Shown here: one piece after another, positions 1 through 64,000 of the stretch
Position numbering within the stretch: the first letter of the stretch is position 1
Layout: every line of letters starts with the position of its first letter
From: Nakamurella multipartita DSM 44233
Lineage (GTDB): Bacteria > Actinomycetota > Actinomycetes > Mycobacteriales > Nakamurellaceae
DNA length: 64,000 nucleotides
Direction of reading: 5' to 3'
Assembly (NCBI RefSeq): GCF_000024365.1
Contig: NC_013235.1
Coordinates: 2,914,001-2,978,000 of the forward strand
Made by a program: the position numbers and the translations under genes
Notes under the pieces: model-generated
Databases searched by the model: none
The model's input: the letters and a program-made list of their open reading frames with translations, nothing else
Told to the model about the DNA's origin: nothing

Positions 1-10
1 ACCTTCGTCG

Positions 11-751
11 GTGGTTGGGGCTACTTTGACCACCGTGGATGCCAAGAGAGCCGCCGAAGCGCTCCGGGACCTCAAGTCTTGGGCCGAGACTGACGACGCG
101 ATCCAGCGCGAGACGCCGCAGCACACTGCGTGGAAGGCGAAGGTCCAGGGCGTCCTCGATCGAAGCCTCGGGCATGAGGCTTCGACGACCAAGGAGTTCC
201 GCGAGCTCCGCTACTTCGTTGGCGTCTGGTCCGGTGCAATCGGCGAGGCGGAGCGAGATGCCCAGTACTTTCGTGGCAGGGTGCATGACGCTATGGCGCT
301 GATCGAGGCCGCAATATACGAACTCGAGGTCGGTCTTCACGACGAGACCATCGACAGCGGCAGCTTCGATGCGGGGCTCTGGGATCATGTCAAGCACAAC
401 GTCGAGGAAGAGCGCTGGGACCAGGTGGCCTCAGCTGCTGTGATCTACACGGAGGACAAGGTCCGCCGCTGGTCATGCTCGCCCACGGACAGGCAGGGCC
501 GGAAGGTCACAGGCAAGGACCTCTTCGTCCGGGCGCTCGCCGCAGACGGACCGCTACCGCTCGGCTCCCAGCCGAATGAGCAGGACGGCTGGCGCAACCT
601 CGGCACTGGCCTCGTAGCGGCGCTCGGCAACGTCGATCGGCACAACATCCAGGAGCGCGACGACCTCCGCCGGTACGCGATGGGCGTGGTGGGACTGGCG
701 AGCTTGCTGCTGACGCAGATCCGGTATCAACACCCCGGTGCAGTGCGTTGA
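11..751 (+). CDS. TIGR02391-type (Abi/Ymh-like) protein, possibly 5' partial
   Basis: Predicted soluble protein of 246 residues. The last 75 or so residues match the pattern of the TIGR02391 family (often annotated Abi or Ymh): a GKDLFVRAL helix, then NEQDGWRNLGTGLVAALGN, then a helical end. That family occurs on phages and accessory elements and is often listed as abortive-infection-like, but its activity is not established. The frame starts with GTG at 11 and is still open to base 2, so the true start may lie left of the window. The next downstream genes are decayed, which suggests an accessory location. Confidence 0.6.
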   Translation: MVGATLTTVDAKRAAEALRDLKSWAETDDAIQRETPQHTAWKAKVQGVLDRSLGHEASTTKEFRELRYFVGVWSGAIGEAERDAQYFRGRVHDAMALIEAAIYELEVGLHDETIDSGSFDAGLWDHVKHNVEEERWDQVASAAVIYTEDKVRRWSCSPTDRQGRKVTGKDLFVRALAADGPLPLGSQPNEQDGWRNLGTGLVAALGNVDRHNIQERDDLRRYAMGVVGLASLLLTQIRYQHPGAVR

Positions 752-840
752 CGCAGATTCGTTGCTCTGACGGTCAAGGGCAAGCCGATTGCGCGACTGC
801 ATCCCTTGAACAAGAGGCTTCGCACCCGACTTGAGGTGAG

Positions 841-1835
841 GTGGTCCGCGACGCCGCGCATGACCAGCATGTGCAGCGCCAACCAGACCCAACGACACGT
901 CACCTGGCCGACCTCGACGCGCTCCTGGGCGTCATTCACGGTCCCATACCGAACGTGGCCGGCTCCGGCCCGGCGGCCGAAGCACGGTCACTGATGATCA
1001 ACGCCGTCCGGTGGGGCGGCCGGTACATCGGCGGTGCAGCGCCCTACGGATACCGCCTGATCCACGACCAACCGCACCACAACCCCGGCAAGGCCATCCG
1101 GGGCGAACGGCGAGCGCACCTCGAACCCGACCGCGATCAGGCGCCGATCCTGCAGGAGATCTTCCACCGCATCGTGGCTGGCGACGGACACACCACCCTG
1201 ATCAACCACCTGACACAGCGAGCCGTACCGCCACCGACCCGACGCGGATCCGCTGGGTGGAACGTGAATGCAATCTCCTCGATCCTGGACAACCCGCGGT
1301 GCACCGGCTTTGAGTATTGGCACTCCTACAGCGCCCGCCGTAACCCGGCCTGCCGCCGGAAGTTTACCGGATCCTGGTGCGATCGGACCGCCCCGCGCAT
1401 CCCGCCCTCGTCACCATCCAGGACTTCCTCGCGGTGTCCACGATGCGCGCCCAACCGGTCAGACCCCGAGCTAGTCGCACCAGCGACGCGGGGCCGGTCC
1501 TACTCCACCGGATCAGCTGCGCCAACTGCGGCCGCATCATGGGGGTCTCGTCCAAGGACGGCCAGGTCCGATACCGATGCCGCCCAACACCGGGCGACCC
1601 GGCGGCCAGCCACCGATCGTCGGTCTACGTCGCCGAATCGCGGGTACTCGCTGCACTCGAACCATGGTTGCGCCAAACAGTCCAAGACGGGCCCATCATG
1701 GGCCACCGCAAACCCCCAACGCGCGCGATCATCGACGCCGTCAACCTCCGAGTCACCTACGACCCCGGGGCCGACAGCATCCACGCCGCAATAGGTGTCG
1801 GTCGAGAGGTGACGATCAACCTCACCCGCAATTGA
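841..1835 (+). pseudogene. Large serine recombinase remnant, frameshifted
   Basis: Two frames together rebuild the middle and C-terminal parts of an actinobacterial serine recombinase. The first frame carries the recombinase-domain signature GGRYIGGAAPYGYRL near 1018-1065 and ILDNPRCTGFEYW near 1285-1320. Around 1370 homology moves to another frame, which carries a zinc-ribbon-like segment (SCANCGRIMG, then RYRC) and the C-terminal region, ending at 1835. The N-terminal catalytic domain with its active-site serine is missing. The gene cannot encode a working recombinase unless the frameshift is a sequencing error, and even then it lacks the catalytic domain. Confidence 0.75.
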
Positions 1836-2054
1836 TCGAACAAGGGAGGTGTAATTGAGTGTCCGAGGGGGGACTTGAGCCGACCATCCAACCAATCGCC
1901 ACCCAGTGGGATCCGCTTGGCCTGGTAAAACGTCTGAACCGGTGTGGTCCGACGGGACCCGCAAACCGGCCTTCGTGCCCATCATGGGCACGCTCGGCGA
2001 TGCCGGCCTCCCGGCCCGCACGACATACGGTGACGAGGACACCGCCTCAACGGC

Positions 2055-2285
2055 ATGGTGGTCGGTCTGGCGAAGGTCACCGTCACACTGCCGGTGGTCT
2101 CCGCGGAGGCTATCTGCCGACTGGTCGCCGATGGCAAGGCCGATAGCGTCTCCGTGTTCGTAGAGCACCGCCATGCAGGTGTCCCTGGACAATGTCGCCG
2201 GGTGGAGCGCCCGGACGCCGCGGTCGCCGATGCTCGGACAGGCACTGCTGGACACCGGGGAGGGATGTCGGCCCAGAGTGGATAA
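2055..2285 (+). pseudogene. Ribbon-helix-helix antitoxin-like remnant
   Basis: The frame from 2055 reads AKVTVTLPVVSAEAICRLVA, then GKADSVSVFVEH, the pattern of a small RHH antitoxin. Near 2165 the matching continuation (MQVSLDNVAGW, then GQALLDTG) is found in a different frame starting at 2173. The gene therefore appears broken by a frameshift. No toxin partner is visible beside it. The family call rests on pattern alone. Confidence 0.45.
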
Positions 2286-2411
2286 TCCCGGCAGCTGCTG
2301 GTTTCCTACAATGATGTCGGCGTCTCCGGCGCGACCTACCGTTGCGCCGGTGATCGGATAAACCGGCGGGACCGGGACTGACCGTCACCGTGCGGGGGAG
2401 GGCCGAGAAGC

Positions 2412-2932
2412 ATGATCACCATCGGTCAGCTCGCCCGGTACGCCGGCGTGACGGTCAAGGCGGTTCGGCACTACCACCGGTGGGGCCTGCTCGACGAACC
2501 ACAGCGGGACTCGTCCGGCTACCGGCGATACACCGCGGCAGACGCGCTCCAGGTGGTGAAGATCAGGATCCTGGCACGGGGCCGGCGTGCCGCTTGCCGC
2601 ATCAAGGACCTGCTGACCGCCCACCCCGACCAGTTCACCGCCGCCGTCGCCGACATCGACCGCAGCCTGCGGGAATGGGCCGAGGCGATCCGCGACGCCC
2701 GCCTGCGTCTGGCCCAATTGGCCGCCGGCGACGAAGCCTTCGTCCCGAGGACGTGGCCGGCTATCTCGGCCGGCTGCGGGAACTCGGCGTGAGCCGGCGC
2801 GCGATCCGGATGGAGCGGGACGGGTGGATCCTGGTGCACTCCGCCTCCACGGGCGCAAGCGGCCGGGTGGATCGCCGACAAACTCGCGGCGATCGAGGAC
2901 CCGGCGTTCACCGCGATCTACATGCGATCTGA
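2412..2932 (+). pseudogene. MerR-family regulator, multiply frameshifted
   Basis: The start at 2412 opens with MITIGQLARYAGVTVKAVRH and continues GLLDEPQRDSSGYRRYT, a typical MerR winged-helix DNA-binding domain, followed by a coiled-coil-like helix. Near 2745 the coding signal jumps frame (EDVAGYLGRLRELGVS), and near 2870 it jumps again (WIADKLAAIEDPAFTAIY). The effector half is therefore not translated with the DNA-binding half. The first frame alone gives a 126-residue protein that could in principle still bind DNA. Confidence 0.7.
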
Positions 2933-3181
2933 CCGCCGAGCACGCGGCCGAGGCTGCAGGTGCCGCACCGGCAGGGAGGCTGGATGAACCAGATTGGCCG
3001 GCCGGATCCAGCCGCCGGACTTGGCGGAGCAGTGGTGGCCGGGCATCGATCTGGCAGAATCGACCAAGGAGGGCCACCGCAGAACGGTCGTGTCTCAGGC
3101 GAATCAACTGGCGTTGATCGCGACGACGAGCGGGCATTGGGGGTAGCCTCGCCCCCCAGGGTCGGAACGAGGTTAGGGGAC

Positions 3182-3868
3182 ATGGGCGGTTCATTGCGAG
3201 GCCGCGCGCTGTTCCTGGTCACGACGGTGTCAGTGCTATCCGCCTGCACATCGCACCCCAACTCCGAGACATCCCCCTCAGCGTCCGGACGTCCAACCAT
3301 AGAAAGCTCGTCCGCAACGACGGCAAGCACCGTCGCAGGGGACCCGACAGCGCTTACGGCCGACAGCGCGGAGGTCACCACGTCCGCCGATGCGATCGCG
3401 CCCGGCGGCCATGTCGCGCTCGATACCGACCCGGACCTGCAACAAATAGCGGCCGGAAATTACGCCAGCCTCATGGGAACGTGGACCGAAGAGGCTTATG
3501 CTGCTAATCCTCACGACGGCACTGGCGAACAATGGCATCAAGGGCGTGACGGAAGAACGCTTGACGTTACCAGCAACGATATAGTTTATGGAAGCGTCAC
3601 GATACACGGAGGTACCCTGACATACGACGCGGGTAACGGCCCGACATCTCTCCCCCTCTCCTTTCGAAATGAAGGGGAATATCTAGAGGCATCGCCCGTG
3701 GACCAGGATGTTGTTATTAACTGGCTTGTTAGGTTCTACCCTAACGGGACGGTCGACCTCAACTCCGATCTACTTCCCAACAATGGCGTGACCCTCGATA
3801 ACTCGAAGAATACGATTTACATTTGGTCGAGCAATAACGGCATCTCCGAAGTATTCTTTCAGGTCTAG
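3182..3868 (+). CDS. Secreted lipoprotein, glycine/serine-rich with beta-type C-terminal domain
   Basis: Predicted 228-residue lipoprotein. The N-terminus has a positively charged start, a hydrophobic stretch (ALFLVTTVSV) and the lipobox LSAC, then a Ser/Thr-rich linker. From about residue 80 the segment DLQQIAAGNYASLMGTW starts a domain rich in beta strands, resembling the small DUF6287-type domain of Gram-positive lipoproteins (tentative). A purine-rich SD-like stretch (GAGGTTAGGGG) precedes ATG 3182. Base composition falls below that of neighbours in the second half, which suggests transfer. Function unknown. Confidence 0.65.
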   Translation: MGGSLRGRALFLVTTVSVLSACTSHPNSETSPSASGRPTIESSSATTASTVAGDPTALTADSAEVTTSADAIAPGGHVALDTDPDLQQIAAGNYASLMGTWTEEAYAANPHDGTGEQWHQGRDGRTLDVTSNDIVYGSVTIHGGTLTYDAGNGPTSLPLSFRNEGEYLEASPVDQDVVINWLVRFYPNGTVDLNSDLLPNNGVTLDNSKNTIYIWSSNNGISEVFFQV

Positions 3869-3879
3869 TTTCAGGCGGT

Positions 3880-4429
3880 GTTTGGGCGCGTCCGGCGCAG
3901 GTTGGCCAATCTGCCCATGATCCTAGCCACGCCGATCGCCGAATGACTGGCCAAGCGATATTTTGCTGACCTGCCGCAAGGTGGCCGTCTCGGTGTGGGA
4001 TCGGAGTCGTCCGACGGGATCTGCACGGTCGTGTCGGCGACCTGCCAGGCGCGCCTGACCCCGTTCTCGTCGACGTGCGTGGCGGTGCTGAACGATTCGA
4101 CGGCGACGTCGGGGCGGGTGCCTTGCGCCAGGTCAGCACATCGAACCCGGCCGCGAACAGGTCGGCGAACAGGGCCGGAGACCAGCCGCCCCGGTCGAAA
4201 TCGACCAGCACCCGCCGGTCGTCGCCGACGATGCGGCGGATATCGGGGAGCCGGCGGCGGATCTCGGCGGCCAACGACGCGACGGACGGGTGGCCATCAC
4301 CACCCACACCAGAGCCCCGTGGGCGTCGGCGATCCACGTTTCCACGGTGGCCGGCGCAGGGAACCGCAGCCGGGACACGTACGTCAAGTTGATCGCCGAT
4401 ACTGCCGACGACGAAGAGACCGATAACAA
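3880..4429 (-). pseudogene. Decayed DDE-type transposase fragment
   Basis: On the minus strand one frame reads RRVLVDFDRGGWSPALFADL then FDVLTWRK, the catalytic-core style of a DDE transposase. The stretch before it (LRFPAPATVETWIADAHGAL) and after it (VESFSTATHVDENGVRRAW) lie in other frames. The gene is broken by at least two frameshifts and its ends are eroded; no terminal inverted repeats were recognised. The insertion-sequence family was not identified. Confidence 0.55.
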
Positions 4430-4557
4430 GTCGAAGTCGGCCGAGCTTGAAGCAGCGAAAGCTCGTCATGTCTTATACCGGCCGAACTTGCAACTCCTGA
4501 CCGGGATCGCCGAGTTCGAGGCAGCGGTATTAGCGGTATGACAAATGACGACATTTT

Positions 4558-5511
4558 CTAGAACTGCGGATAACTCTCACAGAAATTGGGGTTGGACACA
4601 TCGACTGGTGTATTCCAGTTAAGTGCACCCCAATGTACAACTGGCGGGGTAACCTGATTCAACATCACGCCGGGGTTGTCCATGTCGCATAAGGACGCCG
4701 TTAATCGAAACGGAGTAGCGCCATTCACACCCTGTAATCCAATCGTTTGAGTTCCATGTTGGCCACCCACTGCGTAATCGTACGAAATGTTGAATTCAAA
4801 TGAGTTCGTCCGGCTGGCCCGAGCCAAGACGATCAGCTTCACCTTATCGGTACTTGTAATCTCTACGTCGTGCGAATTGTCAAACAAGGCCCCATCTGAA
4901 CTGTGACCGTCGGGATCCGGCACATTCTCTAGCTGAATTGGCTGATCATCCTCGAAATTCAGAAAGCCTCTCAATGGAGGGCCGCCGCCCCCGCCCTCCC
5001 CCCAGTGGCCAATTCTTGGGCCAGCGGGCACTGGACCAGCGACCACATCGCTCGCGCGAATGTTGCTGATTGTGGTGCTGGCCGTGTTGGCACCTTCGAG
5101 TGTCATTGTGATATACAGGTATCCAACGGAATATGCGCCACCACGAAGCTCTCTCATGAAGAATGCATCGTCACCCGCGGATCTCATTTCGGTGAAATCC
5201 GTATTCACGAACTCGCTAGAGTCGGTGTCAAGGTTGTAGGCAGCAAGCCAGGCAATATCGCCACTACGTACCGTGAGGATATCGACATTCGGAGCCTGCG
5301 TTTCGTCGGGTGCCCCCCAACCAAATGGATGCTGGGTCATAACGAAATTGGTGGCGGCGATCGTCAGAGAAACTAGACCGATGACGATACCTATGACAGC
5401 GAGGCGATGCGCACGTATCCACGACTCTTTTGATCTTGGATCAGCGGCTATCTGGCTAGCAGTTGATTTGGCTTCCTGTGAAGGCTGTAGCATGTCCCCC
5501 TGAGATGTCAT
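4558..5511 (-). CDS. Membrane-anchored extracytoplasmic protein of unknown function
   Basis: Predicted 317-residue protein with a basic N-terminal tail, one transmembrane helix (VIGIVIGLVSLTIAATNFVM, about residues 38-57) and a large acidic outer domain. A glycine run (GEGGGGG) sits near the middle and a Cys pair near the C-terminus. I chose Met 5511; an earlier in-frame ATG exists at 5577. GC content is clearly lower than in the rII region downstream, consistent with recent transfer. No family was recognised. Confidence 0.55.
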   Translation of the reverse strand: MTSQGDMLQPSQEAKSTASQIAADPRSKESWIRAHRLAVIGIVIGLVSLTIAATNFVMTQHPFGWGAPDETQAPNVDILTVRSGDIAWLAAYNLDTDSSEFVNTDFTEMRSAGDDAFFMRELRGGAYSVGYLYITMTLEGANTASTTISNIRASDVVAGPVPAGPRIGHWGEGGGGGPPLRGFLNFEDDQPIQLENVPDPDGHSSDGALFDNSHDVEITSTDKVKLIVLARASRTNSFEFNISYDYAVGGQHGTQTIGLQGVNGATPFRLTASLCDMDNPGVMLNQVTPPVVHWGALNWNTPVDVSNPNFCESYPQF

Positions 5512-5831
5512 GGCTTCGACGATCTCATATCGGCATCGAGCACGTCCCTGCAGGGGTGCATTGCCTGCGCGGGTCACGGCTGACGGTCAAAGTTCGAGCC
5601 ACAGGTAGACAGAGACCGTGGGGTGATGTCCGTGCAAAGGCGCCTGCCCAGCACCACTATCCAGGCCGTCGCCGCCAGGTCGCGTAATGGCTCTTCTCGA
5701 AAGTTCCCGTCCGCCGGGGTGAAGCGAGGATGGGGCCCTGCCGAAACCGGACGAAGCGGGCGGCGCGCACTGGTCACCCCGCGACGAGGCCGGCGACCGG
5801 TTGCCTGCCAAGCGGTGGATCTTGAGCGAGG
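5512..5831. other. Gap without a convincing gene
   Basis: This 320-base stretch lies upstream of the membrane-protein gene and downstream of the 5832-6200 gene (both minus strand). Several short frames cross it but none has a start signal, a recognisable motif or clear codon bias. It may hold the promoter of the membrane-protein gene. Confidence 0.4.
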
Positions 5832-6200
5832 TCAATGGTGGGCGGGCCATGGATGACACGCGCCGACTCCGGCAGCGTGGGCCACGGCAGCCAGCACGAG
5901 ATCGGTTCGAATCACGTCCAGGGCGGCGACGGCAGTCACGAGGTCGACCCGTTCGCCGTTCCCCAGTGAGGCGATGATCGCGAGCAGTCCTCGTTCGCCA
6001 CCGGAGAAGGCCGCCGTGTTGTCCTCGGTCAGTTGGGTCCAGTCGATCCAGGTGTCGCCGTCGTCGATCCGGACCCAGGGATACCCGTGGTTGGCGAACC
6101 GGCCGCCGAACGACCGGAGGAGCAGTTCGACGGCCGCCTCGGTGGGACGGTTACCTCGCGCCCAGTCGCGCAGCTCGGATGCTTGTGGCGTCGTCGACAT
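5832..6200 (-). CDS. Small conserved-type protein at the end of the rII cluster
   Basis: 122-residue protein starting MSTTPQASELRDWARGN. It has a helical N-terminal half (TEAAVELLLRSFGGRFA), an acidic aromatic segment (WVRIDDGDTWIDW) and a hydrophobic C-terminal half that could form one amphipathic or membrane-associated helix. The ATG at 6200 follows a purine-rich GAAAGGG. It lies 145 bases after the rIIB-like gene on the same strand, with a hairpin in between, so it may be transcribed separately. Function unknown. Confidence 0.55.
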   Translation of the reverse strand: MSTTPQASELRDWARGNRPTEAAVELLLRSFGGRFANHGYPWVRIDDGDTWIDWTQLTEDNTAAFSGGERGLLAIIASLGNGERVDLVTAVAALDVIRTDLVLAAVAHAAGVGACHPWPAHH

Positions 6201-6308
6201 CGCGTCGGCCCTTTCGGATTCGTCGTGGGTCTGCTCACGACCTATGCCGGTCCGGGCCTTTGGGGTGGCGTGACCGGACCAGGCGACGTGACAGATCGGA
6301 TAGTGCTC

Positions 6309-6342
6309 GGTCCGCCCGCGATCGGTTGACCACGGGCGGACC
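6309..6342 (-). terminator. Hairpin after the rIIB-like gene
   Basis: A perfect 10-base inverted repeat (GGTCCGCCCG / CGGGCGGACC, 14-base loop) lies just past the rIIB stop codon. There is no T-run, as is common for actinobacterial terminators. Confidence 0.5.
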
Positions 6343-6345
6343 GCG

Positions 6346-7296
6346 TCATGCAGCGACTGCCTCGTCGCCCGGGTTGTCGTCGACGTCATAGTCGTCGACC
6401 TCGCTGTCGCCATCGTCTGCGATGCCGACGATGGTCGTGGCATCGGGATCGCCCGAGGTGACGTCGACTTCCTTGGTTCGCCAGGTGGTTTCGGTGAGCT
6501 TGCCGGCGGCGGTGTCGAGCACGGTGTAGCGGCAGACGCGGATCTTGGCGTATCCGGCGTCGCGGGGGATCGCGACGACGTCGCGCGGGTTGAACGCGAC
6601 GAGCAGCAGGCGGCCGTGGTCGCCGGCCCACCCGCTGGCGTAGTCGTGGGTGCCGACGTGCAGTCCCTGGGAGCAGGGGGCGTCGCGCTCGTTGTCGACC
6701 TCGGAGCGGGCCATGACCAGGGTTGCGCCGACCGGGTTGGGGATGTGACCGGTGTGCGGGACGCCGTCGACCCAGACGGTGTTGCTGCCGGCGGTGATGG
6801 AGGTGTTCTGCTCGTCGCGGTGCACTCCCTTGTAGCCGACGAGTAGGCCGTCCTCGGTGATGGTCATGCCGCGGTCGGAAATCCACCGGTACAGCCGCTT
6901 GCGGACGTGGCGGGCGGGGTTGGCGGCCAGGTTCTCCAGGAAGTTGACCGGCCCGGTCCAGCTGTCGTCGTTCTGCTCGACCTTGGCGACGATGTGGTCG
7001 GCCAGCGCACCGTGGATCGGGTCGCCGTCGAAGAACAGGGTGCCGCCGAGGTAGGTGACCCGGTCAGTCAGGGCGCGCATGGCCGCGATGGCGGTGTCGG
7101 CGAAGTCGATGAGCGCGAGCAGGTCGGATTCGACGGCGGCGAGGGCCTCGGGGGCAGCGTCGTACTCACGGGTGAGCAGGTCGCAGATCTGGTCGAACTT
7201 CGGGTGGTCGCCGGCGATGACGTGCGGGCGACCGGCGAGCGCGAGCATCAGGTTGCGCCCGGACTCGTTCTCGGTGCGGATGAAGGGGATTCGCAT
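6346..7296 (-). CDS. RIIB-like protein (phage T4 rIIB family)
   Basis: 316-residue protein of the phage rIIB type. Diagnostic stretches are NPARHVRKRLYRWI, TITEDGLLVGYKGV, HTGHIPNPVG, CSQGLHVGTHDYA and LLLVAFNPRDVVAIP. The C-terminus is a long acidic tail. In phage T4, RIIA and RIIB affect membrane integrity and lysis inhibition, and are needed to grow in lambda rex lysogens; the biochemical role remains poorly defined. Met 7296 follows an SD sequence (GGGAGGT). It sits 47 bases after the RIIA-like gene on the same strand, as in phages. Presence on a conjugative-type element rather than an obvious phage is unusual. Confidence 0.8.
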   Translation of the reverse strand: MRIPFIRTENESGRNLMLALAGRPHVIAGDHPKFDQICDLLTREYDAAPEALAAVESDLLALIDFADTAIAAMRALTDRVTYLGGTLFFDGDPIHGALADHIVAKVEQNDDSWTGPVNFLENLAANPARHVRKRLYRWISDRGMTITEDGLLVGYKGVHRDEQNTSITAGSNTVWVDGVPHTGHIPNPVGATLVMARSEVDNERDAPCSQGLHVGTHDYASGWAGDHGRLLLVAFNPRDVVAIPRDAGYAKIRVCRYTVLDTAAGKLTETTWRTKEVDVTSGDPDATTIVGIADDGDSEVDDYDVDDNPGDEAVAA

Positions 7297-7343
7297 GGTG
7301 ACCTCCCGGTCGGCTGGTGACTTGTGTTCGGTGTCTGGCTGTC

Positions 7344-9338
7344 TCATGTGCGGCCTGGGCGCGCCGCCCCGAACGGATTGGGGGCGATCGCGTTGGCGTA
7401 GAGCACCAGGTGATCGAGCGCGTTCTCGTCGTACTGGAAGTTGGCGGCCCTGACCAGCAGCGGAAGATCGCGGTGGAGGGCGGGAAGCCCGCGGTGGGGG
7501 ACGCGGCCGGCGTGCCTCTGGATCAGTTCGCGGGTCTCGGGGTCCAGGGACGTGAACGAGGCGGCGGCGGTGACGGCGCGGTGGTAGGTCGGGTGCGTGA
7601 TGCGGTCGGCCCGGCTCTTGCCGAGGGCGGAGATCGCGGCCTTGACGGCGTTGTGCTCGCGCATGGCGGCGACCAGATCATCGAGGCTGCCGAGTGCGGC
7701 GAACCGGTCGTCGACCCATCGGCGGGACAGGTCGTCGGCGCGGACCGCCCGGGGAACTCGGCGGCGCAGGGCGGCGGTGGATTGGCCGCTGCGCAGGTGG
7801 ATCACCAGGTAGCCGTCCAGGGCGCGGCGGAATTCGATGGATCGGATGGCGTAGGTGGGCAGGTGATCGTCGGTGTAGGCCAGGGGGTGTTCGGCGGAGT
7901 TCACCTGGTCGGCGGTCATGGTGGCCTGCCCGTTCCCGCCCACGAGTTGCACGTCGTAGCTGGTCTGGGTGCGTGGCCGGTCCGGCTCGGACGGTAGCTC
8001 GATGTCCTCGAAGCGAACCGTGTCAAGGGGGCTGTCGTCGCCCCAGGTCAGCCAGTCGACCCGGCCGCTCAGGTCGTGACCGTCGCCGAACTGCACCAGC
8101 AATCGCACGCGATTGTCCGCGACCCAGGCCTTCGCGTGCCGCCTGGCGGACCGGCCCTTCGGGACGCCCACCAGCACGGTGACCTGATCGAGGGTGGCGA
8201 CGCTGAGCTTGTCCAGCGTGTTGGTGCTCAACGCCCCACGGGAGGTCTTGCCGTAGAACGTGGCGTGCGACCCGAGTTCGGCCGGCCCGAGGTCACTGAT
8301 CGGCCGACCACGCCACTGGGCGGTGGACAGTCCGTGAACGCCGGTCCATTCGGCCGCGCGGCGGAGCGGAATGGTGGACAGCACGGCCATCGCCGCGCAG
8401 GTGGCGGCCGCGGTGCGCCGGTGGGCCTCCCTCTCGAATCGTTCGGGCAGATTCCGCAGAGCCGCCGCGACCGTGTCGATGGACCGTGACGTGTCGCGAA
8501 CGGCCTCCCGGGAGGGGGTGATGTCGACCGAACCGATCGGCAGGAACACCGTCAGGCCGGGCCGCCCGTCGTGGACGTGCCAGGTTCCGCCGGCCCGCTC
8601 GCGCACGGCGTGCACTGCCGACGCCGGGAGGGGGTAGGCGACGCTGCCCATCACGACGGTGATGCCGCCCCGGCGGGTGTGCAGCACGTCGTTGCCGAGC
8701 CACATTCCATCGGTGTAGAGGGATTCGGGTTCGGAGCCGTCGACCAGGACGGTGCCGGGCCGCCAGGAGCGGAAGAACTTCTCGGCGGCGTCCTGCATCT
8801 GCCGGTGGTCGCCGACCGCGATGGACACGGTGACGCCGTTGGCGTCGACCGTTTCGGTCTCGGCCAGGATGTTGACCGTCCCGACTCCGTGGTTGTCCAG
8901 CGCGAAGACTGCGACGGTGCGTCGTCCGTCCTTGGTGGCGGTCACGACGAACTGTCCGCCGATGGTGAACGCGGACTTGGCGCCCAACCCGAACGACCCG
9001 ATCTGGGTGTTGGTGCCGCGCTTGGTGGATGCGCCGTACCGGGCGTAGACGTTGACGATCTCGTCCCGGGACAGGCCGACGCCGTGGTCGGTGATGACCA
9101 GGGTCGGGTTCAGCGCGGTGGGCAGGGTGACCTCGACGGGGGCGGTGGTGCCGGCCGCGACGTGCGAGTCGAGCGCGTTGGTCGAGTATTCGCGCAGCAC
9201 CGCCAGGTGCTTGTCGGCGTACAGGTTGGTCAGCACCTGGGTCAGGTGCGCCATGCCCTCCGGGTCCAGGGTCATCGTGGTGGACGCCACGCCCAGCGAG
9301 TTGGTGACGGACACGGCGGCCGAGGTGTCGATCTGCAT
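7344..9338 (-). CDS. RIIA-like protein with GHKL ATPase domain
   Basis: 664-residue protein with an N-terminal GHKL (HSP90/histidine-kinase-type) ATP-binding fold. The N box is EYSTNALD (residues 50-57), the G1 box DHGVG (84-88) and the G2 box GSFGLGAKSAF (114-124). This architecture plus the adjacent rIIB-like gene identifies it as RIIA-like. The C-terminal half is not recognised. Met 9338 follows GGGAG. It is the second gene of a run led by the MoxR ATPase gene, and is probably co-transcribed with it (113-base gap). The nucleotide-binding motifs look intact, so ATP binding is expected. Confidence 0.8.
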   Translation of the reverse strand: MQIDTSAAVSVTNSLGVASTTMTLDPEGMAHLTQVLTNLYADKHLAVLREYSTNALDSHVAAGTTAPVEVTLPTALNPTLVITDHGVGLSRDEIVNVYARYGASTKRGTNTQIGSFGLGAKSAFTIGGQFVVTATKDGRRTVAVFALDNHGVGTVNILAETETVDANGVTVSIAVGDHRQMQDAAEKFFRSWRPGTVLVDGSEPESLYTDGMWLGNDVLHTRRGGITVVMGSVAYPLPASAVHAVRERAGGTWHVHDGRPGLTVFLPIGSVDITPSREAVRDTSRSIDTVAAALRNLPERFEREAHRRTAAATCAAMAVLSTIPLRRAAEWTGVHGLSTAQWRGRPISDLGPAELGSHATFYGKTSRGALSTNTLDKLSVATLDQVTVLVGVPKGRSARRHAKAWVADNRVRLLVQFGDGHDLSGRVDWLTWGDDSPLDTVRFEDIELPSEPDRPRTQTSYDVQLVGGNGQATMTADQVNSAEHPLAYTDDHLPTYAIRSIEFRRALDGYLVIHLRSGQSTAALRRRVPRAVRADDLSRRWVDDRFAALGSLDDLVAAMREHNAVKAAISALGKSRADRITHPTYHRAVTAAASFTSLDPETRELIQRHAGRVPHRGLPALHRDLPLLVRAANFQYDENALDHLVLYANAIAPNPFGAARPGRT

Positions 9339-9451
9339 GACTGCGCTCCCGGATGATCGGCGGTTCGAGGTTCGCTGTGGTCGTGCGCGGCCACCCCGGA
9401 CCACCCGACCGCAACACGACAGCGCTTGATGAATAGAGCTTTTCGGGTCGG

Positions 9452-10570
9452 TCAGGCGGCGCTGGACCAGCGACCGGATGCGGTGAACAGGTCGCTGAAC
9501 ACCCGACGGGCGGCGTCGGGAATCTTGCTGCCCTTGGGTCGACCGGCCAACAGGGTGCGGATGGTGGCGGCAGCCAGGTCGGCGCGATCCGCCCGCCCGG
9601 CGGCGACCATCACGGCGATGGCGTCGTCCCACCGCCCCGGGTGGGTGCCGTCCGCGCGGCCCATCACGCTGATGGACCCGAGCAGGGCATAGAGCACGTC
9701 CGGGCGGTGCCGCCAGTCCACGATGCCTGGGTCGTCCAGCACGGCGACCGGGTCATACAGGGAGGCGGTCTCCCGCCATCCGATGAACTGGATGGCCGCG
9801 CCCTCGCCGACGCAACCGGTGACGGCCAGGTCGGCGGCGTCGACGTCGTCACGGGGCAGCTCGCCCAGGACCCGGGCGGCGTTGTGCCAGGATCGCATCG
9901 ACGGCCAGGGCTTGCCGGCGTCCACGACGGTCGCGGGCATCTGGTGGATCAGGCTGCGGTGGGCCCGGGTGAACGCGACCACCTCGGATCGGGCCCGCAG
10001 CGCGTCCTCGTCGCGGTGCCGGCCGATCAGGTCGTTCATCGTGGGTTGGCTGGCGGCGGCGAAGTCGGTGAACATGCCGTCCCACCAGGCCTGGTGGTCG
10101 CTGACCCAGGTCAGGTGCAGGAATCGGTTGGCGATTGGCGCGGACAGTTCCTGCCCGTTGACCGCCATGCTCGGCGGGTTCGCCGCGGCGACGATCGAGA
10201 CGGAATCCGGCAGTTGCAGGTCGCCCACCACCCGCTCCTGGCAGACCCGCAGCAGGGCGTTCATCACCGTGGGTGGGCAGGTGGTGAGTTCGTCGAGGAA
10301 AAGCAGCGCCTGGTCGGCCTCGGCGCATCGGACGGCCCAGTCGACGGGCGCGTTGCGGACGATGCCGTCGACCTCGATGGGCAGGCCGGAGATGTCGGCG
10401 GCGTCGCGGATGGAGCCGACGACGGTTTCGACGTGCCGCCCCCAGGCGGCGCCGAGCTGGTGCATGGTGGCGCTCTTGCCGGCGCCGGGTTCGCCCCAGG
10501 CCAGCACCGGGACGTTGGCCCGGACGGCGGCGGCGAGGACACGGAGGTGGATCGGATGCTGGCTGCTCAT
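9452..10570 (-). CDS. MoxR-type AAA+ ATPase
   Basis: 372-residue AAA+ protein with Walker A GEPGAGKS (about residues 25-32), Walker B LLFLDELTT and a sensor-1-like IVAAANPP. MoxR ATPases usually work with a VWA-domain partner as chaperone-like remodelling machines; the VWA gene lies upstream on the same strand (11265-12611), beyond lsr2. The start at 10570 directly follows a copy of the shared 18-base start motif. Downstream lie the RIIA- and RIIB-like genes, suggesting one functional cassette. Confidence 0.8.
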   Translation of the reverse strand: MSSQHPIHLRVLAAAVRANVPVLAWGEPGAGKSATMHQLGAAWGRHVETVVGSIRDAADISGLPIEVDGIVRNAPVDWAVRCAEADQALLFLDELTTCPPTVMNALLRVCQERVVGDLQLPDSVSIVAAANPPSMAVNGQELSAPIANRFLHLTWVSDHQAWWDGMFTDFAAASQPTMNDLIGRHRDEDALRARSEVVAFTRAHRSLIHQMPATVVDAGKPWPSMRSWHNAARVLGELPRDDVDAADLAVTGCVGEGAAIQFIGWRETASLYDPVAVLDDPGIVDWRHRPDVLYALLGSISVMGRADGTHPGRWDDAIAVMVAAGRADRADLAAATIRTLLAGRPKGSKIPDAARRVFSDLFTASGRWSSAA

Positions 10571-10588
10571 GCCGGCCCTGTGTGCGGC
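10571..10588 (-). promoter_or_regulatory. Shared start motif, MoxR gene
   Basis: GCCGCACACAGGGCCGGC abuts ATG 10570. No SD is present. Confidence 0.7.
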
Positions 10589-10705
10589 CGACCTCGACGT
10601 CCCGAGGAATCGATGATGCAACGGAGCAGCGCGAGCGTGGACGACCTGCTTTGGCGGCGTGTCCGTTTCCGGTTCGGGTATTCACGCAACAACGCCGTGA
10701 AGTCA

Positions 10706-10736
10706 TTGCCGAGTCCATGGACGCATCCCGTACGAT
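10706..10736 (+). promoter_or_regulatory. Predicted leaderless promoter of lsr2
   Basis: TTGCCG (10706-10711), a 19-base spacer and TACGAT (10731-10736). The -10 hexamer ends 6 bases before the ATG, so transcription should start at the ATG itself. This is the standard TANNNT leaderless layout and gives a reference for the unusual shared motif. Confidence 0.6.
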
Positions 10737-10742
10737 GCGGAT

Positions 10743-11084
10743 ATGGCAAAGCAAACCGTCACCACCATGGTGGACGATATCGATGGTTCGACCGACGACG
10801 TGATCACCTGTGCGTTCGGGCTGGGCAATTCTCAATTCGAGATCGATCTGAACGCCGCTCACCGCGAGGAACTGGAATCGGTACTGGCCAAGTTCATCGA
10901 CGCCGCGCGCGAGGTGGGTGGCGGCCGCACCCTGCGTTCGCGCCAGACGACCAAGCGCGTCGAGCGTTCCGACCGGGAGCAGACGCAGGCGATCCGTCAG
11001 TGGGCGAAGGACAACGGGTTCGAGGTGTCCGAGCGTGGGCGCATCTCCAAGAGCGTGGTCGATGCCTTCGAGGCCGCCCACTGA
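10743..11084 (+). CDS. lsr2: Lsr2 nucleoid-associated protein
   Basis: 113-residue Lsr2 homologue. The N-terminal oligomerisation domain begins MAKQTVTTMVDDIDG. The C-terminal DNA-binding domain reads IRQWAKDNGFEVSERGRISK, where the RGR triad is the AT-hook-like minor-groove contact known for the family. Lsr2 silences AT-rich and foreign DNA in Actinobacteria; an element-borne copy may dampen the cost of carriage to the host. It is alone on the plus strand between two parts of the MoxR/VWA cassette, with its own promoter and terminator. Confidence 0.92.
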   Translation: MAKQTVTTMVDDIDGSTDDVITCAFGLGNSQFEIDLNAAHREELESVLAKFIDAAREVGGGRTLRSRQTTKRVERSDREQTQAIRQWAKDNGFEVSERGRISKSVVDAFEAAH

Positions 11085-11101
11085 TCCTCCACCACATATG
11101 C

Positions 11102-11133
11102 ACCGGCCCGGCAGTAATGCCGGGCCGGTTTCG
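11102..11133 (+). terminator. Rho-independent terminator of lsr2
   Basis: A perfect 12-base inverted repeat (ACCGGCCCGGCA / TGCCGGGCCGGT) with a GTAA loop, followed by a short T stretch, 17 bases after the lsr2 stop. Confidence 0.85.
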
Positions 11134-11264
11134 TGTCCAGGCAACAATGAACCCGTGCCGACGACAAAGGTTCACTGGCCATCGGTGCACACAGGGGCGA
11201 TCGACGGTCCGTGAAATGGTCATCGAAGTTGAGCTGAGCCGCGGGAATCACTCGGCAGCCACTG

Positions 11265-12611
11265 CTATTGGCGCTGGGTTCGCCTGGCCGTCGAGTTGAT
11301 CCGCACGGTCCGCACCCAGTTCGGTGGCTGGGTGGTGCGCTGGCCGACGATCGCTGCGATGACGGGCACCCGCGCCGGCTGGCCGGGCCAGGGGGTTTCG
11401 CCGTCGGTGAGCACGACCACCGCGCTCGGTGCCGGTCGCAGACTCAGGGCGGCGTCGATTCCGACGCGCATGTCGGTGCCACCGCGTCCACGGACCTGGC
11501 TGATCGACACCGCGCCCTGGTACTCGACCACTTCATGCACGGCCGCATCCACGTCCAGCACCCGCAGGTCGCGACCACGGATACCGAGAGCGGCGGCGAT
11601 GCCGACGATCTCGGCGGTGACCGCGGCGAGGTCGGACGCCGACATGGACCCGGAGGTGTCGCGGACCGCGGCGATCCGCGGCTGCGGCGAGTACGTGCCC
11701 GGGTAGACGACGCGTCCGGCGCCGAGCCGGACGTTGCGGCGGCGGCGGGACCGGCGGGTCCAGTCGGCGTCCGTGTTGCCGCGGCGGCAGGCGGCGGCCG
11801 CGGCCAGGTCGGCGCGGAGCACCTGCTGCCAGGGCACGGTCGGCGGGGCGAGGGTTTCGGCGGCCCGTTCGTGAAGACCCGCCGGGATGCTGCCCCGCCC
11901 TCGAATCGCGGCGTGATCGCGGATGGATGCCGCGGTGGCGATCCGCACGCGTCGCCGTTCGACCGGGCCCACCCCGGCGCCGGCCGAGTCGTCGGCTTCG
12001 GTTTCGTCGTCTCCGGGTGCGCCGGGGATCGGCCCGCCGCCGGCGCCCGGCCCGCACCCTTGATACGGCTCACCGCTGGCTGCGCCGGGTTGACCCGCCG
12101 GGGCGCCGGCCCCGCGTGGGGTCGGCGGCGATGCCGGGGTGGCGGCGTAGTAGATCTCCGCGCACCGGTGGTCGGGCTGGCCCAGCGATGCGGGAAGGAT
12201 GCCGTAGGCGGCCAGCTCGGCGCAGCCGGCGTCACGCAGGTCGTCGTTGATTTCCGCGTCGGCGGCGGTGTTCCACCGGTCGTGGTCGTTGGGCCCGACA
12301 CCGGCGTCACCGGCTCGTTCGGCATGTTCGTGGAACAGATGGCAGCACTCGTGCAGCAGCGCCTGCGCGCACATGGTGTCCGTCCACATCACCGGCTCTC
12401 CGGCCAGCGCAGCGAAGTTGACATACAGCCGCATCCGCCGGTCCACCGCGAAAGAGTCGACCCCGCTGAAGTTGCTGCACTGCAACGCGAACAGCATGGA
12501 CGCCATGTACGGCATCTGGTCCAGGGCCAGTGCCCGCCATCGGGACAGGGCGCGGTGCTGGTCCTCGGTCGGCGATACCGGTCCCCGGGTTGCCGGACGC
12601 TGGATGCTCAT
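11265..12611 (-). CDS. VWA-domain protein with zinc-peptidase-like N-terminus (DUF2201-type)
   Basis: 448 residues. The N-terminal half has HECCH (87-91, an HExxH zinc motif) and downstream WNTAADAEIND, the layout of putative metallopeptidases fused to VWA-like domains. A Gly/Pro/Ala-rich linker follows. The C-terminal half is a VWA-like domain with a MIDAS-type DTSGSM (about 318-323), a second metal-site segment RGRGGTDM and VVVLTDGETPW. It is the expected partner of the MoxR ATPase at 9452-10570. The start at 12611 abuts the shared start motif; the long in-frame extension upstream of it is out of phase with known domain starts. Confidence 0.8.
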   Translation of the reverse strand: MSIQRPATRGPVSPTEDQHRALSRWRALALDQMPYMASMLFALQCSNFSGVDSFAVDRRMRLYVNFAALAGEPVMWTDTMCAQALLHECCHLFHEHAERAGDAGVGPNDHDRWNTAADAEINDDLRDAGCAELAAYGILPASLGQPDHRCAEIYYAATPASPPTPRGAGAPAGQPGAASGEPYQGCGPGAGGGPIPGAPGDDETEADDSAGAGVGPVERRRVRIATAASIRDHAAIRGRGSIPAGLHERAAETLAPPTVPWQQVLRADLAAAAACRRGNTDADWTRRSRRRRNVRLGAGRVVYPGTYSPQPRIAAVRDTSGSMSASDLAAVTAEIVGIAAALGIRGRDLRVLDVDAAVHEVVEYQGAVSISQVRGRGGTDMRVGIDAALSLRPAPSAVVVLTDGETPWPGQPARVPVIAAIVGQRTTQPPNWVRTVRINSTARRTQRQ

Positions 12612-12629
12612 GCCTGGCTCGTGTGCGGC
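12612..12629 (-). promoter_or_regulatory. Shared start motif, VWA gene
   Basis: GCCGCACACGAGCCAGGC abuts ATG 12611. Confidence 0.7.
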
Positions 12630-12631
12630 GG

Positions 12632-13792
12632 TCACGCGCCGGCCAGCAGCACGTCCAGGGGTACGTCGCGGGTCACCCGACGCTCGGTGGGCACCCGGCC
12701 CGCGCTCCACCGCGGGCCGAAGTAGGCCTTCGACGCCGATCGCAGGTAGGGCTTGGCCGACAGCAGAGCCGTACCGCCGTTCGCGGCCAGCCCGGCCAGC
12801 AGGGCAACACCAGACGTGTCCACGGTGTTCGCGCGGCGGCGGTCGGTCTGCTCGACCGGTTCGACCTGCGCGTGCAGGTCGCCGTCGATCATCCGGTAGC
12901 CGGCCAGACGAGCGAAGCCGTGCCTGAACCGGTCGTCGTCGGGCTGGATGTCGGTGATCAGCAGGTCGTCGTCGACCCGGAGTCGGGCCTGACCGGTGAC
13001 CCGGACCAGGGCCGGGTCGTCCCGGCGCGGCCGCCCGGCCGAGCACAGCCCGGTGAGAAGGTTCCGTTCGGTCAGCAGCGGATCAAGCCGCTGCATGGCC
13101 GTCCAGGCGTCGTCGGCCGCTTCCGCAGCCGCCAGTTGGGTTGCCTGGAAGGCCATCCCGCCCCACTCCGCGGCCTTCATGACCGCGCGTTCGGAGGTCG
13201 TAATGAAGCTCAGCGGCGACGAGCGGCCGATGGTCCGGCTCGTGCCGTCGAGCAGGACCGCGGCCAGCGCGGTGAAGAAGGGGAGAGGGTCACGGGCGTC
13301 AGGGGCGGGCAGGTTCAACGCGGACGCCCACGGTTTGACCGGCGCACCCGCCAATGAGGTCGGTGCCCAGTACTTCTCGTGGATCAGTTCGGGGATGACG
13401 ACGAGGCGGGCGGTGCGTTCGGCGCGGATCAGGTGGGTGAATCGGCGGCGCATCGCGGCCACCGGGTCCGGACGCTGGTCGGTGGCGGGGATCCGGTTGG
13501 CGATCGTCGACGCCTTGGTCACGACGGTCCGGTTCACCGCCCACACCGTCGTCTCCTCGGTTCCGCCGAGAATGGTCATGGCGTCGGCGTCGTTGAATGG
13601 TCGCGGGATCCCGGCGGCCGGGCCGGCGGTGTCCATCAGATGGGGAACGCCGTTGCGGGCGAACAGGAACGTTCCGGGCGTCGCGCCAGCGACCGGTTGG
13701 CTCATCCGCGGGATCGGCGCGCCCTTCTCGTCGGCGCGCTCGCGCATCGCCGAGTCGTACTCGGTCACGGTTCGGGCGGGTGCTGCGGGCAT
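12632..13792 (-). CDS. Unknown protein upstream of the VWA gene
   Basis: 386 residues starting MPAAPARTVTEYDSAMRER. No catalytic motif or family was recognised. It is mixed alpha/beta in character, without membrane segments or signal peptide. The stop lies 20 bases before the VWA gene start, inside that gene's motif, so the two are closely linked. It also carries its own motif copy and faces the helicase gene back to back. Its constant position beside MoxR/VWA/rII genes could be tested in other genomes to see whether it is a core component. Confidence 0.6.
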   Translation of the reverse strand: MPAAPARTVTEYDSAMRERADEKGAPIPRMSQPVAGATPGTFLFARNGVPHLMDTAGPAAGIPRPFNDADAMTILGGTEETTVWAVNRTVVTKASTIANRIPATDQRPDPVAAMRRRFTHLIRAERTARLVVIPELIHEKYWAPTSLAGAPVKPWASALNLPAPDARDPLPFFTALAAVLLDGTSRTIGRSSPLSFITTSERAVMKAAEWGGMAFQATQLAAAEAADDAWTAMQRLDPLLTERNLLTGLCSAGRPRRDDPALVRVTGQARLRVDDDLLITDIQPDDDRFRHGFARLAGYRMIDGDLHAQVEPVEQTDRRRANTVDTSGVALLAGLAANGGTALLSAKPYLRSASKAYFGPRWSAGRVPTERRVTRDVPLDVLLAGA

Positions 13793-13810
13793 GCCCACCT
13801 CGTGTGCGGC
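13793..13810 (-). promoter_or_regulatory. Shared start motif, 386-residue protein gene
   Basis: GCCGCACACGAGGTGGGC abuts ATG 13792. It faces the copy at 13859 on the opposite strand, 48 bases away. Confidence 0.7.
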
Positions 13811-13858
13811 GCGTCTGGGGTGCCCGCGCCCCGCCGTCGAGCGGATGGGGTGGGCATG

Positions 13859-13876
13859 GCCGCACACGAGGTCGGC
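13859..13876 (+). promoter_or_regulatory. Shared start motif, helicase gene
   Basis: GCCGCACACGAGGTCGGC abuts ATG 13877 and differs at one base from the facing copy at 13793-13810. Confidence 0.7.
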
Positions 13877-15202
13877 ATGCTCAAGCGCACCGATGCTCCG
13901 ACGTCGGATGACCCGTCGCGGTCGCCGACCTCCCAACCCGCGCGAACCGGATCGACCAGTCGCGGACTGATCCCCGGGTCGACGACGGCGAAGGCGCTGT
14001 ATCAGGTGTGGTCCGGCACGCCGGTGACGGTCGTGAAGTCGCCGCCCGGCGCCGGCAAGACCGCGCTGGTGGTCGACGTCGTCCGGCAGCTGCTGACCCG
14101 CGCCGCCCTCACCGTGTACGTCGTTGCGCCCAACAACAATCAGGTGGCCGCCCTGGCCGCTCGCCTCGCGGACGCCCTGCCCGCGGATTCGGTGCTGGTG
14201 CTGGCGAAGAAGATCAAGCCCGAGGAGGTGCCGGCCGCCGTCTTCGCGGGTGACTCGGAGCGAGCCAGACACCTCGCGGCCGCCCACGTCACCGTGTGCA
14301 CGATCGCCCGGGCGATGGTCCAGCCGCCGCAGTGCGACGTGATGGTCGTCGACGAGTCCTACCAGTCCACGCACCAGCAGGTGCGGTCGGCGATGGCCAA
14401 GGCAGATCAGGTGCTGCTGGTGGGCGATCCCGGGCAGATCGGGCCGGTCGTCACGGTCCGCACGGATCTGTACACGGGGCCGACCGCGCCGCACCTGCGG
14501 GCACCGGACGTCTTCGACCGGCACCCGGATGCCGTCGTGTTGACTCTGCCGCACACCTACCGATTCGGCGCGGACACCGCGCAGGCGTTGGCGCCGCTGT
14601 ATGACTTCGGTTTCGGCAGCGCCCGGCCGCCGCGGAGCATCATCGGCCTGCCCGAACTCGCCTCGATCCGAGTCGACGGCGTGGAGGAAGGGAACACCGA
14701 CGAGGATCTGTTGCAGGCGGTGGTCCGCCGGGCGGTCGGCCTGGTCGGTCGGGTCGCGGACGTCGACGGCGAGCTCCTCCCGGTCACCGACGGGGACGTC
14801 GCCGTGGTCGCCTCGCACAACGCGCAGGTCGCGTTGCTGCGCGGCATGTTGGCCGAGCAGGGCCATCCCGACCTGTTGGTCGGCACCGCCGACAAGCTGC
14901 AGGGCGGCCAGTGGGAGGCGGTCGTCGCCGTCGACCCGCTCGCCGGGGGTGTGCAGGGCAGCCATGCCACCAGCCTGGGGCGCCTATGTGTCATGGCCAG
15001 CCGGCACAAGTCGCACCTGATGTGGGTGCACGACGGCCGCTGGGACCGGGCGGTCGGCGTCGACGCCAGTCTGTCCGCCGCCGATCGCCTTCGAGCGCGT
15101 GAGGTCCGCCAGCGACTGACCGAACCGTCCCCGGCAGCCCACCTGCCGGGTCACGGCGACCGGGATCCGGCGGCGGCCGAGTCGAACTGGAGCACACGAT
15201 GA
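13877..15202 (+). CDS. Superfamily 1 helicase-like ATPase
   Basis: 441 residues. Motif I is SPPGAGKT (about 55-62), motif II VVDES, motif III-like GDPGQIGP, followed by TYRFG and near the end GTADKLQGGQW and VMASRHKSHL. This order matches the Upf1/Dna2-like branch of SF1 helicases. It should act on nucleic acid with ATP hydrolysis, perhaps in element replication or repair. The stop overlaps the start of the next gene by four bases (ATGA), so both are likely translated together. The start is fixed by the shared motif. Confidence 0.75.
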   Translation: MLKRTDAPTSDDPSRSPTSQPARTGSTSRGLIPGSTTAKALYQVWSGTPVTVVKSPPGAGKTALVVDVVRQLLTRAALTVYVVAPNNNQVAALAARLADALPADSVLVLAKKIKPEEVPAAVFAGDSERARHLAAAHVTVCTIARAMVQPPQCDVMVVDESYQSTHQQVRSAMAKADQVLLVGDPGQIGPVVTVRTDLYTGPTAPHLRAPDVFDRHPDAVVLTLPHTYRFGADTAQALAPLYDFGFGSARPPRSIIGLPELASIRVDGVEEGNTDEDLLQAVVRRAVGLVGRVADVDGELLPVTDGDVAVVASHNAQVALLRGMLAEQGHPDLLVGTADKLQGGQWEAVVAVDPLAGGVQGSHATSLGRLCVMASRHKSHLMWVHDGRWDRAVGVDASLSAADRLRAREVRQRLTEPSPAAHLPGHGDRDPAAAESNWSTR

Positions 15203-15609
15203 GCAACGACGACCCGGCGGTCACCCGGGTGATGATCGTGCCGGCCGGCGGCGAATGGCTGTGGTCACCGATGCCGTTGGACGATGCGGCCGGGGCGATC
15301 ACCGCGGCCGTCGGACACGACTACCGTGCCTTGGCGCTGACCGACCAGCTGACCGTGCTCGTGGGCGAACGCGACGATCCCGGGATCGACGTCAACCCGT
15401 ACCTGCCCGCGATCGGGCGCCTGTACGGCCGTCCGCTCACCGGACGGGGATCTGCGGTGTTCACCGGCGGCCTGGTGCGGGTCGGGCAGGACCTTCGGGT
15501 CATGCCGCTGTCCGCGGCGCACTGCCGCCGGCTCGTCGACGTCGTCGATGCGACCCAGTCGCGAATGCTGGCGATCAGGCCGCGGCGGATCGATCATCCG
15601 GCGGGCTGA
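15199..15609 (+). CDS. Small soluble protein coupled to the helicase gene
   Basis: 136 residues, MSNDDPAVTRVMIVPAGGEW. The sequence GIDVNPYLPAIGRLYGRPLT followed by GRGSAVFTGG vaguely resembles the DUF3846 type of small phage and plasmid proteins; this is a weak call. It overlaps the helicase stop by four bases and ends convergently with the small minus-strand gene at 15594. Confidence 0.5.
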   Translation: MSNDDPAVTRVMIVPAGGEWLWSPMPLDDAAGAITAAVGHDYRALALTDQLTVLVGERDDPGIDVNPYLPAIGRLYGRPLTGRGSAVFTGGLVRVGQDLRVMPLSAAHCRRLVDVVDATQSRMLAIRPRRIDHPAG

Positions 15610-15773
15610 TCCGTGTCCGCCGGTGGCCGTCCGGTGATCGGCGGGACGTCCGGATCGTCGACCGCTTTCACCTGCCAGGGCGGCGAGAGCTGTTCGGCGT
15701 AGCCGGCGGCGGCCTCACGGGTTTCGAAGGCGACTCGACGATGCCGGCTGTCCGGGTGCATGGCGATCCACAT
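15594..15773 (-). CDS. Small 59-residue protein
   Basis: MWIAMHPDSRHRRVAFETRE, a short alpha/beta-looking protein with a Pro-rich end. Start 15773 is preferred over 15821 because a motif-like sequence abuts it. It overlaps the convergent gene by 16 bases. Function unknown. Confidence 0.45.
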   Translation of the reverse strand: MWIAMHPDSRHRRVAFETREAAAGYAEQLSPPWQVKAVDDPDVPPITGRPPADTDQPAG

Positions 15774-15791
15774 GCCGGTGATGGTCGCACC
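15774..15791 (-). promoter_or_regulatory. Weak copy of shared start motif
   Basis: GGTGCGACCATCACCGGC abuts ATG 15773. It keeps GCGAC and CCGGC at the expected spacing but the centre differs. Confidence 0.4.
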
Positions 15792-15833
15792 CGCCCCCGA
15801 CAGTGCGGGTGCGACCATCACGACTGCGCCCGA

Positions 15834-17822
15834 TCAGGACCAGGCGAAGCGCCAGGCTCGTCGGCCGGTCCACGGTACGGTCACGACCTGGGCCTGGGCC
15901 GGATCCCCACCGGACAGCTGGTAGTCGCGGCTGACCCGTTCCCAGGCCTGGTCCGGTGTCTCGCCGTCTCGAACGTCGTACACGTGCGCGGACTCGGCCC
16001 GCAGCCGATCGCCGCCGAACATGTCCGGGTGCGTGGTGTACCCGCCGACCTCCACCAGATGGGTCTCGGCGGCGCGCAGCAGGTCGCCGGTGGTCGGCGC
16101 GCTGCGATGCCGGGTCGCCCGAACCGGTTCGGGCATCGCCGCGAGCAGCCGACCGGCGGCCGGCCCGCTGATTCCATCGAACCCGACGACGCCGTACTGT
16201 CCGTTGCCGACCTGGTTGCCGTACAGGTGGGGGACGTACCGGGAGCTGGTGTAGGGAGTTAGCGATCCGGTCACCTCAGGGTGGCGGCTCCACCCGGTCG
16301 TGGCACCGTCCCGGGTGGTCGCGCTCGGTCGCCCTCCCGGTCGAGCCTTCCGCAGCATCGCGGCCAGGTCGATGCGCCGGGTGTCGGCCGGATCCGCACC
16401 GTGAGGATGCGAAACCTGGCTCGTCGACGCGGGGTCGGCGTGCCGCGACGCGACCAGCGGGCCCAGCACTGCGCCACTCGGTGTCCGGTCGACCGAGAAC
16501 AGTTGCACGGCCGGGGTTCCGTCGGCGCCGTCGGCCGGCTGCCCGGTCCCGTCGGTCAGCACGACGGCGACCACCCGCCGCCCGTCGTGGATGCCGCTGC
16601 GCACGGTGACGGTCCGGTCGCCCACCCGTTCCGGCGGCAGGGTGCGGGCGATCCGATCGGCGACCGGCACGTTCTCGTCCCCGGCCGGCGGTGTCGGCCC
16701 GGTGCCGCCGGCAGCCGCGTTCGGGTCAGGCTGGGCCCGGTCCGGTGGTGGCGGCGTGGGCCCGGCCGGGATCCGATTGGCTCGGGCATAGCGAGCGGCT
16801 GCACGCCGGGCGACGTCGTTGTGCGCGTAGCGGGCACCGGTACGGTCCCGGTGACCGAGCGGGCAGGTGTGGGTGGCGGCTCGGCTGGTGAACCGCCCGC
16901 ACTGCTCGCATTTGTCGACCGCCATCCGGGGGCGTCCCTTGACCAGCTTGTTGTACGCGCGGCCGGGGCTCCGGTCGACCCGCACGGAATCGAAGGAGGT
17001 TTCGGGCACCTGGTAGCCGTAGGTCTTGCCGCGGATGGTCACGCCCATGATCCCGGAACTGCTGTCGTAGGCGATGGTGTCGATGAACGTGGAGGGAACC
17101 GGAACCACGGTGACCCCGTTGCTGGCGACCTTCTCGGCCCGCCTGCGGCGCAGGTCGCCGGCCTGGGCCAGCGCGCGGCTGGGCCGGCGGGCCTCCAGCA
17201 CGCAGGACACCGCCTCGGACACCTCGACGCCGGACGGGCCGAAGTCCCCGAGTTCGGTTGCGGCCCAGTTGCTACCGGAACGGGTCACGCGCACCCAGCC
17301 GGACACCACCCGTCCGTCGGCGGACACCGCGGACACCGGGACGTCGAAGGTGGTGCCGGTCTGCCGCTCGAACGCCTTGATGCTGGTCGCCGACGGCATC
17401 CGCACCGCGAACGACCCGTCGGCCGACTTGTACGCCATCCGATGCGTGCGCCGCATGCCGACGATGGACCGGCCGGACGTGCGCCGGGGAGTGAAATCGT
17501 CCGGCATCTGGGCGTAGTCGCCGTCGGTGGCCCCGTACTCGGCGGTGACGAAGTGGGTGTCCCACCACGACCGGGGATCGCCGGCCTGACGGGGGTCCGT
17601 GCCGGCGCGGACGGCGGCCGCCTCGATGTAGCCGGTCTGCTCGGCGGCCAGCCGCTGCCGCCGGGCCCGCAGGACCTCGCGGGTCCGGCGGGTCGGGTCG
17701 TCGGATTCGGCATCCGTGGGCGCGAGGCTCACCCCGGGGGCGGCGTGCTGGTGCTGGGTCCACTGGCCCCCGGTGCGCACCCCGGGTTCGATTCGCGGCT
17801 GGGTCAGGTAGCGGGTGCTCAT
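15834..17822 (-). CDS. Large tagged protein with zinc-finger-like segment
   Basis: 662 residues. The N-terminus carries the recurrent tag EPGVRTGGQWT (about residues 12-22), then GVSLAP. A segment near residues 305-325 holds CEQCGRF and THTCPLGH, a CxxC/CxxxxH zinc-binding pattern. A Pro-rich linker and a C-terminal domain with no recognised motif follow. No membrane helix. The start is fixed by the shared motif. It is one of five proteins with the same N-terminal tag but otherwise unlike bodies. Confidence 0.6.
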   Translation of the reverse strand: MSTRYLTQPRIEPGVRTGGQWTQHQHAAPGVSLAPTDAESDDPTRRTREVLRARRQRLAAEQTGYIEAAAVRAGTDPRQAGDPRSWWDTHFVTAEYGATDGDYAQMPDDFTPRRTSGRSIVGMRRTHRMAYKSADGSFAVRMPSATSIKAFERQTGTTFDVPVSAVSADGRVVSGWVRVTRSGSNWAATELGDFGPSGVEVSEAVSCVLEARRPSRALAQAGDLRRRRAEKVASNGVTVVPVPSTFIDTIAYDSSSGIMGVTIRGKTYGYQVPETSFDSVRVDRSPGRAYNKLVKGRPRMAVDKCEQCGRFTSRAATHTCPLGHRDRTGARYAHNDVARRAAARYARANRIPAGPTPPPPDRAQPDPNAAAGGTGPTPPAGDENVPVADRIARTLPPERVGDRTVTVRSGIHDGRRVVAVVLTDGTGQPADGADGTPAVQLFSVDRTPSGAVLGPLVASRHADPASTSQVSHPHGADPADTRRIDLAAMLRKARPGGRPSATTRDGATTGWSRHPEVTGSLTPYTSSRYVPHLYGNQVGNGQYGVVGFDGISGPAAGRLLAAMPEPVRATRHRSAPTTGDLLRAAETHLVEVGGYTTHPDMFGGDRLRAESAHVYDVRDGETPDQAWERVSRDYQLSGGDPAQAQVVTVPWTGRRAWRFAWS

Positions 17823-17840
17823 ACCGGGTCCATGCGCGGG
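17823..17840 (-). promoter_or_regulatory. Shared start motif, tagged 662-residue protein
   Basis: CCCGCGCATGGACCCGGT abuts ATG 17822. Confidence 0.7.
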
Positions 17841-17872
17841 ACCCCGGTGCGCCGATGCGGCTGCCAGGACGG

Positions 17873-18466
17873 TCAGGCGTTGGCGTGGACGAACAGCCGG
17901 ATCAGCCCCAGCTCCGCGAGGCTGTCCAGGTAAGTGGTCTCGGTGTGCGGGTCGAGAAGGACCACGTTGCCGTGCGGCCTGGGCGCGCTCGTGTACGGGG
18001 CGTAGTCCGTGGCAACCAGGATCAGCGGCGGCAGGTCCGCCGGCCAGTCGAACGACACTGGGCCCTCGTCGGTGGAGTCGCCGCCGCCGGGTTCGTCTAC
18101 CGGGCCGGGGATGGGCAGCCCGGTGAACGGCTGGTCCCGGTCGCCCAGCAGCGCGGTCAGAACGTCCTCGCCGACCGCGGCCGGGTCGAACTCCCCGGCG
18201 GCGGTCGCGCCGGCCACCAACCCGGCCTGCACAGCGGCGGCCGTCGCCACGGCCTGCTCCCACCGTTGGCCAAGCGCCTCGTCATGACCCACCTGAGTGT
18301 CGGGGAGATCCGCGTAGCCGGGGATCAGCGCACCCAGCAGTTCGGTGCGGGTCTCCGCGCCCGTCAGATCGGTGCCGTGTCGCATCAGGAACGGGAAAGG
18401 ATCGCCGCCGGGCCCGGTGAGCACGGGCAGCGTCGCGGTATCGCCGGCGGGAACGGTGGTCAGCAT
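17873..18466 (-). CDS. Acidic protein of unknown function
   Basis: 197 residues, strongly acidic, MLTTVPAGDTATLPVLTGP. The end (FDWPADLPPLILVATDYAPY) has an alternating hydrophobic pattern. ATG 18466 follows a good SD (GGAGG, spacing 7), unlike the motif-led genes. It lies 50 bases upstream of the tagged gene on the same strand. No family recognised. Confidence 0.55.
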   Translation of the reverse strand: MLTTVPAGDTATLPVLTGPGGDPFPFLMRHGTDLTGAETRTELLGALIPGYADLPDTQVGHDEALGQRWEQAVATAAAVQAGLVAGATAAGEFDPAAVGEDVLTALLGDRDQPFTGLPIPGPVDEPGGGDSTDEGPVSFDWPADLPPLILVATDYAPYTSAPRPHGNVVLLDPHTETTYLDSLAELGLIRLFVHANA

Positions 18467-18566
18467 CGGGCGCCTCCAACAGTGGGTTCGACACACGCCC
18501 TATGCCGCCGCGGCCGGACCGGTCGGTGCGTCGGCCGCACAATCCTGTTGCGGTCAGGTGGGCCTG

Positions 18567-18584
18567 GCCGCGCACACTGACGGC
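18567..18584 (+). promoter_or_regulatory. Shared start motif, 52-residue basic protein
   Basis: GCCGCGCACACTGACGGC abuts ATG 18585. Confidence 0.65.
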
Positions 18585-18743
18585 ATGACCAGTCGCAAAC
18601 CCTCGGCGGGGGTGAACCCGCGCGTCAAGCAAGTGCAGCTGCTCCGCCGCAGCGGCGCGGCCGGCCCCCACGCGTCGAAGGTGCGCCGCAACCGCGGTCA
18701 CGACCGCCGTCGGGCGATCGACCGCAGCAGCCGCGGCGAATAG
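18585..18743 (+). CDS. Small basic protein
   Basis: 52 residues, MTSRKPSAGVNPRVKQVQLL, very rich in Arg and Lys, ending NRGHDRRRAIDRSSRGE. The charge suggests nucleic-acid binding. The only strong evidence that it is a gene is the abutting start motif and good codon bias. Function unknown. Confidence 0.55.
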   Translation: MTSRKPSAGVNPRVKQVQLLRRSGAAGPHASKVRRNRGHDRRRAIDRSSRGE

Positions 18744-18773
18744 GCGTCAGTAGGATCCTGCGAACACGGGTTC

Positions 18774-18779
18774 TACAAT
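18774..18779 (+). promoter_or_regulatory. Predicted -10 box (TACAAT)
   Basis: TACAAT ends 8 bases before ATG 18788, giving a leaderless or nearly leaderless transcript. Confidence 0.5.
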
Positions 18780-18787
18780 CGGGGCTG

Positions 18788-19027
18788 ATGAGGCGGCAAC
18801 AGACCACCGCGGCAGGATTCGGGCCCCTGGCCGCCCGAAGTGCGTCCGATGCGGTGGATCTGGATCTGCTGCGGGCGATCTCCTGGAGCGACTATCCTGA
18901 TCTGCCGGTCGGCGTGGTGCATCTGGAATCGTGGCGGTTGATCCGCGCGGGTCTCGTCGCGCGAACGCCGAACGGGCTGGTCGTCACGGCCCGCGGGCAT
19001 CGGGTGCTCGACGAGGACGACTTCTAG
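18788..19027 (+). CDS. Small winged-helix-like protein
   Basis: 79 residues. The order LDLLRAISWSDYPDLPVGVV, ESWRLIRAGLVARTPNGLVV, TARGHRVL looks like a minimal winged helix with a beta wing ending in a GxRVL helix, typical of small DNA-binding proteins. It uses a TACAAT promoter, not the shared motif, and precedes the AIPR gene; it could regulate that gene. Confidence 0.5.
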   Translation: MRRQQTTAAGFGPLAARSASDAVDLDLLRAISWSDYPDLPVGVVHLESWRLIRAGLVARTPNGLVVTARGHRVLDEDDF

Positions 19028-19176
19028 TTCCGTCCCATCTGGCCTCCGCCGGCACATCCCTTCGACAAAACCCACAGCCGCCGTCACAACTGGCCGGTCC
19101 GGCAAGCTGTTCGATCCGGATTGTCCAGACACCGTCGGCCCGAATCAGGCACCAAGCGGTGTGGGAGGATCGAACG

Positions 19177-20841
19177 ATGGGGCGACTGCACGTAACGCAG
19201 ATCGAGCGCAGGCTCGACGATACCGTGAACAAGCACATCGACATGTCCGATGTCCCGTTCACCGGCGACCAGCTCCGAGCCTCATCGTTGAGTCGAGGTC
19301 TGGCTGCGTTCATCGTAATGAAGGTCGCCAACGTGGATCCTCTGACCGCAGCCAATAGCGTGACGGACGAGGGTGGCGATAATGGGATCGATGCGGTTAT
19401 TGCGCTCGCTCTTGAACGCAGGATCGTAATGGTTCAGGCAAAGTGGGCTTCAGACAGTCGGGGGAGTGCAGAGAAAGCCGACATTCTGAAGTTCCGCAAA
19501 GGCGTGGACGATTTCGTATCAGGTGATTGGTCCAAGTTTGGCCCGAAGTTTAACGCAAAGAAGTCTGAACTTGAGCCGTTGCTCTACGACCCGTCTCTGA
19601 GAATTGAGATGATCTTCTGTCATTTGGGGACGGGCGTCCTCTCTGCCGAGTCGGCCCTTCTGATGGACGAATACCTGGACGACATGAACAATCCAACCGA
19701 GATCGGATCGTTCCTGTATCTGAACCAGGGGCAGGTACACCGAATGTTGGTTGACGATGTCGTCAAGACCAAAGTAAACCTCGACGTGGAACTATCTGAC
19801 TGGGGAACGCTTGAACAGGAGCCGATTGCATTCTACGGTCACGTCAGTGGCGAGACAATCGCCGGGTGGTACATTGAGAACGGCAGCTCACTGCTATCGC
19901 AGAACGTTCGTGTGCTGATTCCAGATTCTGAAGTCAACGATGGACTCGTGGCGACCCTAACGGACACGCCCGGAAAGTTCTGGTACTTCAACAATGGCCT
20001 GACAGTTCTGTGTGATCGAATATCGAAGGCACCTCTTGGTGGCGCCGATCGTCGCTTAGGCCGCTTTACTGTCGAGGGTGCATCGATAGTCAACGGAGCG
20101 CAGACCGCGGGCTCGCTTGCACGGTTCTCCGCTGCCGCTGGCGACCTCGCCGAGGTGAGAGTTCTCGTCCGTTTTATCTCTCTCGAGAATTCTCCGGCTG
20201 ACTTCGCGAAGGATGTTACTCGGGCGACGAACACTCAGAACCGCATCGGCGGCCGCGAATTTGTTGCGTTGGATCCAGAGCAGGCACGACTGCGAGACGA
20301 GTTTGCAGTCGCAGGTATGACTTACGCGTTTCGAACCGGTGAGGAGGCACCCTCTCCGTCCGATGGTTGCGACGTCGTGGAAGCCACGGTGGGGCTTGCT
20401 TGTTTGCATAGCGCTCAATTGGCGACGCAAGCCAAGAGGGAGATTAGTCGGTTGTGGGACGATATATCACGGGCGCCGTATCGGACTCTATTCAATCCGT
20501 CAACCAACTACGTGCGGGTTTGGCGGTCTATCCAGGTCCTTCGAATGACAGAGGATTTGCTCCGAAGGGCGCGAGAGAAACTCGATGGCCGCGAGAAGCT
20601 GATAGCCACCCACGGAAATCGGGTAGTTCTGCACTTGCTGTTCCGTCGATGCGACACTTCGTCAATAGGGGATCCCGACCACGACTGGGAATCAGAGCTG
20701 GAAAAGATCAAGGGAGAATTTGAGGGGATTCTTGAAAAGGTTTTCGCGATAGTTGAGGGGGAATTCCCGGGTTATCCTGCGAGCTTATTCAAGAACGCAT
20801 CGAAGGTCCAGTCGTTGGTGTACCGAGTTCTCGAGAGCTGA
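19177..20841 (+). CDS. AIPR-family abortive-infection protein
   Basis: 554 residues. The AIPR signature is clear: WYFNNGLTVLCD (about 268-279) and IVNGAQT (about 305-311). The N-terminal part has EGGDNGIDAV (65-74) and VQAKW (86-90), the spacing of an Mrr-like PD-(D/E)xK nuclease core. AIPR proteins are linked to abortive infection and phage resistance; the nuclease part is my reading. ATG 19177 follows SD GGGAGG. GC is lower than in flanking backbone genes, so it is likely cargo. It lacks the shared motif. Confidence 0.8.
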   Translation: MGRLHVTQIERRLDDTVNKHIDMSDVPFTGDQLRASSLSRGLAAFIVMKVANVDPLTAANSVTDEGGDNGIDAVIALALERRIVMVQAKWASDSRGSAEKADILKFRKGVDDFVSGDWSKFGPKFNAKKSELEPLLYDPSLRIEMIFCHLGTGVLSAESALLMDEYLDDMNNPTEIGSFLYLNQGQVHRMLVDDVVKTKVNLDVELSDWGTLEQEPIAFYGHVSGETIAGWYIENGSSLLSQNVRVLIPDSEVNDGLVATLTDTPGKFWYFNNGLTVLCDRISKAPLGGADRRLGRFTVEGASIVNGAQTAGSLARFSAAAGDLAEVRVLVRFISLENSPADFAKDVTRATNTQNRIGGREFVALDPEQARLRDEFAVAGMTYAFRTGEEAPSPSDGCDVVEATVGLACLHSAQLATQAKREISRLWDDISRAPYRTLFNPSTNYVRVWRSIQVLRMTEDLLRRAREKLDGREKLIATHGNRVVLHLLFRRCDTSSIGDPDHDWESELEKIKGEFEGILEKVFAIVEGEFPGYPASLFKNASKVQSLVYRVLES

Positions 20842-20890
20842 TCTGTGGGTCTGTCTCGGTTGCTGGCTTCGCGATGACGAACACGCCGGA

Positions 20891-20908
20891 ACCGCGCATG
20901 CATGCGGT
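20891..20908 (+). promoter_or_regulatory. Shared start motif, small membrane protein
   Basis: ACCGCGCATGCATGCGGT abuts ATG 20909. Confidence 0.65.
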
Positions 20909-21187
20909 ATGGACATCACGCTGTGGTTCCCGATCACGGGCGGCATCGTCGGATGGCTTATCGGCGCGGCTCTGTGCCTGGCGGCCGACGGGATCGGTGA
21001 TCCGGCGATGATCACGCCGGAGGACCGTGACCTGTTGGCGCTTGCGATGGCGACGGGAGTCGCCGTCGATCCGGACGAGACGCACGCACCATGCACTCCT
21101 CGGCGCTTCAGGACCGGTTCTGTAGGCGGGAGCTGCGGGCGTTCGCGGCGGCGATTCCACGAAGCGGCCGCCCGTTCCTGTCGGTGA
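20909..21187 (+). CDS. Small membrane protein
   Basis: 92 residues. One transmembrane helix (WFPITGGIVGWLIGAALCLA, residues 6-25), then a soluble acidic segment (ITPEDRDLLALAMATGV) and an Arg/Cys-rich tail. Its last 80 bases overlap the end of the FtsK-like gene on the other strand, so the tail composition may be constrained by that gene. Start is set by the motif. Confidence 0.5.
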   Translation: MDITLWFPITGGIVGWLIGAALCLAADGIGDPAMITPEDRDLLALAMATGVAVDPDETHAPCTPRRFRTGSVGGSCGRSRRRFHEAAARSCR

Positions 21188-22799
21188 CCGGCTCGCCGTC
21201 GGGATCGGCGTCCGCGCCCCGGCGAGCGCCGCGTGGGGCCAGGAGTGCCTCGTCGACGCGCAGCGAATCGGTGTGCTGAGCGATCTGCCGCGCGGTGGGC
21301 TCCGGCTGGCCAGTGGTCGGCACGCCCAGCCGCAGGAGGGCGGCCCGGTAGTCGTCGCTTGCGGCGTAGAAGCTTTTGAAGACGTACGGTGCGGTGCCCT
21401 CGAGTTCTGCGCAGCCGCTTCCCTTCGCGGCGTCGCAGTCTGCCCGGATCGTCGGCGGGACGTGTGGGACGGATGTCTCGTCGTTGAAGGCCTGGGTGCG
21501 GGCCTGTCTGGACGGATTGGAGCCGACGAGGATCTTGTGCCCGATCTTGGCTTTCAGGCTGGGTCCGATGCCGGTGGAGTTGTTCGCGACCTGGCTGGAC
21601 AGGACGAGTCGGATGCCGACGAACCGGAGTTCGGCGACGATCTTGTTGATGAACCGGTCGAGAGCGGCTTTCGGGATGTTCTCCTGATCGACCTCCACCT
21701 TCAGCGGGTGGTCGCGTGGGATGCCGGCCGGGACGCGGCGCGGTACGAGCAGCGCCGTGACCTCGTCGACCACCACCAGGATCGGCGCGAACTGCCGCTC
21801 CTGCGGGAGTTCCAGCCAGTTCACGACTCCCTCTGCGGCCAGCACTCTGGCGCGTCGCTCACCCTCGGCGTACACCAACGCCAGTGCGGTGACTGCGGCC
21901 TCGGCGTTGTCGCATCCCCACCCGCCGGGGCGCACCATGTCTTTGCACCAGGCGAAGTCCAGCGACTTGGCCGGCAGGTCGATCACGCACAGCTCACTGC
22001 CGCTGGCCAGCGAGCCGGCGATGATCGCATTCAACGTCACCGACTTGCCCGAGCCGGGCAGGCCCGCCACGAGCGCGAAGGCCTGCGCCTTCCAGTCGAT
22101 CTCGGCCACCGAGCCCAGACGGGCGCCGGCCGCGGGAAGTCGGCGACCGAACATCAGGCGGTCCCGGTCGGTCGTGGAAAGGTCGGCCAGAGGGTAGGGG
22201 ATCAGGGCGGGGAAGGTGGGCGGTTCGGACGGAATGAGCGAGGCGGTCAGGGCGGCCGGGTCGACCGTCACGTACCAACCCGGGCGCCCCACCACTGCGG
22301 TCGCCACCTCGTCCAGCTTTCCGTCATGGCGGGACGGCATGTACCGGTTGGGCAGGCCCAGGTCGAACCCGCCGTCGGCGCGCGGACGGCACCGCACCTC
22401 CCATGGCTTGACGCCCAAAGCCTGTGCCACTGCCCCCCGGCAGCGGATCGTCGGGGCGTCCATCCTGGTCAGAGTTGCCAGCCCGAGGTGGACGTCGAAC
22501 CGGCTCATCACGTGCCCCGGGTACTGGTCCTCCAGCTTGGCCGCCATCCGGTCGCCGTCCGTGGGCCTGGTGCCTCGGGCCAGCCGCACATCGAAGGACT
22601 CGCGTTCCGACTCGGACGCGGACACCTGGGTGATCGCCGCCTGCCGGGATGCCGTCGCCCGGCTCGCCCCCAGGTCGATGTTGTCGATCTCCCACCCGTC
22701 ACCGTGCCGATCGCAGATCAGCTTCAGCAGGCCGGCCGAGTGTTTGCGAGGGTCGAAGCCCGTCGGCAGCGGAATGGCGATGCGTTCGATGGTGGCCAT
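21108..22799 (-). CDS. FtsK/SpoIIIE-type DNA translocase ATPase
   Basis: 563 residues, soluble. Walker A GLPGSGKS lies near 245-252 and Walker B ILVVVDEVTAL near 335-345, then LVLSSQVANNS as a sensor-like strand. The 240 residues before the motor are not recognised. This is the size and layout of actinobacterial plasmid transfer or segregation motors (Tra-type), which move double-stranded DNA. Start 22799 is fixed by the motif. Two membrane-type motors also occur in the window, so this soluble one probably has a distinct role. Confidence 0.75.
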   Translation of the reverse strand: MATIERIAIPLPTGFDPRKHSAGLLKLICDRHGDGWEIDNIDLGASRATASRQAAITQVSASESERESFDVRLARGTRPTDGDRMAAKLEDQYPGHVMSRFDVHLGLATLTRMDAPTIRCRGAVAQALGVKPWEVRCRPRADGGFDLGLPNRYMPSRHDGKLDEVATAVVGRPGWYVTVDPAALTASLIPSEPPTFPALIPYPLADLSTTDRDRLMFGRRLPAAGARLGSVAEIDWKAQAFALVAGLPGSGKSVTLNAIIAGSLASGSELCVIDLPAKSLDFAWCKDMVRPGGWGCDNAEAAVTALALVYAEGERRARVLAAEGVVNWLELPQERQFAPILVVVDEVTALLVPRRVPAGIPRDHPLKVEVDQENIPKAALDRFINKIVAELRFVGIRLVLSSQVANNSTGIGPSLKAKIGHKILVGSNPSRQARTQAFNDETSVPHVPPTIRADCDAAKGSGCAELEGTAPYVFKSFYAASDDYRAALLRLGVPTTGQPEPTARQIAQHTDSLRVDEALLAPRGARRGADADPDGEPVTDRNGRPLRGIAAANARSSRLQNRS

Positions 22800-22817
22800 A
22801 CCCGGATCAGTCGCCAA
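22800..22817 (-). promoter_or_regulatory. Shared start motif, FtsK-like gene
   Basis: TTGGCGACTGATCCGGGT abuts ATG 22799. It belongs to the GCGACTGAT sub-type. Confidence 0.7.
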
Positions 22818-22849
22818 GCCACCCTGTCGTTGACGCCGCCATAGCGCGG

Positions 22850-23605
22850 TCAGCTTCCGCGGTAGACGCGTGCCTGCAGCGCCAGTCTGGCTGCCTGACC
22901 CATCCGGCTGGCGGTGGTGTCGATCGGTTCGCCCGTCTGGCGGGAGACGACGTGAGCGAGGCCGGCCTGGACGACCTCTCGGAGATGAGGTGGGACGTAG
23001 GGGGACCCCTCCGACACTCGGATGTCGAACTCGGGACCGGCACCCTGACGCTGCCTGTGGACCAGTTCGGCGTCGAACCCGTCGCAGGGGACCAGCAGTT
23101 CGGCGCGCACGGTCCCGCACGGTTCGGCGTGCACGGTGAATGCCTGGTCGTCGGGGAGTTCCTCCCCGGCTATCGCCTCCCAGGCGCGCTGGGCCGCGGT
23201 GTTGCGCACGGCCTGTTCCCCGTGCCGGCGAATCCATTCGGCGTCCTCGGCTGGGTCGTCGTCAACGCCATCCGCGGCTGGAACGATGGTGATGGACTCG
23301 AATCCCGCGGTGGGGTGCGGTGCGGTTATTCGCCGCAGGCCGGGCGACACGACTCCCGAGTAGTCGTCGCCGTCGGCGTCGCGGAACTCGAAAAGCACGC
23401 CTCCCCCTGACCGGTCGACACCGAGGCTGACCACCTGCACTCCCGGGATGTCCGTCAGCGCGTCGTGCACAAGACTCCGGGGTTCGTGAGCGGTGTCGCC
23501 GGGTCCACGGAGGGTCACTCCGGACGTGCTCCGCCGATCTGGAGCGAATCGCCCACCGTCGAGGGTGCCCGCGGGCCGGCGATTCGGCCGGAAAGCCCCG
23601 TTCAT
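22850..23605 (-). CDS. Tagged protein, 251 residues
   Basis: The N-terminus has RPAGTLDGGRFAPDRR (residues 9-24), then SGVTL, the tag shared with four other proteins of this window. The body is acidic with no recognised domain; a C-terminal helical stretch (LREVVQAGLAHVVSRQ) is present. The start overlaps the stop of the upstream gene (ATGA), so translation is coupled. Function unknown. Confidence 0.55.
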   Translation of the reverse strand: MNGAFRPNRRPAGTLDGGRFAPDRRSTSGVTLRGPGDTAHEPRSLVHDALTDIPGVQVVSLGVDRSGGGVLFEFRDADGDDYSGVVSPGLRRITAPHPTAGFESITIVPAADGVDDDPAEDAEWIRRHGEQAVRNTAAQRAWEAIAGEELPDDQAFTVHAEPCGTVRAELLVPCDGFDAELVHRQRQGAGPEFDIRVSEGSPYVPPHLREVVQAGLAHVVSRQTGEPIDTTASRMGQAARLALQARVYRGS

Positions 23606-24312
23606 GCGTGCTCGATTTCGGGCCGGGAGTGTCCGGTGGGTGTCCACCGACCGGTGTAGGCAGGCTTGCGGAGCGTGTCGCGGACCGCAACCTCGATGAC
23701 GCTGAACAGGATCCAGGTTGCCATGCCCATTCGGCGCTGCAGGATCAGCGGCGCAGCGACGTCGACGAACTCGGCGAGTTCCTCCGGAACCGCCTGCCCC
23801 AGGGGCGCAACTGTCGCGGAGAACCGGTCCAGGCCATCGGCGGTGCCGAGCCCGGTGACGACAACGTCGGCGTTGGGGGTCAGCGGATCGCATACCACCA
23901 GTTCCACGCGCACCATGCCTGCATCGTCGACGGCGACAGTGAACCGGCCGGTGTGCCCCACCTGGTCCGGGTGCGCTTCCGACCAGACCTGGTGGGCGGT
24001 GAGGTCGCGGAGAAGGCAGCCGATTTCGGTGCGCAACGAGTCGGCGAACTCCTTGGCGCTGCGCCAGCTGGCGCCCGGGCTGCACCCAACTCTGGCCAGG
24101 CGTTCGGGCATTCCCTGGCCGTTCATCTCGATGAACGCCGAGCCGAACCGACCAGCGCATTGGCGGCCGTCCTTGGTGGTGAACGTGAAGGATCCACTGT
24201 GTGCGTTGCCGGGGCAAACGTCGGTCACCTCGACGGCGTCGATGCCCGCCAGCACGGCCTGGACTGTGGACGGAAGATCCGTCATGGATTGAGGAGGGTC
24301 GATGGTCCGCAT
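23602..24312 (-). CDS. Unknown protein, 236 residues
   Basis: Starts MRTIDPPQSMTDLPSTVQAV. A mixed alpha/beta soluble protein with a hydrophobic segment near residue 200 (MGMATWILFSVIEVAV) that may be a membrane-associated helix. It is first in a unit with the tagged gene and is led by the shared motif. No family recognised. Confidence 0.55.
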   Translation of the reverse strand: MRTIDPPQSMTDLPSTVQAVLAGIDAVEVTDVCPGNAHSGSFTFTTKDGRQCAGRFGSAFIEMNGQGMPERLARVGCSPGASWRSAKEFADSLRTEIGCLLRDLTAHQVWSEAHPDQVGHTGRFTVAVDDAGMVRVELVVCDPLTPNADVVVTGLGTADGLDRFSATVAPLGQAVPEELAEFVDVAAPLILQRRMGMATWILFSVIEVAVRDTLRKPAYTGRWTPTGHSRPEIEHA

Positions 24313-24330
24313 GTCTCGGTCATGCGCGGC
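24313..24330 (-). promoter_or_regulatory. Shared start motif, 236-residue protein
   Basis: GCCGCGCATGACCGAGAC abuts ATG 24312. Confidence 0.7.
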
Positions 24331-24396
24331 CTTCAGCTCGCCACCGGTGGGAACGATTGGACCGCTCGCGTCTGCGGTCGCCGAGCAGCGAGAAGG

Positions 24397-24417
24397 CTCG
24401 CTTCGGTACGAAGCGAG
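24397..24417. repeat. Perfect inverted repeat, 9-base arms
   Basis: CTCGCTTCG, a GTA spacer, then CGAAGCGAG. A compact operator-like palindrome between divergent genes. Confidence 0.5.
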
Positions 24418-24451
24418 AACTCGCCTACGCCCGCTCCAGGGTCAACTGAAC

Positions 24452-24480
24452 AAGCTGGCGAGCTCACCGGTCGCCAGCTT
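24452..24480. repeat. Hairpin, 10-base stem
   Basis: AAGCTGGCGA, a 9-base loop, then TCGCCAGCTT. There is no following T-run, so it may be an operator or a weak terminator shielding the two divergent units. Confidence 0.45.
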
Positions 24481-24493
24481 GTGGACCGTCGAC

Positions 24494-24522
24494 GTATGAC
24501 AGTGCTACGCTGAGCGTCATAC
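24494..24522 (+). promoter_or_regulatory. Operator/promoter of the RHH-YfbU gene
   Basis: GTATGAC (24494) and GTCATAC (24516) form an inverted repeat that brackets a -10-like TACGCT (24506-24511). The encoded RHH domain probably binds here for self-regulation. Confidence 0.5.
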
Positions 24523-24541
24523 AAGACACCTGGAGGACAGC

Positions 24542-25309
24542 ATGGCTGTACTGAACATCCGAGTCGACGATCGGGTCCGCGACCATCTCAAGCAGATGGC
24601 TGACGTCGACGGCCTCACGCTCAGCGAGTTTGTGCGAAACCTGCTGCTGGAGGCGGTAGTCCCCATTTACGAACAGGAGGTCGAACATGGCGACGAGCCT
24701 GCCCCGGAAAGCATGCGGATCTTCGAGAGGCAGGCGCTCTCGCTCTTGCACCGCATCCTCGCCCGGGTGCTGCCCGAAGATGCTAACGAAGACGATGGCG
24801 ATCCCGATTACCAGCTCATGCGTGCGCGCCTTCTTGAAGCGGGTTTCGCTGGCTCGTATTGGTATGAAGTCGCCGGGTTTAGCACCGAACTGTCTAAGCG
24901 AGATTGCGGCCGCGTTTCGGACATTCTACAGATGTTCCGGATTATCACCTTCAGCATTGATCATCTGGCGAAGGCAGGGGTACTCGTCGATGATGAATTG
25001 TCGTACCACCTAGAGTTCGGGGGCTTCGATCACAACGACGCTCTCGAAGGTCAAATGGCAAGCTACGTAGACTTTCTCATGCGCGATAGTCGATGGACGG
25101 AGCTGAAGCCCCAGATTAATCGCCATGACAATGGGAACTCGCACACGCTGATGTTGGACACATACTTGCGCATGCTGTCCGAGTTCCGCCGGATCATGGA
25201 CGGCCGTAAACGGGGATCGGGCCGGCTGGACTACCTCCTTTCCTGCGAGGAACTGAAGCGCATCGTCGACGCCCAAATCCACCCTTCGAACCGCAACTAC
25301 GACCGGTGA
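24542..25309 (+). CDS. YfbU-family protein with N-terminal RHH domain
   Basis: 255 residues. Residues 1-45 form a ribbon-helix-helix domain (MAVLNIRVDDRVRDHLKQM, then LTLSEFVRNLLLEAV). The rest matches the order of YfbU: FERQALSLLHRILARV, GRVSDILQMFRII, a GGFDHNDALEGQ loop, TYLRMLSEFRRIMDG and CEELKRIVDA. E. coli YfbU has been linked to growth control and death; the RHH fusion suggests an autoregulated toxin-like or regulator protein. ATG 24542 follows SD GGAGG. It lacks the shared motif, so is probably cargo. Confidence 0.75.
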   Translation: MAVLNIRVDDRVRDHLKQMADVDGLTLSEFVRNLLLEAVVPIYEQEVEHGDEPAPESMRIFERQALSLLHRILARVLPEDANEDDGDPDYQLMRARLLEAGFAGSYWYEVAGFSTELSKRDCGRVSDILQMFRIITFSIDHLAKAGVLVDDELSYHLEFGGFDHNDALEGQMASYVDFLMRDSRWTELKPQINRHDNGNSHTLMLDTYLRMLSEFRRIMDGRKRGSGRLDYLLSCEELKRIVDAQIHPSNRNYDR

Positions 25310-25373
25310 ACCACGACGACGCGAAGCGACGTTTGATCTGGCCGTCCTGGGGGTCATGGGTCCGGCCCCAGGC

Positions 25374-25637
25374 TTACGCATGAGCTTCTGATGCCGCGAA
25401 ATCGAAAATCGCAGCATCACGAGATAGCATCGGAGGCAACGATGTAGCAGAGCCAACCGATGCGGCGCCGGTGATCAGGGTGCAAGCGGCGAGCAGGGCG
25501 ACCTGTCGGGTCGCCCGGCGATTGCGAAAGCCATCGGTCGGCAACCTCAGGTAAGTGCACATCAGTCCGAACGCGCTGACGAAGAACAGCGGCCAGACAA
25601 TAAGTACGGCAACCATTTCCATCCGTTCTCCCTCCAT
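25374..25637 (-). CDS. Small two-helix membrane protein
   Basis: 87 residues with two hydrophobic helices (MVAVLIVWPLFFVSAFGLM and VALLAACTLITGAASVGS) joined by a basic loop. The start is either ATG 25637 or ATG 25622. No family recognised. Confidence 0.5.
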   Translation of the reverse strand: MEGERMEMVAVLIVWPLFFVSAFGLMCTYLRLPTDGFRNRRATRQVALLAACTLITGAASVGSATSLPPMLSRDAAIFDFAASEAHA

Positions 25638-25716
25638 CGGCCAGTCGTGCAGGCCGGCTACCCAAAAGCACGGGCGGGCTGTTGTCGTCGGTCCTCGTCG
25701 GTGTCCTGCGCGAGCG

Positions 25717-26037
25717 TCAGCGGGTCGGAGTGCCCCGTAATTGGGTGCGTAGGCGCGTCAGCTCGTCCCGCCGGGCGTCGTGCCAGGCTTGGTATTCGCG
25801 ATCGACCACGTCGGGGGTGGTTGGGTGACCGAGGCGATCGCGCAGAGCGTCGTGGGCGGACAGGACGGCCGCCCGATGGAAGTCCCAGGCGTAGTCGTCC
25901 GGCTCGTCGCGTCCGTCGAGGTCGGCTCCGGCGTCGACAAGCATGGCCAGATCGGCCTCCAGCCGGGCCAGCGCATGGCTGACATCCGGATTGAGGGTGG
26001 CATCGGGCAGTGTCAGGGCGGTTTCGATGGTCGTCAT
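25717..26037 (-). CDS. Small helical protein
   Basis: 106 residues, MTTIETALTLPDATLNPDVS, largely alpha-helical and charged (ARLEADLAMLVDAGADLDG, then WHDARRDELTRLRTQL). The start is fixed by the motif at 26038. Function unknown. Confidence 0.55.
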   Translation of the reverse strand: MTTIETALTLPDATLNPDVSHALARLEADLAMLVDAGADLDGRDEPDDYAWDFHRAAVLSAHDALRDRLGHPTTPDVVDREYQAWHDARRDELTRLRTQLRGTPTR

Positions 26038-26055
26038 GTCCGATTCATGCGCGGT
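26038..26055 (-). promoter_or_regulatory. Shared start motif, 106-residue protein
   Basis: ACCGCGCATGAATCGGAC abuts ATG 26037. Confidence 0.7.
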
Positions 26056-26196
26056 CAGAGTAGATCGACCACGTGCGCTGCTCGGCCGGGCCGCGCATGA
26101 CAATGCAGTACCTCGCGGTCGAACCGCGGTCAGACCCGGTTCGACGTCCGTGCCGAGAGTCCCGGTTCGCCTTCCACCGTGCGACAGGAGCAAGCA

Positions 26197-26898
26197 GTGA
26201 CCAGGAATGCTGATGATGCTGCCGGTCTCGATCCGGCGCTGTTGCGGCTGGCCGACGTACCGGCCGGGCGGGTGCTGACCTGGTACAGCGATGACGTGAC
26301 CGCAAGCGAGCCCTACGGTTACGGCTGGATCGACGTCCACATCGAAAAGGTCGAACGTGGCATCCGGTCACCGGCCTGGGCGCTCACCGTCGTGCCGCCA
26401 GGGGATCCCGACGACTGCGTGCACAACGTCGAGACCGAGCCCGACGTGGACCTGCACGTCGTGTTCGAGCAGGAAGGGTGCACTCGCCGACACGTGCTGC
26501 AATGCCCGGTCCCTCGGGGCGGCAACCTGGATACCGACGACGGAGACCGCCTTCGTGCGAGATTGGCCGCCGACCCTGCGCTGGGCTACTCCGTGGTCCC
26601 GGCCTGGACGGAGTCGGCGGTGACCAGCGCGCTGAACTCCTGGATCGCGGAGACCCTCGGCCGCCCGGACCTACGATTCTCCTGGAACAGCGCAGCCGGG
26701 CCCTCGCCGATGAGGCGACGCGTCGAACAGCAAGTGGTCGACGCGCGGAACGGACCGACCTACGACAGCGGCATCCCGGGCGTGCGGATCGCAGACGGCG
26801 TCATGGACACCCTGCTGGCGATACCCGCCGAGGATGCTGCCGCCGTGATGGAGGCCATCCGGGATGTGGCGAATGGCCCTGACAGCAAGGCGCGCTGA
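26197..26898 (+). CDS. Unknown soluble protein, 233 residues
   Basis: GTG 26197 follows SD CAGGAGC. It reads VTRNADDAAGLDPALLRLAD, an N-terminal domain with an aromatic acidic segment (YGYGWIDVHIEKVERG) and a helical end (MDTLLAIPAEDAAAVMEAIR). It converges with the 1281-residue ATPase gene. No family recognised. Confidence 0.5.
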   Translation: MTRNADDAAGLDPALLRLADVPAGRVLTWYSDDVTASEPYGYGWIDVHIEKVERGIRSPAWALTVVPPGDPDDCVHNVETEPDVDLHVVFEQEGCTRRHVLQCPVPRGGNLDTDDGDRLRARLAADPALGYSVVPAWTESAVTSALNSWIAETLGRPDLRFSWNSAAGPSPMRRRVEQQVVDARNGPTYDSGIPGVRIADGVMDTLLAIPAEDAAAVMEAIRDVANGPDSKAR

Positions 26899-27049
26899 GC
26901 CGTACCCATCGGGGGTGCCCAGGGGCCAACCGTTCATGCGTCGGCGGGGCGACGGTCGAGTCCCACCCCTCGACCGCGCACCCGAGGGGACGAACCGCAT
27001 GAAACTCGAATGGTCGTCGGGACGGATCAGGCCGGCCCCGGGTTGTCGC

Positions 27050-30000
27050 TCAACCGAGGTCGTCATCGATCAGGACGCGGCGCGGCAGCCTGAAGCCCGT
27101 CGAGACATCTCCGAACTCGTCATCGATCGCATGATGCAGCAGCGAAGGGCGGCTGGCAGAAATGGATTCCGCGTGGGTGCCTTCGACGTCCGCGTCCGGG
27201 TGGCCGGAACCGCCGGCTGTGCCCGACCGAAGCGTCGTCGTGGTGGCGGAATCGAACTCGTCTTCTGAGTCGGGGTCTCCCGCCGGGTCCCAGTCGAGAT
27301 CCGGCAACTCGAACGCGCCGATCGGATCGGGGCCGCCGGTCGGTTGAAAACCCGCGGATGCCGCGGGAACTGGCATGCAGTCGATCGGCGCGCCGGGTTC
27401 GACGGTCGCCGGGTTCGACGGCCAGATCGACTCGGGCACGCTGGCGTCGTCGGAGCGGTCGGCGTCGATGTCCGGGATGGCGTCGAGGTCGTCGATGCTG
27501 AACTCGAACGTGCCCAGGTGCACGTTCAGGTCCGGTTCGTCGCGGGGGACGATGCTGCCGGGCAGTTCCTCGGAGCCCGGTGCCGGTAGGTATGGGCGGA
27601 TGTCGATGCGGTCCTGCTCGCTGATCGGCGGCACCCCGGCCTGGAGGTGGACCCGGTAGTCGTCGGGGGTGGCGTACCAGAACTGGACGGCCTGCGCAGG
27701 CTCGGTTGTGGACTCCCAGATGCCGCGGCCCTTGGGGACGGTGTCGCCGAGCGTCGGCGCGTTCTCCGGATCGCGCAGGGCGGTCATCCGTTCACCGGGG
27801 TTGGCCTTGCCGAGCAGGATCCGGGCCAGGTTCGTCTTGAGGTCGCTCAGTCCGGCGGCGTCCAGGACGTCCTGCTTGAGCCGCTGGGTGGCCAGGATTA
27901 GGTGCACGTCGGCGCTGCGGGCTTCGGCGGCGATCCGTTCTGCGAGGAATGCGATGCGGCGCTTGGCGGTGTAGGCGGCCAGGTCGGCCAGTCGCCGCGC
28001 CTCCAGTTGGGGATCGTCCTCAGCCCGGGTAGAGGGTTTCGGGGCGTGGATGAGACCGACGAACTCGTCGAGGAACAGCACGATGGTGGGTGGGCGCAGG
28101 TTGTGCGGCAGGTCGCGCGCGGACCCGACGCCGTGGTTGGCGTTGACTTCTGCCCGTCGGCCGACCTCGGCGTGGATGGCCTCCATCAGCGCGGCGGCCT
28201 GGGGTAGTTCGGTGGCGAAGCCGATCAGGTGGTCCAGGGCGAACCGGAAGTCGGCGCCTTTCTTTCGGACGTCGACCAGGGCCACCCGGCATTCGGTGTC
28301 GAGCGCGGCGTAGATCAGTCCCTGGGCGGTCGAACTCTTTCCGGCGCCGGTGGTGCCGAACAGCGCCACATGCGGGGATTCGCGCAGGTCGACGACGGCG
28401 GTCGAGCCGTCCACCCGGGTGCCGATCGGCAGGGCGCCGTCGGGGTCGCGGAAGGCCCAGTCGAATGCCACCGTCGTGGGCATCGGGTCGACGGGGCAGG
28501 TCAGCAGGCGGATCGTGTCGGCACCGAGTGCCCCGGGCCGGGCCTCGACGAACTCGTTGACCGACGCGGTCTTCAGCTTGGCGATGTTGGCCTTGATCGA
28601 CGCGAAGCTGACCGGCGACGGCAGCCGGAAGTCCAGCACCTGGATGGCCTGGTTGCCCGGCATCGACGCGGACTGCAGCAGGGCGGGTGGGTGCCCGTTC
28701 GCGCCTTTGACGCGGCAGTCCAGCCATATCTGCGCCCAGTCCAGGGCCAGCAGACGCAGCCGGTCCTGGTCCGGGTGGCTGAGCATGACGTCCGGGTTGG
28801 TGGGGGAGCCGCCCACGAAGACCTGGCAGGTGTCGGCGGTCGAGTCGTCGGCCTGGATCCGCAGCCATTCGGTGCGCAGCGCGGCCCGCAGCGCGTCGGA
28901 GCGGCGCATCACGTCGGCCGCGGTGCAGCCGTCGTAGGTGCGGATCTGTAGTTCCCACACCGCACGTTCGGAGCGGCCGGTGGTCAGTGCCTTGGCCCGC
29001 ATCAGATCCGGACGGGGCAGTCGGACCGCGTCGAACGCCTGGTTCAGCTGGCCGGCCATGACCCATTTCGAGGCTACGGATGCCTTCAGCAGGTCCGGCC
29101 GGTCGGGGACCGGGCCGTGCGCCCAGGTGAGGGTGAACGCCTGCGGGTGCCGGTTGGTCTTCTGCCGGCCGGTGAACCAGCCGGTGATGGACACGAACCC
29201 GGCGCCGTCCATCGCCGTCCGTAGGCTCTTCTCGACTTTGCCGTCGTAGAGGGAAAGGTCGATGCCGCGGCGGACGACGAAGCCGATGAGCTTGACCTCG
29301 GTGCCGTTGGGGAGGTTCTCGGTCAGCCGGGTGGCGCCCTGCGGGACCGGTGGCGAGTTGCCCTGCTTGAGGGTTTCACCCCACACCCGATCCCAGTGGT
29401 CGGACATGTCGATCAGGTCGATCCAGGCGCCGTAGTCCGGGGTCGACTGATCGTCCGGCAGCGGCAGCGGTGCTTCTGGGTGGCCGATTGCGCCGAAGAT
29501 GATCCCGTCGCCGCCGGGATCGGGGACTTGGTCGAACTCGACGAGGGCGGGCACCCCGAATGCCGAACTGAACGCCTCGGCGCCCAGGTGGGACCGGATC
29601 GTGCTCATCGACGGCCCGTTCGGCGCGACGAACACCGCCCGCCAGATCCCCGGTTGGGGACCGGGCTGCGGGTCCCGATCCGGTGGTTGGGAGATCAGGG
29701 TCGCCGATAGCAGCATCGGCCGCAGCATGCTGTTGGACTCGGCGACGTGGACCATCTGGCAGTGCGCGAACAGTTCCACGACGGGCACCGGCAGGGTCGC
29801 GTCGGTCAGGTCCGGGGTCTGGTCGGCCGCCCAGGTCACCACCCGGAAGTGCAGTGGGTGGGGACGGCCGGGTACCGGTTGGCCGCCCTGGTCTGTGTCC
29901 CAGCATTCTAGGATCCGGACCTGCATGCCGGCGCCGATCGCCGGCGCGAGCTTGCCCGCCAGCGGCAGGAAGGTCGCCGCGCCCTGCGCGGGTGGCGCGG

Positions 30001-30895
30001 TGAACGTCTCGATCCGGGCCGGCCCCAGGTCGGCCACGTCCAGCAGCATCGGGGTGGGATCGAACTTCAGCGACCGCCAGATGGCGTCCCACCGCGCGGC
30101 CTGCGCGCAGGCCAGCCGCCACCGGGACAGCGCGGCCCGCCGCCACGGCCGGCCCAGCACCAGCAGCGCCACCGTGAGCGCCACCAACGTGCACATACCT
30201 ATGGTGGCACCCGGCACATCGGGTAGCACGAGGACGCGTGCCGGGTCGGGTTCGATGACCTCGTAGTCGACGACCACGGGCGACGGCGGCACTGGCAGCA
30301 TCACGTAGGCCGCGACCCCGGCGGCCAGGCCCGTGACTCCGGCGACAACCCACACCAGGGGGCGGGTCTCCCGCAGGCTGTTCACCCGGACCCCCGGGTG
30401 CGGTGGCCCGACGTCCGGGTCGGCGCAACGGCGTCCGGCCGCGGACAGGGTCACCACGATCACGAACGACGAGTAGGCGTCCACGTGCCGCCAGGCCGTG
30501 TCGTTCACCGGGATCAGCCAACCGACGGCCGCGGCCAGCACGGCGGCCAGCCACGCCGCCAGCACCGGCCAGCCGGGGAGCCAGTCGCCGCCCGGCAGGA
30601 TCAGGCGCCACCGGATGCCTGACCAGAACCGGTAGGCGGACAGTCGTTTCGCCTCGGCCGGGCCGGACGGGGTGGGGAGGCCGGACTGCCGGTCCTTCGG
30701 CCCGGTCAGGATCGGTGGCGGCTCCAGCCACGCGGCCAGCAGCGACGCCACCTGCAGCGCGGTGACCGGGGGATACCCCCGCCATCCGGCGATGCCCGCC
30801 GCCACCACACCCGACGCCAGCAGCAGCCGGCGGTGGCTCACCAGCGGGGACACCCCGGCGGCGGAGCGGCGTCCCACGGGTCGGCGAGCAGCCAC
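27050..30895 (-). CDS. Membrane-bound FtsK-type conjugation ATPase
   Basis: 1281 residues. About five hydrophobic segments in the first 250 residues (for example PLVWVVAGVTGLAAGVAAYV) anchor it in the membrane. The motor lies near the C-terminus: Walker A GTTGAGKSS (about 846-854), Walker B IVLFLDEFVGL (about 935), and LILATQR. The tail is long and acidic. The large middle part is not recognised. This fits a DNA pump for conjugative transfer. GTG 30895 overlaps the nuclease gene stop by a few bases, so translation is coupled. With the NERD gene it forms one unit. Confidence 0.8.
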   Translation of the reverse strand: MAARRPVGRRSAAGVSPLVSHRRLLLASGVVAAGIAGWRGYPPVTALQVASLLAAWLEPPPILTGPKDRQSGLPTPSGPAEAKRLSAYRFWSGIRWRLILPGGDWLPGWPVLAAWLAAVLAAAVGWLIPVNDTAWRHVDAYSSFVIVVTLSAAGRRCADPDVGPPHPGVRVNSLRETRPLVWVVAGVTGLAAGVAAYVMLPVPPSPVVVDYEVIEPDPARVLVLPDVPGATIGMCTLVALTVALLVLGRPWRRAALSRWRLACAQAARWDAIWRSLKFDPTPMLLDVADLGPARIETFTAPPAQGAATFLPLAGKLAPAIGAGMQVRILECWDTDQGGQPVPGRPHPLHFRVVTWAADQTPDLTDATLPVPVVELFAHCQMVHVAESNSMLRPMLLSATLISQPPDRDPQPGPQPGIWRAVFVAPNGPSMSTIRSHLGAEAFSSAFGVPALVEFDQVPDPGGDGIIFGAIGHPEAPLPLPDDQSTPDYGAWIDLIDMSDHWDRVWGETLKQGNSPPVPQGATRLTENLPNGTEVKLIGFVVRRGIDLSLYDGKVEKSLRTAMDGAGFVSITGWFTGRQKTNRHPQAFTLTWAHGPVPDRPDLLKASVASKWVMAGQLNQAFDAVRLPRPDLMRAKALTTGRSERAVWELQIRTYDGCTAADVMRRSDALRAALRTEWLRIQADDSTADTCQVFVGGSPTNPDVMLSHPDQDRLRLLALDWAQIWLDCRVKGANGHPPALLQSASMPGNQAIQVLDFRLPSPVSFASIKANIAKLKTASVNEFVEARPGALGADTIRLLTCPVDPMPTTVAFDWAFRDPDGALPIGTRVDGSTAVVDLRESPHVALFGTTGAGKSSTAQGLIYAALDTECRVALVDVRKKGADFRFALDHLIGFATELPQAAALMEAIHAEVGRRAEVNANHGVGSARDLPHNLRPPTIVLFLDEFVGLIHAPKPSTRAEDDPQLEARRLADLAAYTAKRRIAFLAERIAAEARSADVHLILATQRLKQDVLDAAGLSDLKTNLARILLGKANPGERMTALRDPENAPTLGDTVPKGRGIWESTTEPAQAVQFWYATPDDYRVHLQAGVPPISEQDRIDIRPYLPAPGSEELPGSIVPRDEPDLNVHLGTFEFSIDDLDAIPDIDADRSDDASVPESIWPSNPATVEPGAPIDCMPVPAASAGFQPTGGPDPIGAFELPDLDWDPAGDPDSEDEFDSATTTTLRSGTAGGSGHPDADVEGTHAESISASRPSLLHHAIDDEFGDVSTGFRLPRRVLIDDDLG

Positions 30896-30896
30896 C

Positions 30897-31511
30897 TCAG
30901 CGGATCCGTGTCGGCTGCCCGTTGCGCCCCACCAGTTCGGCCAGCGCGTTCAGCACCCGCGGATCGGCAGGCCGGTTGCCGATGATCCGGCGGATCCGGC
31001 GGGGCAGTGCGTCCGCGGCGATCGGTGTGCACCCCTGCATCCGCAGCCAGCGGACGCTGACCGTTCCGGTCGGGGACGACGGCCAGACGGCGACCAGCGG
31101 GGTGAGAACGGTCGCCGCGATGCCCCTCGAGTCCAGCATCCGGGCGATCCGGTCCCGCGCCATCGCCGGTGTTCGGGTGTCGGCGTGGCCGAACCGTTGC
31201 CGCCCTCGCCGGGTGACCCCCAGCAGGGTCCAGTACCGGCCGGACCGCCACGCCTTCGTGTCGATGAGCAGGACCTGGTTGTCGGAGACGACGGCGTGGT
31301 CGATGTTCGCGGTGTACCCGGCGGCCGGGACCGCCAGGTCGTGCAACACTGCCGTGTTGCTCGGGCGGTGATCGTCCAGCAGCCGGGCGGTTCGGATCTC
31401 GCCGTTGCGGCCGATCCGGGCGACCGCCGGGTTCGCAGCCCAGGTCGCGTCGACCAGGCCAGCTCCGGCGGTGCCGTGGACGTTGCGGGGGTCCGGCGTC
31501 CTGTGTCCCAT
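30897..31511 (-). CDS. NERD-type nuclease-related protein
   Basis: 204 residues. The NERD signature is visible: GRNGEIRTARLLDDH, VLHDLAVP, NIDHAVV and VLLIDTKAW, the last with the D-x-K of a PD-(D/E)xK core. A C-terminal half follows (TPLVAVWPSS). NERD domains are presumed nucleases in DNA processing. An upstream in-frame ATG exists at 31529, but the shared motif abuts ATG 31511. It is directly upstream of the FtsK-type transfer ATPase. Confidence 0.75.
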   Translation of the reverse strand: MGHRTPDPRNVHGTAGAGLVDATWAANPAVARIGRNGEIRTARLLDDHRPSNTAVLHDLAVPAAGYTANIDHAVVSDNQVLLIDTKAWRSGRYWTLLGVTRRGRQRFGHADTRTPAMARDRIARMLDSRGIAATVLTPLVAVWPSSPTGTVSVRWLRMQGCTPIAADALPRRIRRIIGNRPADPRVLNALAELVGRNGQPTRIR

Positions 31512-31530
31512 GCCCAGGATCAGTCGCAAC
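31512..31530 (-). promoter_or_regulatory. Shared start motif, NERD gene
   Basis: GTTGCGACTGATCCTGGGC abuts ATG 31511, one base longer than the other copies. Confidence 0.65.
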
Positions 31531-31570
31531 CTTGCGGCCCCGCCGGCCGGAATGTGCTGTGTCGCCGCCG

Positions 31571-31708
31571 CTACAGGAACATCGCGATCACGACGCCGGC
31601 GCCGATCAGCACCAACGCGACCGCCACCACGACGGCACCTACACCGGACAGCCAGTCGGTGATGTCGTCACGGGCGCGCTCCCGGGCGGAGGGGTCGTCG
31701 CGGTCCAT
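31571..31708 (-). CDS. Small single-span membrane protein
   Basis: 45 residues: a charged N-terminus (MDRDDPSARERARDDITDWL) followed by one transmembrane helix (GAVVVAVALVLIGAGVVIAM). The motif abuts its start. The size and charge recall small accessory proteins of transfer complexes, but no family is assigned. Confidence 0.6.
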   Translation of the reverse strand: MDRDDPSARERARDDITDWLSGVGAVVVAVALVLIGAGVVIAMFL

Positions 31709-31726
31709 GCCGGGATCAGTCGCCAA
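31709..31726 (-). promoter_or_regulatory. Shared start motif, 45-residue membrane protein
   Basis: TTGGCGACTGATCCCGGC abuts ATG 31708. Confidence 0.7.
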
Positions 31727-31733
31727 CCATGGT

Positions 31734-32732
31734 TCAACGCAGCCGCCGGTCGAGCGTCCGCAGTTCGTCGACCCGGCCGTCGCCGATGGCGAGCATCGCC
31801 TTCTGCAATTCGCCCTGGCCTCGGGTGGCGGCCGAGCCGAGCACGGTGCCCCGGCTGTCGAACACGACGACTTCCCGCAGACCGAGGCCCAGATGCCGGA
31901 CGGCGACGTCCACCCGGTGGTCACCGGATCGGCAACCCTGCAGCAGCATGCCGTGTGGGATGGTCATCACCTTACGGGCTTTCGCGTCCATGTTGCCCGC
32001 GACGACCGGGCCCATCTGCTCGTACATGTGCCGGGCGAGTTGTCGGTCGTCGTCGGTGACCGCCCGGTAGTTCATCCGATGCTCGAGCTTCTCCCGGTCG
32101 GTGAACTCGCGATCCCGGACGGTGGACTGGCCGGGCAGCACGCGGCGGCCGGTGAATCGTTCGTACTCGTGCGGGTAGTGGTCGCGCACCACCCGTTCGA
32201 CGTGGGTGATGCCGTCCGCGTCGGCGCGGTCGTCGATGCCGCGCATGCGCTCGTTGATGCCGATGACACCGGGCTCGTCCGGGAATGCGATCGCCGCCTT
32301 CGCCCACGCGCAGTCCAGCTCGTACCAGCCGGACTCCTCCCGAAGGTCGTCGGGCACGGCCGCGTTCCGTTCGGGACTGAGTCGCCAGCCACCGTGCTCG
32401 GCGGTGCCGACCCGGCTGATCCCGGGTGCCACGACCGCGATCTCCTCCGCCGTCCCCCACGGTGTGTCGGTGCCGACACCGACCGCGGCCGTGGCCCATT
32501 GCCGGGTCTCGCGCAACCCCGGTTCGTCGACACCCGGGCCGCGCTCGCTCAAGCCCGGTCCGTCGGCGGTGGATCTGCTTTCTCGGTTGGCGGACTCCCA
32601 ATCGGCGTCGAGCTGGTCGTCGTCGGTGAATCCGAGGTCGTCCAGTACGACCTGCGATGGGCTGCGCTCCTGGGCGGCGTACTGGCCCCCGACCCGAATC
32701 CCCTTGGGCTGCCGATGCTGCTGATCCGTCAC
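31734..32732 (-). CDS. Tagged protein, 332 residues
   Basis: GTG 32732 is used, overlapping the upstream stop (GTGA). The N-terminal tag is QPKGIRVGGQYAAQER (residues 8-23). The body has no clear match; the C-terminal part (GLREVVVFDSRGTVLGSAAT, then LQKAMLAIGDGRVDELRTL) is alpha/beta. A basic helical region (REKLEHRMNYRAVTDDDRQL) precedes it. Function unknown. Confidence 0.6.
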   Translation of the reverse strand: MTDQQHRQPKGIRVGGQYAAQERSPSQVVLDDLGFTDDDQLDADWESANRESRSTADGPGLSERGPGVDEPGLRETRQWATAAVGVGTDTPWGTAEEIAVVAPGISRVGTAEHGGWRLSPERNAAVPDDLREESGWYELDCAWAKAAIAFPDEPGVIGINERMRGIDDRADADGITHVERVVRDHYPHEYERFTGRRVLPGQSTVRDREFTDREKLEHRMNYRAVTDDDRQLARHMYEQMGPVVAGNMDAKARKVMTIPHGMLLQGCRSGDHRVDVAVRHLGLGLREVVVFDSRGTVLGSAATRGQGELQKAMLAIGDGRVDELRTLDRRLR

Positions 32733-33751
32733 GACGATCCTCCGCTGGTGCGGGTGCCGGTGGAGTTGCCCACCGCACGCTGGCGGCCGCGGGACGCGTC
32801 CACCCGGGCGACCCAGGCCAGCGAATCGGCGGCGGTCTGCTGGGTGATCGGGTGCTGCGCCACAACCTGCTCCCAAGCGGCCGTGCGCCGGCCAGGATCA
32901 GCGATGTCGTCAAGCAACAGGTCCTTCAGCCGCGACTCCCGTTGCGCCAGATCGTCCCGGGCGCGCTCATGCTCGACCCGGACACGGCCGATCTGCCCCT
33001 GCAGGGACCGAACTCGAAGCCGGTCGCCCGCGGCCTGTGCATCCGTGAGGTACTGCTCCAACCGGGCAAGACCGTCACGGCCAGCCGTCACGGCCACCCG
33101 GGAACCAAGCACGCTGTCCAGGACCATCGCCGGATGCTGGTCGATCCCATTGTCCAGCACCGTGACGTCGCGGCTGAAGCCGCGGTCGGTCCGGTACACC
33201 GACACGCTCACCGACGTCGCGCCGCCCAGCCCCCGCGCGCCGGGCGGACTGGTCAGCCTCGCGTCAGCCGGAGCAGCGACCTTGCCGATGAGGAAGCCCT
33301 TCGCGGCATTGTTGGCCCGACGCCGCTCCGGATCCGAATGCTTCGACGGATTGAACCATCCCGCCGCCCGCCCGTTCGGATCGTCGTCGCCCAGCAGCAT
33401 CCACGACCGCCCGTACCGGGTGTCCACGAGCTTGGCCGCCACCAGATTCCCGTCCGTGTCGAACAGCGCCGGGAACGACGACGTTCCGCCGGCGTCGACG
33501 ATCCGGGCCTTCGTGCGGTGCAGGTCCGCGGTCAACCCGCTCGCCCACTGCGACAGGAACCCGTCCGTGTCGCACCGCTCGAACGACTGGGCGGCCGACT
33601 GGGCTGATTCGTTGGCCCTCTGCCGGTGGTCCTCGGCGGAAAGACCGACAACCGCGGCCCGCTCGAGAGTGATCATCGCTGGCGCCTGGCCCGGTGACGT
33701 GAACTGGCCGCCGGTGGTTACGCCGGCCGGGACGCGGACTTGATGGCTCAT
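32729..33751 (-). CDS. Tagged protein, 340 residues, with coiled coil
   Basis: Starts MSHQVRVPAGVTTGGQFTSP, the clearest example of the shared tag. The middle is alpha/beta (GRSWMLLGDDDPNGRAAGWF). Near residues 230-290 lies a helical, charged coiled-coil-like stretch (LQGQIGRVRVEHERARDDLA). It is translationally coupled to the next tagged protein, so the two may act together. The start is set by the shared motif. Confidence 0.6.
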   Translation of the reverse strand: MSHQVRVPAGVTTGGQFTSPGQAPAMITLERAAVVGLSAEDHRQRANESAQSAAQSFERCDTDGFLSQWASGLTADLHRTKARIVDAGGTSSFPALFDTDGNLVAAKLVDTRYGRSWMLLGDDDPNGRAAGWFNPSKHSDPERRRANNAAKGFLIGKVAAPADARLTSPPGARGLGGATSVSVSVYRTDRGFSRDVTVLDNGIDQHPAMVLDSVLGSRVAVTAGRDGLARLEQYLTDAQAAGDRLRVRSLQGQIGRVRVEHERARDDLAQRESRLKDLLLDDIADPGRRTAAWEQVVAQHPITQQTAADSLAWVARVDASRGRQRAVGNSTGTRTSGGSS

Positions 33752-33769
33752 GCCCAGCTCATGCGCGGC
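33752..33769 (-). promoter_or_regulatory. Shared start motif, tagged 340-residue protein
   Basis: GCCGCGCATGAGCTGGGC abuts ATG 33751; it is close to the consensus. Confidence 0.75.
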
Positions 33770-33789
33770 ATTGCTGCCAGACCCGCCTA

Positions 33790-33805
33790 GTCTTAAAATT
33801 AAGAC
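33790..33805 (+). promoter_or_regulatory. Palindromic operator before the AbrB-like gene
   Basis: GTCTTAA, AA, TTAAGAC: 7-base arms in an AT-rich patch, 18 bases before ATG 33824. A good candidate for autoregulation by the AbrB-like product or the HTH-ImmA protein. Confidence 0.55.
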
Positions 33806-33823
33806 ACATGAGAGGATCCTGGC

Positions 33824-34177
33824 ATGCTGCTGGTGACCGGTCCGAGGCGAGTGAGCGTGCGCAGGATCGTCGGCGTACCACGTGCGCTTATGCGCTTGGT
33901 CGGTCTGGTGCCGCCGGTACAAGTGGCATTGTCCGAGGACACCCGTGCCCGCGAGACGATCCTGATTTCTGCAGTCGGGGATGGACAGGGCTTCCGGGCG
34001 AAGGTGTCGTCGGTCGGTCAGCTTGTTCTGCCTGCTCCAATGATCGCGGTCCTGAACCTCGACTCAGATCGGGCTGTATACCTGCGAGCTCGAGCGGACT
34101 TGACGGCCCTTCAGATGATGTCGCCGCGCCAAACCTTCGCGGTTGCGTCTGCGCGATCCTCGAAGGTGAGTTCATGA
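33824..34177 (+). CDS. AbrB/SpoVT-like DNA-binding protein
   Basis: 117 residues. KVSSVGQLVLPAPMIAVLNL followed by DSDRAVYLRA aligns with the swapped-hairpin AbrB pattern. The earlier part (RRVSVRRIVGVPRALMRLVG) looks like a second, diverged repeat. It probably regulates its own unit via the palindrome upstream. ATG 33824 follows SD GAGAGG. It overlaps the next gene by four bases. This could be the antitoxin or regulator of a two-gene pair. Confidence 0.5.
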   Translation: MLLVTGPRRVSVRRIVGVPRALMRLVGLVPPVQVALSEDTRARETILISAVGDGQGFRAKVSSVGQLVLPAPMIAVLNLDSDRAVYLRARADLTALQMMSPRQTFAVASARSSKVSS

Positions 34178-34818
34178 CGGCGATCCACCGGCTCGCGATG
34201 GCACCGCTGACCTCGAAGTCTGCGCGCAGGTGGCGTTCGGTGGATCTCCTGGAGGCTTCACGCAGGGTCGTCTCAGGTGTGATCGGCGTCGGTGCCGCCC
34301 TCCCGCTGACGCGATTCGCCGGAGCGTTGGGCTTTCCGGTGGTTGAATGGCGGTGGGAGTCGCTGGCGATCCGTTCCAATCAGGCGTTCGAGTGCCTCTT
34401 GAACCCAGTGCAGGTTCGCGACGTGCTCGCCGACCCAGCTTGGTCGATGTCCTGCCCGCCGGCGCTGTCGGTCGTCGGCTTCATTGGGGTTGCGCCACTG
34501 CGGGAGTCTCGGGCAGAGCTTGCCGGATTGAGGTCGATGGGACGGACGGTCGCGTTGACTCCAGGACGTTCGGCGATTCCTCCGTTGACGCTGGCGGACT
34601 TCGACCTTCAGGGGACCGCTGTCGTTTCGGTCGAGGACGAGGTGGTGATCCTGGTCGGAGGTGACCCAGGCGTCCGCAAGGGTACTGAGATGTCCATAGT
34701 TTGGCAGCGATTCTATGAGGAGCAGCTGTTCGACTGGGCGATGCGGACCGATTCGCTTCCAGCACTCAGCGCGTTACCGCACCCCATGCACCAAGGAAAC
34801 TCGGGTAGCTCCATTTAA
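34174..34818 (+). CDS. Unknown partner of the AbrB-like gene
   Basis: 214 residues, MTAIHRLAMAPLTSKSARRW. It has a hydrophobic segment (VVSGVIGVGAALPLTRFAG) and a second half with beta character (GTAVVSVEDEVVILVGG). Translationally coupled to the AbrB-like gene. The end overlaps the opposite-strand gene by 53 bases. Possible toxin or effector, but no motif supports this. Confidence 0.45.
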   Translation: MTAIHRLAMAPLTSKSARRWRSVDLLEASRRVVSGVIGVGAALPLTRFAGALGFPVVEWRWESLAIRSNQAFECLLNPVQVRDVLADPAWSMSCPPALSVVGFIGVAPLRESRAELAGLRSMGRTVALTPGRSAIPPLTLADFDLQGTAVVSVEDEVVILVGGDPGVRKGTEMSIVWQRFYEEQLFDWAMRTDSLPALSALPHPMHQGNSGSSI

Positions 34819-35860
34819 TACCGGTTGTCGACTCGATATCGATGTGAGTGAATTGTGCGTTTCTGCATAACGCACCCCACGACGACCGGCTGCAATTGCG
34901 ATCGCCGCCCAGGACATGCCGGACGAGGTCTGTCAGTGACAGCAGGCTGTGAGTGAAGGCATGGGTGGCATCGATAACTGAGTCCAGGCGCAAGCCGCCG
35001 CATCGTTCACAGAAGCAGATCCAGTGAAGTTCGTCCGGGCTGAGTGCGATTGCCCTGCCGAGCGTGTCCGTGCGATGGAAACTGATCCCCTGGGGTAGGA
35101 AAGCCGATGGAAACGGCGAGGTGCCGAAACCGCCTCCATTTCGTGGCGGGTAGATGTGACGAAGGCTGGTGCTCGTGCCCATCGCGCCGAAGACGGCGTT
35201 TCCTGTGAGCGCTCCGATAGCAGCCTGATCTGTGCGCATGAGGGCCGATGGCACGGCGGAGTCGAGCAGATAGAGCAAGCCCTCGACCGCCTTCTTCGAG
35301 GCCAGCGGGTCACCTGTGGACCCGAAAAGGTAGATGACTGGGATACCATGACGCTCTACGACGGTGCGCAGGTCCGGTGCCCTGGTGGTGACCCAGTGAT
35401 TGTCCGCGGGGACGGCGAGGAAGAACCGACCCGTGGCCTTGCGGGCGAGATCGTCTGCGTTCGCAAACAGCGACGCGAGGTCCTCGTCGGCGCCTCGGTC
35501 CAGGTATCCGCTGTCGGTGACGGCCCAGCTGGCACCGGCGTCCCACTGGCGCTGCAACCATTGCAGACTCAACGGCGCGCTGGCGGGCAGCCGGTTGGCA
35601 CCGGAGTATCGGTTCGCGTCGGCGAGGGCAGTGGCGGCGCCGCCAGCGATCTCGCGATGAGTGGCCAGGACCCTCTCCAGTTGCGCCTCCCCGGACTTGC
35701 CACCGGGCATGGTGTACACCGCGCCGACAGACTCGGCCGCACACAGCTGCGCGATTGTCCGGACGCGGGTAGATGGCGCATGCGCGAAGAAGGATTCGCC
35801 TATCCCTGGGACCGGGCGCAGGGACGGGGGGATGGGACGACGGAGTATCCGGTTACTCAT
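34766..35860 (-). CDS. TIM-barrel-like protein coupled to the HTH-ImmA gene
   Basis: 364 residues. Repeating strand-turn patterns (RFFLAVPADNHWVTT, GIPVIYLFGSTGDP, GNAVFGAMGTSTSLRHIYPP) suggest a TIM-barrel-like fold of the tRNA-guanine-transglycosylase sort, and a C-terminal CFCERCGG could bind zinc; both are tentative. It overlaps the HTH-ImmA gene stop by eight bases, so the two form one module. It ends over the convergent AbrB-linked gene. Confidence 0.45.
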   Translation of the reverse strand: MSNRILRRPIPPSLRPVPGIGESFFAHAPSTRVRTIAQLCAAESVGAVYTMPGGKSGEAQLERVLATHREIAGGAATALADANRYSGANRLPASAPLSLQWLQRQWDAGASWAVTDSGYLDRGADEDLASLFANADDLARKATGRFFLAVPADNHWVTTRAPDLRTVVERHGIPVIYLFGSTGDPLASKKAVEGLLYLLDSAVPSALMRTDQAAIGALTGNAVFGAMGTSTSLRHIYPPRNGGGFGTSPFPSAFLPQGISFHRTDTLGRAIALSPDELHWICFCERCGGLRLDSVIDATHAFTHSLLSLTDLVRHVLGGDRNCSRSSWGALCRNAQFTHIDIESTTGIKWSYPSFLGAWGAVTR

Positions 35861-36935
35861 GGAGGTCCAATCTGAGCGGGGGCTGGCCGGAACTACCCGG
35901 GTCTGCGAGGAAGTACCGCTGGAACGCGGGTTCAGTCATCCCTGCGAGACGGGCGAGTTCGTCATCCGAGTATTCGTGCTCACGCCGCTGCAGCGCAATG
36001 ATCTTGTTGACGATTGAAGGGCTCTCACGTGCAACGTCGCCTGGCTCGCTGGTGCGCCACCCGAGCTTCCCAAGCCGAACCTGAAACTCGCGGTACTGCC
36101 GGTCAGTGATCGTCTCCAGATCGTGCGCGCGCCGGATGAGCGCGGCCATTGACATTCCCCATTCGATCTTGAGGGCCATCAGCCGACGGAAGTCGCTGGT
36201 CCTGAGGCCCTCCAGTTCGTGACGGATCTCGTCCGCCGGAGCCAGGAACTCGCCGGCAAACGAATTCGCTTCAGCCTCCTGATTGTCAGTTGGCAGTCTG
36301 TGCATGACCAGATGGCCGAACTCGTGCGCCACCGTGAAGCGGAGGCGGTCGGAGGGCAGATCAGTATTAATGAGCATCATAGGTGGGCGGCCCGGATCCT
36401 CCGGCCATGTGCTCACTGCGTCCTGCCCGGTTGTGCCGAACGATCGGAAGACAATGACGACTCCCGCAGATTCCACGAGGCCGATCAGGTTTCTGATCGG
36501 GCCGTTTGGCGTGCTCCAGCGTCTTCGAAGTTCGCCCGCGATCGCGGCCGGTCCGCGGTCATCCATTATCTCGATACGCTCGAACGTCCTTGCGGGTGCG
36601 AGTTCGATGCCGGAGAGGAGCCCCTCTACGCTGATTCGTGAGAGGTGGGTAACGGCCTCAATGCGCTTCATCGTGTTCACAGTCATCGTGCTGGCCCGCC
36701 GGCGGTGCAGGCAGGTGATCTCGATCGACGGCAGGTCGGCGCTTCGCTCAAGAAAATCGGGAGGGCAGTCGAGGGCGTGGGCGAGGCGAGCCAGGCGCTC
36801 TGGATCGAGTTCCAAGGCTCCGGTCTCCACCTTGGAGATGACGGCCTGGCTCATGACCGCGTTCGCGGCGAGCTGCGTCTGCGTCCAACCACGAGCTTCG
36901 CGCATGAGGGTCACCATCGACTGTCTTGCGGCCAT
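35853..36935 (-). CDS. XRE-HTH / ImmA-IrrE metallopeptidase regulator
   Basis: 360 residues. N-terminal HTH (REARGWTQTQLAANAVMSQA, then ISKVETGALELDP). C-terminal ImmA/IrrE peptidase domain with HEFGH (about 203-207) and downstream Glu in EANSFAGEFL. Such proteins cleave a repressor or partner on DNA damage or infection and often control mobile-element or defence genes. ATG 36935 follows SD GGGAGGG; a -10-like TATGCT lies upstream. Confidence 0.8.
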   Translation of the reverse strand: MAARQSMVTLMREARGWTQTQLAANAVMSQAVISKVETGALELDPERLARLAHALDCPPDFLERSADLPSIEITCLHRRRASTMTVNTMKRIEAVTHLSRISVEGLLSGIELAPARTFERIEIMDDRGPAAIAGELRRRWSTPNGPIRNLIGLVESAGVVIVFRSFGTTGQDAVSTWPEDPGRPPMMLINTDLPSDRLRFTVAHEFGHLVMHRLPTDNQEAEANSFAGEFLAPADEIRHELEGLRTSDFRRLMALKIEWGMSMAALIRRAHDLETITDRQYREFQVRLGKLGWRTSEPGDVARESPSIVNKIIALQRREHEYSDDELARLAGMTEPAFQRYFLADPGSSGQPPLRLDLHE

Positions 36936-37128
36936 GTGCCCTCCCTTCGGAATAGAGCATACCTGATCTGCCGGGCGGTTTGCCGCCAGGAATGACGGCC
37001 TCTCCGACGGTACTTCGCGCGGTCGCGTTCCCTGTCTCGATTGCCGTTGTGAGGAACGCAAGCGGTCCAAGCGACGGGCTGTCCGAGCACTGAGTCCGGA
37101 GAGGATGCCTTGATCTCCTGTCCATCGC

Positions 37129-37218
37129 TCAACCATCGGCCGGCCAAGCAGCGGCAATCGGCCAGGTGCCGGATTGGACTCGGTCGGGCCGATCTCGGAT
37201 GACTACCGCGGGTGTCAT
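37129..37218 (-). CDS. Motif-led 29-codon reading frame, likely truncated gene
   Basis: A full copy of the shared start motif is followed by ATG 37218 and a reading frame of only 29 codons (MTPAVVIRDRPDRVQ). It lies 41 bases after the replication-relaxation gene on the same strand and just outside the AbrB/ImmA module. The simplest reading is that insertion of that module cut off the 3' part of a backbone gene. It could also be a real micro-protein. Confidence 0.4.
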   Translation of the reverse strand: MTPAVVIRDRPDRVQSGTWPIAAAWPADG

Positions 37219-37236
37219 GCCGGGATCCTGCGCGGC
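37219..37236 (-). promoter_or_regulatory. Shared start motif, truncated frame
   Basis: GCCGCGCAGGATCCCGGC abuts ATG 37218. Confidence 0.65.
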
Positions 37237-37259
37237 GGAGTTCGGGCGTCTATGTCCGG

Positions 37260-38630
37260 TCACTCAGCCAGTTGACCGGCGGCGGATCGGCAATCTCGTC
37301 GCGCGGCGCGCACCGTCTCCCGCGGGGCCGGGTCGATAGGATCGGCCACCCCGCCGTGGGCCAGCAGCGCGGAACTGTAGAAGCCTGGTGGCGGGTTCTC
37401 GCGCATCCAGGCGGGTACGCCGAGCAGGTGGCGGCTGTTGCGGATCAGCGACTGTCCGGCGTCGGGGTCGGCAGGGGCGAATTCCAGGTCGAATGGGTCG
37501 AGCAGGTTCACCAGCTGCCACCTTTGGGTGTGCGGGCCGGTGGGTCGCGATGCCGCCAACGTCAGGAACGCGGTCGAGCAGGATCGGGCGGCGGGGAACC
37601 ATTCCTGCCAGCGGGCGACGGCCATCCGCTGCGGCACTCCGCGGCGGACCGCGTCCGGCGTGCCCAGGGCGGCGCGACCGACCGCGGACCGCAGCGCTCG
37701 GTAGGCGGCAGTGACCTTCTTGCGGGGCCGGTCCGGGTTGACCGCTTCGACGAAGACGACGGACAGGCCGACGCGGCGGGTGTCCACTTCGGACAGGATT
37801 CGGGCCCACTTGTCGATCTTGCGGCCGGTGTTCTCGCCGTAGCTGGCGGTCAGCTCGATCGCGATCCGGTGCCCGTCGGGGCGAACCAAGACCGCGTCGG
37901 CGGTGCTGTGTTCGGTGCGTCGGGTGTCGGTTGACAGCAGGTCCAGGCGGCCCAGCAGTTCGCCCAGGACGGTGCCGACGTCGCAGTATTCGGCGACGCG
38001 CAGGGCGAGTTCGGTGGCCAGCACGTTGTGCCGGTCGTACTGGCCGCCGCCGGTCCAGGGTTGGCCGGCGGTGACGCCGATCCGTTCGTGGTAGTCCAGT
38101 TCGTCGGCGAACTTGTCGAACGCCTCGACGGTGCCGGGCCGGTAGAGCCGGTTGTGCCGGGCGGGCTGGGGGCCGGCGAGTTCGTGCATGAAGGTGCCGC
38201 GTTCGACCAGCCCGGCGTGGAAGGCCGGGGCCATGAAGTCCTCACGGGCGGTGGCCCGGTTCCCGGTGACCGCGGCGAGTTGCTGGGCGGTCAGGGTGCG
38301 CCACAGGTGGACGGCGCCAGCGGCGGCCAGCCGGGCGTCGCGTCGGTTGGTCCACAGCTCTTGGCGGGCGAGGGTCGGTCTGTAGCCGGTTTCCGCATTG
38401 GGCCGGACGCCGATGCCGTCGCGTTCCATCCGCCACATCGCGCCGCGGGTCAGCCAGGAGGTTTGGGCGCCGCCCATCCAGAGGCCGTGGTAGTACGGGT
38501 CAGCGCGGTGAGCGGCGGTGAAACCGGCCGCGGGACAGCGGGACCGCAGCGTGTCGAACGGGATGGGTGGCGGCAGGTCGGTGACGCCGCGCATCGGTGT
38601 GGCGACCGGCAGGTCGGTGCGGCGGGTCAC
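37260..38630 (-). CDS. Replication-relaxation family protein
   Basis: 456 residues. The order HLWRTLTAQQLAAVTGNRAT (HTH), LVERGTF, HNRLYRPG, TADAVLVRPDGHRIAIELT is typical of the Replic_Relax family of actinobacterial plasmids and conjugative elements, which is linked to relaxation and transfer. GTG 38630 overlaps the stop of the VirD4-like gene (GTGA), so it is translated with the coupling-type ATPase. It probably takes part in DNA processing before transfer. Confidence 0.7.
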   Translation of the reverse strand: MTRRTDLPVATPMRGVTDLPPPIPFDTLRSRCPAAGFTAAHRADPYYHGLWMGGAQTSWLTRGAMWRMERDGIGVRPNAETGYRPTLARQELWTNRRDARLAAAGAVHLWRTLTAQQLAAVTGNRATAREDFMAPAFHAGLVERGTFMHELAGPQPARHNRLYRPGTVEAFDKFADELDYHERIGVTAGQPWTGGGQYDRHNVLATELALRVAEYCDVGTVLGELLGRLDLLSTDTRRTEHSTADAVLVRPDGHRIAIELTASYGENTGRKIDKWARILSEVDTRRVGLSVVFVEAVNPDRPRKKVTAAYRALRSAVGRAALGTPDAVRRGVPQRMAVARWQEWFPAARSCSTAFLTLAASRPTGPHTQRWQLVNLLDPFDLEFAPADPDAGQSLIRNSRHLLGVPAWMRENPPPGFYSSALLAHGGVADPIDPAPRETVRAARRDCRSAAGQLAE

Positions 38631-41110
38631 CGACGTCCTCGCGTTGCGGGGACCAGCGGCGCGTCGACCGCGTCTGGCTGGAGTTCGGTTCGGTAGCCCT
38701 GGAGGTCGGCGAGCATGTCGGGCCGATCGCCGAAGAACTCCAGGCGGACGGGAACGGCCGGTTGCCGGCGGGCGTCGACGGTCGCCCGGACGATCGCGTG
38801 GTACTGGTCCAGGTTGATGATCTCGTCGGGAGTCCAGGAGCCCTCGCCGGAGCCGGCGGCCAGATCCTTGGCGGCGCGGGCGGCGGTGTCCGGGTTGTTC
38901 TGCGAGAACCACAGGACGGTGCCGTAGTCCAGCACGGAGGTGAGCAGCGCCGGCGGGAGTTGGTCGTCGCGTTGGGTGGCGAAAAGCTTGCGGACCCCGT
39001 AGTCGCGCCCCTGGTCGTGCAGCCAGGCGATGATGTCGGCGGAGTCGGCGGACAGCAGCTTCAGCTCGTCGGCGAAGATCGTGGTAGCCCGGCCCTGGTC
39101 GCGCCAGCCGACGCAGATCCGCTCGACCGTGTCGCGCAGCGCGAACATCAGGATCGCCGACAGGTACCCGGTCACCCGGCTGTCCAAGGTGATGCCGGAA
39201 GTGGTGGATCCGGTGTTGATCAGGACCGAATGATGGCCGGAAACGACCTGTTCCCAGGTGACCTTCGGCCGGTTCGGGGTCCACCAGGCCTCGGCGGCGA
39301 GCAGCTCACCCAGCCGGCGGCGGGCGGACTCGGTGGCGTCACGACGGCGGGCCTCGGTGACCCGGCCGGTGAACAGGAACGCCAATCGGGTGTCGGCCTC
39401 GGTCAGGTCGGCGGCCGCGGGGCGCCCCGCCTTCTCGGCGGTGACGGCGGCCGAGGTGATGGCCCGGGCCAGGTCGACGGCGGCGGTGTCACCCCGTCCG
39501 CCGCACAACACATGGGCGTAGAACACCGGCGAGTGCGCAACGGGGAGTCCCGCGTCGGCGGCGATGTCGCCGGTCACGGTCAGCGCAGCGGTGATCGTCG
39601 CGGACAGAGATTCGTAGGCGCGGCCCTGGATCTCTCCGTCGGCGAAGGCGTACACGAGCATGTTGGTGAAGACCCGGGCGCGCTCGGCGACCGACAGTGG
39701 TCGGCCGTCCCGGGTGGGGACGTGGAACACGTCGATGCCGTAGGTGGCCGGGTCGCCCGCCTCCACCAGCAGCGGCTGGTCGCCGGCGGCGTGGGCGTAC
39801 CGCAGGTACGCGGTGGTGCCGGCGCCCTTGTTCTCGAAGGCGATCAGTCCGTTGCGCCGGCCGGGAAAGCCGGGCCGACCGGACGGTGTGACGCGCTCGA
39901 GGCAGTGCCAGCCGTACAGGGCGGCGAGCAGCGCGGACTTGCCCGAGCCGGGCTCGCCGAAGGCGGCGACACCGCGCCACATGTCGGCCGCGGACAGACG
40001 CACCCGGTCGCACTCCTGCGGGTCGTCCAGGCCATCCGGGTGACCGATCCACGGCCCCACACCCGGGTCGAGCAGCGCGGCCGGCGCGGTCCGCTGCCGG
40101 GTCGACACCTGCCCGGCGGCGGCCCCCGAATGCGGCGCGACCAGGCCGGCCAACAGACCTGGGCCCATCAGGAAAACCCGAAGGTGCAGCGGGTAGTCGC
40201 CCGGCGTCGCGGCCTTCTCGTTCCGGTTCTCGGTGGCCGGGTGTCCCCGGCTGGGCCGGGCTGGGACGGTTCGGCGCAGCGGGGGAGCGTCGAACCGACA
40301 CCGGCGGGCCGCCCGGACAGTGCGGTGGCCGGTGCCGGGGATCCGACCCGTCACCAGGCAGCCCAGCAGCACGACGAGAGCTGCGGCGAGCAGCATGGCC
40401 GCGCGGATCGACCCGAGCGCGGCGACGGCGGCGACCGCCGCGCATGACAGCAGCACGCTGGCAGTCAGCGTGAGCGTCGGCCGCAGGATCCGGGTCCGGG
40501 TGGCGATGTCGAAACCGGGCAGCGCCGCCGCCACCTGGGACAGGACACCGCGGACCTGCTCGGCGCTGTCGCCGCCGGCGGTGACGGTGACCGCGACCGC
40601 GTTCGGGTCCCGGTAGTGGTGCACCGGCGCAGCGGAGCCAAGGCGGTGGGTGTACCAGCGGTCGGTGCGTCGCCGCTCACGTCGACGGGGTCGGCGCAGG
40701 GTGGCGGCTACCCAGGTGGTGTCGTCGGTCCGGTGCCGCAGCGCCGTTTCGACGCGCCGCGCGGTCTCGGCCGCGTCTCCGCCGCGGGTCGTCGCATGCA
40801 CCGCGGGAGCGTGCACGTCGGCGCGCAGGAAGCCGACCACCCGGGTGCCCGACAGGTACGGCGGATCGTCCACCACGTCGATCTGGGCGCCCACCGCGTG
40901 CGCCAGGGACAACGCCGCGTTCGGGAAGTCCTGCCGGGCCGGGGTCAACAAGTGATGAGTCACCGCGTTACCGTCGGAGGTGGTCAGCAGGGTGACCGGG
41001 AACCGACCCAGGGCGGAGGCGAACCCGCGCATCCGGGTGTCGGTGTTGCCCGGGTTAGGCATCGAGGTGCCTGCCCGGGTCAGCCGCCGGAGGACCTGCT
41101 GCCTGCTCAT
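38627..41110 (-). CDS. VirD4/TraG-like coupling ATPase
   Basis: 827 residues. Two transmembrane helices near 213-253 (LTLTASVLLSCAAVAAVAAL, then MLLAAALVVLLGCLV). Walker A GEPGSGKS near 383-390, Walker B ATTIFADELKLL near 675, then a WLHDQGRDYG segment and LFATQRDDQL. This is the order of TraG/VirD4 coupling proteins that link the relaxosome to the transfer channel. The start abuts the motif. It forms an operon with the replication-relaxation gene. Confidence 0.75.
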   Translation of the reverse strand: MSRQQVLRRLTRAGTSMPNPGNTDTRMRGFASALGRFPVTLLTTSDGNAVTHHLLTPARQDFPNAALSLAHAVGAQIDVVDDPPYLSGTRVVGFLRADVHAPAVHATTRGGDAAETARRVETALRHRTDDTTWVAATLRRPRRRERRRTDRWYTHRLGSAAPVHHYRDPNAVAVTVTAGGDSAEQVRGVLSQVAAALPGFDIATRTRILRPTLTLTASVLLSCAAVAAVAALGSIRAAMLLAAALVVLLGCLVTGRIPGTGHRTVRAARRCRFDAPPLRRTVPARPSRGHPATENRNEKAATPGDYPLHLRVFLMGPGLLAGLVAPHSGAAAGQVSTRQRTAPAALLDPGVGPWIGHPDGLDDPQECDRVRLSAADMWRGVAAFGEPGSGKSALLAALYGWHCLERVTPSGRPGFPGRRNGLIAFENKGAGTTAYLRYAHAAGDQPLLVEAGDPATYGIDVFHVPTRDGRPLSVAERARVFTNMLVYAFADGEIQGRAYESLSATITAALTVTGDIAADAGLPVAHSPVFYAHVLCGGRGDTAAVDLARAITSAAVTAEKAGRPAAADLTEADTRLAFLFTGRVTEARRRDATESARRRLGELLAAEAWWTPNRPKVTWEQVVSGHHSVLINTGSTTSGITLDSRVTGYLSAILMFALRDTVERICVGWRDQGRATTIFADELKLLSADSADIIAWLHDQGRDYGVRKLFATQRDDQLPPALLTSVLDYGTVLWFSQNNPDTAARAAKDLAAGSGEGSWTPDEIINLDQYHAIVRATVDARRQPAVPVRLEFFGDRPDMLADLQGYRTELQPDAVDAPLVPATRGRR

Positions 41111-41129
41111 GCGCGGGATCAGTCGCAAA
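41111..41129 (-). promoter_or_regulatory. Shared start motif, VirD4-like gene
   Basis: TTTGCGACTGATCCCGCGC abuts ATG 41110, one base longer than the usual copy. Confidence 0.65.
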
Positions 41130-42027
41130 GCCGGCGTGTGTCGGCAGGCTACGGTGGACCGGGCCAACCGAGTCCACGAATACCCCTGGGAAGCATCGGA
41201 TCTCACGTCCGAATTGCCCGGTGCAGGTGCCCCTCGCCCGCCCCGGGGCCCACCGCCCTCCCAACTCTCCGGTGAACCGTCGGGGTTGGTCGATCAGCCG
41301 GGTCGGGGTCGAGGCGCGTGGCGCAGCGGCGCATCCGGTCGGTGGGCGGCTTCGCCGGTGACGGTGCGCATGCGCCCGCCCAGCCTGCGGCGCGCCCAAG
41401 GCTCCGACATGGTGCATCCCAGGGCCCGGCAGCAGCGGCAAAGCCGACCAGGATGAACAGGCCCAGCAGGTTGCCGTGGCGGCGGATGACCGCGACCAGG
41501 GCCGACCATCGGTGATCCGGCTGCGCCAGCCCCGAGATGCGCGGACCGCCATGTCACGTCGCCGACGGCCGCAGCTTGCCGTCCGCCCCGATGGGCAGAT
41601 AGCCGAGCGTCGCCGTCGCCGGAGTGGAGCCGGAACGGGTCGGCACAGAGTTGGGGTCCGCACCGGCTGCTGGCCGATATCGGGAACATCGGATGGCAGC
41701 CGCGCGGGCGATGCGGCGATCGGCCCGCCGGGCCGACACGGCAAGGTGCACAGCCGAACCGCCACACCACCCCGAAGGGCCGGCACCGCAGGCGCACGAG
41801 GAACCGCCACGCACGACGACGCCCCGTCGCGCCCGCCCCGGAACCCGCCACGCAGTGGCTCCACCGCCGAAGGCGGTGTTCCTCATATCCGGCAAGGCCT
41901 GGCGGCCGGCTGACGGCGACGACTTCGCCGAGAGATGCGGGACGACGCAGATCGCCGCACACGAAGTGATCGGGAATGCTCGAGGGAGGCCGCGGATGAC
42001 GATGACGATCGCCGACGGGCGGCGGTG
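41130..42027. other. Gene-poor stretch with degraded coding traces
   Basis: About 900 bases between divergent units. Overlapping frames exist on both strands but none has good start signals. One minus-strand frame near 41420-41520 encodes a membrane-helix-like segment (GNLLGLFILVGFAAAAGPW) without a start codon, which may be the remnant of a lost gene. No repeat or RNA was recognised. Confidence 0.4.
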
Positions 42028-42384
42028 ATGGACTGGTTGTCGCAGCTGGGGCCGGTGGCCACCGGGTTGGTGGCGTTGGTGGCGTTGGTTGTCGGCACGC
42101 TGACGGTGCTGCAACGCAGCCGGGCGGATCGGCGCGATCAGTGGTGGAAGCGGGCGCAGTGGGCCATCGACCTGACCTTCGCCGGGGAGGCGGATCGGCA
42201 GAAGCTCGCGTTCCGGGTGCTCGGTGTGCTGGGCGAGTCGAAGCTGGCCGGAGCGGAAGAATTGCGGATCCTGGACTCGCTGGCCGCCGACGAGCTGCGA
42301 CCGCTGGCGCTCGGCGCGGCCGAACACGACCCCGTCGACCCGGGTGATACTGGAGGTCGGAGCGGACAGGAGACCACGGAATGA
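42028..42384 (+). CDS. Small membrane protein with cytoplasmic helical domain
   Basis: 118 residues. One transmembrane helix (VATGLVALVALVVGTLTVL), then a basic charged patch (QRSRADRRDQWWKRAQWAID) and a helical domain (QKLAFRVLGVLGESKLAG). The stop overlaps the next small gene (ATGA). Function unknown; the layout resembles small membrane partners on phage and plasmid genomes. Confidence 0.55.
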   Translation: MDWLSQLGPVATGLVALVALVVGTLTVLQRSRADRRDQWWKRAQWAIDLTFAGEADRQKLAFRVLGVLGESKLAGAEELRILDSLAADELRPLALGAAEHDPVDPGDTGGRSGQETTE

Positions 42385-42539
42385 CGCAGCAGAGCGAGGT
42401 CGACCGAGACCGGTCCGGCGCGGTTCCGTCCGAGGTGCAGGTGGAGGCGGCCAAGCTGAAGCTGGTCACCGACCGCCGCCTGAAGCAGCCGACGCCGGAA
42501 TGGGTGGTGCGGGTCGCACAGGGTCTGCCTGCCTGGTAA
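42381..42539 (+). CDS. Small soluble protein, 52 residues
   Basis: MTQQSEVDRDRSGAVPSEVQ, ending QPTPEWVVRVAQGLPAW. Coupled to the upstream membrane protein by an ATGA overlap. The overlap and codon bias are the evidence that it is a gene. Function unknown. Confidence 0.5.
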   Translation: MTQQSEVDRDRSGAVPSEVQVEAAKLKLVTDRRLKQPTPEWVVRVAQGLPAW

Positions 42540-42838
42540 TCCCCGCTCTCCGTGAGGCGACTTCTCTACCGGCGGAGCCCGTGTCACAGTAAGCGCGCAG
42601 GTTGCAGTGATGCCTGCAACGGGCGGAGCAAGACCCGGCCGACTGGCTCATCGCCGGTGCCGGGATTGCGCAAAGCACGGACAACCCTGGTGGCGTGCGC
42701 ACCAGGCCGCCCTGATCAAGAGTGGGACGTAGTGGCCTGGGCCTGTCCGAGTGATCCATCCCGTTCGGGACGCCGCCGCCGATCGACTCCCGTGCGCGTT
42801 TCGGGCGAAGAGCCGCACGCGGCAGGCACCAATCCGAC

Positions 42839-43363
42839 TCAGCTCATGGGGTCTCCCCCTAGCGCGTAAACCACCAACCCAGCCTGCGTCTTGATCGTCA
42901 GCGCGTCGATGGCACAGATGAACATGTCCTGCGAACCCTTCACCTCATCGACACAGGCAAACGTGTTGTACTCGTCGATCGATCCCGTGATCTTGGTCAG
43001 GTCGTCGTCCAGATCGATGAAGCGGGCACGGTCGATGTCATTGTCAATCATGTCCTGACGCAGCTCGGTGATCGCTTCCTTCGCGCGACCGACTTGCTGA
43101 ACGCACGATTGACCGTCGCTGCACGCGGGTAGCTTGCTGATCTCGGTCAGCTCGGCACAGTGCCGCTCACAGAGATCAGCCAAGACGTCCTTTGTGGAGG
43201 ACGTCGTGGTCCGCGCGGTTGTTGTCCGGGCCGTGGACGATGCGACTGTCGACGTCTTGGGTGCTGAAGTCGACACGGGTGTCGCCACCGGCGTGGGCTG
43301 GCTGCAACCTCCCAGAAGCAGAGCCGATCCGGCAAACACGACGACGGCAACACGAATCTTCAT
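42839..43363 (-). CDS. Secreted lipoprotein
   Basis: 174 residues. A basic start, hydrophobic VAVVVFAGSALLLGG and lipobox LGGC, then a Thr/Ser-rich linker and a helical domain with several Cys (CERHCAEL, PACSDGQSC, FACVDE, FICAID), suggesting disulfides. ATG 43363 follows a strong GGGGGG SD. It could be a surface-exclusion or envelope protein of the element, but there is no direct evidence. Confidence 0.65.
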   Translation of the reverse strand: MKIRVAVVVFAGSALLLGGCSQPTPVATPVSTSAPKTSTVASSTARTTTARTTTSSTKDVLADLCERHCAELTEISKLPACSDGQSCVQQVGRAKEAITELRQDMIDNDIDRARFIDLDDDLTKITGSIDEYNTFACVDEVKGSQDMFICAIDALTIKTQAGLVVYALGGDPMS

Positions 43364-43645
43364 TCGTCCCCCCTGGACTGCGCAGTGTTGAGCTGCTTGC
43401 ATAGCGGGACCTGCCCCGTCATTTCCCGCTGTGCGCCGATTGTGAGCCCGTCGGACGCCTAACGCCACCCGACCACCGCGCACGGCGACCTCACCGCCGT
43501 TTCGTTCAACCATCCGCCGCCGGCAATGAATGGCCTTGCAGACTTGAGACGGGCGCTCAAGGGCCCGATCTGAGGGGATGCTGAGGCATCCGACTGTCCG
43601 GGAAATCCCCTCCTCGAAGCGCCCGGGTGGTCAGGGCAGACGCCG

Positions 43646-44959
43646 TCAGGAGGCGGCGCCGGCGTCGCCCTCGTCGAGCAGCAGCCGGGTGGCGACGTCC
43701 CGGGCGATGGTGCGCACGTCGTGGATGGCGGAGACCAGCTCCGAGCGGCTGGTGAAGCCGAGTTGGCGGGCGGTGCGACGGTCCTGCTGGACGGTTAGGC
43801 CGTGCACCGAACAGTCCAACCATTCCCAGGCCAGGCGCAGAACTTGGTTGGGATGCCGGGCGGCGACCTGGGCGAGGATCTCCTCGCGGAGCAGGGCGAT
43901 GTGGATGCCGGGCAGCATTTCGCCGGTCCCGAACAGCATGGCGGTGGCGGGGTTGTCGGGGTCGACGAGCAGCGGGTCACCGGACAGGTAGTCGGCGGCC
44001 GACAGGTATCCGCTGGTGGCGCGGAGCTTGCGGACGCCGATGTCGACGACCCGGTCGACGGTGTAGCCGGTGGCGGCGTCCAGGTCGCTGTAGGTGGAGT
44101 GGCGGTGCCGCCAGCATTCGACCCGCCGGCGGATCGCAGCCGATTCGTCCTCGCGGGCCGACCGCCCGTCCGGTTCGGCGATCAGGTCGGTGGGCCGGGC
44201 GAGCAGGCTCTCCTGGGCGCAGGTGAAAAGGCCGTGCCGGCTGACCATGTCCCGGTTGAACGCGACGAGCACGCGGCCGTCGCGGGCGGCGTCCGGGTGG
44301 GTGCTGGTGACCTCGTCGCGGATCCGCCGGGCCACCTTGTCCCGCCAGGCGCCGCGGGCGGGGTCGACGTCGGCGGCGCGGGCGATCGCGAGCTGGTCGG
44401 GGCGCCGGGTGGCCTCCGCGACCCCGTAGGTTTCCGCGCGGCGGTCGTTGGCCCAGGCAGCGGCCTGCGCCGGGGACGGGTCCAAGCCCCGCAGTTCGGA
44501 CAGTTCGCTGATCGCCTTATACAGCTTGAGGGCTCGGCGGTGCGCGGTGACGTCGGCGACGGCATCCTCCAACGCCTGCCGGGTGACCGGCGCCGACCAC
44601 TGCACCAGGTACTTGGGCACATTGGCTGGTCCGAGACGCCGCGGGTCAAGCTGCGGCGCCGGCCGGTCGGTAAGCAGCCCGGCGAGATCGTCGGCGGACA
44701 GTGCGGTCCGCCCCCACCCGGTGATCAGGTCGGTGCCGTGCAGGCGCAGCGCGTCCAGCAGTTTGACCAGCGACATCCAGGCCTCGGTGCGCAGGTCCTC
44801 CCGGGTCCAGGAGGCGGGTAGCCGGCCGCCGTGCAGCCGCAGTCCCTTGGCCGCGATCGTGTCGACGAGGTCGGGGCGCTGCTGGGTGAACCGGTTCCGC
44901 AGCAGCGTGTACCGGTGGCCGTGCGCGGCCATCACCGCGGTCAGGTCGGCCCAGTCCAT
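43646..44959 (-). CDS. Unknown protein, last gene of the CpaE-like operon
   Basis: 437 residues, MDWADLTAVMAAHGHRYTLL, rich in Arg and helices, with no signal peptide. Segments such as IHDVRTIARDVATRLLLDEG form a helical C-terminus. It starts six bases after the stop of the previous gene. No family recognised; the operon suggests it works with the ATPase at 46427-48145. Confidence 0.55.
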   Translation of the reverse strand: MDWADLTAVMAAHGHRYTLLRNRFTQQRPDLVDTIAAKGLRLHGGRLPASWTREDLRTEAWMSLVKLLDALRLHGTDLITGWGRTALSADDLAGLLTDRPAPQLDPRRLGPANVPKYLVQWSAPVTRQALEDAVADVTAHRRALKLYKAISELSELRGLDPSPAQAAAWANDRRAETYGVAEATRRPDQLAIARAADVDPARGAWRDKVARRIRDEVTSTHPDAARDGRVLVAFNRDMVSRHGLFTCAQESLLARPTDLIAEPDGRSAREDESAAIRRRVECWRHRHSTYSDLDAATGYTVDRVVDIGVRKLRATSGYLSAADYLSGDPLLVDPDNPATAMLFGTGEMLPGIHIALLREEILAQVAARHPNQVLRLAWEWLDCSVHGLTVQQDRRTARQLGFTSRSELVSAIHDVRTIARDVATRLLLDEGDAGAAS

Positions 44960-44964
44960 CCTGT

Positions 44965-45375
44965 CTACATCCCCCTGGTCTGCGGCGTGAACGGGAACCC
45001 GGTCCACGGCGGTTCGCGTTGGATGCTCGGTTGCAGCGAGAACCAGCAGGCGAGCCGGCGTCCGCGGCAACGGCTGTCGAGCAGCCATCCGACGGTCAGT
45101 TGCCTCATAGAGATGCGGTCGGCGCCGCATCTGGCACGCAGCCGGGTCAATCTGGTGTGGATGGTCTTGCCGGACAGGCCGCCGGCGTGGGTCAGGATCT
45201 GCCGCAGGGTCAGGGCGAGCAGCGGACGCCCGTCGATGGTGGCGGCGTGCCGGAACAGGTCGACGGGGGTGACGAGTCCCTCGTGCAGGGCCTCGAGCCA
45301 TTCGGCACGCAACCGCAGCGCGGCCCGCTGGCCCTGGCGAAGGGACCGCAACGGCACGAACGGTGGGGTGGTCAT
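44965..45375 (-). CDS. Small basic protein, HTH-like
   Basis: 136 residues, MTTPPFVPLRSLRQGQRAAL, strongly basic. LTLRQILTHAGGLSGKTIHT followed by RLTRLRARCG has the helix-turn-helix look of phage-type DNA binders (weak). The start overlaps the upstream stop (ATGA). Confidence 0.5.
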   Translation of the reverse strand: MTTPPFVPLRSLRQGQRAALRLRAEWLEALHEGLVTPVDLFRHAATIDGRPLLALTLRQILTHAGGLSGKTIHTRLTRLRARCGADRISMRQLTVGWLLDSRCRGRRLACWFSLQPSIQREPPWTGFPFTPQTRGM

Positions 45376-46427
45376 CGTTCGCCCCACGCGCCGATCGGGT
45401 TGCCGCAGATGTCGGCGCTGCCGTGGTCGCGTTGGTCGGACCGGCCGGCGCCGCCGGACGCGTCGGCCACGCGGAGCGGAGTGGACAGGGAACGCAGCAG
45501 GCGGTCAGGGCCGAGTTTGGACTGCGGGTAGGCGCGGCGGAACTCGACGAGCAACCGGTCGGGGTCGGTGATGCCGGTCTGCCGGGCGAACCGGCGCACC
45601 GTCGCCCCGACGCGGGGGTCGCCGATGTGCTGCAGCAAGGTGTCGGCGGCGTCCCGGCGCAGGGTGCGGCGGATGTGGTGCAGCAGGTCGACGTTGGTGA
45701 CCTGCCCGGGGGTGATGAGCCGGTTGAGCAGGCGGAGGACGGGGGAGTCGGGGGCGCCGTCGTGGCCGAGGATCAGCCGGTCGGTCACCGTTTGCAGTTC
45801 GGTGTCGTCGAGCCGGGCGGCACCGTCGGTCAGCTCGAGGGTGAGGTTGGAGTGGGCGGTGCGCACCGCTGAGCGCACGTAGGGTTCCAGGTCGCGCAGC
45901 ACCTCCCAGCGGGCGTGCTGGCCGTCGCGGACCAGCGCGGACAACCTCGCCCGGATGCGGCTGCGACCGGTGGGTCGGGCGGTCAGGCAGGTGACGTCGG
46001 GGTCGAAGCCGCGACCGTCCGCGTCGCCGCCGTCGGTGGTCCCGCTGCCCGTGGTCAACCGTCCGTCGTGGTCGAGCGGGGTGTGTTCGCAGTGCACGAT
46101 CAGGCTGCCGGCCCGGTCAATGCCGAGACCGAGCGCGCGCCAGAGGACGTCGACGGCGGCGCCGCGGGGGATGACGAGCAGCGGTCCGGGGCTGTGTTCG
46201 ACCTGGATGGGCAGCAGCAGCGCGCCTCCGTCGCCGGCGGCCTTGCGGCCGGTGTCGATGGCCGGGACCGACCACAGCCAGTCGGGCAGGTCGACCACCG
46301 CGCCGTCGGCGGGGAGGTCGGTGGCGAGCAGTGTCGCGGCGTGCTGCCCGGCGATGATCCGGGACAGGGATCGGGTCAGGGTGTCCAGCCAGCTGTGCCG
46401 GGATCCGGCCCGGTCGCGGCCGCCCAT
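45372..46427 (-). CDS. Unknown protein, second gene of the CpaE-like operon
   Basis: 351 residues, MGGRDRAGSRHSWLDTLTRS. Contains a hydrophobic beta region (GALLLPIQVEHSPGPLLVIP) and a helical C-terminal part. Start ATG 46427 overlaps the ATPase stop by one base (ATGA arrangement). No family recognised. Confidence 0.55.
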   Translation of the reverse strand: MGGRDRAGSRHSWLDTLTRSLSRIIAGQHAATLLATDLPADGAVVDLPDWLWSVPAIDTGRKAAGDGGALLLPIQVEHSPGPLLVIPRGAAVDVLWRALGLGIDRAGSLIVHCEHTPLDHDGRLTTGSGTTDGGDADGRGFDPDVTCLTARPTGRSRIRARLSALVRDGQHARWEVLRDLEPYVRSAVRTAHSNLTLELTDGAARLDDTELQTVTDRLILGHDGAPDSPVLRLLNRLITPGQVTNVDLLHHIRRTLRRDAADTLLQHIGDPRVGATVRRFARQTGITDPDRLLVEFRRAYPQSKLGPDRLLRSLSTPLRVADASGGAGRSDQRDHGSADICGNPIGAWGER

Positions 46428-48145
46428 CAGCGGTGGCCCCGGCGGCGCCAGCTCAGGATGCTGCGCCGCGGGCGGGGGGCGGGCCGGAATTCGGGTCGGC
46501 CGGTGATGCGGTGCAGGATCCGGTCCAGGGCGGCGGCGTAGACGGCGTGGTCGGAGGGGATCCGCCCGTTGTTCATCATCTCGACGACGGTGTCGTCGTT
46601 GCCGATGCGTTCCAGGTCGCACACATAGGGGGAGAACCGTTGCCGCACGTCGTCTTCGGAGAAGTCGACGACGCTCTTGTTGATGACCATCAGCATGTGC
46701 TCGCGGCCGACGCCGGCGGCGGCCATCATGCTCAGCCGGTCGGCCAGGTTGCTGACGCCGACGCTGGAGGAGTCGGTGTTGGCGATGCCCCACACACCGG
46801 GTGTGGCCAGCAGCGGGACGGCGAGATTGTCGATCAGCCCGGACGTGTCGTGCGCCTCGACGATCTGGGTGTCAACGATGACCAGGTCCGAGTTCAGTTG
46901 GGCCTGTTCGATGACCTGCGCGTACACGTCGGACGTGACGACGGTGGGGTCGGCCTCGTCGGTGCTGCGGGGGCCCGGGATCAGGTGGAAGTGCAGCTCG
47001 TCGAACCACCGTCCCGGCCGCAGGTCGTTGGCCGCCTGCATCGTCAGGACGGCGCGGGCGGGGTCGCCGGTGACGGCGGCGTCGAAGATGCCGGGAATGG
47101 TGGGTCGGGCCAGCCGCAGGTACTTGGTGATGTCGGACTGGCCCCGGTTGGCGTCCACCACGGTGACCTGCAGGTCGGGGCAGCGTTGCCCGGCCCGCTG
47201 GGCCAGGGCCAGCGCGATGGAGGTCTTGGCGGCTCCGCCCCGGGCTGCCCAGCTGATCACCAGGTGGCCGAGCTGTCCGCGACGTCGGGTGCGGTCGCTG
47301 CCGGGCGTCGCCGCGGCGCGGGGGCCGGCCATCAGGTCCAGCAGGTCGTCGCCGGTGACCGGCGGCGCCGTGACGGTGGCAGGCCGGGCCGGCGCCGCGG
47401 CCAGGACCGGTAACGGGTCGGGTTCCGGGTCCAGGATGGCCGGCCCGCTGCGGGTGACCAGGTCGGACTGGCTGACAGGGGTCGGTGGGGCGGATTCGTC
47501 GCTGCCGACCGGCATCTCGGCCCAGGCGGGGACCGGCGCTGCCGACGGCCGCCCGGCCGGCGGCGGGTCGGCATCGATCGCCCAGGCCGGGATCGATGCG
47601 CCTGCGGCCGGCCCGCGGGCCGCAGGTGACGTCGGATCGGACGGGGAGTCGTCGAACTCGGGCTCCGGCCATGGCGGCTGCGTCCATTCCGGATCGTCGT
47701 CCAGATCCGGGATCTGGAAGTCGGCGGCGTTCTCGTGGACGGACCCGTCGCTGTGCAAGGTCTTGTCGGAGTAGGTCGGGTGGTCGTCGAAGCCGGCGGC
47801 CGTCACCAGCGCCGACAGGTTCGCCGGCAGGGGCAGGATCTCGGCGCCGGTGATGGTCGGCGGCTGGTCGTCCGGGTCGATTAGGACGACGGTGCGCTTA
47901 CCCGGAGGGGTGTGTCCGGAGATCGAGTTGAGCCACGCGCCCATGCCGACGTGCTGCCGACGCCAGCGGGCGATGATCACCGGGACCTCGTCCGCTGACC
48001 GCGCCTGCTTGGACCGTTCCCGGATCGCCCGGACGGAATCGCGGAAGTCGCTGCCGGTGACCACGGGGATCCCGGCCGCGGTCAGGACCGAGACGAGGCC
48101 GGGGGAGTCGATGATCCCGACCGGCGTCGAACGGATGTCTGTCAT
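46427..48145 (-). CDS. CpaE/MinD-like ATPase with degenerate P-loop
   Basis: 572 residues. The N-terminal domain (GIIDSPGLVSVLTAAGIPVV, VPVIIARWR) looks receiver-like, as in CpaE/TadZ. A Pro/Asp-rich linker follows. The ATPase core begins HLVISWAARGGAAKTSIALA (about 293-312): the usual KGGxGKT is changed to ARGGAAKTS, so the signature Lys and the second Gly are missing. Later strands (VTVVDANRGQSDI, DLVIVDTQIV) match MinD/ParA proteins. Such proteins position complexes or pili. It leads a four-gene operon. Confidence 0.7.
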   Translation of the reverse strand: MTDIRSTPVGIIDSPGLVSVLTAAGIPVVTGSDFRDSVRAIRERSKQARSADEVPVIIARWRRQHVGMGAWLNSISGHTPPGKRTVVLIDPDDQPPTITGAEILPLPANLSALVTAAGFDDHPTYSDKTLHSDGSVHENAADFQIPDLDDDPEWTQPPWPEPEFDDSPSDPTSPAARGPAAGASIPAWAIDADPPPAGRPSAAPVPAWAEMPVGSDESAPPTPVSQSDLVTRSGPAILDPEPDPLPVLAAAPARPATVTAPPVTGDDLLDLMAGPRAAATPGSDRTRRRGQLGHLVISWAARGGAAKTSIALALAQRAGQRCPDLQVTVVDANRGQSDITKYLRLARPTIPGIFDAAVTGDPARAVLTMQAANDLRPGRWFDELHFHLIPGPRSTDEADPTVVTSDVYAQVIEQAQLNSDLVIVDTQIVEAHDTSGLIDNLAVPLLATPGVWGIANTDSSSVGVSNLADRLSMMAAAGVGREHMLMVINKSVVDFSEDDVRQRFSPYVCDLERIGNDDTVVEMMNNGRIPSDHAVYAAALDRILHRITGRPEFRPAPRPRRSILSWRRRGHR

Positions 48146-48163
48146 ACCGGGTCTATGCCGGCC
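48146..48163 (-). promoter_or_regulatory. Shared start motif, CpaE-like gene
   Basis: GGCCGGCATAGACCCGGT abuts ATG 48145. Confidence 0.65.
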
Positions 48164-48392
48164 GCGCGGGAACCGGTCACCCGGCGGACGTCGCCGGGTG
48201 CGGGTCCGCGTTCGTGACCGTCGGGGAGGTCGCCGGGTCTGGGCGATCGGCGTGAGCCGGTGCGAAGATCAACGTTCAAGTGACGGACGGGCGGGTGAAC
48301 AAGGCGGTGCGGGTGACCAGACGGAAGGCTGCGCGAGCCGATACATCCGGCTGCCGGTGCCCGCGGCGTTTTTCTTGCCGGTTCGGAGTGGC

Positions 48393-49058
48393 GTGGTGAC
48401 CCGCGCGGATCCTGACGCCGATGCGCTCTGGGCGTGGCTGCTCGGCCTGCGGGACCCCCTGCTGACGATCGAGCACCGTTTGGCCGCGCAGTCCGGTGTT
48501 CTGCGTTCCCTGCAGGAATCGCCCGGTTCCACCACCCACACCCTGGCCGGCGTGCTGGCCGCGATCGGGAGGGCGTTGACCGAGACGGCCGAGGCGATCG
48601 ATTGGGGTCCCCTGCAGATCGACGGCCGACCCGCGGTTCGCCTGCTGACCGTTCAGGTGGGCCCGGTGCGGATCGGCGATTCGGCGGTGCCGTTGCCGCA
48701 CGTCACTCGGATTCTGATGGCCCCGCCCCGCATCGGCCGCGTGTTCGCCGAGCCGCCACCGGCCGCCGCCTGGGGTGTCGTCGCGGCGGCCACCATTCCC
48801 GACGCGTCGGTAGCGCCGCCGATCGGGCCAGGGGATGGCCCGGACCCACAGACGCAGATCCGGGCGTTTCTGGTGTCCGCGCCCGGTCCAGGCGCCGGCG
48901 CGCTGGCGATCGCCGGGGCCGCGTTCGCCGCGGCTCGGTGGATGCTCGCCGCCAACGACGTCATCGGGCGGGAATGGGCTCCATCGGAGAGCATGCTGCG
49001 CACCGCCCTGGACGACGCGCTGGCGGCAGCCACAATACCCAGTTGGGACCGGCCCTGA
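48393..49058 (+). CDS. Unknown protein divergent from the CpaE-like operon
   Basis: About 221 residues; GTG 48393 and GTG 48396 are both possible, after GGAG. Sequence RADPDADALWAWLLGL, then SLQESPGSTTHTLAGVLAAI. An Ala/Gly-rich hydrophobic segment (GALAIAGAAFAAARWML) lies near the end. It is divergent from the CpaE-like operon, sharing a 247-base region. No family recognised. Confidence 0.5.
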   Translation: MVTRADPDADALWAWLLGLRDPLLTIEHRLAAQSGVLRSLQESPGSTTHTLAGVLAAIGRALTETAEAIDWGPLQIDGRPAVRLLTVQVGPVRIGDSAVPLPHVTRILMAPPRIGRVFAEPPPAAAWGVVAAATIPDASVAPPIGPGDGPDPQTQIRAFLVSAPGPGAGALAIAGAAFAAARWMLAANDVIGREWAPSESMLRTALDDALAAATIPSWDRP

Positions 49059-49544
49059 CACATCGGCGAGTCGTGATCCACGCGCTCCGCCGACCAACTT
49101 GCAGAAACCGATAGATGGAGAGACGTGACAGCTCAGAATTCCCCGCAGCGCGGCAATCGAATGGCCACAAATCGGTGGATTCTATCCAGACCGCATGGAC
49201 ACAAGCTTAATTCCTTGCCCCGACGCGGCATTCACTGCTTCAGCCGTGCTGAAGACGCAGCAAACTCACCTGCTTCGACTGGCAAGGGCCATTCTAGCGA
49301 AGAGCTGATGCCGTCCAGCGCTGCGCAGCGCTCCCAGCCTTCGATCACTAGCATGTGTGAGCTGCACGCTGGTTTCTTACTACGTCCCTGTGGGCGATAT
49401 TCTGTGCGAAGTCCATCCGACACTGTTTCGTCCGCCAGCACAAGGCGCCGTCAACCGGGGACTCTCCACCAAAACGTGCAAGCCGTCGTGAGCTACTCGC
49501 CCCGTTCGTCGGCCTGTCGATCTGCATCACCGACTGTCATCGGA
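49059..49544. other. Non-coding stretch with inverted repeats
   Basis: Nearly 500 bases without a convincing gene, lower in GC than its surroundings. It contains CTTCAGC-CGT-GCTGAAG (49238-49254) and the palindrome AGCGCTGCGCAGCGCT (49317-49332). It could hold a promoter region, an RNA gene or an eroded gene upstream of the defence cluster. Confidence 0.4.
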
Positions 49545-49550
49545 TATAAC
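49545..49550 (+). promoter_or_regulatory. Predicted -10 box of the GNAT-PIN gene
   Basis: TATAAC ends 7 bases before ATG 49558, so a leaderless transcript is likely. No convincing SD is present. Confidence 0.5.
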
Positions 49551-49557
49551 AACATCC

Positions 49558-51642
49558 ATGACGGTATGGGCGGAACAGGATGCGCCTCGAGTCGTGCAGG
49601 TGCAGCCGGATCAGGATCTCTTCAACGCTGTGTTCGAACTGGGCGAGTCGCACAAGAAGTCTGTGGGAATGTTGCCTATGGAAGCATGGAGGGACTACGC
49701 GTGCCGGGATGGTTTGATCGCAGCTATCCGAGGTACCGTTTCGAGCCCGACCTTGCTCGGCTTTGCCGCTTTCCGCGTTGGAGCCACGCGACCAGAGATC
49801 TCGCTTGCCCAGATGGTCGTATCACCGGGAGTTCGCGGCGGCGGAACGGCTCGCCGACTGATCGAGTTCATTTCTAGTAAACACTCAGAGATGCGTGGGA
49901 TTCGACTTAAGTGCCGCCGGGACTTACCCGCTGCAACCTTGTGGCCGCGTCTGGGTTTCGTCGCGCGCGGTGACATACCGGGTCGAGGCAATGATGGTGC
50001 CTGGTTGACTGTCTGGTGGCGCGACCATGGTCACCCCGACCTTCTCACCTGGTCAGGGGTATCCGACTCGACCATTGCGGTCGTTCTCGACACAAACGTA
50101 TTTATCGACCTTCACGGACCGGGCGAGGACGGCCGCTCGAAACATACGCGCACCGTCCTCGCTGCCAACGATGACCGAATCCAACTGTTGGTCACACCCG
50201 AACTCGGCAACGATCTCAACCGCTGCGCCGACGATCGCGTCCGGTTCAATCTGCAAAAACTGCAGTCCGCGCACCCGGGAATTAACGCTGCCACCGACTT
50301 GATCGATGAGACCTTCCAAGAGCTGGTTGCAGACGCTGGGACCGCACCGCGAAGCGATCAAGATCGCAGCGATCTACGTCACATCGCCTACACAGCTCGT
50401 ACAGGCGTCCATGTCTTCCTCACATGGGACGAGGCGTCTATCCGGCGGTGGGGTAGATCAGCACGCGAACTTCACGACGTCGCTATGGTGACTCCCTCCG
50501 AACTCGGGGGCCTGCTCGACGAATTGGAATCTGCCCCAGGCTATACTCCGGTTGCCTTGCTCGGCACCGGGTACACAAGCCGGGAGGCCGGGACCGCCGA
50601 CTCTGATACTATCCGAATGTTCCTAGATACCTCCCATGGCGAGAAAGCCCCAGAATTTGCCACCCGGCACCGCCAGCTTGCATCCGGCCCGCAGACTGGC
50701 GCTCACAGGATTCTATTCTTCGAGCCCGCTGGTGCTGCCGTTGCGATACTTGGATACACCGTTGATAGCGCTGTCGTGAATGTCAGCCTGATGAGAATGC
50801 ATCAGTTTCCAATCGCGCAGACTATGGCTGCCCAACTTGTGGCAATGATGAGGGTCATCGCAACAGAGGCGGATGCTTCAGTAGTACGGGTGCGTGATCG
50901 ACATATCAATCCGCTCTTCGCCGACGCGCTTATAGCCGACGGATTTCACCAAATCAACGAGACGTACGTAGGACTCAGCGTAAATGCTCGAAGCAGTATC
51001 CAAGAGCTGATTCCATCGCTCACGCCGACAATCTCGATGCTCGGATCACAAGAAGAGGCTGCGTTTGGAACTCTTCTCGATTCAGCTCAACGCCTGACAT
51101 CAAACACAGCCGCAGAAGTGTGTTCAAACTTGGAGCGCCTGCTCCGGCCGCTGCGGATCGTCGACGCGCCACTTGAAACTTGGCTTGTTCCTATCAAGCC
51201 CCACTGGTCAGCGCAATTGTTCAACAGCCCGCCCGACCTATTCGGACAGATTCCAGAGCTTGGGATGAGCGTTGAGCACGTGTACTACCGCGGGGGACGC
51301 TCAGGCGAAACGGAACCGGCACGAATTATATGGTGGGTGTCGGGACCAAGTGCGGGCCATGCCATCGCGTGCAGCGAGCTGATCGAGGTTATTGATGGAA
51401 CCCCTTCCGAGCTATTTCGGCGCTTCCGGCGGCTCGGTGTCTGGACCTGGTCGGAAGTGCAGGCCGCAGCGGCGACTAGTGGTCAGCTACGTGCTCTTCG
51501 GTTTATCAACACCGAGATGTTCGCTCATGAGGTTCCGCTCGAGCCACTCGAACGACAGCGTGGTCGGCGGCTACGCCTAGCTTTCCCGGTAAAGATCGAC
51601 CCCGACACCTTCGATCAGATCATCACGGAGGCACGTGCGTGA
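49558..51642 (+). CDS. GNAT-PIN fusion protein
   Basis: 694 residues. Residues 1-155 form a GNAT acetyltransferase-like fold (FAAFRVGATRPEISLAQMVV, then SPGVRGGGTARRLIEFI, then LWPRLGFVAR). From about 175 a PIN-like RNase domain starts (VVLDTNVFIDLHG), with later acidic residues and VFLTWDE near 285-291. The C-terminal half has a second GNAT-like region (LMRMHQFPIAQTMAAQLVAM, then ALIADGFHQI). PIN and GNAT domains are common toxin activities. It overlaps the ASCH gene by four bases. Likely a defence or toxin module. Confidence 0.7.
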   Translation: MTVWAEQDAPRVVQVQPDQDLFNAVFELGESHKKSVGMLPMEAWRDYACRDGLIAAIRGTVSSPTLLGFAAFRVGATRPEISLAQMVVSPGVRGGGTARRLIEFISSKHSEMRGIRLKCRRDLPAATLWPRLGFVARGDIPGRGNDGAWLTVWWRDHGHPDLLTWSGVSDSTIAVVLDTNVFIDLHGPGEDGRSKHTRTVLAANDDRIQLLVTPELGNDLNRCADDRVRFNLQKLQSAHPGINAATDLIDETFQELVADAGTAPRSDQDRSDLRHIAYTARTGVHVFLTWDEASIRRWGRSARELHDVAMVTPSELGGLLDELESAPGYTPVALLGTGYTSREAGTADSDTIRMFLDTSHGEKAPEFATRHRQLASGPQTGAHRILFFEPAGAAVAILGYTVDSAVVNVSLMRMHQFPIAQTMAAQLVAMMRVIATEADASVVRVRDRHINPLFADALIADGFHQINETYVGLSVNARSSIQELIPSLTPTISMLGSQEEAAFGTLLDSAQRLTSNTAAEVCSNLERLLRPLRIVDAPLETWLVPIKPHWSAQLFNSPPDLFGQIPELGMSVEHVYYRGGRSGETEPARIIWWVSGPSAGHAIACSELIEVIDGTPSELFRRFRRLGVWTWSEVQAAAATSGQLRALRFINTEMFAHEVPLEPLERQRGRRLRLAFPVKIDPDTFDQIITEARA

Positions 51643-52109
51643 CTAGCCCTGAGCTCGGTCGGATCATGCTGATCTCGGTTCACCCACGTCATGTCGAGAG
51701 AATCCTCGACGGCACGAAGACCGTCGAGCTCCGTCGGACGAAACCCGCGATCGACCCAGGACAACCCGCTGTGATCTACGCGACCATGCCCTCAGGTGCG
51801 CTCGTTGCGACCTGCCGAATCGCAGCGGTCGAGGTATCTGCTCCATCACGACTCTGGCGGACCGTGGGTTCCGCTGCGCAAGTGAGCCGCGCCGAGTTTG
51901 ATCGCTACTACTGCAACTCAACGATCGCGGTTGCACTGCACCTCAACGATGTCCGACCTCTAAGCGATCCAGTAACGCTCGGGCAGCTTCGCGCTCGCTC
52001 TCGATTTCACCCGCCGCAGACGTGGCACTTCGTCAATGAACGCGACCTGCGCTTCATGCTCGGAGGCCACCCTTCTGCCCATGTCATGGCCGAGCTCATC
52101 ACCTGCTGA
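51639..52109 (+). CDS. ASCH-domain protein
   Basis: 156 residues. Core pattern MLISVHPRHVERILDGTKTV, then ELRRTKP, VIYATMPSGALVATCRI is that of the ASCH/PUA-like RNA-binding fold. ASCH proteins often sit beside GNAT and PIN domains and may recognise modified or structured RNA. GTG 51639 overlaps the GNAT-PIN stop (GTGA), so the two act together. An ATG follows at 51666. Confidence 0.75.
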   Translation: MTSPELGRIMLISVHPRHVERILDGTKTVELRRTKPAIDPGQPAVIYATMPSGALVATCRIAAVEVSAPSRLWRTVGSAAQVSRAEFDRYYCNSTIAVALHLNDVRPLSDPVTLGQLRARSRFHPPQTWHFVNERDLRFMLGGHPSAHVMAELITC

Positions 52110-52192
52110 CTGCTCACGACGCAGGCGAGGAGATCATTTGCTGTCCGGCGTGTCGCCTCGCAGATCCTGGGTTTGAGAATCAGGCTCAGGAA

Positions 52193-53281
52193 GTGCGTCC
52201 CGACAACCCCGTGCCTGATGTAAGGATCGCTCAATGGACCGACATCCAAGGACTGTTCCATGACGGAGACAGCGACGATGGAGCACTGCTTCTCGGCAAC
52301 GGCTTCTCGACGAACATCTGGTCGAGATTTGCCTACTCCAGCCTTCTCGCTGAGTCCGAACTCACTGGCCAGGCGAGGGAGCTCTTCGGAAGGGGATGCA
52401 ACTTCGAAGCCGTTCTCGCGAACCTTACGGTAGCCCAACAGATTTCGTTGGTCGTTGAACCGAACAACCTAAGGCTGCATAGCAAACTCGGGCAGCTGGC
52501 CGACGAAATCCGGGGAGGTCTTCGACAGGCCGTTCAACAGGTGCACCCTGAGCCTAGCGACCTTTGCGCAGGTTTGCTGCCCATGCCCGGGATGTGCCAC
52601 ACCGTCGGGTTACCCAGGAACGTCCTGGACGACGTAAAGATGCATCTCCCGCGATACTCGGTTGTATTCACCACCAACTACGACCTAATCACCTACTGGG
52701 TCGTCGTCTCGGCCGGAATGGCCGACCTCTTTCCCGGAGGAGATGCTTTCGATGTTGAACGCGCTGAAAGCTGGCGTCAAGATTCGACGCAGCCGAAGAT
52801 CTTTTTTCTACATGGTGCGTTGCACCTTTGGCGGTCCCTAAGCTCGAACGCTGAAAGCAAGCTAACGACGAATCCAGGAGTAGCACTTCTCGACATGATC
52901 CGGTTGGCAACGGCCGACCCTGATCACGTTCCGCTGTTCATCAGCGAGGGCTCGTCGCCAGACAAAGTCGCTCGTATCGGCGCATCTCCGTACTTGTCAT
53001 TTTGTGCCCGCAGCTTGGCTGCATCTCGTGCTCCGCTCACGGTGCTTGGTCAAGCCCTTGATGACGTCGATCTGCATATCCGGGAGTTAATTGAATGTCA
53101 CCCGGACCGACCCGTCGCAATCGGAGTTTGGGTCGGGGACATCCCAGACCAAACAAATAGGCCGGATGTCCTTCGGGCCAGGGCAACAATGATTCGGGGC
53201 AGGCTTCCGCGGTCCCGAAATGTCACCTTCTTTGACTCCTCCGATCATCCACTAACCGATCCGGAAATGAATTGCGGCTAG
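52193..53281 (+). CDS. SIR2/DUF4917-like protein
   Basis: 362 residues. LLLGNGFSTNIWSRFAY (31-47), FTTNYDLITYWVV (about 160) and KIFFLHGALHLW match the DUF4917/SIR2-like layout found in defence islands, where related domains bind or cleave NAD+. GTG 52193 is proposed after CAGGCTCAGG. It lies 83 bases after the ASCH gene, likely in the same unit. No partner effector domain (for example a helicase) is present. Confidence 0.7.
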   Translation: MRPDNPVPDVRIAQWTDIQGLFHDGDSDDGALLLGNGFSTNIWSRFAYSSLLAESELTGQARELFGRGCNFEAVLANLTVAQQISLVVEPNNLRLHSKLGQLADEIRGGLRQAVQQVHPEPSDLCAGLLPMPGMCHTVGLPRNVLDDVKMHLPRYSVVFTTNYDLITYWVVVSAGMADLFPGGDAFDVERAESWRQDSTQPKIFFLHGALHLWRSLSSNAESKLTTNPGVALLDMIRLATADPDHVPLFISEGSSPDKVARIGASPYLSFCARSLAASRAPLTVLGQALDDVDLHIRELIECHPDRPVAIGVWVGDIPDQTNRPDVLRARATMIRGRLPRSRNVTFFDSSDHPLTDPEMNCG

Positions 53282-53509
53282 GTTTCAAGTCGAGGTCTGG
53301 AAACGGCAAGCTGCGCCCAGGGTGTCTGGAGGCGTTCGGAACTCGACTTTCGCGCGTCAATACTGCCGACCGTCAAGTTGGTAAAGCAAGCGCGTGCTGG
53401 GTCATGCGGGGCCAGTTTCACGGCTTACCTACACAAAGGGTCAGATGGTTCCTTCACGATGGCGCGCGACACGGCCTTTCTCCATCGGTCGCGGCCTCCG
53501 GCCGGTGTC

Positions 53510-53563
53510 GGCTCGGCGCCGTCCCGGGGAGGGAGCCTGTGACCGTCGGGTTGGCGCCGAGCC
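53510..53563 (+). repeat. Hairpin element, copy 1
   Basis: 11-base stem GGCTCGGCGCC / GGCGCCGAGCC encloses a loop with GGGAGCCTGTGACCGTCGGG (53531-53550). It is followed closely by ATCCTAT (53568-53574). See copy 2. Confidence 0.6.
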
Positions 53564-53610
53564 GTGATCCTATCGGCCCCGCCAAGCACCGCATCGCGAG
53601 TCGGTCAGCC

Positions 53611-53625
53611 GGACCCGCCGGGTCC
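53611..53625 (+). repeat. Small hairpin between the two elements
   Basis: GGACCC-GCC-GGGTCC lies between copies 1 and 2. Confidence 0.35.
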
Positions 53626-53642
53626 AGTTACTCTCCGGTGTG

Positions 53643-53700
53643 CGGCTCGCGGGCCTCCGCGGTAGGGAGCCTGTGACCGTCGGGGTGAGTTCGCGAGCCG
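53643..53700 (+). repeat. Hairpin element, copy 2
   Basis: 9-base stem CGGCTCGCG / CGCGAGCCG encloses the identical 20-base loop string (53665-53684), followed by ATCCTAT. The stems differ from copy 1 but still pair, as expected of a conserved structure. Confidence 0.6.
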
Positions 53701-53995
53701 AATCCTATTGCACAGGGCAAGAAATCAGCGAACCTCGGCGTGTCGCCTCGTCCGGTGCCGCGGATCTGCCGATGTCGAGCCGGCCCGGGCGGACTGTCTT
53801 CACTTCTGTCGGCGGGAAAGTGCCGCGGCAGGCGATGTCCGGTGCCCCTCGCGTGTACGCGCGCGAGGTCGGGCCCGCGGCCGGGCGGAGCCGGACGCCG
53901 CCGCCGGTGAGTCGCCGATGCGCCCGCTGCGCGGTCGTCGACACCGAGCCGCGTCCGGCACTCGCGGAACAGGGTTTTCGGCGGCGAGCGGCAAA

Positions 53996-54133
53996 ATGAG
54001 CGGCTCCAAACGCCCGGTCACGAGTGGGTCCGACCCGGGCTGGCCGACCTTCTCGTCGGCGATCGCGCAGGCTCAGCAGCTGCGCCGTCTGGACGGCCGA
54101 GGCTTCTCCGCTAGGTCGGTGTACCGCCGCTGA
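53996..54133 (+). CDS. Small protein before the replication gene
   Basis: 45 residues, MSGSKRPVTSGSDPGWPTFS, ending LDGRGFSARSVYRR. Polar and basic. Its stop lies in the left arm of a 13-base inverted repeat, which supports a real transcription unit with its own terminator. Function unknown. Confidence 0.4.
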   Translation: MSGSKRPVTSGSDPGWPTFSSAIAQAQQLRRLDGRGFSARSVYRR

Positions 54134-54167
54134 CCTGCGGTTCCAACGGATCGTCGCAGGTCAGCGG
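54127..54167 (+). terminator. 13-base stem hairpin
   Basis: CCGCTGACCTGCG / CGCAGGTCAGCGG with a 15-base loop. Perfect pairing, no T-run. Likely a terminator for the small gene or part of an origin structure. Confidence 0.5.
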
Positions 54168-54238
54168 CCTTCGCTCGCGCGCACGTGCGCGACGTGGTCT
54201 CTATGGGAGGTGGGGACAGTGTGTGTGTCCGCCCCTTT

Positions 54239-54296
54239 CTTCTCTTCTCTTTCTCTTTCTCTTTCAATAAAGAAATAGATACATACATACATACAG
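54239..54296. other. AT-rich tract with pyrimidine run and tetranucleotide repeats
   Basis: A pure pyrimidine stretch of repeated CTTT/CTTC units, then an A-rich patch and ATACATACATACATAC. Strikingly AT-rich inside very GC-rich DNA. Candidate DNA-unwinding part of a replication origin. Confidence 0.5.
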
Positions 54297-54465
54297 AAGG
54301 GGTCGGAGAAGGTCGTGAGCTGCGACAACAAGTCGGAACCGGCCTGTAAGCCTCGTACAGCACAGCCGACGTGCGCCGCGGCGGCCGTCAACCGAGACCT
54401 CGGCACGGGCCGATCACCCCGCCCCCCTGGTCCGACGACGGCACGTCGGTCACCGGTCGGCTGGC

Positions 54466-54484
54466 CCATGGCATAGGAATCGGT
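54466..54484 (+). promoter_or_regulatory. Shared start motif (variant), replication gene
   Basis: GGCATAGGAATCGGT precedes GTG 54485; similar to the CATAGG variant at 61278. Confidence 0.45.
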
Positions 54485-57400
54485 GTGACCGACATTCCCA
54501 CCGCGCACCACGCCGGCCCGACGACGCCCGGCGACCCCGGAACGGACCCGGTCGGCTCCTGGGAGCTGGACGTCTACCGGCAGGTCGTCGCCGGACCGGG
54601 CGCGGCCAAACTGCAGGACTCCCGGGTGGCGCCGCTGGTCGCCGCCGCTCGCGGCTACTGGCACGCCGACCAGGCCGCCGAGAAGGTCTGCGCCGACCTG
54701 GCCGGGGTGAACTTCCGCGGCCGCACCGGCGAACAGCTGCGGGCCGCGCTGCGCATGGGCTCGATGGTGATGCCCCGGTACCTGCCCGCGTCGGGCCGGG
54801 TCTGGGAGTCATCGAGTGACGGGTCGGATGGGCGGCTCCGCCCGTTCCTGATCGAACTGAAGCCGGCCCACCCGCGGACCGAGACCGACCGTGCCTCCGG
54901 CAAGGTCCGGGTGATCAAGTACGAGACCCTGCGGCCGACCGGGTCCACTGCCGGCTCCATCATCGACGTGCACCCGGCCACCCCACGCGACTGGGACGAC
55001 GCGCCGGTCGCGCTCATCACCGAAGGAACCCTCAAGGGTGATGCCGCCCTCACCGCCCTGCTGCTGGCCGCCGGGATCACCCGCGACGACCTGTCGTTCC
55101 CCGCCTCGATGCCGCCGACCCAGCGGCAGGCGCTGGCCCGGCTGCGGGAACTGATGGACCGGGTGCCCGCGGACCGTCGCACCCTGATCCTGACCGTCAC
55201 CGGGATCGCCAACTGGCACCACAACCCGGAATGGGCCGAGGTGAACCTGCGGGACAAGCGGGTCTGGCTCACGCCGGACGGCGACGTGCACCGCAACCCG
55301 CAGGTGTGGGACCAGGCCGACCAGGCGTGGACCTACCTGTCCAGCCGACGCCGCGCCCAGGTCAAGCTACTGGACCTGGGCGCGGCAACCGCGCCCGCCG
55401 CCCTGTCCGACGACGACAGCGCCAACATCGCCGTCACGCCCGAGGAAGAACCTGACGACACCGACGACGACGTTCCCGAACCCGACGGTCCGGCCGCCGG
55501 GCCGAAAGGGCTGGACGACTACCTCGGCCAGGCCGGCGGCTGGGATACCCTCCCGCCGTTGCTGCGGCAGCAACTGCCGCCCCGACCGCGCGGCAAACGT
55601 CGACCCACCGGCACCCTCGAGGTCGACGAGAAGCGTTGCGTCGTCAAGGAATGGCACGACTCCGACACGCGCAGCGGCAAACCCGCGGGCTGGCGGGTTA
55701 ACAGCCACATCGCCGGCCGCGTCGTCGCCGTCAACGACCAGCGCAACGCCTCCGCCCTGGAGATCCGCACCGGACTGATCGACCAGAGCGCCGAGGCCGA
55801 AAGTTCCGTGCGGGCAACCGTCGTCATCGAGGTCTACTGGATCGACCAGGACGGCGACCGGGTCAGCCATCGGATCACCGGTCCCGACTCCCTGCTGGTC
55901 GACAACCCGGCCTCCTGGCACACCGAACGCGTCGGCGGAAACGTCCCCAGCGCTGTCAAGGCCCACCCATCCTGGCCGTGCGACATGAAATGGCTGGCCG
56001 CGATCAAGGCCCACCGCCCCCGCGAGACGACCCGCCAGTCCCGGTGGGGACACATGGGCTGGGTGCCCACCGACGACGGCCACCCGGTGTTCCTGGTCGG
56101 CGCCCAGGTGATCGGCGCCGACGGGCTCATGCCGGCCAAGGCCACCCCCGGCGTCAGCCCCGACATCCTGGCCAAGGCCAACCTGTTCGGCGTCATCGAA
56201 CCCGCCGACGACGAGCACCTGCGGACCGCGCTGCGCAACGTCGTGCACGCCTACGACCGGGTCTGGACCAACCCCCGGTACACTGCGATCGCGCTGGCCA
56301 CCGCGCTCCGCCCCATCGTCCCGCTGCCGTACAACACCCCGGTGATGTGCACAGGGGCGTCGGGCAAGGGCAAGAGTCACATGGCCAGCCTGATCATGAG
56401 TTTCTGGCAGCACGCCCCCGGCACCTGGAAGCCGTCGCTGCTGCCCGGGTCGATGCTCGACACGATGGCCAGCACGCAGTACTCGCTGTCTCGAACCCCG
56501 ATCTGGGTGGTCGACGACCTCGCCCCTTCCTCCGACGATCGGCGGGCCAAGTCCAACGAGGCGCTGATGGAGGACCTGCTGCGCGCGGTGCACAACCAGG
56601 CCAACCGGGCCCGCATGATGATGACCGCCACCGACATGACCCAGCGCCGCGAACAACCACCCAGGGCCGTCATCGTCGGCACCGCCGAGAACGAGGTGTC
56701 CACTAACTCCGCCGCCAACCGGGCCGTCAACCTGACCTTCCAGGCCGGGTCGCTGCTCGGAAATGAGGTGGATGCCGCCGACGAGATCCGCGACGACACC
56801 GGCGAGGCCGCCATGGTGACCTTCGGCGCGATCCGCGCCATGGCCCGCGTCGCCGGCGACAACTGGGAACTCGCCGCCGGACTCTGGCAGACCCGCAAGG
56901 ACGACCTGATGCGCGACGGCGTCGAACGGCTCGGCGCCGAGGGCAGCGCCCGCCGGCAGATGGACATGGCCGCCGACCTGGCCATCGGCCTGCTACCCCT
57001 GGGCTACCTGGCGCAGATGCTCGGGCTCGAAGAGATCCACCGACGGGTCGACGGCTGGATCGACGACATCTTCGACCACGTCTTCGCCGAGACCCTGCGG
57101 ATCCACCAGAACACCCCGGGCCGGGCCCTGCTCGCCGCGGTCCGCGCCGCACTGCGCGCCGGAGCCGCCTACATCGAAGCCCGCGACACCCCCACCCAGC
57201 CGCCCCTGCAGGAAGGCAAGGGGACCGTGTCCGCGACCATGCTCGGCTGGCAGGCCGCCGGAGACGGAGCCCTCCGACCCGGCGGCACCCGCATCGGCAG
57301 CCTCGTCGCCAAGAACGACCACCTGTACGTCCTGCTCGACCCGGCCAACGCGTTCAAGATCGCCCAACGCCACCAACCCGACCTGATCCCCTACGGCTCC

Positions 57401-57601
57401 CGGCAAAACACCTCTTGGGCCGCCGTCTGGGCCGAAGGGCTCACCTGCCCCGACGGCGACCCGTGGAAGCGCCATCAGGTTGGTCAGCATCTGCGACCGG
57501 TCGTCCGGGCCTACGGCCTTGAAGCAGTGCCGTTCCCTCTTGATCAGATCGTGGGTGGCGAAGTCGGTCTGGAGCGATTGGGGGATCGCCAACCAAACTA
57601 A
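54485..57601 (+). CDS. Large replication protein: Toprim-like plus helicase-like ATPase
   Basis: 1038 residues. A Toprim-like (DUF3854-type) segment ALITEGTLKGDAALTALLLA sits near 176-195. The second half is a DUF927-like ATPase with Walker A TGASGKGKS near 621-629 and a Walker-B-like WVVDDLAPS. It should act as primase-helicase for plasmid or element replication. GTG 54485 abuts a motif variant; longer in-frame starts are disfavoured by composition. It lies next to the hairpins and AT-rich tract, a plausible origin. Confidence 0.75.
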   Translation: MTDIPTAHHAGPTTPGDPGTDPVGSWELDVYRQVVAGPGAAKLQDSRVAPLVAAARGYWHADQAAEKVCADLAGVNFRGRTGEQLRAALRMGSMVMPRYLPASGRVWESSSDGSDGRLRPFLIELKPAHPRTETDRASGKVRVIKYETLRPTGSTAGSIIDVHPATPRDWDDAPVALITEGTLKGDAALTALLLAAGITRDDLSFPASMPPTQRQALARLRELMDRVPADRRTLILTVTGIANWHHNPEWAEVNLRDKRVWLTPDGDVHRNPQVWDQADQAWTYLSSRRRAQVKLLDLGAATAPAALSDDDSANIAVTPEEEPDDTDDDVPEPDGPAAGPKGLDDYLGQAGGWDTLPPLLRQQLPPRPRGKRRPTGTLEVDEKRCVVKEWHDSDTRSGKPAGWRVNSHIAGRVVAVNDQRNASALEIRTGLIDQSAEAESSVRATVVIEVYWIDQDGDRVSHRITGPDSLLVDNPASWHTERVGGNVPSAVKAHPSWPCDMKWLAAIKAHRPRETTRQSRWGHMGWVPTDDGHPVFLVGAQVIGADGLMPAKATPGVSPDILAKANLFGVIEPADDEHLRTALRNVVHAYDRVWTNPRYTAIALATALRPIVPLPYNTPVMCTGASGKGKSHMASLIMSFWQHAPGTWKPSLLPGSMLDTMASTQYSLSRTPIWVVDDLAPSSDDRRAKSNEALMEDLLRAVHNQANRARMMMTATDMTQRREQPPRAVIVGTAENEVSTNSAANRAVNLTFQAGSLLGNEVDAADEIRDDTGEAAMVTFGAIRAMARVAGDNWELAAGLWQTRKDDLMRDGVERLGAEGSARRQMDMAADLAIGLLPLGYLAQMLGLEEIHRRVDGWIDDIFDHVFAETLRIHQNTPGRALLAAVRAALRAGAAYIEARDTPTQPPLQEGKGTVSATMLGWQAAGDGALRPGGTRIGSLVAKNDHLYVLLDPANAFKIAQRHQPDLIPYGSRQNTSWAAVWAEGLTCPDGDPWKRHQVGQHLRPVVRAYGLEAVPFPLDQIVGGEVGLERLGDRQPN

Positions 57602-57767
57602 CTAGTATGCGTATGGACACTCACACTGCGCGTGGCGGTCTAACCATCGCGGGTCACCCACGGATATGGTATCGCTTGAGGAGCGCATTCGTCTCCAACC
57701 CAGAAAATGCACTCTCGAAGAGCGGATGTCTTGGACCTTGATTCGCTCTGAGCCTGTCAAGCACTTC

Positions 57768-58784
57768 TTAGAGAAGTATGCGGCTCTTGCGTCCCCAGTT
57801 CCGAACCTCGTCGCGGATTGAATCGTAATTTTCCACGACGTCTGTCAGCGTAGGGGAACTCGCAGAATCGATCCCGGCCGCAACAAGCTCTTCGATCTCT
57901 CCTGGGCTCAGCGTAACGGCTGCGTATGCTTGCAGCAGGATTCGAAGCTCTGCGCCACGGTTGCTGCTTTTTTCGCTCGTTTCGGGCCATGACCATGGTG
58001 CTGATGAGCGCCATTTTGCCGGCAATAGCGATATCGTGCGAATCTGGTCTACGGATTCATCCAGCTGATCACTTTGCGCCAGCCACCAAACGTCCTCAAT
58101 CGCGTCCGGAGATTGGTGATCATGATCTATGAGCGAACCGGTCTCAAGGATGGTTGCTATCCAGAGTTGAGCGTCAACGATCGCCTGCCTCCAAGTGATA
58201 TCGCTTGCAAAGAAAATCATGCTCGCTTGGTTCAGTAGAGGCTGGCGGACGTCGTCTATAGAATCCTGTACTATTGTATAGAAGGGAAGATCTGGCTTTG
58301 CCCTGGCGTAAATCACCGGGTAATCATCATCGGAACTCTGCGTCATGATCCTCGCAAAGTCGCGCCTAAACGACTCGGTTGGCGATTTGCGGCCCGACGA
58401 TGGCACTGTTGCAATGTTGAGCCCCACTAGGGTTTGTGTCGCCGATGGAATCGAAGCCTCAATCCAAGCCCTCTGAAACGGCAGGTCGGCCAATGGTCGT
58501 CCCCATGATTGGTGATAATCGGGAATGGAGGCGTAAAGCTCAAGTGCTCGGGCGGCTAATCCATAGGACATCGCATTTAGTTCAAAGAATCTAAGAGAGG
58601 CTCCCGTATCTAGCCAAGTCAACAGCTCGCGCATGTAGACTGCCAATGCCTGCTCGAGTTCTTGATCGGTGCGGTCTCGAAGGTGTCGCAATGACTCGAT
58701 ACGCTCTGTGATCGGTTCTACGATGTCGGCGCAAAACGCGTGGGAAGCCATCTCGGCTGCGCCGCGGGCGGGTTCGTTCCTCAC
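57768..58784 (-). CDS. Unknown partner of the hydrolase gene
   Basis: 338 residues, largely helical (LRHLRDRTDQELEQALAVYM, then DVVENYDSIRDEVRNW). No membrane helix or known motif. GTG 58784 overlaps the hydrolase stop (GTGA), so the pair is co-translated. GC is clearly lower than in the backbone, indicating acquired cargo. It might be an immunity or sensor protein for the hydrolase, but this is only inferred from pairing. Confidence 0.55.
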   Translation of the reverse strand: MRNEPARGAAEMASHAFCADIVEPITERIESLRHLRDRTDQELEQALAVYMRELLTWLDTGASLRFFELNAMSYGLAARALELYASIPDYHQSWGRPLADLPFQRAWIEASIPSATQTLVGLNIATVPSSGRKSPTESFRRDFARIMTQSSDDDYPVIYARAKPDLPFYTIVQDSIDDVRQPLLNQASMIFFASDITWRQAIVDAQLWIATILETGSLIDHDHQSPDAIEDVWWLAQSDQLDESVDQIRTISLLPAKWRSSAPWSWPETSEKSSNRGAELRILLQAYAAVTLSPGEIEELVAAGIDSASSPTLTDVVENYDSIRDEVRNWGRKSRILL

Positions 58785-59659
58785 GCTTGGTGCACCCTAT
58801 CTCGCTCGACCCTAATCCTGGCTACATTAGCTTCAACCATGTACCAGGGTGCCCAGTATGACTGATTCGGCTTGCAGACCGAGGAGTGGCTTCTGCCATC
58901 CTGTGAGTCATGCTGTGTGTCATGCCAGTACGTGTCGTAATTGACCACATCGTCAGGATTCGCAAAAAGGACTGTTGGCCTGAGGGCCTGAAGACCTTCG
59001 TTACCAAACTCGTCGAGCAAGGTCCTGGTTCTAGTCCTGATTGAGTTCAGTGTCGCAGAGTTCACTGCCAGTTCAAGGTAGGCAGGCGCCATGTTCAATC
59101 GCAACTCGGCGAATCTCAAGAGTCCAAGCTCTCGCGCAAGCGCGACTTTGCCGGAAGGGCGGAATCCGCCAGTGGCAGGGCTGAACAGGAATACGCGTGC
59201 TGAAAGTACATCCGGAGGCGGGCTTTCCGCACCTGAATGCGGTTTGTGCCAGTTTTCAGCGATATATAGCAGTGCGCACCGAACCACAAGGCCACCCAGG
59301 GAGTGGCCCACGATGACCAACTCCTTATAAGGCATTTCGATATGAGGTCGGATTGGTGAGTTGTCAAGAAAAAGAGGGCCGGTCGGCGGGTGTGGGTAGA
59401 AGTCAAAGAGTAGCTGACGTAGTCGATTCGACGTAGCCGCGACGCTGTCGCTAAGGGAACTGTAGCCGAAAAATAGCATATCTGACTTGCGCCACCAGTC
59501 ACTTACTCCGCCGCCAGCGTCGAATTGTCTCCACGTCTTTACCGATTTGCCCATGAAGCCGTGAACGAATATGACAAGCCGATCAGGTGGCTGGTGAGAA
59601 ACGTAGAGCCAGGACTCCCGCCTAAATGTCGGTATTCTTCGCGCAGTGTGCCAATCCAT
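58781..59659 (-). CDS. Alpha/beta hydrolase (lipase-like)
   Basis: 292 residues. RLVIFVHGFMGKSVKTW gives the oxyanion-hole HG motif, LVIVGHSLGGLVVRCAL the nucleophile elbow GHSLGG, and later acidic and His residues (FANPDDVV, a His-rich WHDTQHD) may complete the triad. No signal peptide is seen, so the enzyme probably acts inside the cell. Lipase-like effectors occur in toxin and abortive-infection systems; the low GC and coupled partner suggest that type of cargo. Confidence 0.7.
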   Translation of the reverse strand: MDWHTARRIPTFRRESWLYVSHQPPDRLVIFVHGFMGKSVKTWRQFDAGGGVSDWWRKSDMLFFGYSSLSDSVAATSNRLRQLLFDFYPHPPTGPLFLDNSPIRPHIEMPYKELVIVGHSLGGLVVRCALLYIAENWHKPHSGAESPPPDVLSARVFLFSPATGGFRPSGKVALARELGLLRFAELRLNMAPAYLELAVNSATLNSIRTRTRTLLDEFGNEGLQALRPTVLFANPDDVVNYDTYWHDTQHDSQDGRSHSSVCKPNQSYWAPWYMVEANVARIRVERDRVHQA

Positions 59660-60292
59660 GAGTACTCTCTCAGCCTTCCTGCCCTGGGGCTCCGATACTA
59701 TCTCCTATACTACTTTCCAGACGGTCCGCGCGTAGTCCGTGCAGTATCCGTGACTTCCGTTGGGGATCCGTTCCAGACGTCTGGGGAGTGGCGAGCAAAC
59801 CTCGCCGTGGGTAATAGCCGCGTACTTGATTCTGTGCGTGACGGTGTCTCCTACCTGCGGATGATGACCGGCTGCGCTATCCTGGGGAGCTTGCCCTTGC
59901 CCCGTTCCTCAACCGGCGCAGATGCTGACTCCAATTGTCCTTGCTGTTTCAGCGATCGATGCTCTCGTGCTTGCGCCACTCGCGCAGCGAGAAGTGACCC
60001 GTAGTCTTGCGGGAATGCCCTGCCGCGGCGCCTGCGTTGTTGAACTCGTCTCCATGGCTGCCCCTCCCCGGTGACTCCGAGTATCGGGTCAATCGATGAG
60101 CCGCGCCACCGGGCGCTTCCGTGCGCGGTCCAACTTGACGATCTTGCCGCCCGTGTCTTGCCGTGAAGTACGTACGGGGACGGATCCTCGGCTACTTGAG
60201 TCGGTCGCGCCGGTCCGGCTCGACAATCAGCGACGATCAGGCTCACCATCCGAGACGGACGGTCGCCGCGTCTCCAGCCGTGTCGGGTCTGG
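59660..60292. other. Gap without a convincing gene
   Basis: About 630 bases. Frames on both strands (for example 59525-60004 plus, 59851-60312 minus) lack start signals and motifs. One CTGTTTCAG palindrome occurs near 59942. It may contain the hydrolase-pair promoter on its left side. Confidence 0.4.
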
Positions 60293-60310
60293 GCCGCGCA
60301 TGTGCCGGGC
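60293..60310 (+). promoter_or_regulatory. Shared start motif, tagged 303-residue protein
   Basis: GCCGCGCATGTGCCGGGC abuts ATG 60311. Confidence 0.75.
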
Positions 60311-61222
60311 ATGAACCAGAATCGTGTGCCTGCCGGTGTCCGGTCCGGCGGCCAGTTCGCTGCCGACGAGCGGACGGTGCCGGCCCTCAGCCTCGGCGTC
60401 GCCCATGACGACGCGACTGATCCGCACCCTGATGGCGAGAGCGGCGCCTCCGAGATCCGCCGCGAGTTCGGGTCAGACGGGCAACTGCTCGGCGAGACGA
60501 ACCTGGTGCTCGGCGTGGCCGCGGATTGGCCGGACGGAACTCCGGCGGCGGTGAGGTATCACCCCGACGGATCGATCGAGTCCTGGCGGCGAGCGGACGC
60601 GTCCGAGCGGACGTACTTCCCGCCAGGTGGGGCGCTGAGTCATGTCGACCCGCGGGACGGCAGTCATGTCGTGACTGCCGGCGACGATGGCGGAAGGTGG
60701 ATCCGCCGTGGTGTCGTCGCGCGTCGCGAGTCGTGGGTGGTTCCGCCGGTCGGGCCGAACGGCACGTGGCAGGCGAACGTGCCGCGCTTCGAGGAGTTGC
60801 GGGATGGACCCGGGGGTGAGCCGGCGGTCAGCTACGTGCGTCCCGATGGCTCGGTCAGCTCGGCCACCCGGTACGCCGGTGGGGGATGGACGCATACGGT
60901 CGACTACTTCCCGGACGGGCAGGTCGCTGTCGTGTTCAGCAACTCCGAGAACCCGGTCGTGCGTGGTTTTCCGGCCAGGGACCCGGTCTGGAAGGACATC
61001 GGTATGGACGGCGAGCAGTGGCAGGGCATCCAGCCGAACGATGCCCTGCACTTCGCGGACGCCGGTGTCACACCCGAAGAAGCACAAACCTGGTCGCGTG
61101 ACCGCACCGGCATGGACGCTCCGACCGCCCTGAAATGGCGTCGACAGGGGTACTCGCCCGATCGCGCCGCCGCGGAAATGGCCGCGCGTCGGGCCAGCAG
61201 CGGTCGGGTGAGCCGAAGCTGA
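60311..61222 (+). CDS. Tagged protein with repeat-like beta domain
   Basis: 303 residues, MNQNRVPAGVRSGGQFAADE, the shared tag. The middle has repeated beta units of the form RYHPDGSIESWRRA, YVRPDGSVSSATRY, YFPDGQVAV, similar to DG-containing antitoxin-like or RHS-type strand repeats. The C-terminus is helical (GVTPEEAQTWSRDRTG, then GYSPDRAAAEMA). The start is fixed by the motif. Confidence 0.6.
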   Translation: MNQNRVPAGVRSGGQFAADERTVPALSLGVAHDDATDPHPDGESGASEIRREFGSDGQLLGETNLVLGVAADWPDGTPAAVRYHPDGSIESWRRADASERTYFPPGGALSHVDPRDGSHVVTAGDDGGRWIRRGVVARRESWVVPPVGPNGTWQANVPRFEELRDGPGGEPAVSYVRPDGSVSSATRYAGGGWTHTVDYFPDGQVAVVFSNSENPVVRGFPARDPVWKDIGMDGEQWQGIQPNDALHFADAGVTPEEAQTWSRDRTGMDAPTALKWRRQGYSPDRAAAEMAARRASSGRVSRS

Positions 61223-61277
61223 TCGCCCAGCGGCGTCCGGAGTCGCGCCCATGCCCCCGGCGAACCGACGCCGGCCG

Positions 61278-61295
61278 AGGCGGCATAGGACGGGC
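61278..61295 (+). promoter_or_regulatory. Shared start motif, RecB-like gene
   Basis: AGGCGGCATAGGACGGGC abuts ATG 61296. Confidence 0.65.
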
Positions 61296-62927
61296 ATGGG
61301 TTCCTTGGTGTCGCCTGCGCTCGCGCCGCCAGACGTGCTGGCGTGGGACGACGACCGGTTGCTGGTGACGTCGTCGTCGGTGAATACCGACGTCCGTCGT
61401 CCGCGGTTGTCGGCGTCGGTGGCCAAGTCGGTGTCCTCGTGCGCTGCCCGGTATGTGGGCGAGCGGGTGCTGCGCATGGGGGTGGAGTCCGAGGACCCCT
61501 TCGCTCCGGCCCCGGTCGGCACGGTCGCCCACACAGTGATGGAACGTTTGATGCAGCTGGCTCGCACCAAGCGGACCCCGCTGGCCGCCCGCCGGATCAT
61601 GTACCAGCTGATGGTCGACCTGACCTCGCCCAATCCGGACAAGCATTGGCCCGGCCTGCCGGTGGAGCGGACCCCGGAATGGCTTGCCCTGGTGGACAGC
61701 GCCTTCATGGGTCTGTTCGGGATCGTCGACCCGCGCAAGATCGTGGTGCACAAGACCGAACTCCGGTTGGACGACGTCTTCATCGGCGGCGTGCCGTTCA
61801 AGGGCTTCATCGACATGGTCTCGCAGGCCGAGGACGACGACGGACGCTGGCTGGAGATCGTCGACTACAAGACCGGGGCTCGGTTGCCCTACACCCCGTT
61901 CGGCGCGGTGAACGATCATCACGACCAGATCCGCATGTACCGCATCGGGCTGGCGCAGAAGCTCGGCTCGGACAAGCGGTTCCGCGGATCGGTGTACTAC
62001 ACGCGAGACAAGCTCGCCAAGTCGGTACGCGTGCCGATGCGCGGCCCCGACTTGGACGCCACCACCCGACGCTTCCAGTCCGCGTGGCGGCGCATGAACT
62101 CCTACGCCGACGACGCCGCGTGGCCGGCGAAGGCGACCCCGCTGTGCGGCTGGTGCCCGCTGGTCGCCACCTGCCCCACGGCCGCCCGGGAGCGCAAGGT
62201 CGCCCGGATCGAGGGCCTGCCAACCGCGGTCGACCTGCCGATCCCCGTCCGCCGACACCGTCCGAGCTGCTCGCCGGCCGGTCGGTCGGGGGAGGACGAC
62301 TGGGCCGCGCACGAATCCGATGCACGCCACGGGCTCGACCGGGAGGACCTCGACTACGACGCCCTGCACGCCGATCTGGCCGGGCAAGACGGGGACGGAC
62401 GAACCGATTGCCAGGCCGTTGTCGGCCCGGGCGCCGGACTCGACGCGGGCGACCGCATCGGAACCACGACGAAGGAGACGAACATGGGTGCGCTGCTGTA
62501 CGAGGACAAGCCGTTCCTGGAGGTGCCCGAAAGCCGGGACACCCTGAACCCCAACAGCTTCGCCGCGATCGGGGTGTTCGGGATCGTGTCGATGACGGTG
62601 GAGCAGCTGTCCAAGGCCGGCCTTCCGTTGACGGCGCGCCGGGTCCGGGGACTGGCTCGGCTGTTCGGCAGCATCGTCGCCGAGGTGCAGCGCGACTACA
62701 CCGGGTCCACCAACTGGCAGCAGGGCATGAACACGCGGGCCCGTGGGGCGCTGCACACCACGGTCGACTCCCTGCCGGTGCCGCTGACCGGGACGGCGGA
62801 CGACCTGCGGGGCTGGCACGAGGCGGCGCGCAAGCGGGTCGCGGCGATCTGCCGGTTCTCCGTCGAGCTGTGGGACGACGGCGAGGCCACCTTCGACGGT
62901 GACTACGCGGCCGTCGTCGGCGGCTGA
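61296..62927 (+). CDS. RecB/Cas4-like nuclease with extra C-terminal domain
   Basis: 543 residues. PD-(D/E)xK core: LEIVDYKTG (about 186-194), preceded by FKGFIDMVS, and an Fe-S type Cys set (SSCAARY near 49, CGWCPLVATCP near 284). These are features of RecB/Cas4-like exonucleases. After an acidic linker a second domain begins at Met 397 (MGALLYEDKPFLEVPES). An SD (AAGGAG) lies nine bases before that ATG (62484), so the second part may also be made alone. It probably processes DNA ends in replication or recombination. Confidence 0.75.
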   Translation: MGSLVSPALAPPDVLAWDDDRLLVTSSSVNTDVRRPRLSASVAKSVSSCAARYVGERVLRMGVESEDPFAPAPVGTVAHTVMERLMQLARTKRTPLAARRIMYQLMVDLTSPNPDKHWPGLPVERTPEWLALVDSAFMGLFGIVDPRKIVVHKTELRLDDVFIGGVPFKGFIDMVSQAEDDDGRWLEIVDYKTGARLPYTPFGAVNDHHDQIRMYRIGLAQKLGSDKRFRGSVYYTRDKLAKSVRVPMRGPDLDATTRRFQSAWRRMNSYADDAAWPAKATPLCGWCPLVATCPTAARERKVARIEGLPTAVDLPIPVRRHRPSCSPAGRSGEDDWAAHESDARHGLDREDLDYDALHADLAGQDGDGRTDCQAVVGPGAGLDAGDRIGTTTKETNMGALLYEDKPFLEVPESRDTLNPNSFAAIGVFGIVSMTVEQLSKAGLPLTARRVRGLARLFGSIVAEVQRDYTGSTNWQQGMNTRARGALHTTVDSLPVPLTGTADDLRGWHEAARKRVAAICRFSVELWDDGEATFDGDYAAVVGG

Positions 62928-63067
62928 CCCCTCGCCCGGTCGGCGGGGTGGGCGATCCGCCGGCACCGCACACGAACTGGACGACCGAACAGTTCGATCC
63001 GTCGGGAGTCGCGTCATACCCGGTCCGGACGAATCAGATCGAAAACGAGCAGACAGGGAGCGATCCG

Positions 63068-63604
63068 ATGACCGTTGTGCTGGACAACCAATCACGAGCC
63101 GCGGTGCTGGCCGCCGCGTACGCCGCGGCCGGCCCCAAGGGTGCGTCGCCCGAGGAGGCGGCTGTGCACGCGGCCCGGGTGCAGCTGCGCACGGTGGAGA
63201 TCGCGGTCGAGCTCACCGACGAGAAGTCCTGGTTCAATAAGGCGATCGAGCAGGTGCTCGGGCCGAACACCCGCACGTTCACCGGCACCGTGCTGGCGGT
63301 CGACGAGCACATGGGGCAGTCCCGCAATGGCGGCGGCAAGGTCTCCACCACCCGCAAGCAGGTCACGTTCCGCACCCGGGTGCACGAGGAGTACGCCCCC
63401 GACGGCACCGAGCAGGCCCTGACCGAACGCACCGACAGCCTGGTCGGCAAGGCCATCGCGAAGCGCCTGGAACGGCTGCTCGGACACCGGGTGCTGGTGT
63501 GGGTGGAGACCGAGTCCTTCCAGGCCAAGTCGGGCGCCACCCGCAAGTCCCGGGTGATCCGGCACGTGGTCGATCTCGGCCTGCCCCACGACAACGACGA
63601 CTGA
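63068..63604 (+). CDS. Unknown soluble protein, 178 residues
   Basis: MTVVLDNQSRAAVLAAAYAA. Central strands (TRTFTGTVLAVDEHM, VTFRTRVHEEYAPDGT) and helices (VGKAIAKRLERLLGHRVLVW) suggest an alpha/beta fold that might bind nucleic acid. ATG 63068 follows GGGAG. It lies 140 bases after the RecB-like gene, probably in the same unit. No family recognised. Confidence 0.55.
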   Translation: MTVVLDNQSRAAVLAAAYAAAGPKGASPEEAAVHAARVQLRTVEIAVELTDEKSWFNKAIEQVLGPNTRTFTGTVLAVDEHMGQSRNGGGKVSTTRKQVTFRTRVHEEYAPDGTEQALTERTDSLVGKAIAKRLERLLGHRVLVWVETESFQAKSGATRKSRVIRHVVDLGLPHDNDD

Positions 63605-63615
63605 GCGAGTCGACG

Positions 63616-63828
63616 ATGGGCTTTCTGGTGGTGGAATCGGCCGAGCACCCGGCACGGGTGTTCGGCGGTGACTGCGCCTTCTGCGGAACCGGGTTCGCCG
63701 AATGCGCAACGAGCGGGCCCGATCGCGCAGCGGGCTGCTGCTCGCGATGTCATGGTTCGGCCGAGACCCACCGGGTCACGCCATCGGTTGACCAAGCCGA
63801 ACCGTGGCGGTCGCGGGGTGAGCGATGA
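63616..63828 (+). CDS. Small Cys-rich zinc-ribbon-like protein
   Basis: 70 residues with CAFCGTGFAEC and CCSRCHG, two CxxC knuckles that should bind zinc. It is close downstream of the previous gene and overlaps the next start (ATGA). Possibly nucleic-acid binding. Confidence 0.55.
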   Translation: MGFLVVESAEHPARVFGGDCAFCGTGFAECATSGPDRAAGCCSRCHGSAETHRVTPSVDQAEPWRSRGER

Positions 63829-64000
63829 CGCTCGGTGCCCGGCCGGCCGGGGCCCTCACGATATTCGCCGTCGCGGCTGCGACCGTTTCCGCGGGCCTGG
63901 CCGCCCGGGGGGTCTCGGTGGGCGGTGCTCCGGTCGCGGACCCGGTTGCGGTGGCCGAGTACACGTTCCCCTACCAGCACCTGACCATGACGCCGCAGGA
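63825..64000 (+). CDS. Secreted protein, 3' truncated by the window end
   Basis: Starts MTLGARPAGALTIFAVAAAT, a likely signal peptide with an Ala-rich core followed by GLAARG. The frame is open to the last base. Coupled to the zinc-ribbon gene by an ATGA overlap. Function cannot be judged. Confidence 0.5.
   Translation, partial: MTLGARPAGALTIFAVAAATVSAGLAARGVSVGGAPVADPVAVAEYTFPYQHLTMTPQ

Follow-up and report, generated by a model that had tools for sequence, protein, structure and literature searches.

The chromosome of Nakamurella multipartita carries an element in which short GC-rich blocks abut the start codons of many genes. These blocks look like private leaderless promoters of the element, probably read by a factor that the element itself encodes. 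Their position, register, specificity, conservation and architecture are directly observed. We consider the account as a whole quite likely, i.e. leaderless promoters falling into three sets, one of which, class A, is most likely read by an element-coded sigma factor. An initial annotation of the window (the whole stretch analysed, 64,000 nucleotides of NC_013235.1 from position 2,914,001 to 2,978,000) had described one 18-base sequence. This was too simple, since the blocks fall into at least three sequence classes.

Start-abutting blocks and their specificity

The element is an integrative element beside tRNA-Leu. A tyrosine integrase gene (3031984-3033345) adjoins the tRNA-Leu gene (3033421-3033504), and direct repeats of the 3' end of the latter lie at 2908943, 2915857 and 3033419. 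The element spans ~120-124 kb, from about 2,908,943 (or 2,915,857) to 3,033,419, and extends past the window. Its relatives are megaplasmids of 149-608 kb from Arthrobacter-type, Curtobacterium and Glaciihabitans bacteria, among them pACHL01 and pPA-B-2242.

Class A blocks have the consensus GCCGC(G/A)CA(T/C)GA..C..GG(C/T), directly abutting ATG or GTG, and a weight matrix finds 24 copies within 124 kb of chromosome. When the matrix was iterated over ATG/GTG positions, 24 sites scored at least 14.4 and the next-best 8.9. Leave-one-out scores of these 24 sites range from 11.3 to 23.9, and the best score among 13,164 host ATG/GTG positions is 11.1. We also ran the matrix independently of start codons, with a score cut-off of >= 12 in element, flank and host. 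Between 2,907,900 and 3,033,400 this search gives 38 matches, 24 of them at a start codon, against none of the 15 equally loose matches in 240 kb of host DNA; in 98.5 kb of flanking DNA none of the 9 matches falls on a start codon. Within the window, the consensus with up to 3 mismatches occurs 16 times for 4.4 expected, a number reached by none of 100 shuffles. The exact pattern is found 10 times in the Nakamurella genome, 9 of them inside the element, and at most twice in any of the other 393 genomes of the taxonomic class.

The window holds 19 start-locked sites: 12 of class A, 3 of class B (GCATAGA/G) and 4 of class C (GCGACTGATCC). The regular expressions of A and C overlap in Nakamurella, and ambiguous sites were assigned to A. 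The second form proposed initially, GCGACTGATCC, survives in part. Four of its five exact copies are start-locked (the fifth, at 60413, is not), but with up to 2 mismatches the 44 copies found in the window, for 38 by chance, are no excess over shuffles, so that the form is meaningful only as exact, start-locked copies. The three copies first singled out (33752, 13859 and 31709) do end exactly at an ATG. The sites are as follows, with window positions, matrix scores for class A, and one ordinary promoter for comparison.

853..870, + strand: class A, before GTG 871 of a recombinase-like gene, 307 aa (PF07508, E=4.6e-8); score 17.2
10571..10588, - strand: class A, before ATG 10570 of a MoxR-like AAA ATPase gene (AAA_5); score 14.4
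10743..11084, + strand: lsr2 (Lsr2 Pfam), with an ordinary leaderless-type -10, TACGAT, at -12 to -7, in the same register as the blocks
12612..12629, - strand: class A, before ATG 12611 of a DUF2201/VWA gene, 448 aa (Pfam); score 20.7
13793..13810, - strand: class A, before ATG 13792, 386 aa by ORF length; score 18.2
13859..13876, + strand: class A, before ATG 13877 of a 441-codon ORF (ORF length), divergent from 13792; score 22.1
17823..17840, - strand: class A, before ATG 17822, 662 aa, class A also at the Glaciihabitans ortholog; score 16.2
18567..18584, + strand: class A, before ATG 18585, 52 codons; score 16.1
22800..22817, - strand: class C, TTGGCGACTGATCCGGGT, before ATG 22799 of an FtsK-like gene, 563 aa
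24313..24330, - strand: class A, before ATG 24312, 236 aa; score 17.8
26038..26055, - strand: class A, before ATG 26037, 106 aa; score 18.9
31512..31529, - strand: class C, before ATG 31511 of a NERD-domain gene
31709..31726, - strand: class C, TTGGCGACTGATCCCGGC, before ATG 31708 of a 45-aa ORF ahead of NERD and FtsK/HerA genes
33752..33769, - strand: class A, before ATG 33751, 340 aa with an N-terminal VPAGVTTGG-type tag; score 25.5
37219..37236, - strand: class A, before ATG 37218 of a 29-codon ORF; score 17.0
41111..41128, - strand: class C, before ATG 41110, 827 aa
48146..48163, - strand: class B, GGCATAGACCCGGT, before ATG 48145, 572 aa
54467..54484, + strand: class B, before GTG 54485 of a 1038-aa gene, class B on pACHL01 too
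60293..60310, + strand: class A, before ATG 60311, 303 aa with a VPAGVRSGGQ-type tag; score 19.5
61278..61295, + strand: class B, before ATG 61296 of a PD-(D/E)XK nuclease gene, class B on pACHL01 and pPA-B-2242 too
62965..62982, + strand: class A, not followed by a start codon, with G at +1 (window 62983, genome 2,976,983); score 19.1

The ATG at 13792 is in frame with the ORF 12632-14965 and is thus likely its true start (386 aa). The range first given, 10571 to 61295, holds 18 of the 19 sites in the window, but the element and its class A sites reach further: 12 class A sites lie beyond the window, 11 to the right and one to the left (2,907,955), the latter ~1 kb outside the leftmost att repeat. 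The claim that genes inside operons lack the motif stands as a tendency and not as a rule. A start within 20 nt of the preceding gene on the same strand is found for one of 24 genes with a class and for 24 of the 83 others (Fisher p = 0.012), a count covering 24 called genes (16 A, 4 B, 4 C) and omitting 8 class A sites that the caller did not take as gene starts or that had no comparable neighbour.

Related megaplasmids and conservation of the classes

The megaplasmids pACHL01 and pPA-B-2242 and those of A. caoxuetaonis, Curtobacterium and Glaciihabitans are separate circular records, whereas in Nakamurella a related set of genes is integrated. FtsK/HerA and PD-(D/E)XK genes are common to all of these and the Nakamurella element, which further shares with pACHL01 DnaE, SSB, NERD, VirD4-like and CpaF-like genes. 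The 827-aa product starting at 41110 matches a pACHL01 protein annotated as type IV secretory system conjugative DNA transfer family protein. Start-locked classes are present in all six megaplasmid records examined, and plasmids with the motif come from three named host families. Beyond this set, back-translation searches of genome contigs gave no relatives of the FtsK/HerA protein, which among 150 relatives has a match at E <= 1e-20 only in the Nakamurella genome itself, and megablast with the first 25 kb of the window found no near-identical plasmid. Of 394 genomes of the taxonomic class, 34 contain the pACHL01-type pattern CCGCACACATN7ATG, none with more than 3 copies, hence no pACHL01-type carrier is apparent among them. 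In viral contigs, CCGCACACATN6CATG was found in 84 stretches with one copy each, which we took as background. The sigma-like family (see below) has no relative in viral contigs either, and a viral origin was rejected.

Classes A, B and C recur on the related megaplasmids in nearly identical register; on the Glaciihabitans plasmid the class A block lies 1 bp farther from the start codon. On pACHL01 the block is found at 97 of the 20,867 start positions and at 80 of the 671,645 others. When both members of an ortholog pair carry a class, it is the same one in 13 of 14 pairs, a count in which matches beginning after query residue 140 were dropped, motif-bearing start codons were preferred by the script, and one Curtobacterium pair was excluded because its start was 342 nt off. 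Pairs with a class on one side, outside these 14, number 6 with the class in Nakamurella only and 9 with it on the plasmid only. The FtsK-like gene starting at 22799, for example, has a Glaciihabitans ortholog with the class C form of that plasmid and a pACHL01 ortholog without a class. The two plasmid orthologs of the NERD-domain gene starting at 31511 have no class at their own start, and a small ORF at the place equivalent to the 45-aa ORF carries the local class C form on both pACHL01 and the Glaciihabitans plasmid.

Probable promoter architecture

On pACHL01, 72 of 91 class A sites have a -35 box, cGGnGA, at -38 to -33 with fixed spacing, and the other 19 have none. The 72 boxed sites (with T at -8) have G at -37 in 94%, A at -33 in 88% and CCGCACACAT at -17 to -8; the exact form GG(G/T/A)(G/A)A at -37 is found in 38. 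In Nakamurella the class A -35 is weak, just GG at -33/-32 in 15 of 24 sites, and its distance differs from that on pACHL01. All 24 Nakamurella class A sites have A at -11 and C, not T, at -12, and only 3 have T at -7. Class A blocks therefore do not have the TAnnnT at -12 to -7 of housekeeping (SigA-type) leaderless promoters.

The blocks also occur where no start codon follows. A start-independent scan of pACHL01, using a matrix without its start-proximal columns and pre-filtered for ACAC at -13 to -10, gave 139 sites, 79 of which have a start codon at +1. Among the other 60, a purine is at +1 in 46, and 38 have an open start led by a Shine-Dalgarno (SD) site no more than 130 nt away; of 3,000 random positions, 1,064 have one. 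Three strong matches of this kind in Nakamurella (2,976,983, 2,978,317 and 2,992,893) lie 85, 98 and 41 nt ahead of SD-led genes; the first is the block at 62965..62982, whose gene begins at 63068. Leadered genes explain only these 3 of the 14 non-start matches of the element. The class A consensus itself contains no SD, and an SD is present in 4 of 24 called genes with a class against 35 of 83 others. Pairing of the block with 16S rRNA, whose 3' region GCCGCA and TGATCC presumably resemble in complement, was dropped by reasoning, as it misplaces the start codon and leaves class B and the -35 box unexplained.

Given the -35 box, the purine at +1 and the SD-led genes with short leaders, the start-locked blocks are very probably promoters rather than ribosome signals or operators. 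Transcription would start at the first base past the block, mostly the A of an ATG or the G of a GTG, and the messages would then be leaderless. The block at -18 to -8, though GC-rich, would replace the -10 region, the A at -11 of class A taking the place of the second base in a TAnnnT at -12. A -35 box would act at a fixed distance from class A, strongly on pACHL01 and weakly in Nakamurella. Some genes would have this promoter too, followed by a short leader and an SD site, and A, B and C would form separate promoter sets of largely conserved gene membership. Of the leaderless promoter for an unusual sigma factor initially proposed, the promoter is supported by register, -35 box, leadered genes and the lack of start-locked copies in the host DNA sampled, while the specific sigma factor is what we infer.

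Candidate readers and comparison with known systems

That class A promoters are read with an element-coded factor, most likely a sigma rather than the housekeeping sigma of the host, is on balance probable. Sigma-type proteins are indeed encoded by the element, as the initial annotation had suggested looking for. Our candidate, put forward tentatively, is a sigma-region-2-like protein of 327-348 aa (L034:3435-4418 in Nakamurella). In 7 of the 9 carriers examined, the gene for this protein itself has a class A block. In NCBIfam, 10 of the 12 matches of the family are sigma factors (best E 6e-5, below cut-offs), the two commonest occurring in 4 of 7 members. Profile-profile comparison (hhalign) with ten sigma region 2 proteins, nine from the host and one from the element, gave a probability of 85% and E 5.9e-6 over 48 columns. 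The pACHL01 member matches the Pfam sigma region 2 at E 0.004, below cut-off, and the Nakamurella member, 27% identical to it, has no match. PDB sequence searches gave nothing significant (top profile match SigW, E 0.14), and a Pfam scan of two members found no region 4 at E up to 10. Region 2 alone is thus recognisable, below curated cut-offs; a single-sequence structure model (pLDDT 41.9) was not used as evidence. A family search of 394 genomes brought two new genomes, G416 with the motif and G345 without, so that co-occurrence held in one of two cases. At the G416 locus, +1 is a purine in all 12 CCGCGCATA copies, with ATG or GTG in 6 of them, and the family gene has no class A block at its own start. 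The member in G345 is distant, and no motif was seen in the 40 kb around it. Class A and C sites are also present on the Glaciihabitans plasmid, where neither a sigma region 2 match nor a family member was found, implying that the reader there is something else or a host factor.

One might think that the blocks are leaderless promoters read by the polymerase and a sigma factor of the host, perhaps assisted by an activator from the element. We find this unlikely. The register is that of ordinary actinobacterial leaderless promoters, as in lsr2, whose TACGAT had been correctly noted; TAnnnT from -12 is found in 4 of 111 called host genes without SD against ~0.3 per other position; 26 of the 27 Sigma70_r2 matches of the genome lie outside the element; and the Glaciihabitans plasmid has the motif with no sigma of its own found. 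Yet, the invariant C at -12 and the rare T at -7 of class A speak against such a factor, as does recurrence with plasmids in three host families, and with no start-locked copy in the 240-kb control it would have no visible regulon in the host DNA examined.

The reader of class A might also be another element-coded sigma, namely the ECF factor P0001 (L035:103-684) in Nakamurella and a helicase-sigma70-HA fusion on Arthrobacter-type plasmids, which seems to us quite unlikely. The Nakamurella element does have one clear sigma region 2 gene near dnaE and Tad genes, the corresponding dnaE-Tad stretch of pACHL01 has the 990-aa fusion, and above-cut-off family matches number 2, 2, 2 and 1 on the plasmids of BIM B-2242, A. 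caoxuetaonis and two Curtobacterium strains, respectively. But the two proteins are unlike each other and neither is found in every carrier; P0001, without a tblastn match at E <= 1 on 350 kb of pACHL01 or on the Glaciihabitans plasmid, was dropped as universal reader because carriers do not share it. Region 2.4 of the fusion, by eye, resembles what we take to be that of housekeeping sigmas, which predicts a TATAAT-like -10 and counts against the fusion.

A shared operator, on which an element repressor would bind over the start of each transcription unit, had also been proposed and is very improbable. The many similar copies at gene starts recall the dispersed stoperators of transcription control in cluster A phages (PMC3203893, available part), but the block is asymmetric, points downstream at start-locked sites and lies at constant spacing from +1, as it does from the -35 box on pACHL01; a repressor could additionally bind at promoter blocks. 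Scarcely credible is an mRNA-level signal for translation initiation, as has been proposed for the start-associated sequences (SAS) of cluster K mycobacteriophages, which are also linked to starts, run mostly in one direction and are specific to their elements (PMC3203893, available part), given that some blocks are followed by no start codon and have an SD-led gene farther down, that an RNA signal would not be expected to have a -35 box at fixed distance, and that SD sites are rarer in genes with a class.

Returning to leaderless promoters with an element-coded reader, one might speculate further on a private transcription system, which we regard as possible though doubtful: a diverged, element-specific sigma family would drive dozens to >100 class A promoters on each element and give leaderless messages, other modules would have two start-locked promoter classes of their own (C for transfer genes, B for nuclease- and helicase-type genes), and the system would have persisted in at least three host families despite drift of its boxes. 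If true, a family of conjugation-type megaplasmids could be recognised, and gene starts corrected, from a promoter signature, and one plasmid would offer a natural set of >100 promoters with a candidate cognate factor. How mobile elements separate their own genes from host control, and why Actinobacteria favour leaderless expression, would become testable.

We found no description of these promoters in the open-licence literature searched. Some mobile elements and phages encode sigma factors or polymerases that have promoter classes of their own, the AR9 phage reportedly being a case in point. The blocks would resemble such systems in forming private promoter classes across one replicon, and differ in being carried by conjugation-type megaplasmids and an integrated element and in having a candidate reader. 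Leaderless promoters of mycobacteria and other Actinobacteria have a TAnnnT -10 and, in the available part of PMC3898074, no conserved -35 motif. The blocks share with them the putative start at the start codon, the register of a -10-like block and the preference for a purine at +1; unlike them, they are GC-rich, class-specific and without TAnnnT, class A has a -35 box, and they are limited to one mobile-element family in three separate classes. The SAS, as far as the available part of PMC3203893 describes them, typically lie 3-7 bp before the start, contain AGGAG, have a proposed translational role and associate with non-structural genes. Like SAS, the blocks are short asymmetric repeats tied to start codons in one element family and largely conserved by gene family. 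Unlike SAS, they touch the start codon, have a -35 partner and serve leadered genes too, and, judged by sequence, they would not be signals within the message complementary to the ribosome, as they have no SD and lie upstream of the SD at leadered genes.

Start-locked sequence blocks

The 18-base sequence that the initial annotation had seen locked to start codons is real, and its three quoted examples are correct in the window. Its consensus, here class A, is GCCGC(G/A)CA(T/C)GA..C..GG(C/T), spanning positions -18 to -1 from the first base of the start codon. A matrix search of element and host DNA, seeded from the annotated consensus plus start-adjacent positions and iterated to convergence, found start-locked copies in the element and none in the host control (240 kb). 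On convergence, the matrix of start-adjacent copies gave 24 class A sites scoring 14.4 to 25.5; the next-best ATG or GTG scored 8.9 and the best in the host control 11.1 (13,164 ATG/GTG positions). Because the seed was built on that consensus and on start-adjacent positions, we also scanned all positions without requiring a start codon. At a score of at least 12, a start codon followed 24 of the 38 matches in 2,907,900-3,033,400, none of the 9 in the flank (98.5 kb) and none of the 15 in host DNA. The exact pattern GCCGCRCAYGANNNNGRYATG occurs ten times in the whole genome, nine of them within the element, and its reversed form has no copy in the genome; none of the other 393 class genomes exceeds two copies.

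Two loci deserve mention. The long reading frame at window 12632-14965 (-) probably conceals two back-to-back genes: divergent starts with class A blocks lie within it at 13792 (-), for 386 aa, and at 13877 (+), for 441 codons, and 85 bp separate them. At window 62322 (+), a strong class A block (18.8) lies within the PD-(D/E)XK nuclease gene, and no start codon follows it at +1; it is there by chance or as an internal promoter.

There are two further classes. Class C, TTG(G)CGACTGATCC.GG(C/T) with one variant end, has four sites. Class B is GCATAG(A/G), and its C falls at -12 or -13 in six of the nine element copies. None of the seven class B strings in the host control, and one of the four in the flank, has a start codon in range.

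Class B and class C sites of the element
Class C: window 22799, 31511, 31708 and 41110, all -
Class B, in the window: 48145 -, 54485 + and 61296 +
Class B, outside the window: 3,014,986 -, 3,009,773 - and 2,995,978 - (the last heads only 14 codons)

The integrated element and its borders

The window (2,914,001-2,978,000 of a single chromosome of 6,060,298 bases) is contained in an integrated element.

Border features
3,031,984-3,033,345: tyrosine integrase, adjoining tRNA-Leu(gag)
3,033,421-3,033,504: tRNA-Leu(gag)
2,908,943, 2,915,857 and 3,033,419: direct repeats of the tRNA 3' end
2,787,048: fourth such repeat, with one mismatch

The genes at 2907955-2908920 (+) and window 871-1794 (+), the latter matching the Recombinase family, both begin at a class A block, resemble each other in their first codons, and stop just ahead of the repeats at 2,908,943 and 2,915,857, respectively. 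Such paired genes, each ending shortly before an att repeat, suggest nested or tandem integration. At 3009161-3027778 the element encodes a DNA polymerase III alpha of its own, SSB, a LysM protein and pilus genes of Tad/T2SS type; their order closely resembles that on the megaplasmid pACHL01 (NC_011879) of Pseudarthrobacter chlorophenolicus A6.

Proposed promoter architecture and candidate readers

On pACHL01, 72 of the 91 start-locked class A sites have T at -8 and have in common G at -37 (94%) and A at -33 (88%), with CCGCACACAT at -17 to -8; the remaining 19 are without a -35 box and look like the form in Nakamurella, where 15 of the 24 sites show GG at -33/-32 (0-7 at other positions). A matrix without start-proximal columns found 139 class A sites on pACHL01, 79 of them with a start codon at +1. 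Among the other 60, +1 is a purine in 46, a start codon stands at +2 in at least 7 of the 45 listed, and an open start led by a Shine-Dalgarno (SD) site follows within 130 nt in 38, versus 1,064 of 3,000 random positions. Of the element's 14 non-start matches, the top three (19.1-21.7) precede SD-led genes by 85, 98 and 41 nt, one (18.8) lies within a gene, and the rest score at most 15.5. In the copy ahead of dnaE, GTG stands at +1; an SD follows, and dnaE starts 47 nt further on. Blocks that come with a -35 box and with leadered, SD-led genes downstream behave as promoters and not as ribosome signals. Sequence comparison strongly supports the reading of the blocks as leaderless promoters private to one mobile-element family.

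What might read them? The element-coded sigma factor that the annotation proposed to look for exists, as one clear ECF-type protein (L035:103-684). pACHL01 encodes a 990-aa protein (L088:22250-25222) joining a DEAD/ResIII helicase, sigma-70 regions 2, 3 and 4 and a helicase-associated (HA) domain, and the sigma part of this fusion has relatives on four other Arthrobacter-type megaplasmids among the matches listed. Neither protein was found in all carriers.

One good, if only suggestive, candidate reader of class A is a sigma-like protein of 327-348 aa with a sigma-region-2-like stretch, present in the Nakamurella element, on eight plasmid records, namely pACHL01 (L088:2318-3355) plus seven more, and in two draft genomes. 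Seven aligned members matched twelve NCBIfam families, ten of them sigma factors (best 6e-5), all below the cut-off where cut-offs were shown; hhalign against nine host sigma-r2 proteins and the element ECF sigma (P0001) gave 85%, E 5.9e-6, over 48 columns. Its gene carries a class A block in Nakamurella, pACHL01, pPA-B-2242, the A. caoxuetaonis plasmid, Curtobacterium D40 and both draft genomes, and a near form, GCCGCATAC, in pS16. In a blind test the protein occurred in three of 394 class genomes: Nakamurella, G416 and G345. The G416 gene lacks the class A block; its locus holds CCGCGCATA 12 times in 40 kb (+1 is ATG/GTG in six, a purine in the other six), and that genome has FtsK/HerA relatives. 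No motif was seen at the G345 locus and no FtsK/HerA relative in its genome (E <= 1e-10). The Glaciihabitans plasmid has the motif, and the sigma-like protein was not found there. With the motif in G416, none in G345 and a motif without the protein in Glaciihabitans, the link is only suggestive.

Related megaplasmids

The FtsK/HerA and PD-(D/E)XK proteins of the element are about 29-37% identical to those of Arthrobacter-type, Curtobacterium and Glaciihabitans megaplasmids, and 41 of its 109 called genes are matched on pACHL01 or the Glaciihabitans plasmid (E <= 1e-3; 350 of the 427 kb of pACHL01).

A short N-terminal tag, RVPxGxPTGGQFA, heads dozens of otherwise unlike pACHL01 proteins and several Nakamurella ones (e.g. 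window 33751 -, 60311 +, and the sigma-like gene, L034:3435-4418 -). The sigma-like profile has 49 matches on pACHL01, all except the full-length one restricted to its N-terminal part. Possibly the tag marks proteins for transfer or secretion, so that they accompany conjugation.

Start-locked blocks also stand at annotated starts of these megaplasmids: on pACHL01 GCCGCACACA, exactly at -18; on the Glaciihabitans plasmid GCC(G/A)CACAC, at -19; and on four further ones forms of class A and of class B, two of these four having class C as well. Six ortholog pairs carry a class in Nakamurella only and nine on the plasmid only; where both members carry one, 13 of the 14 pairs share the same class, and the discordant pair is that of the Glaciihabitans nuclease gene.
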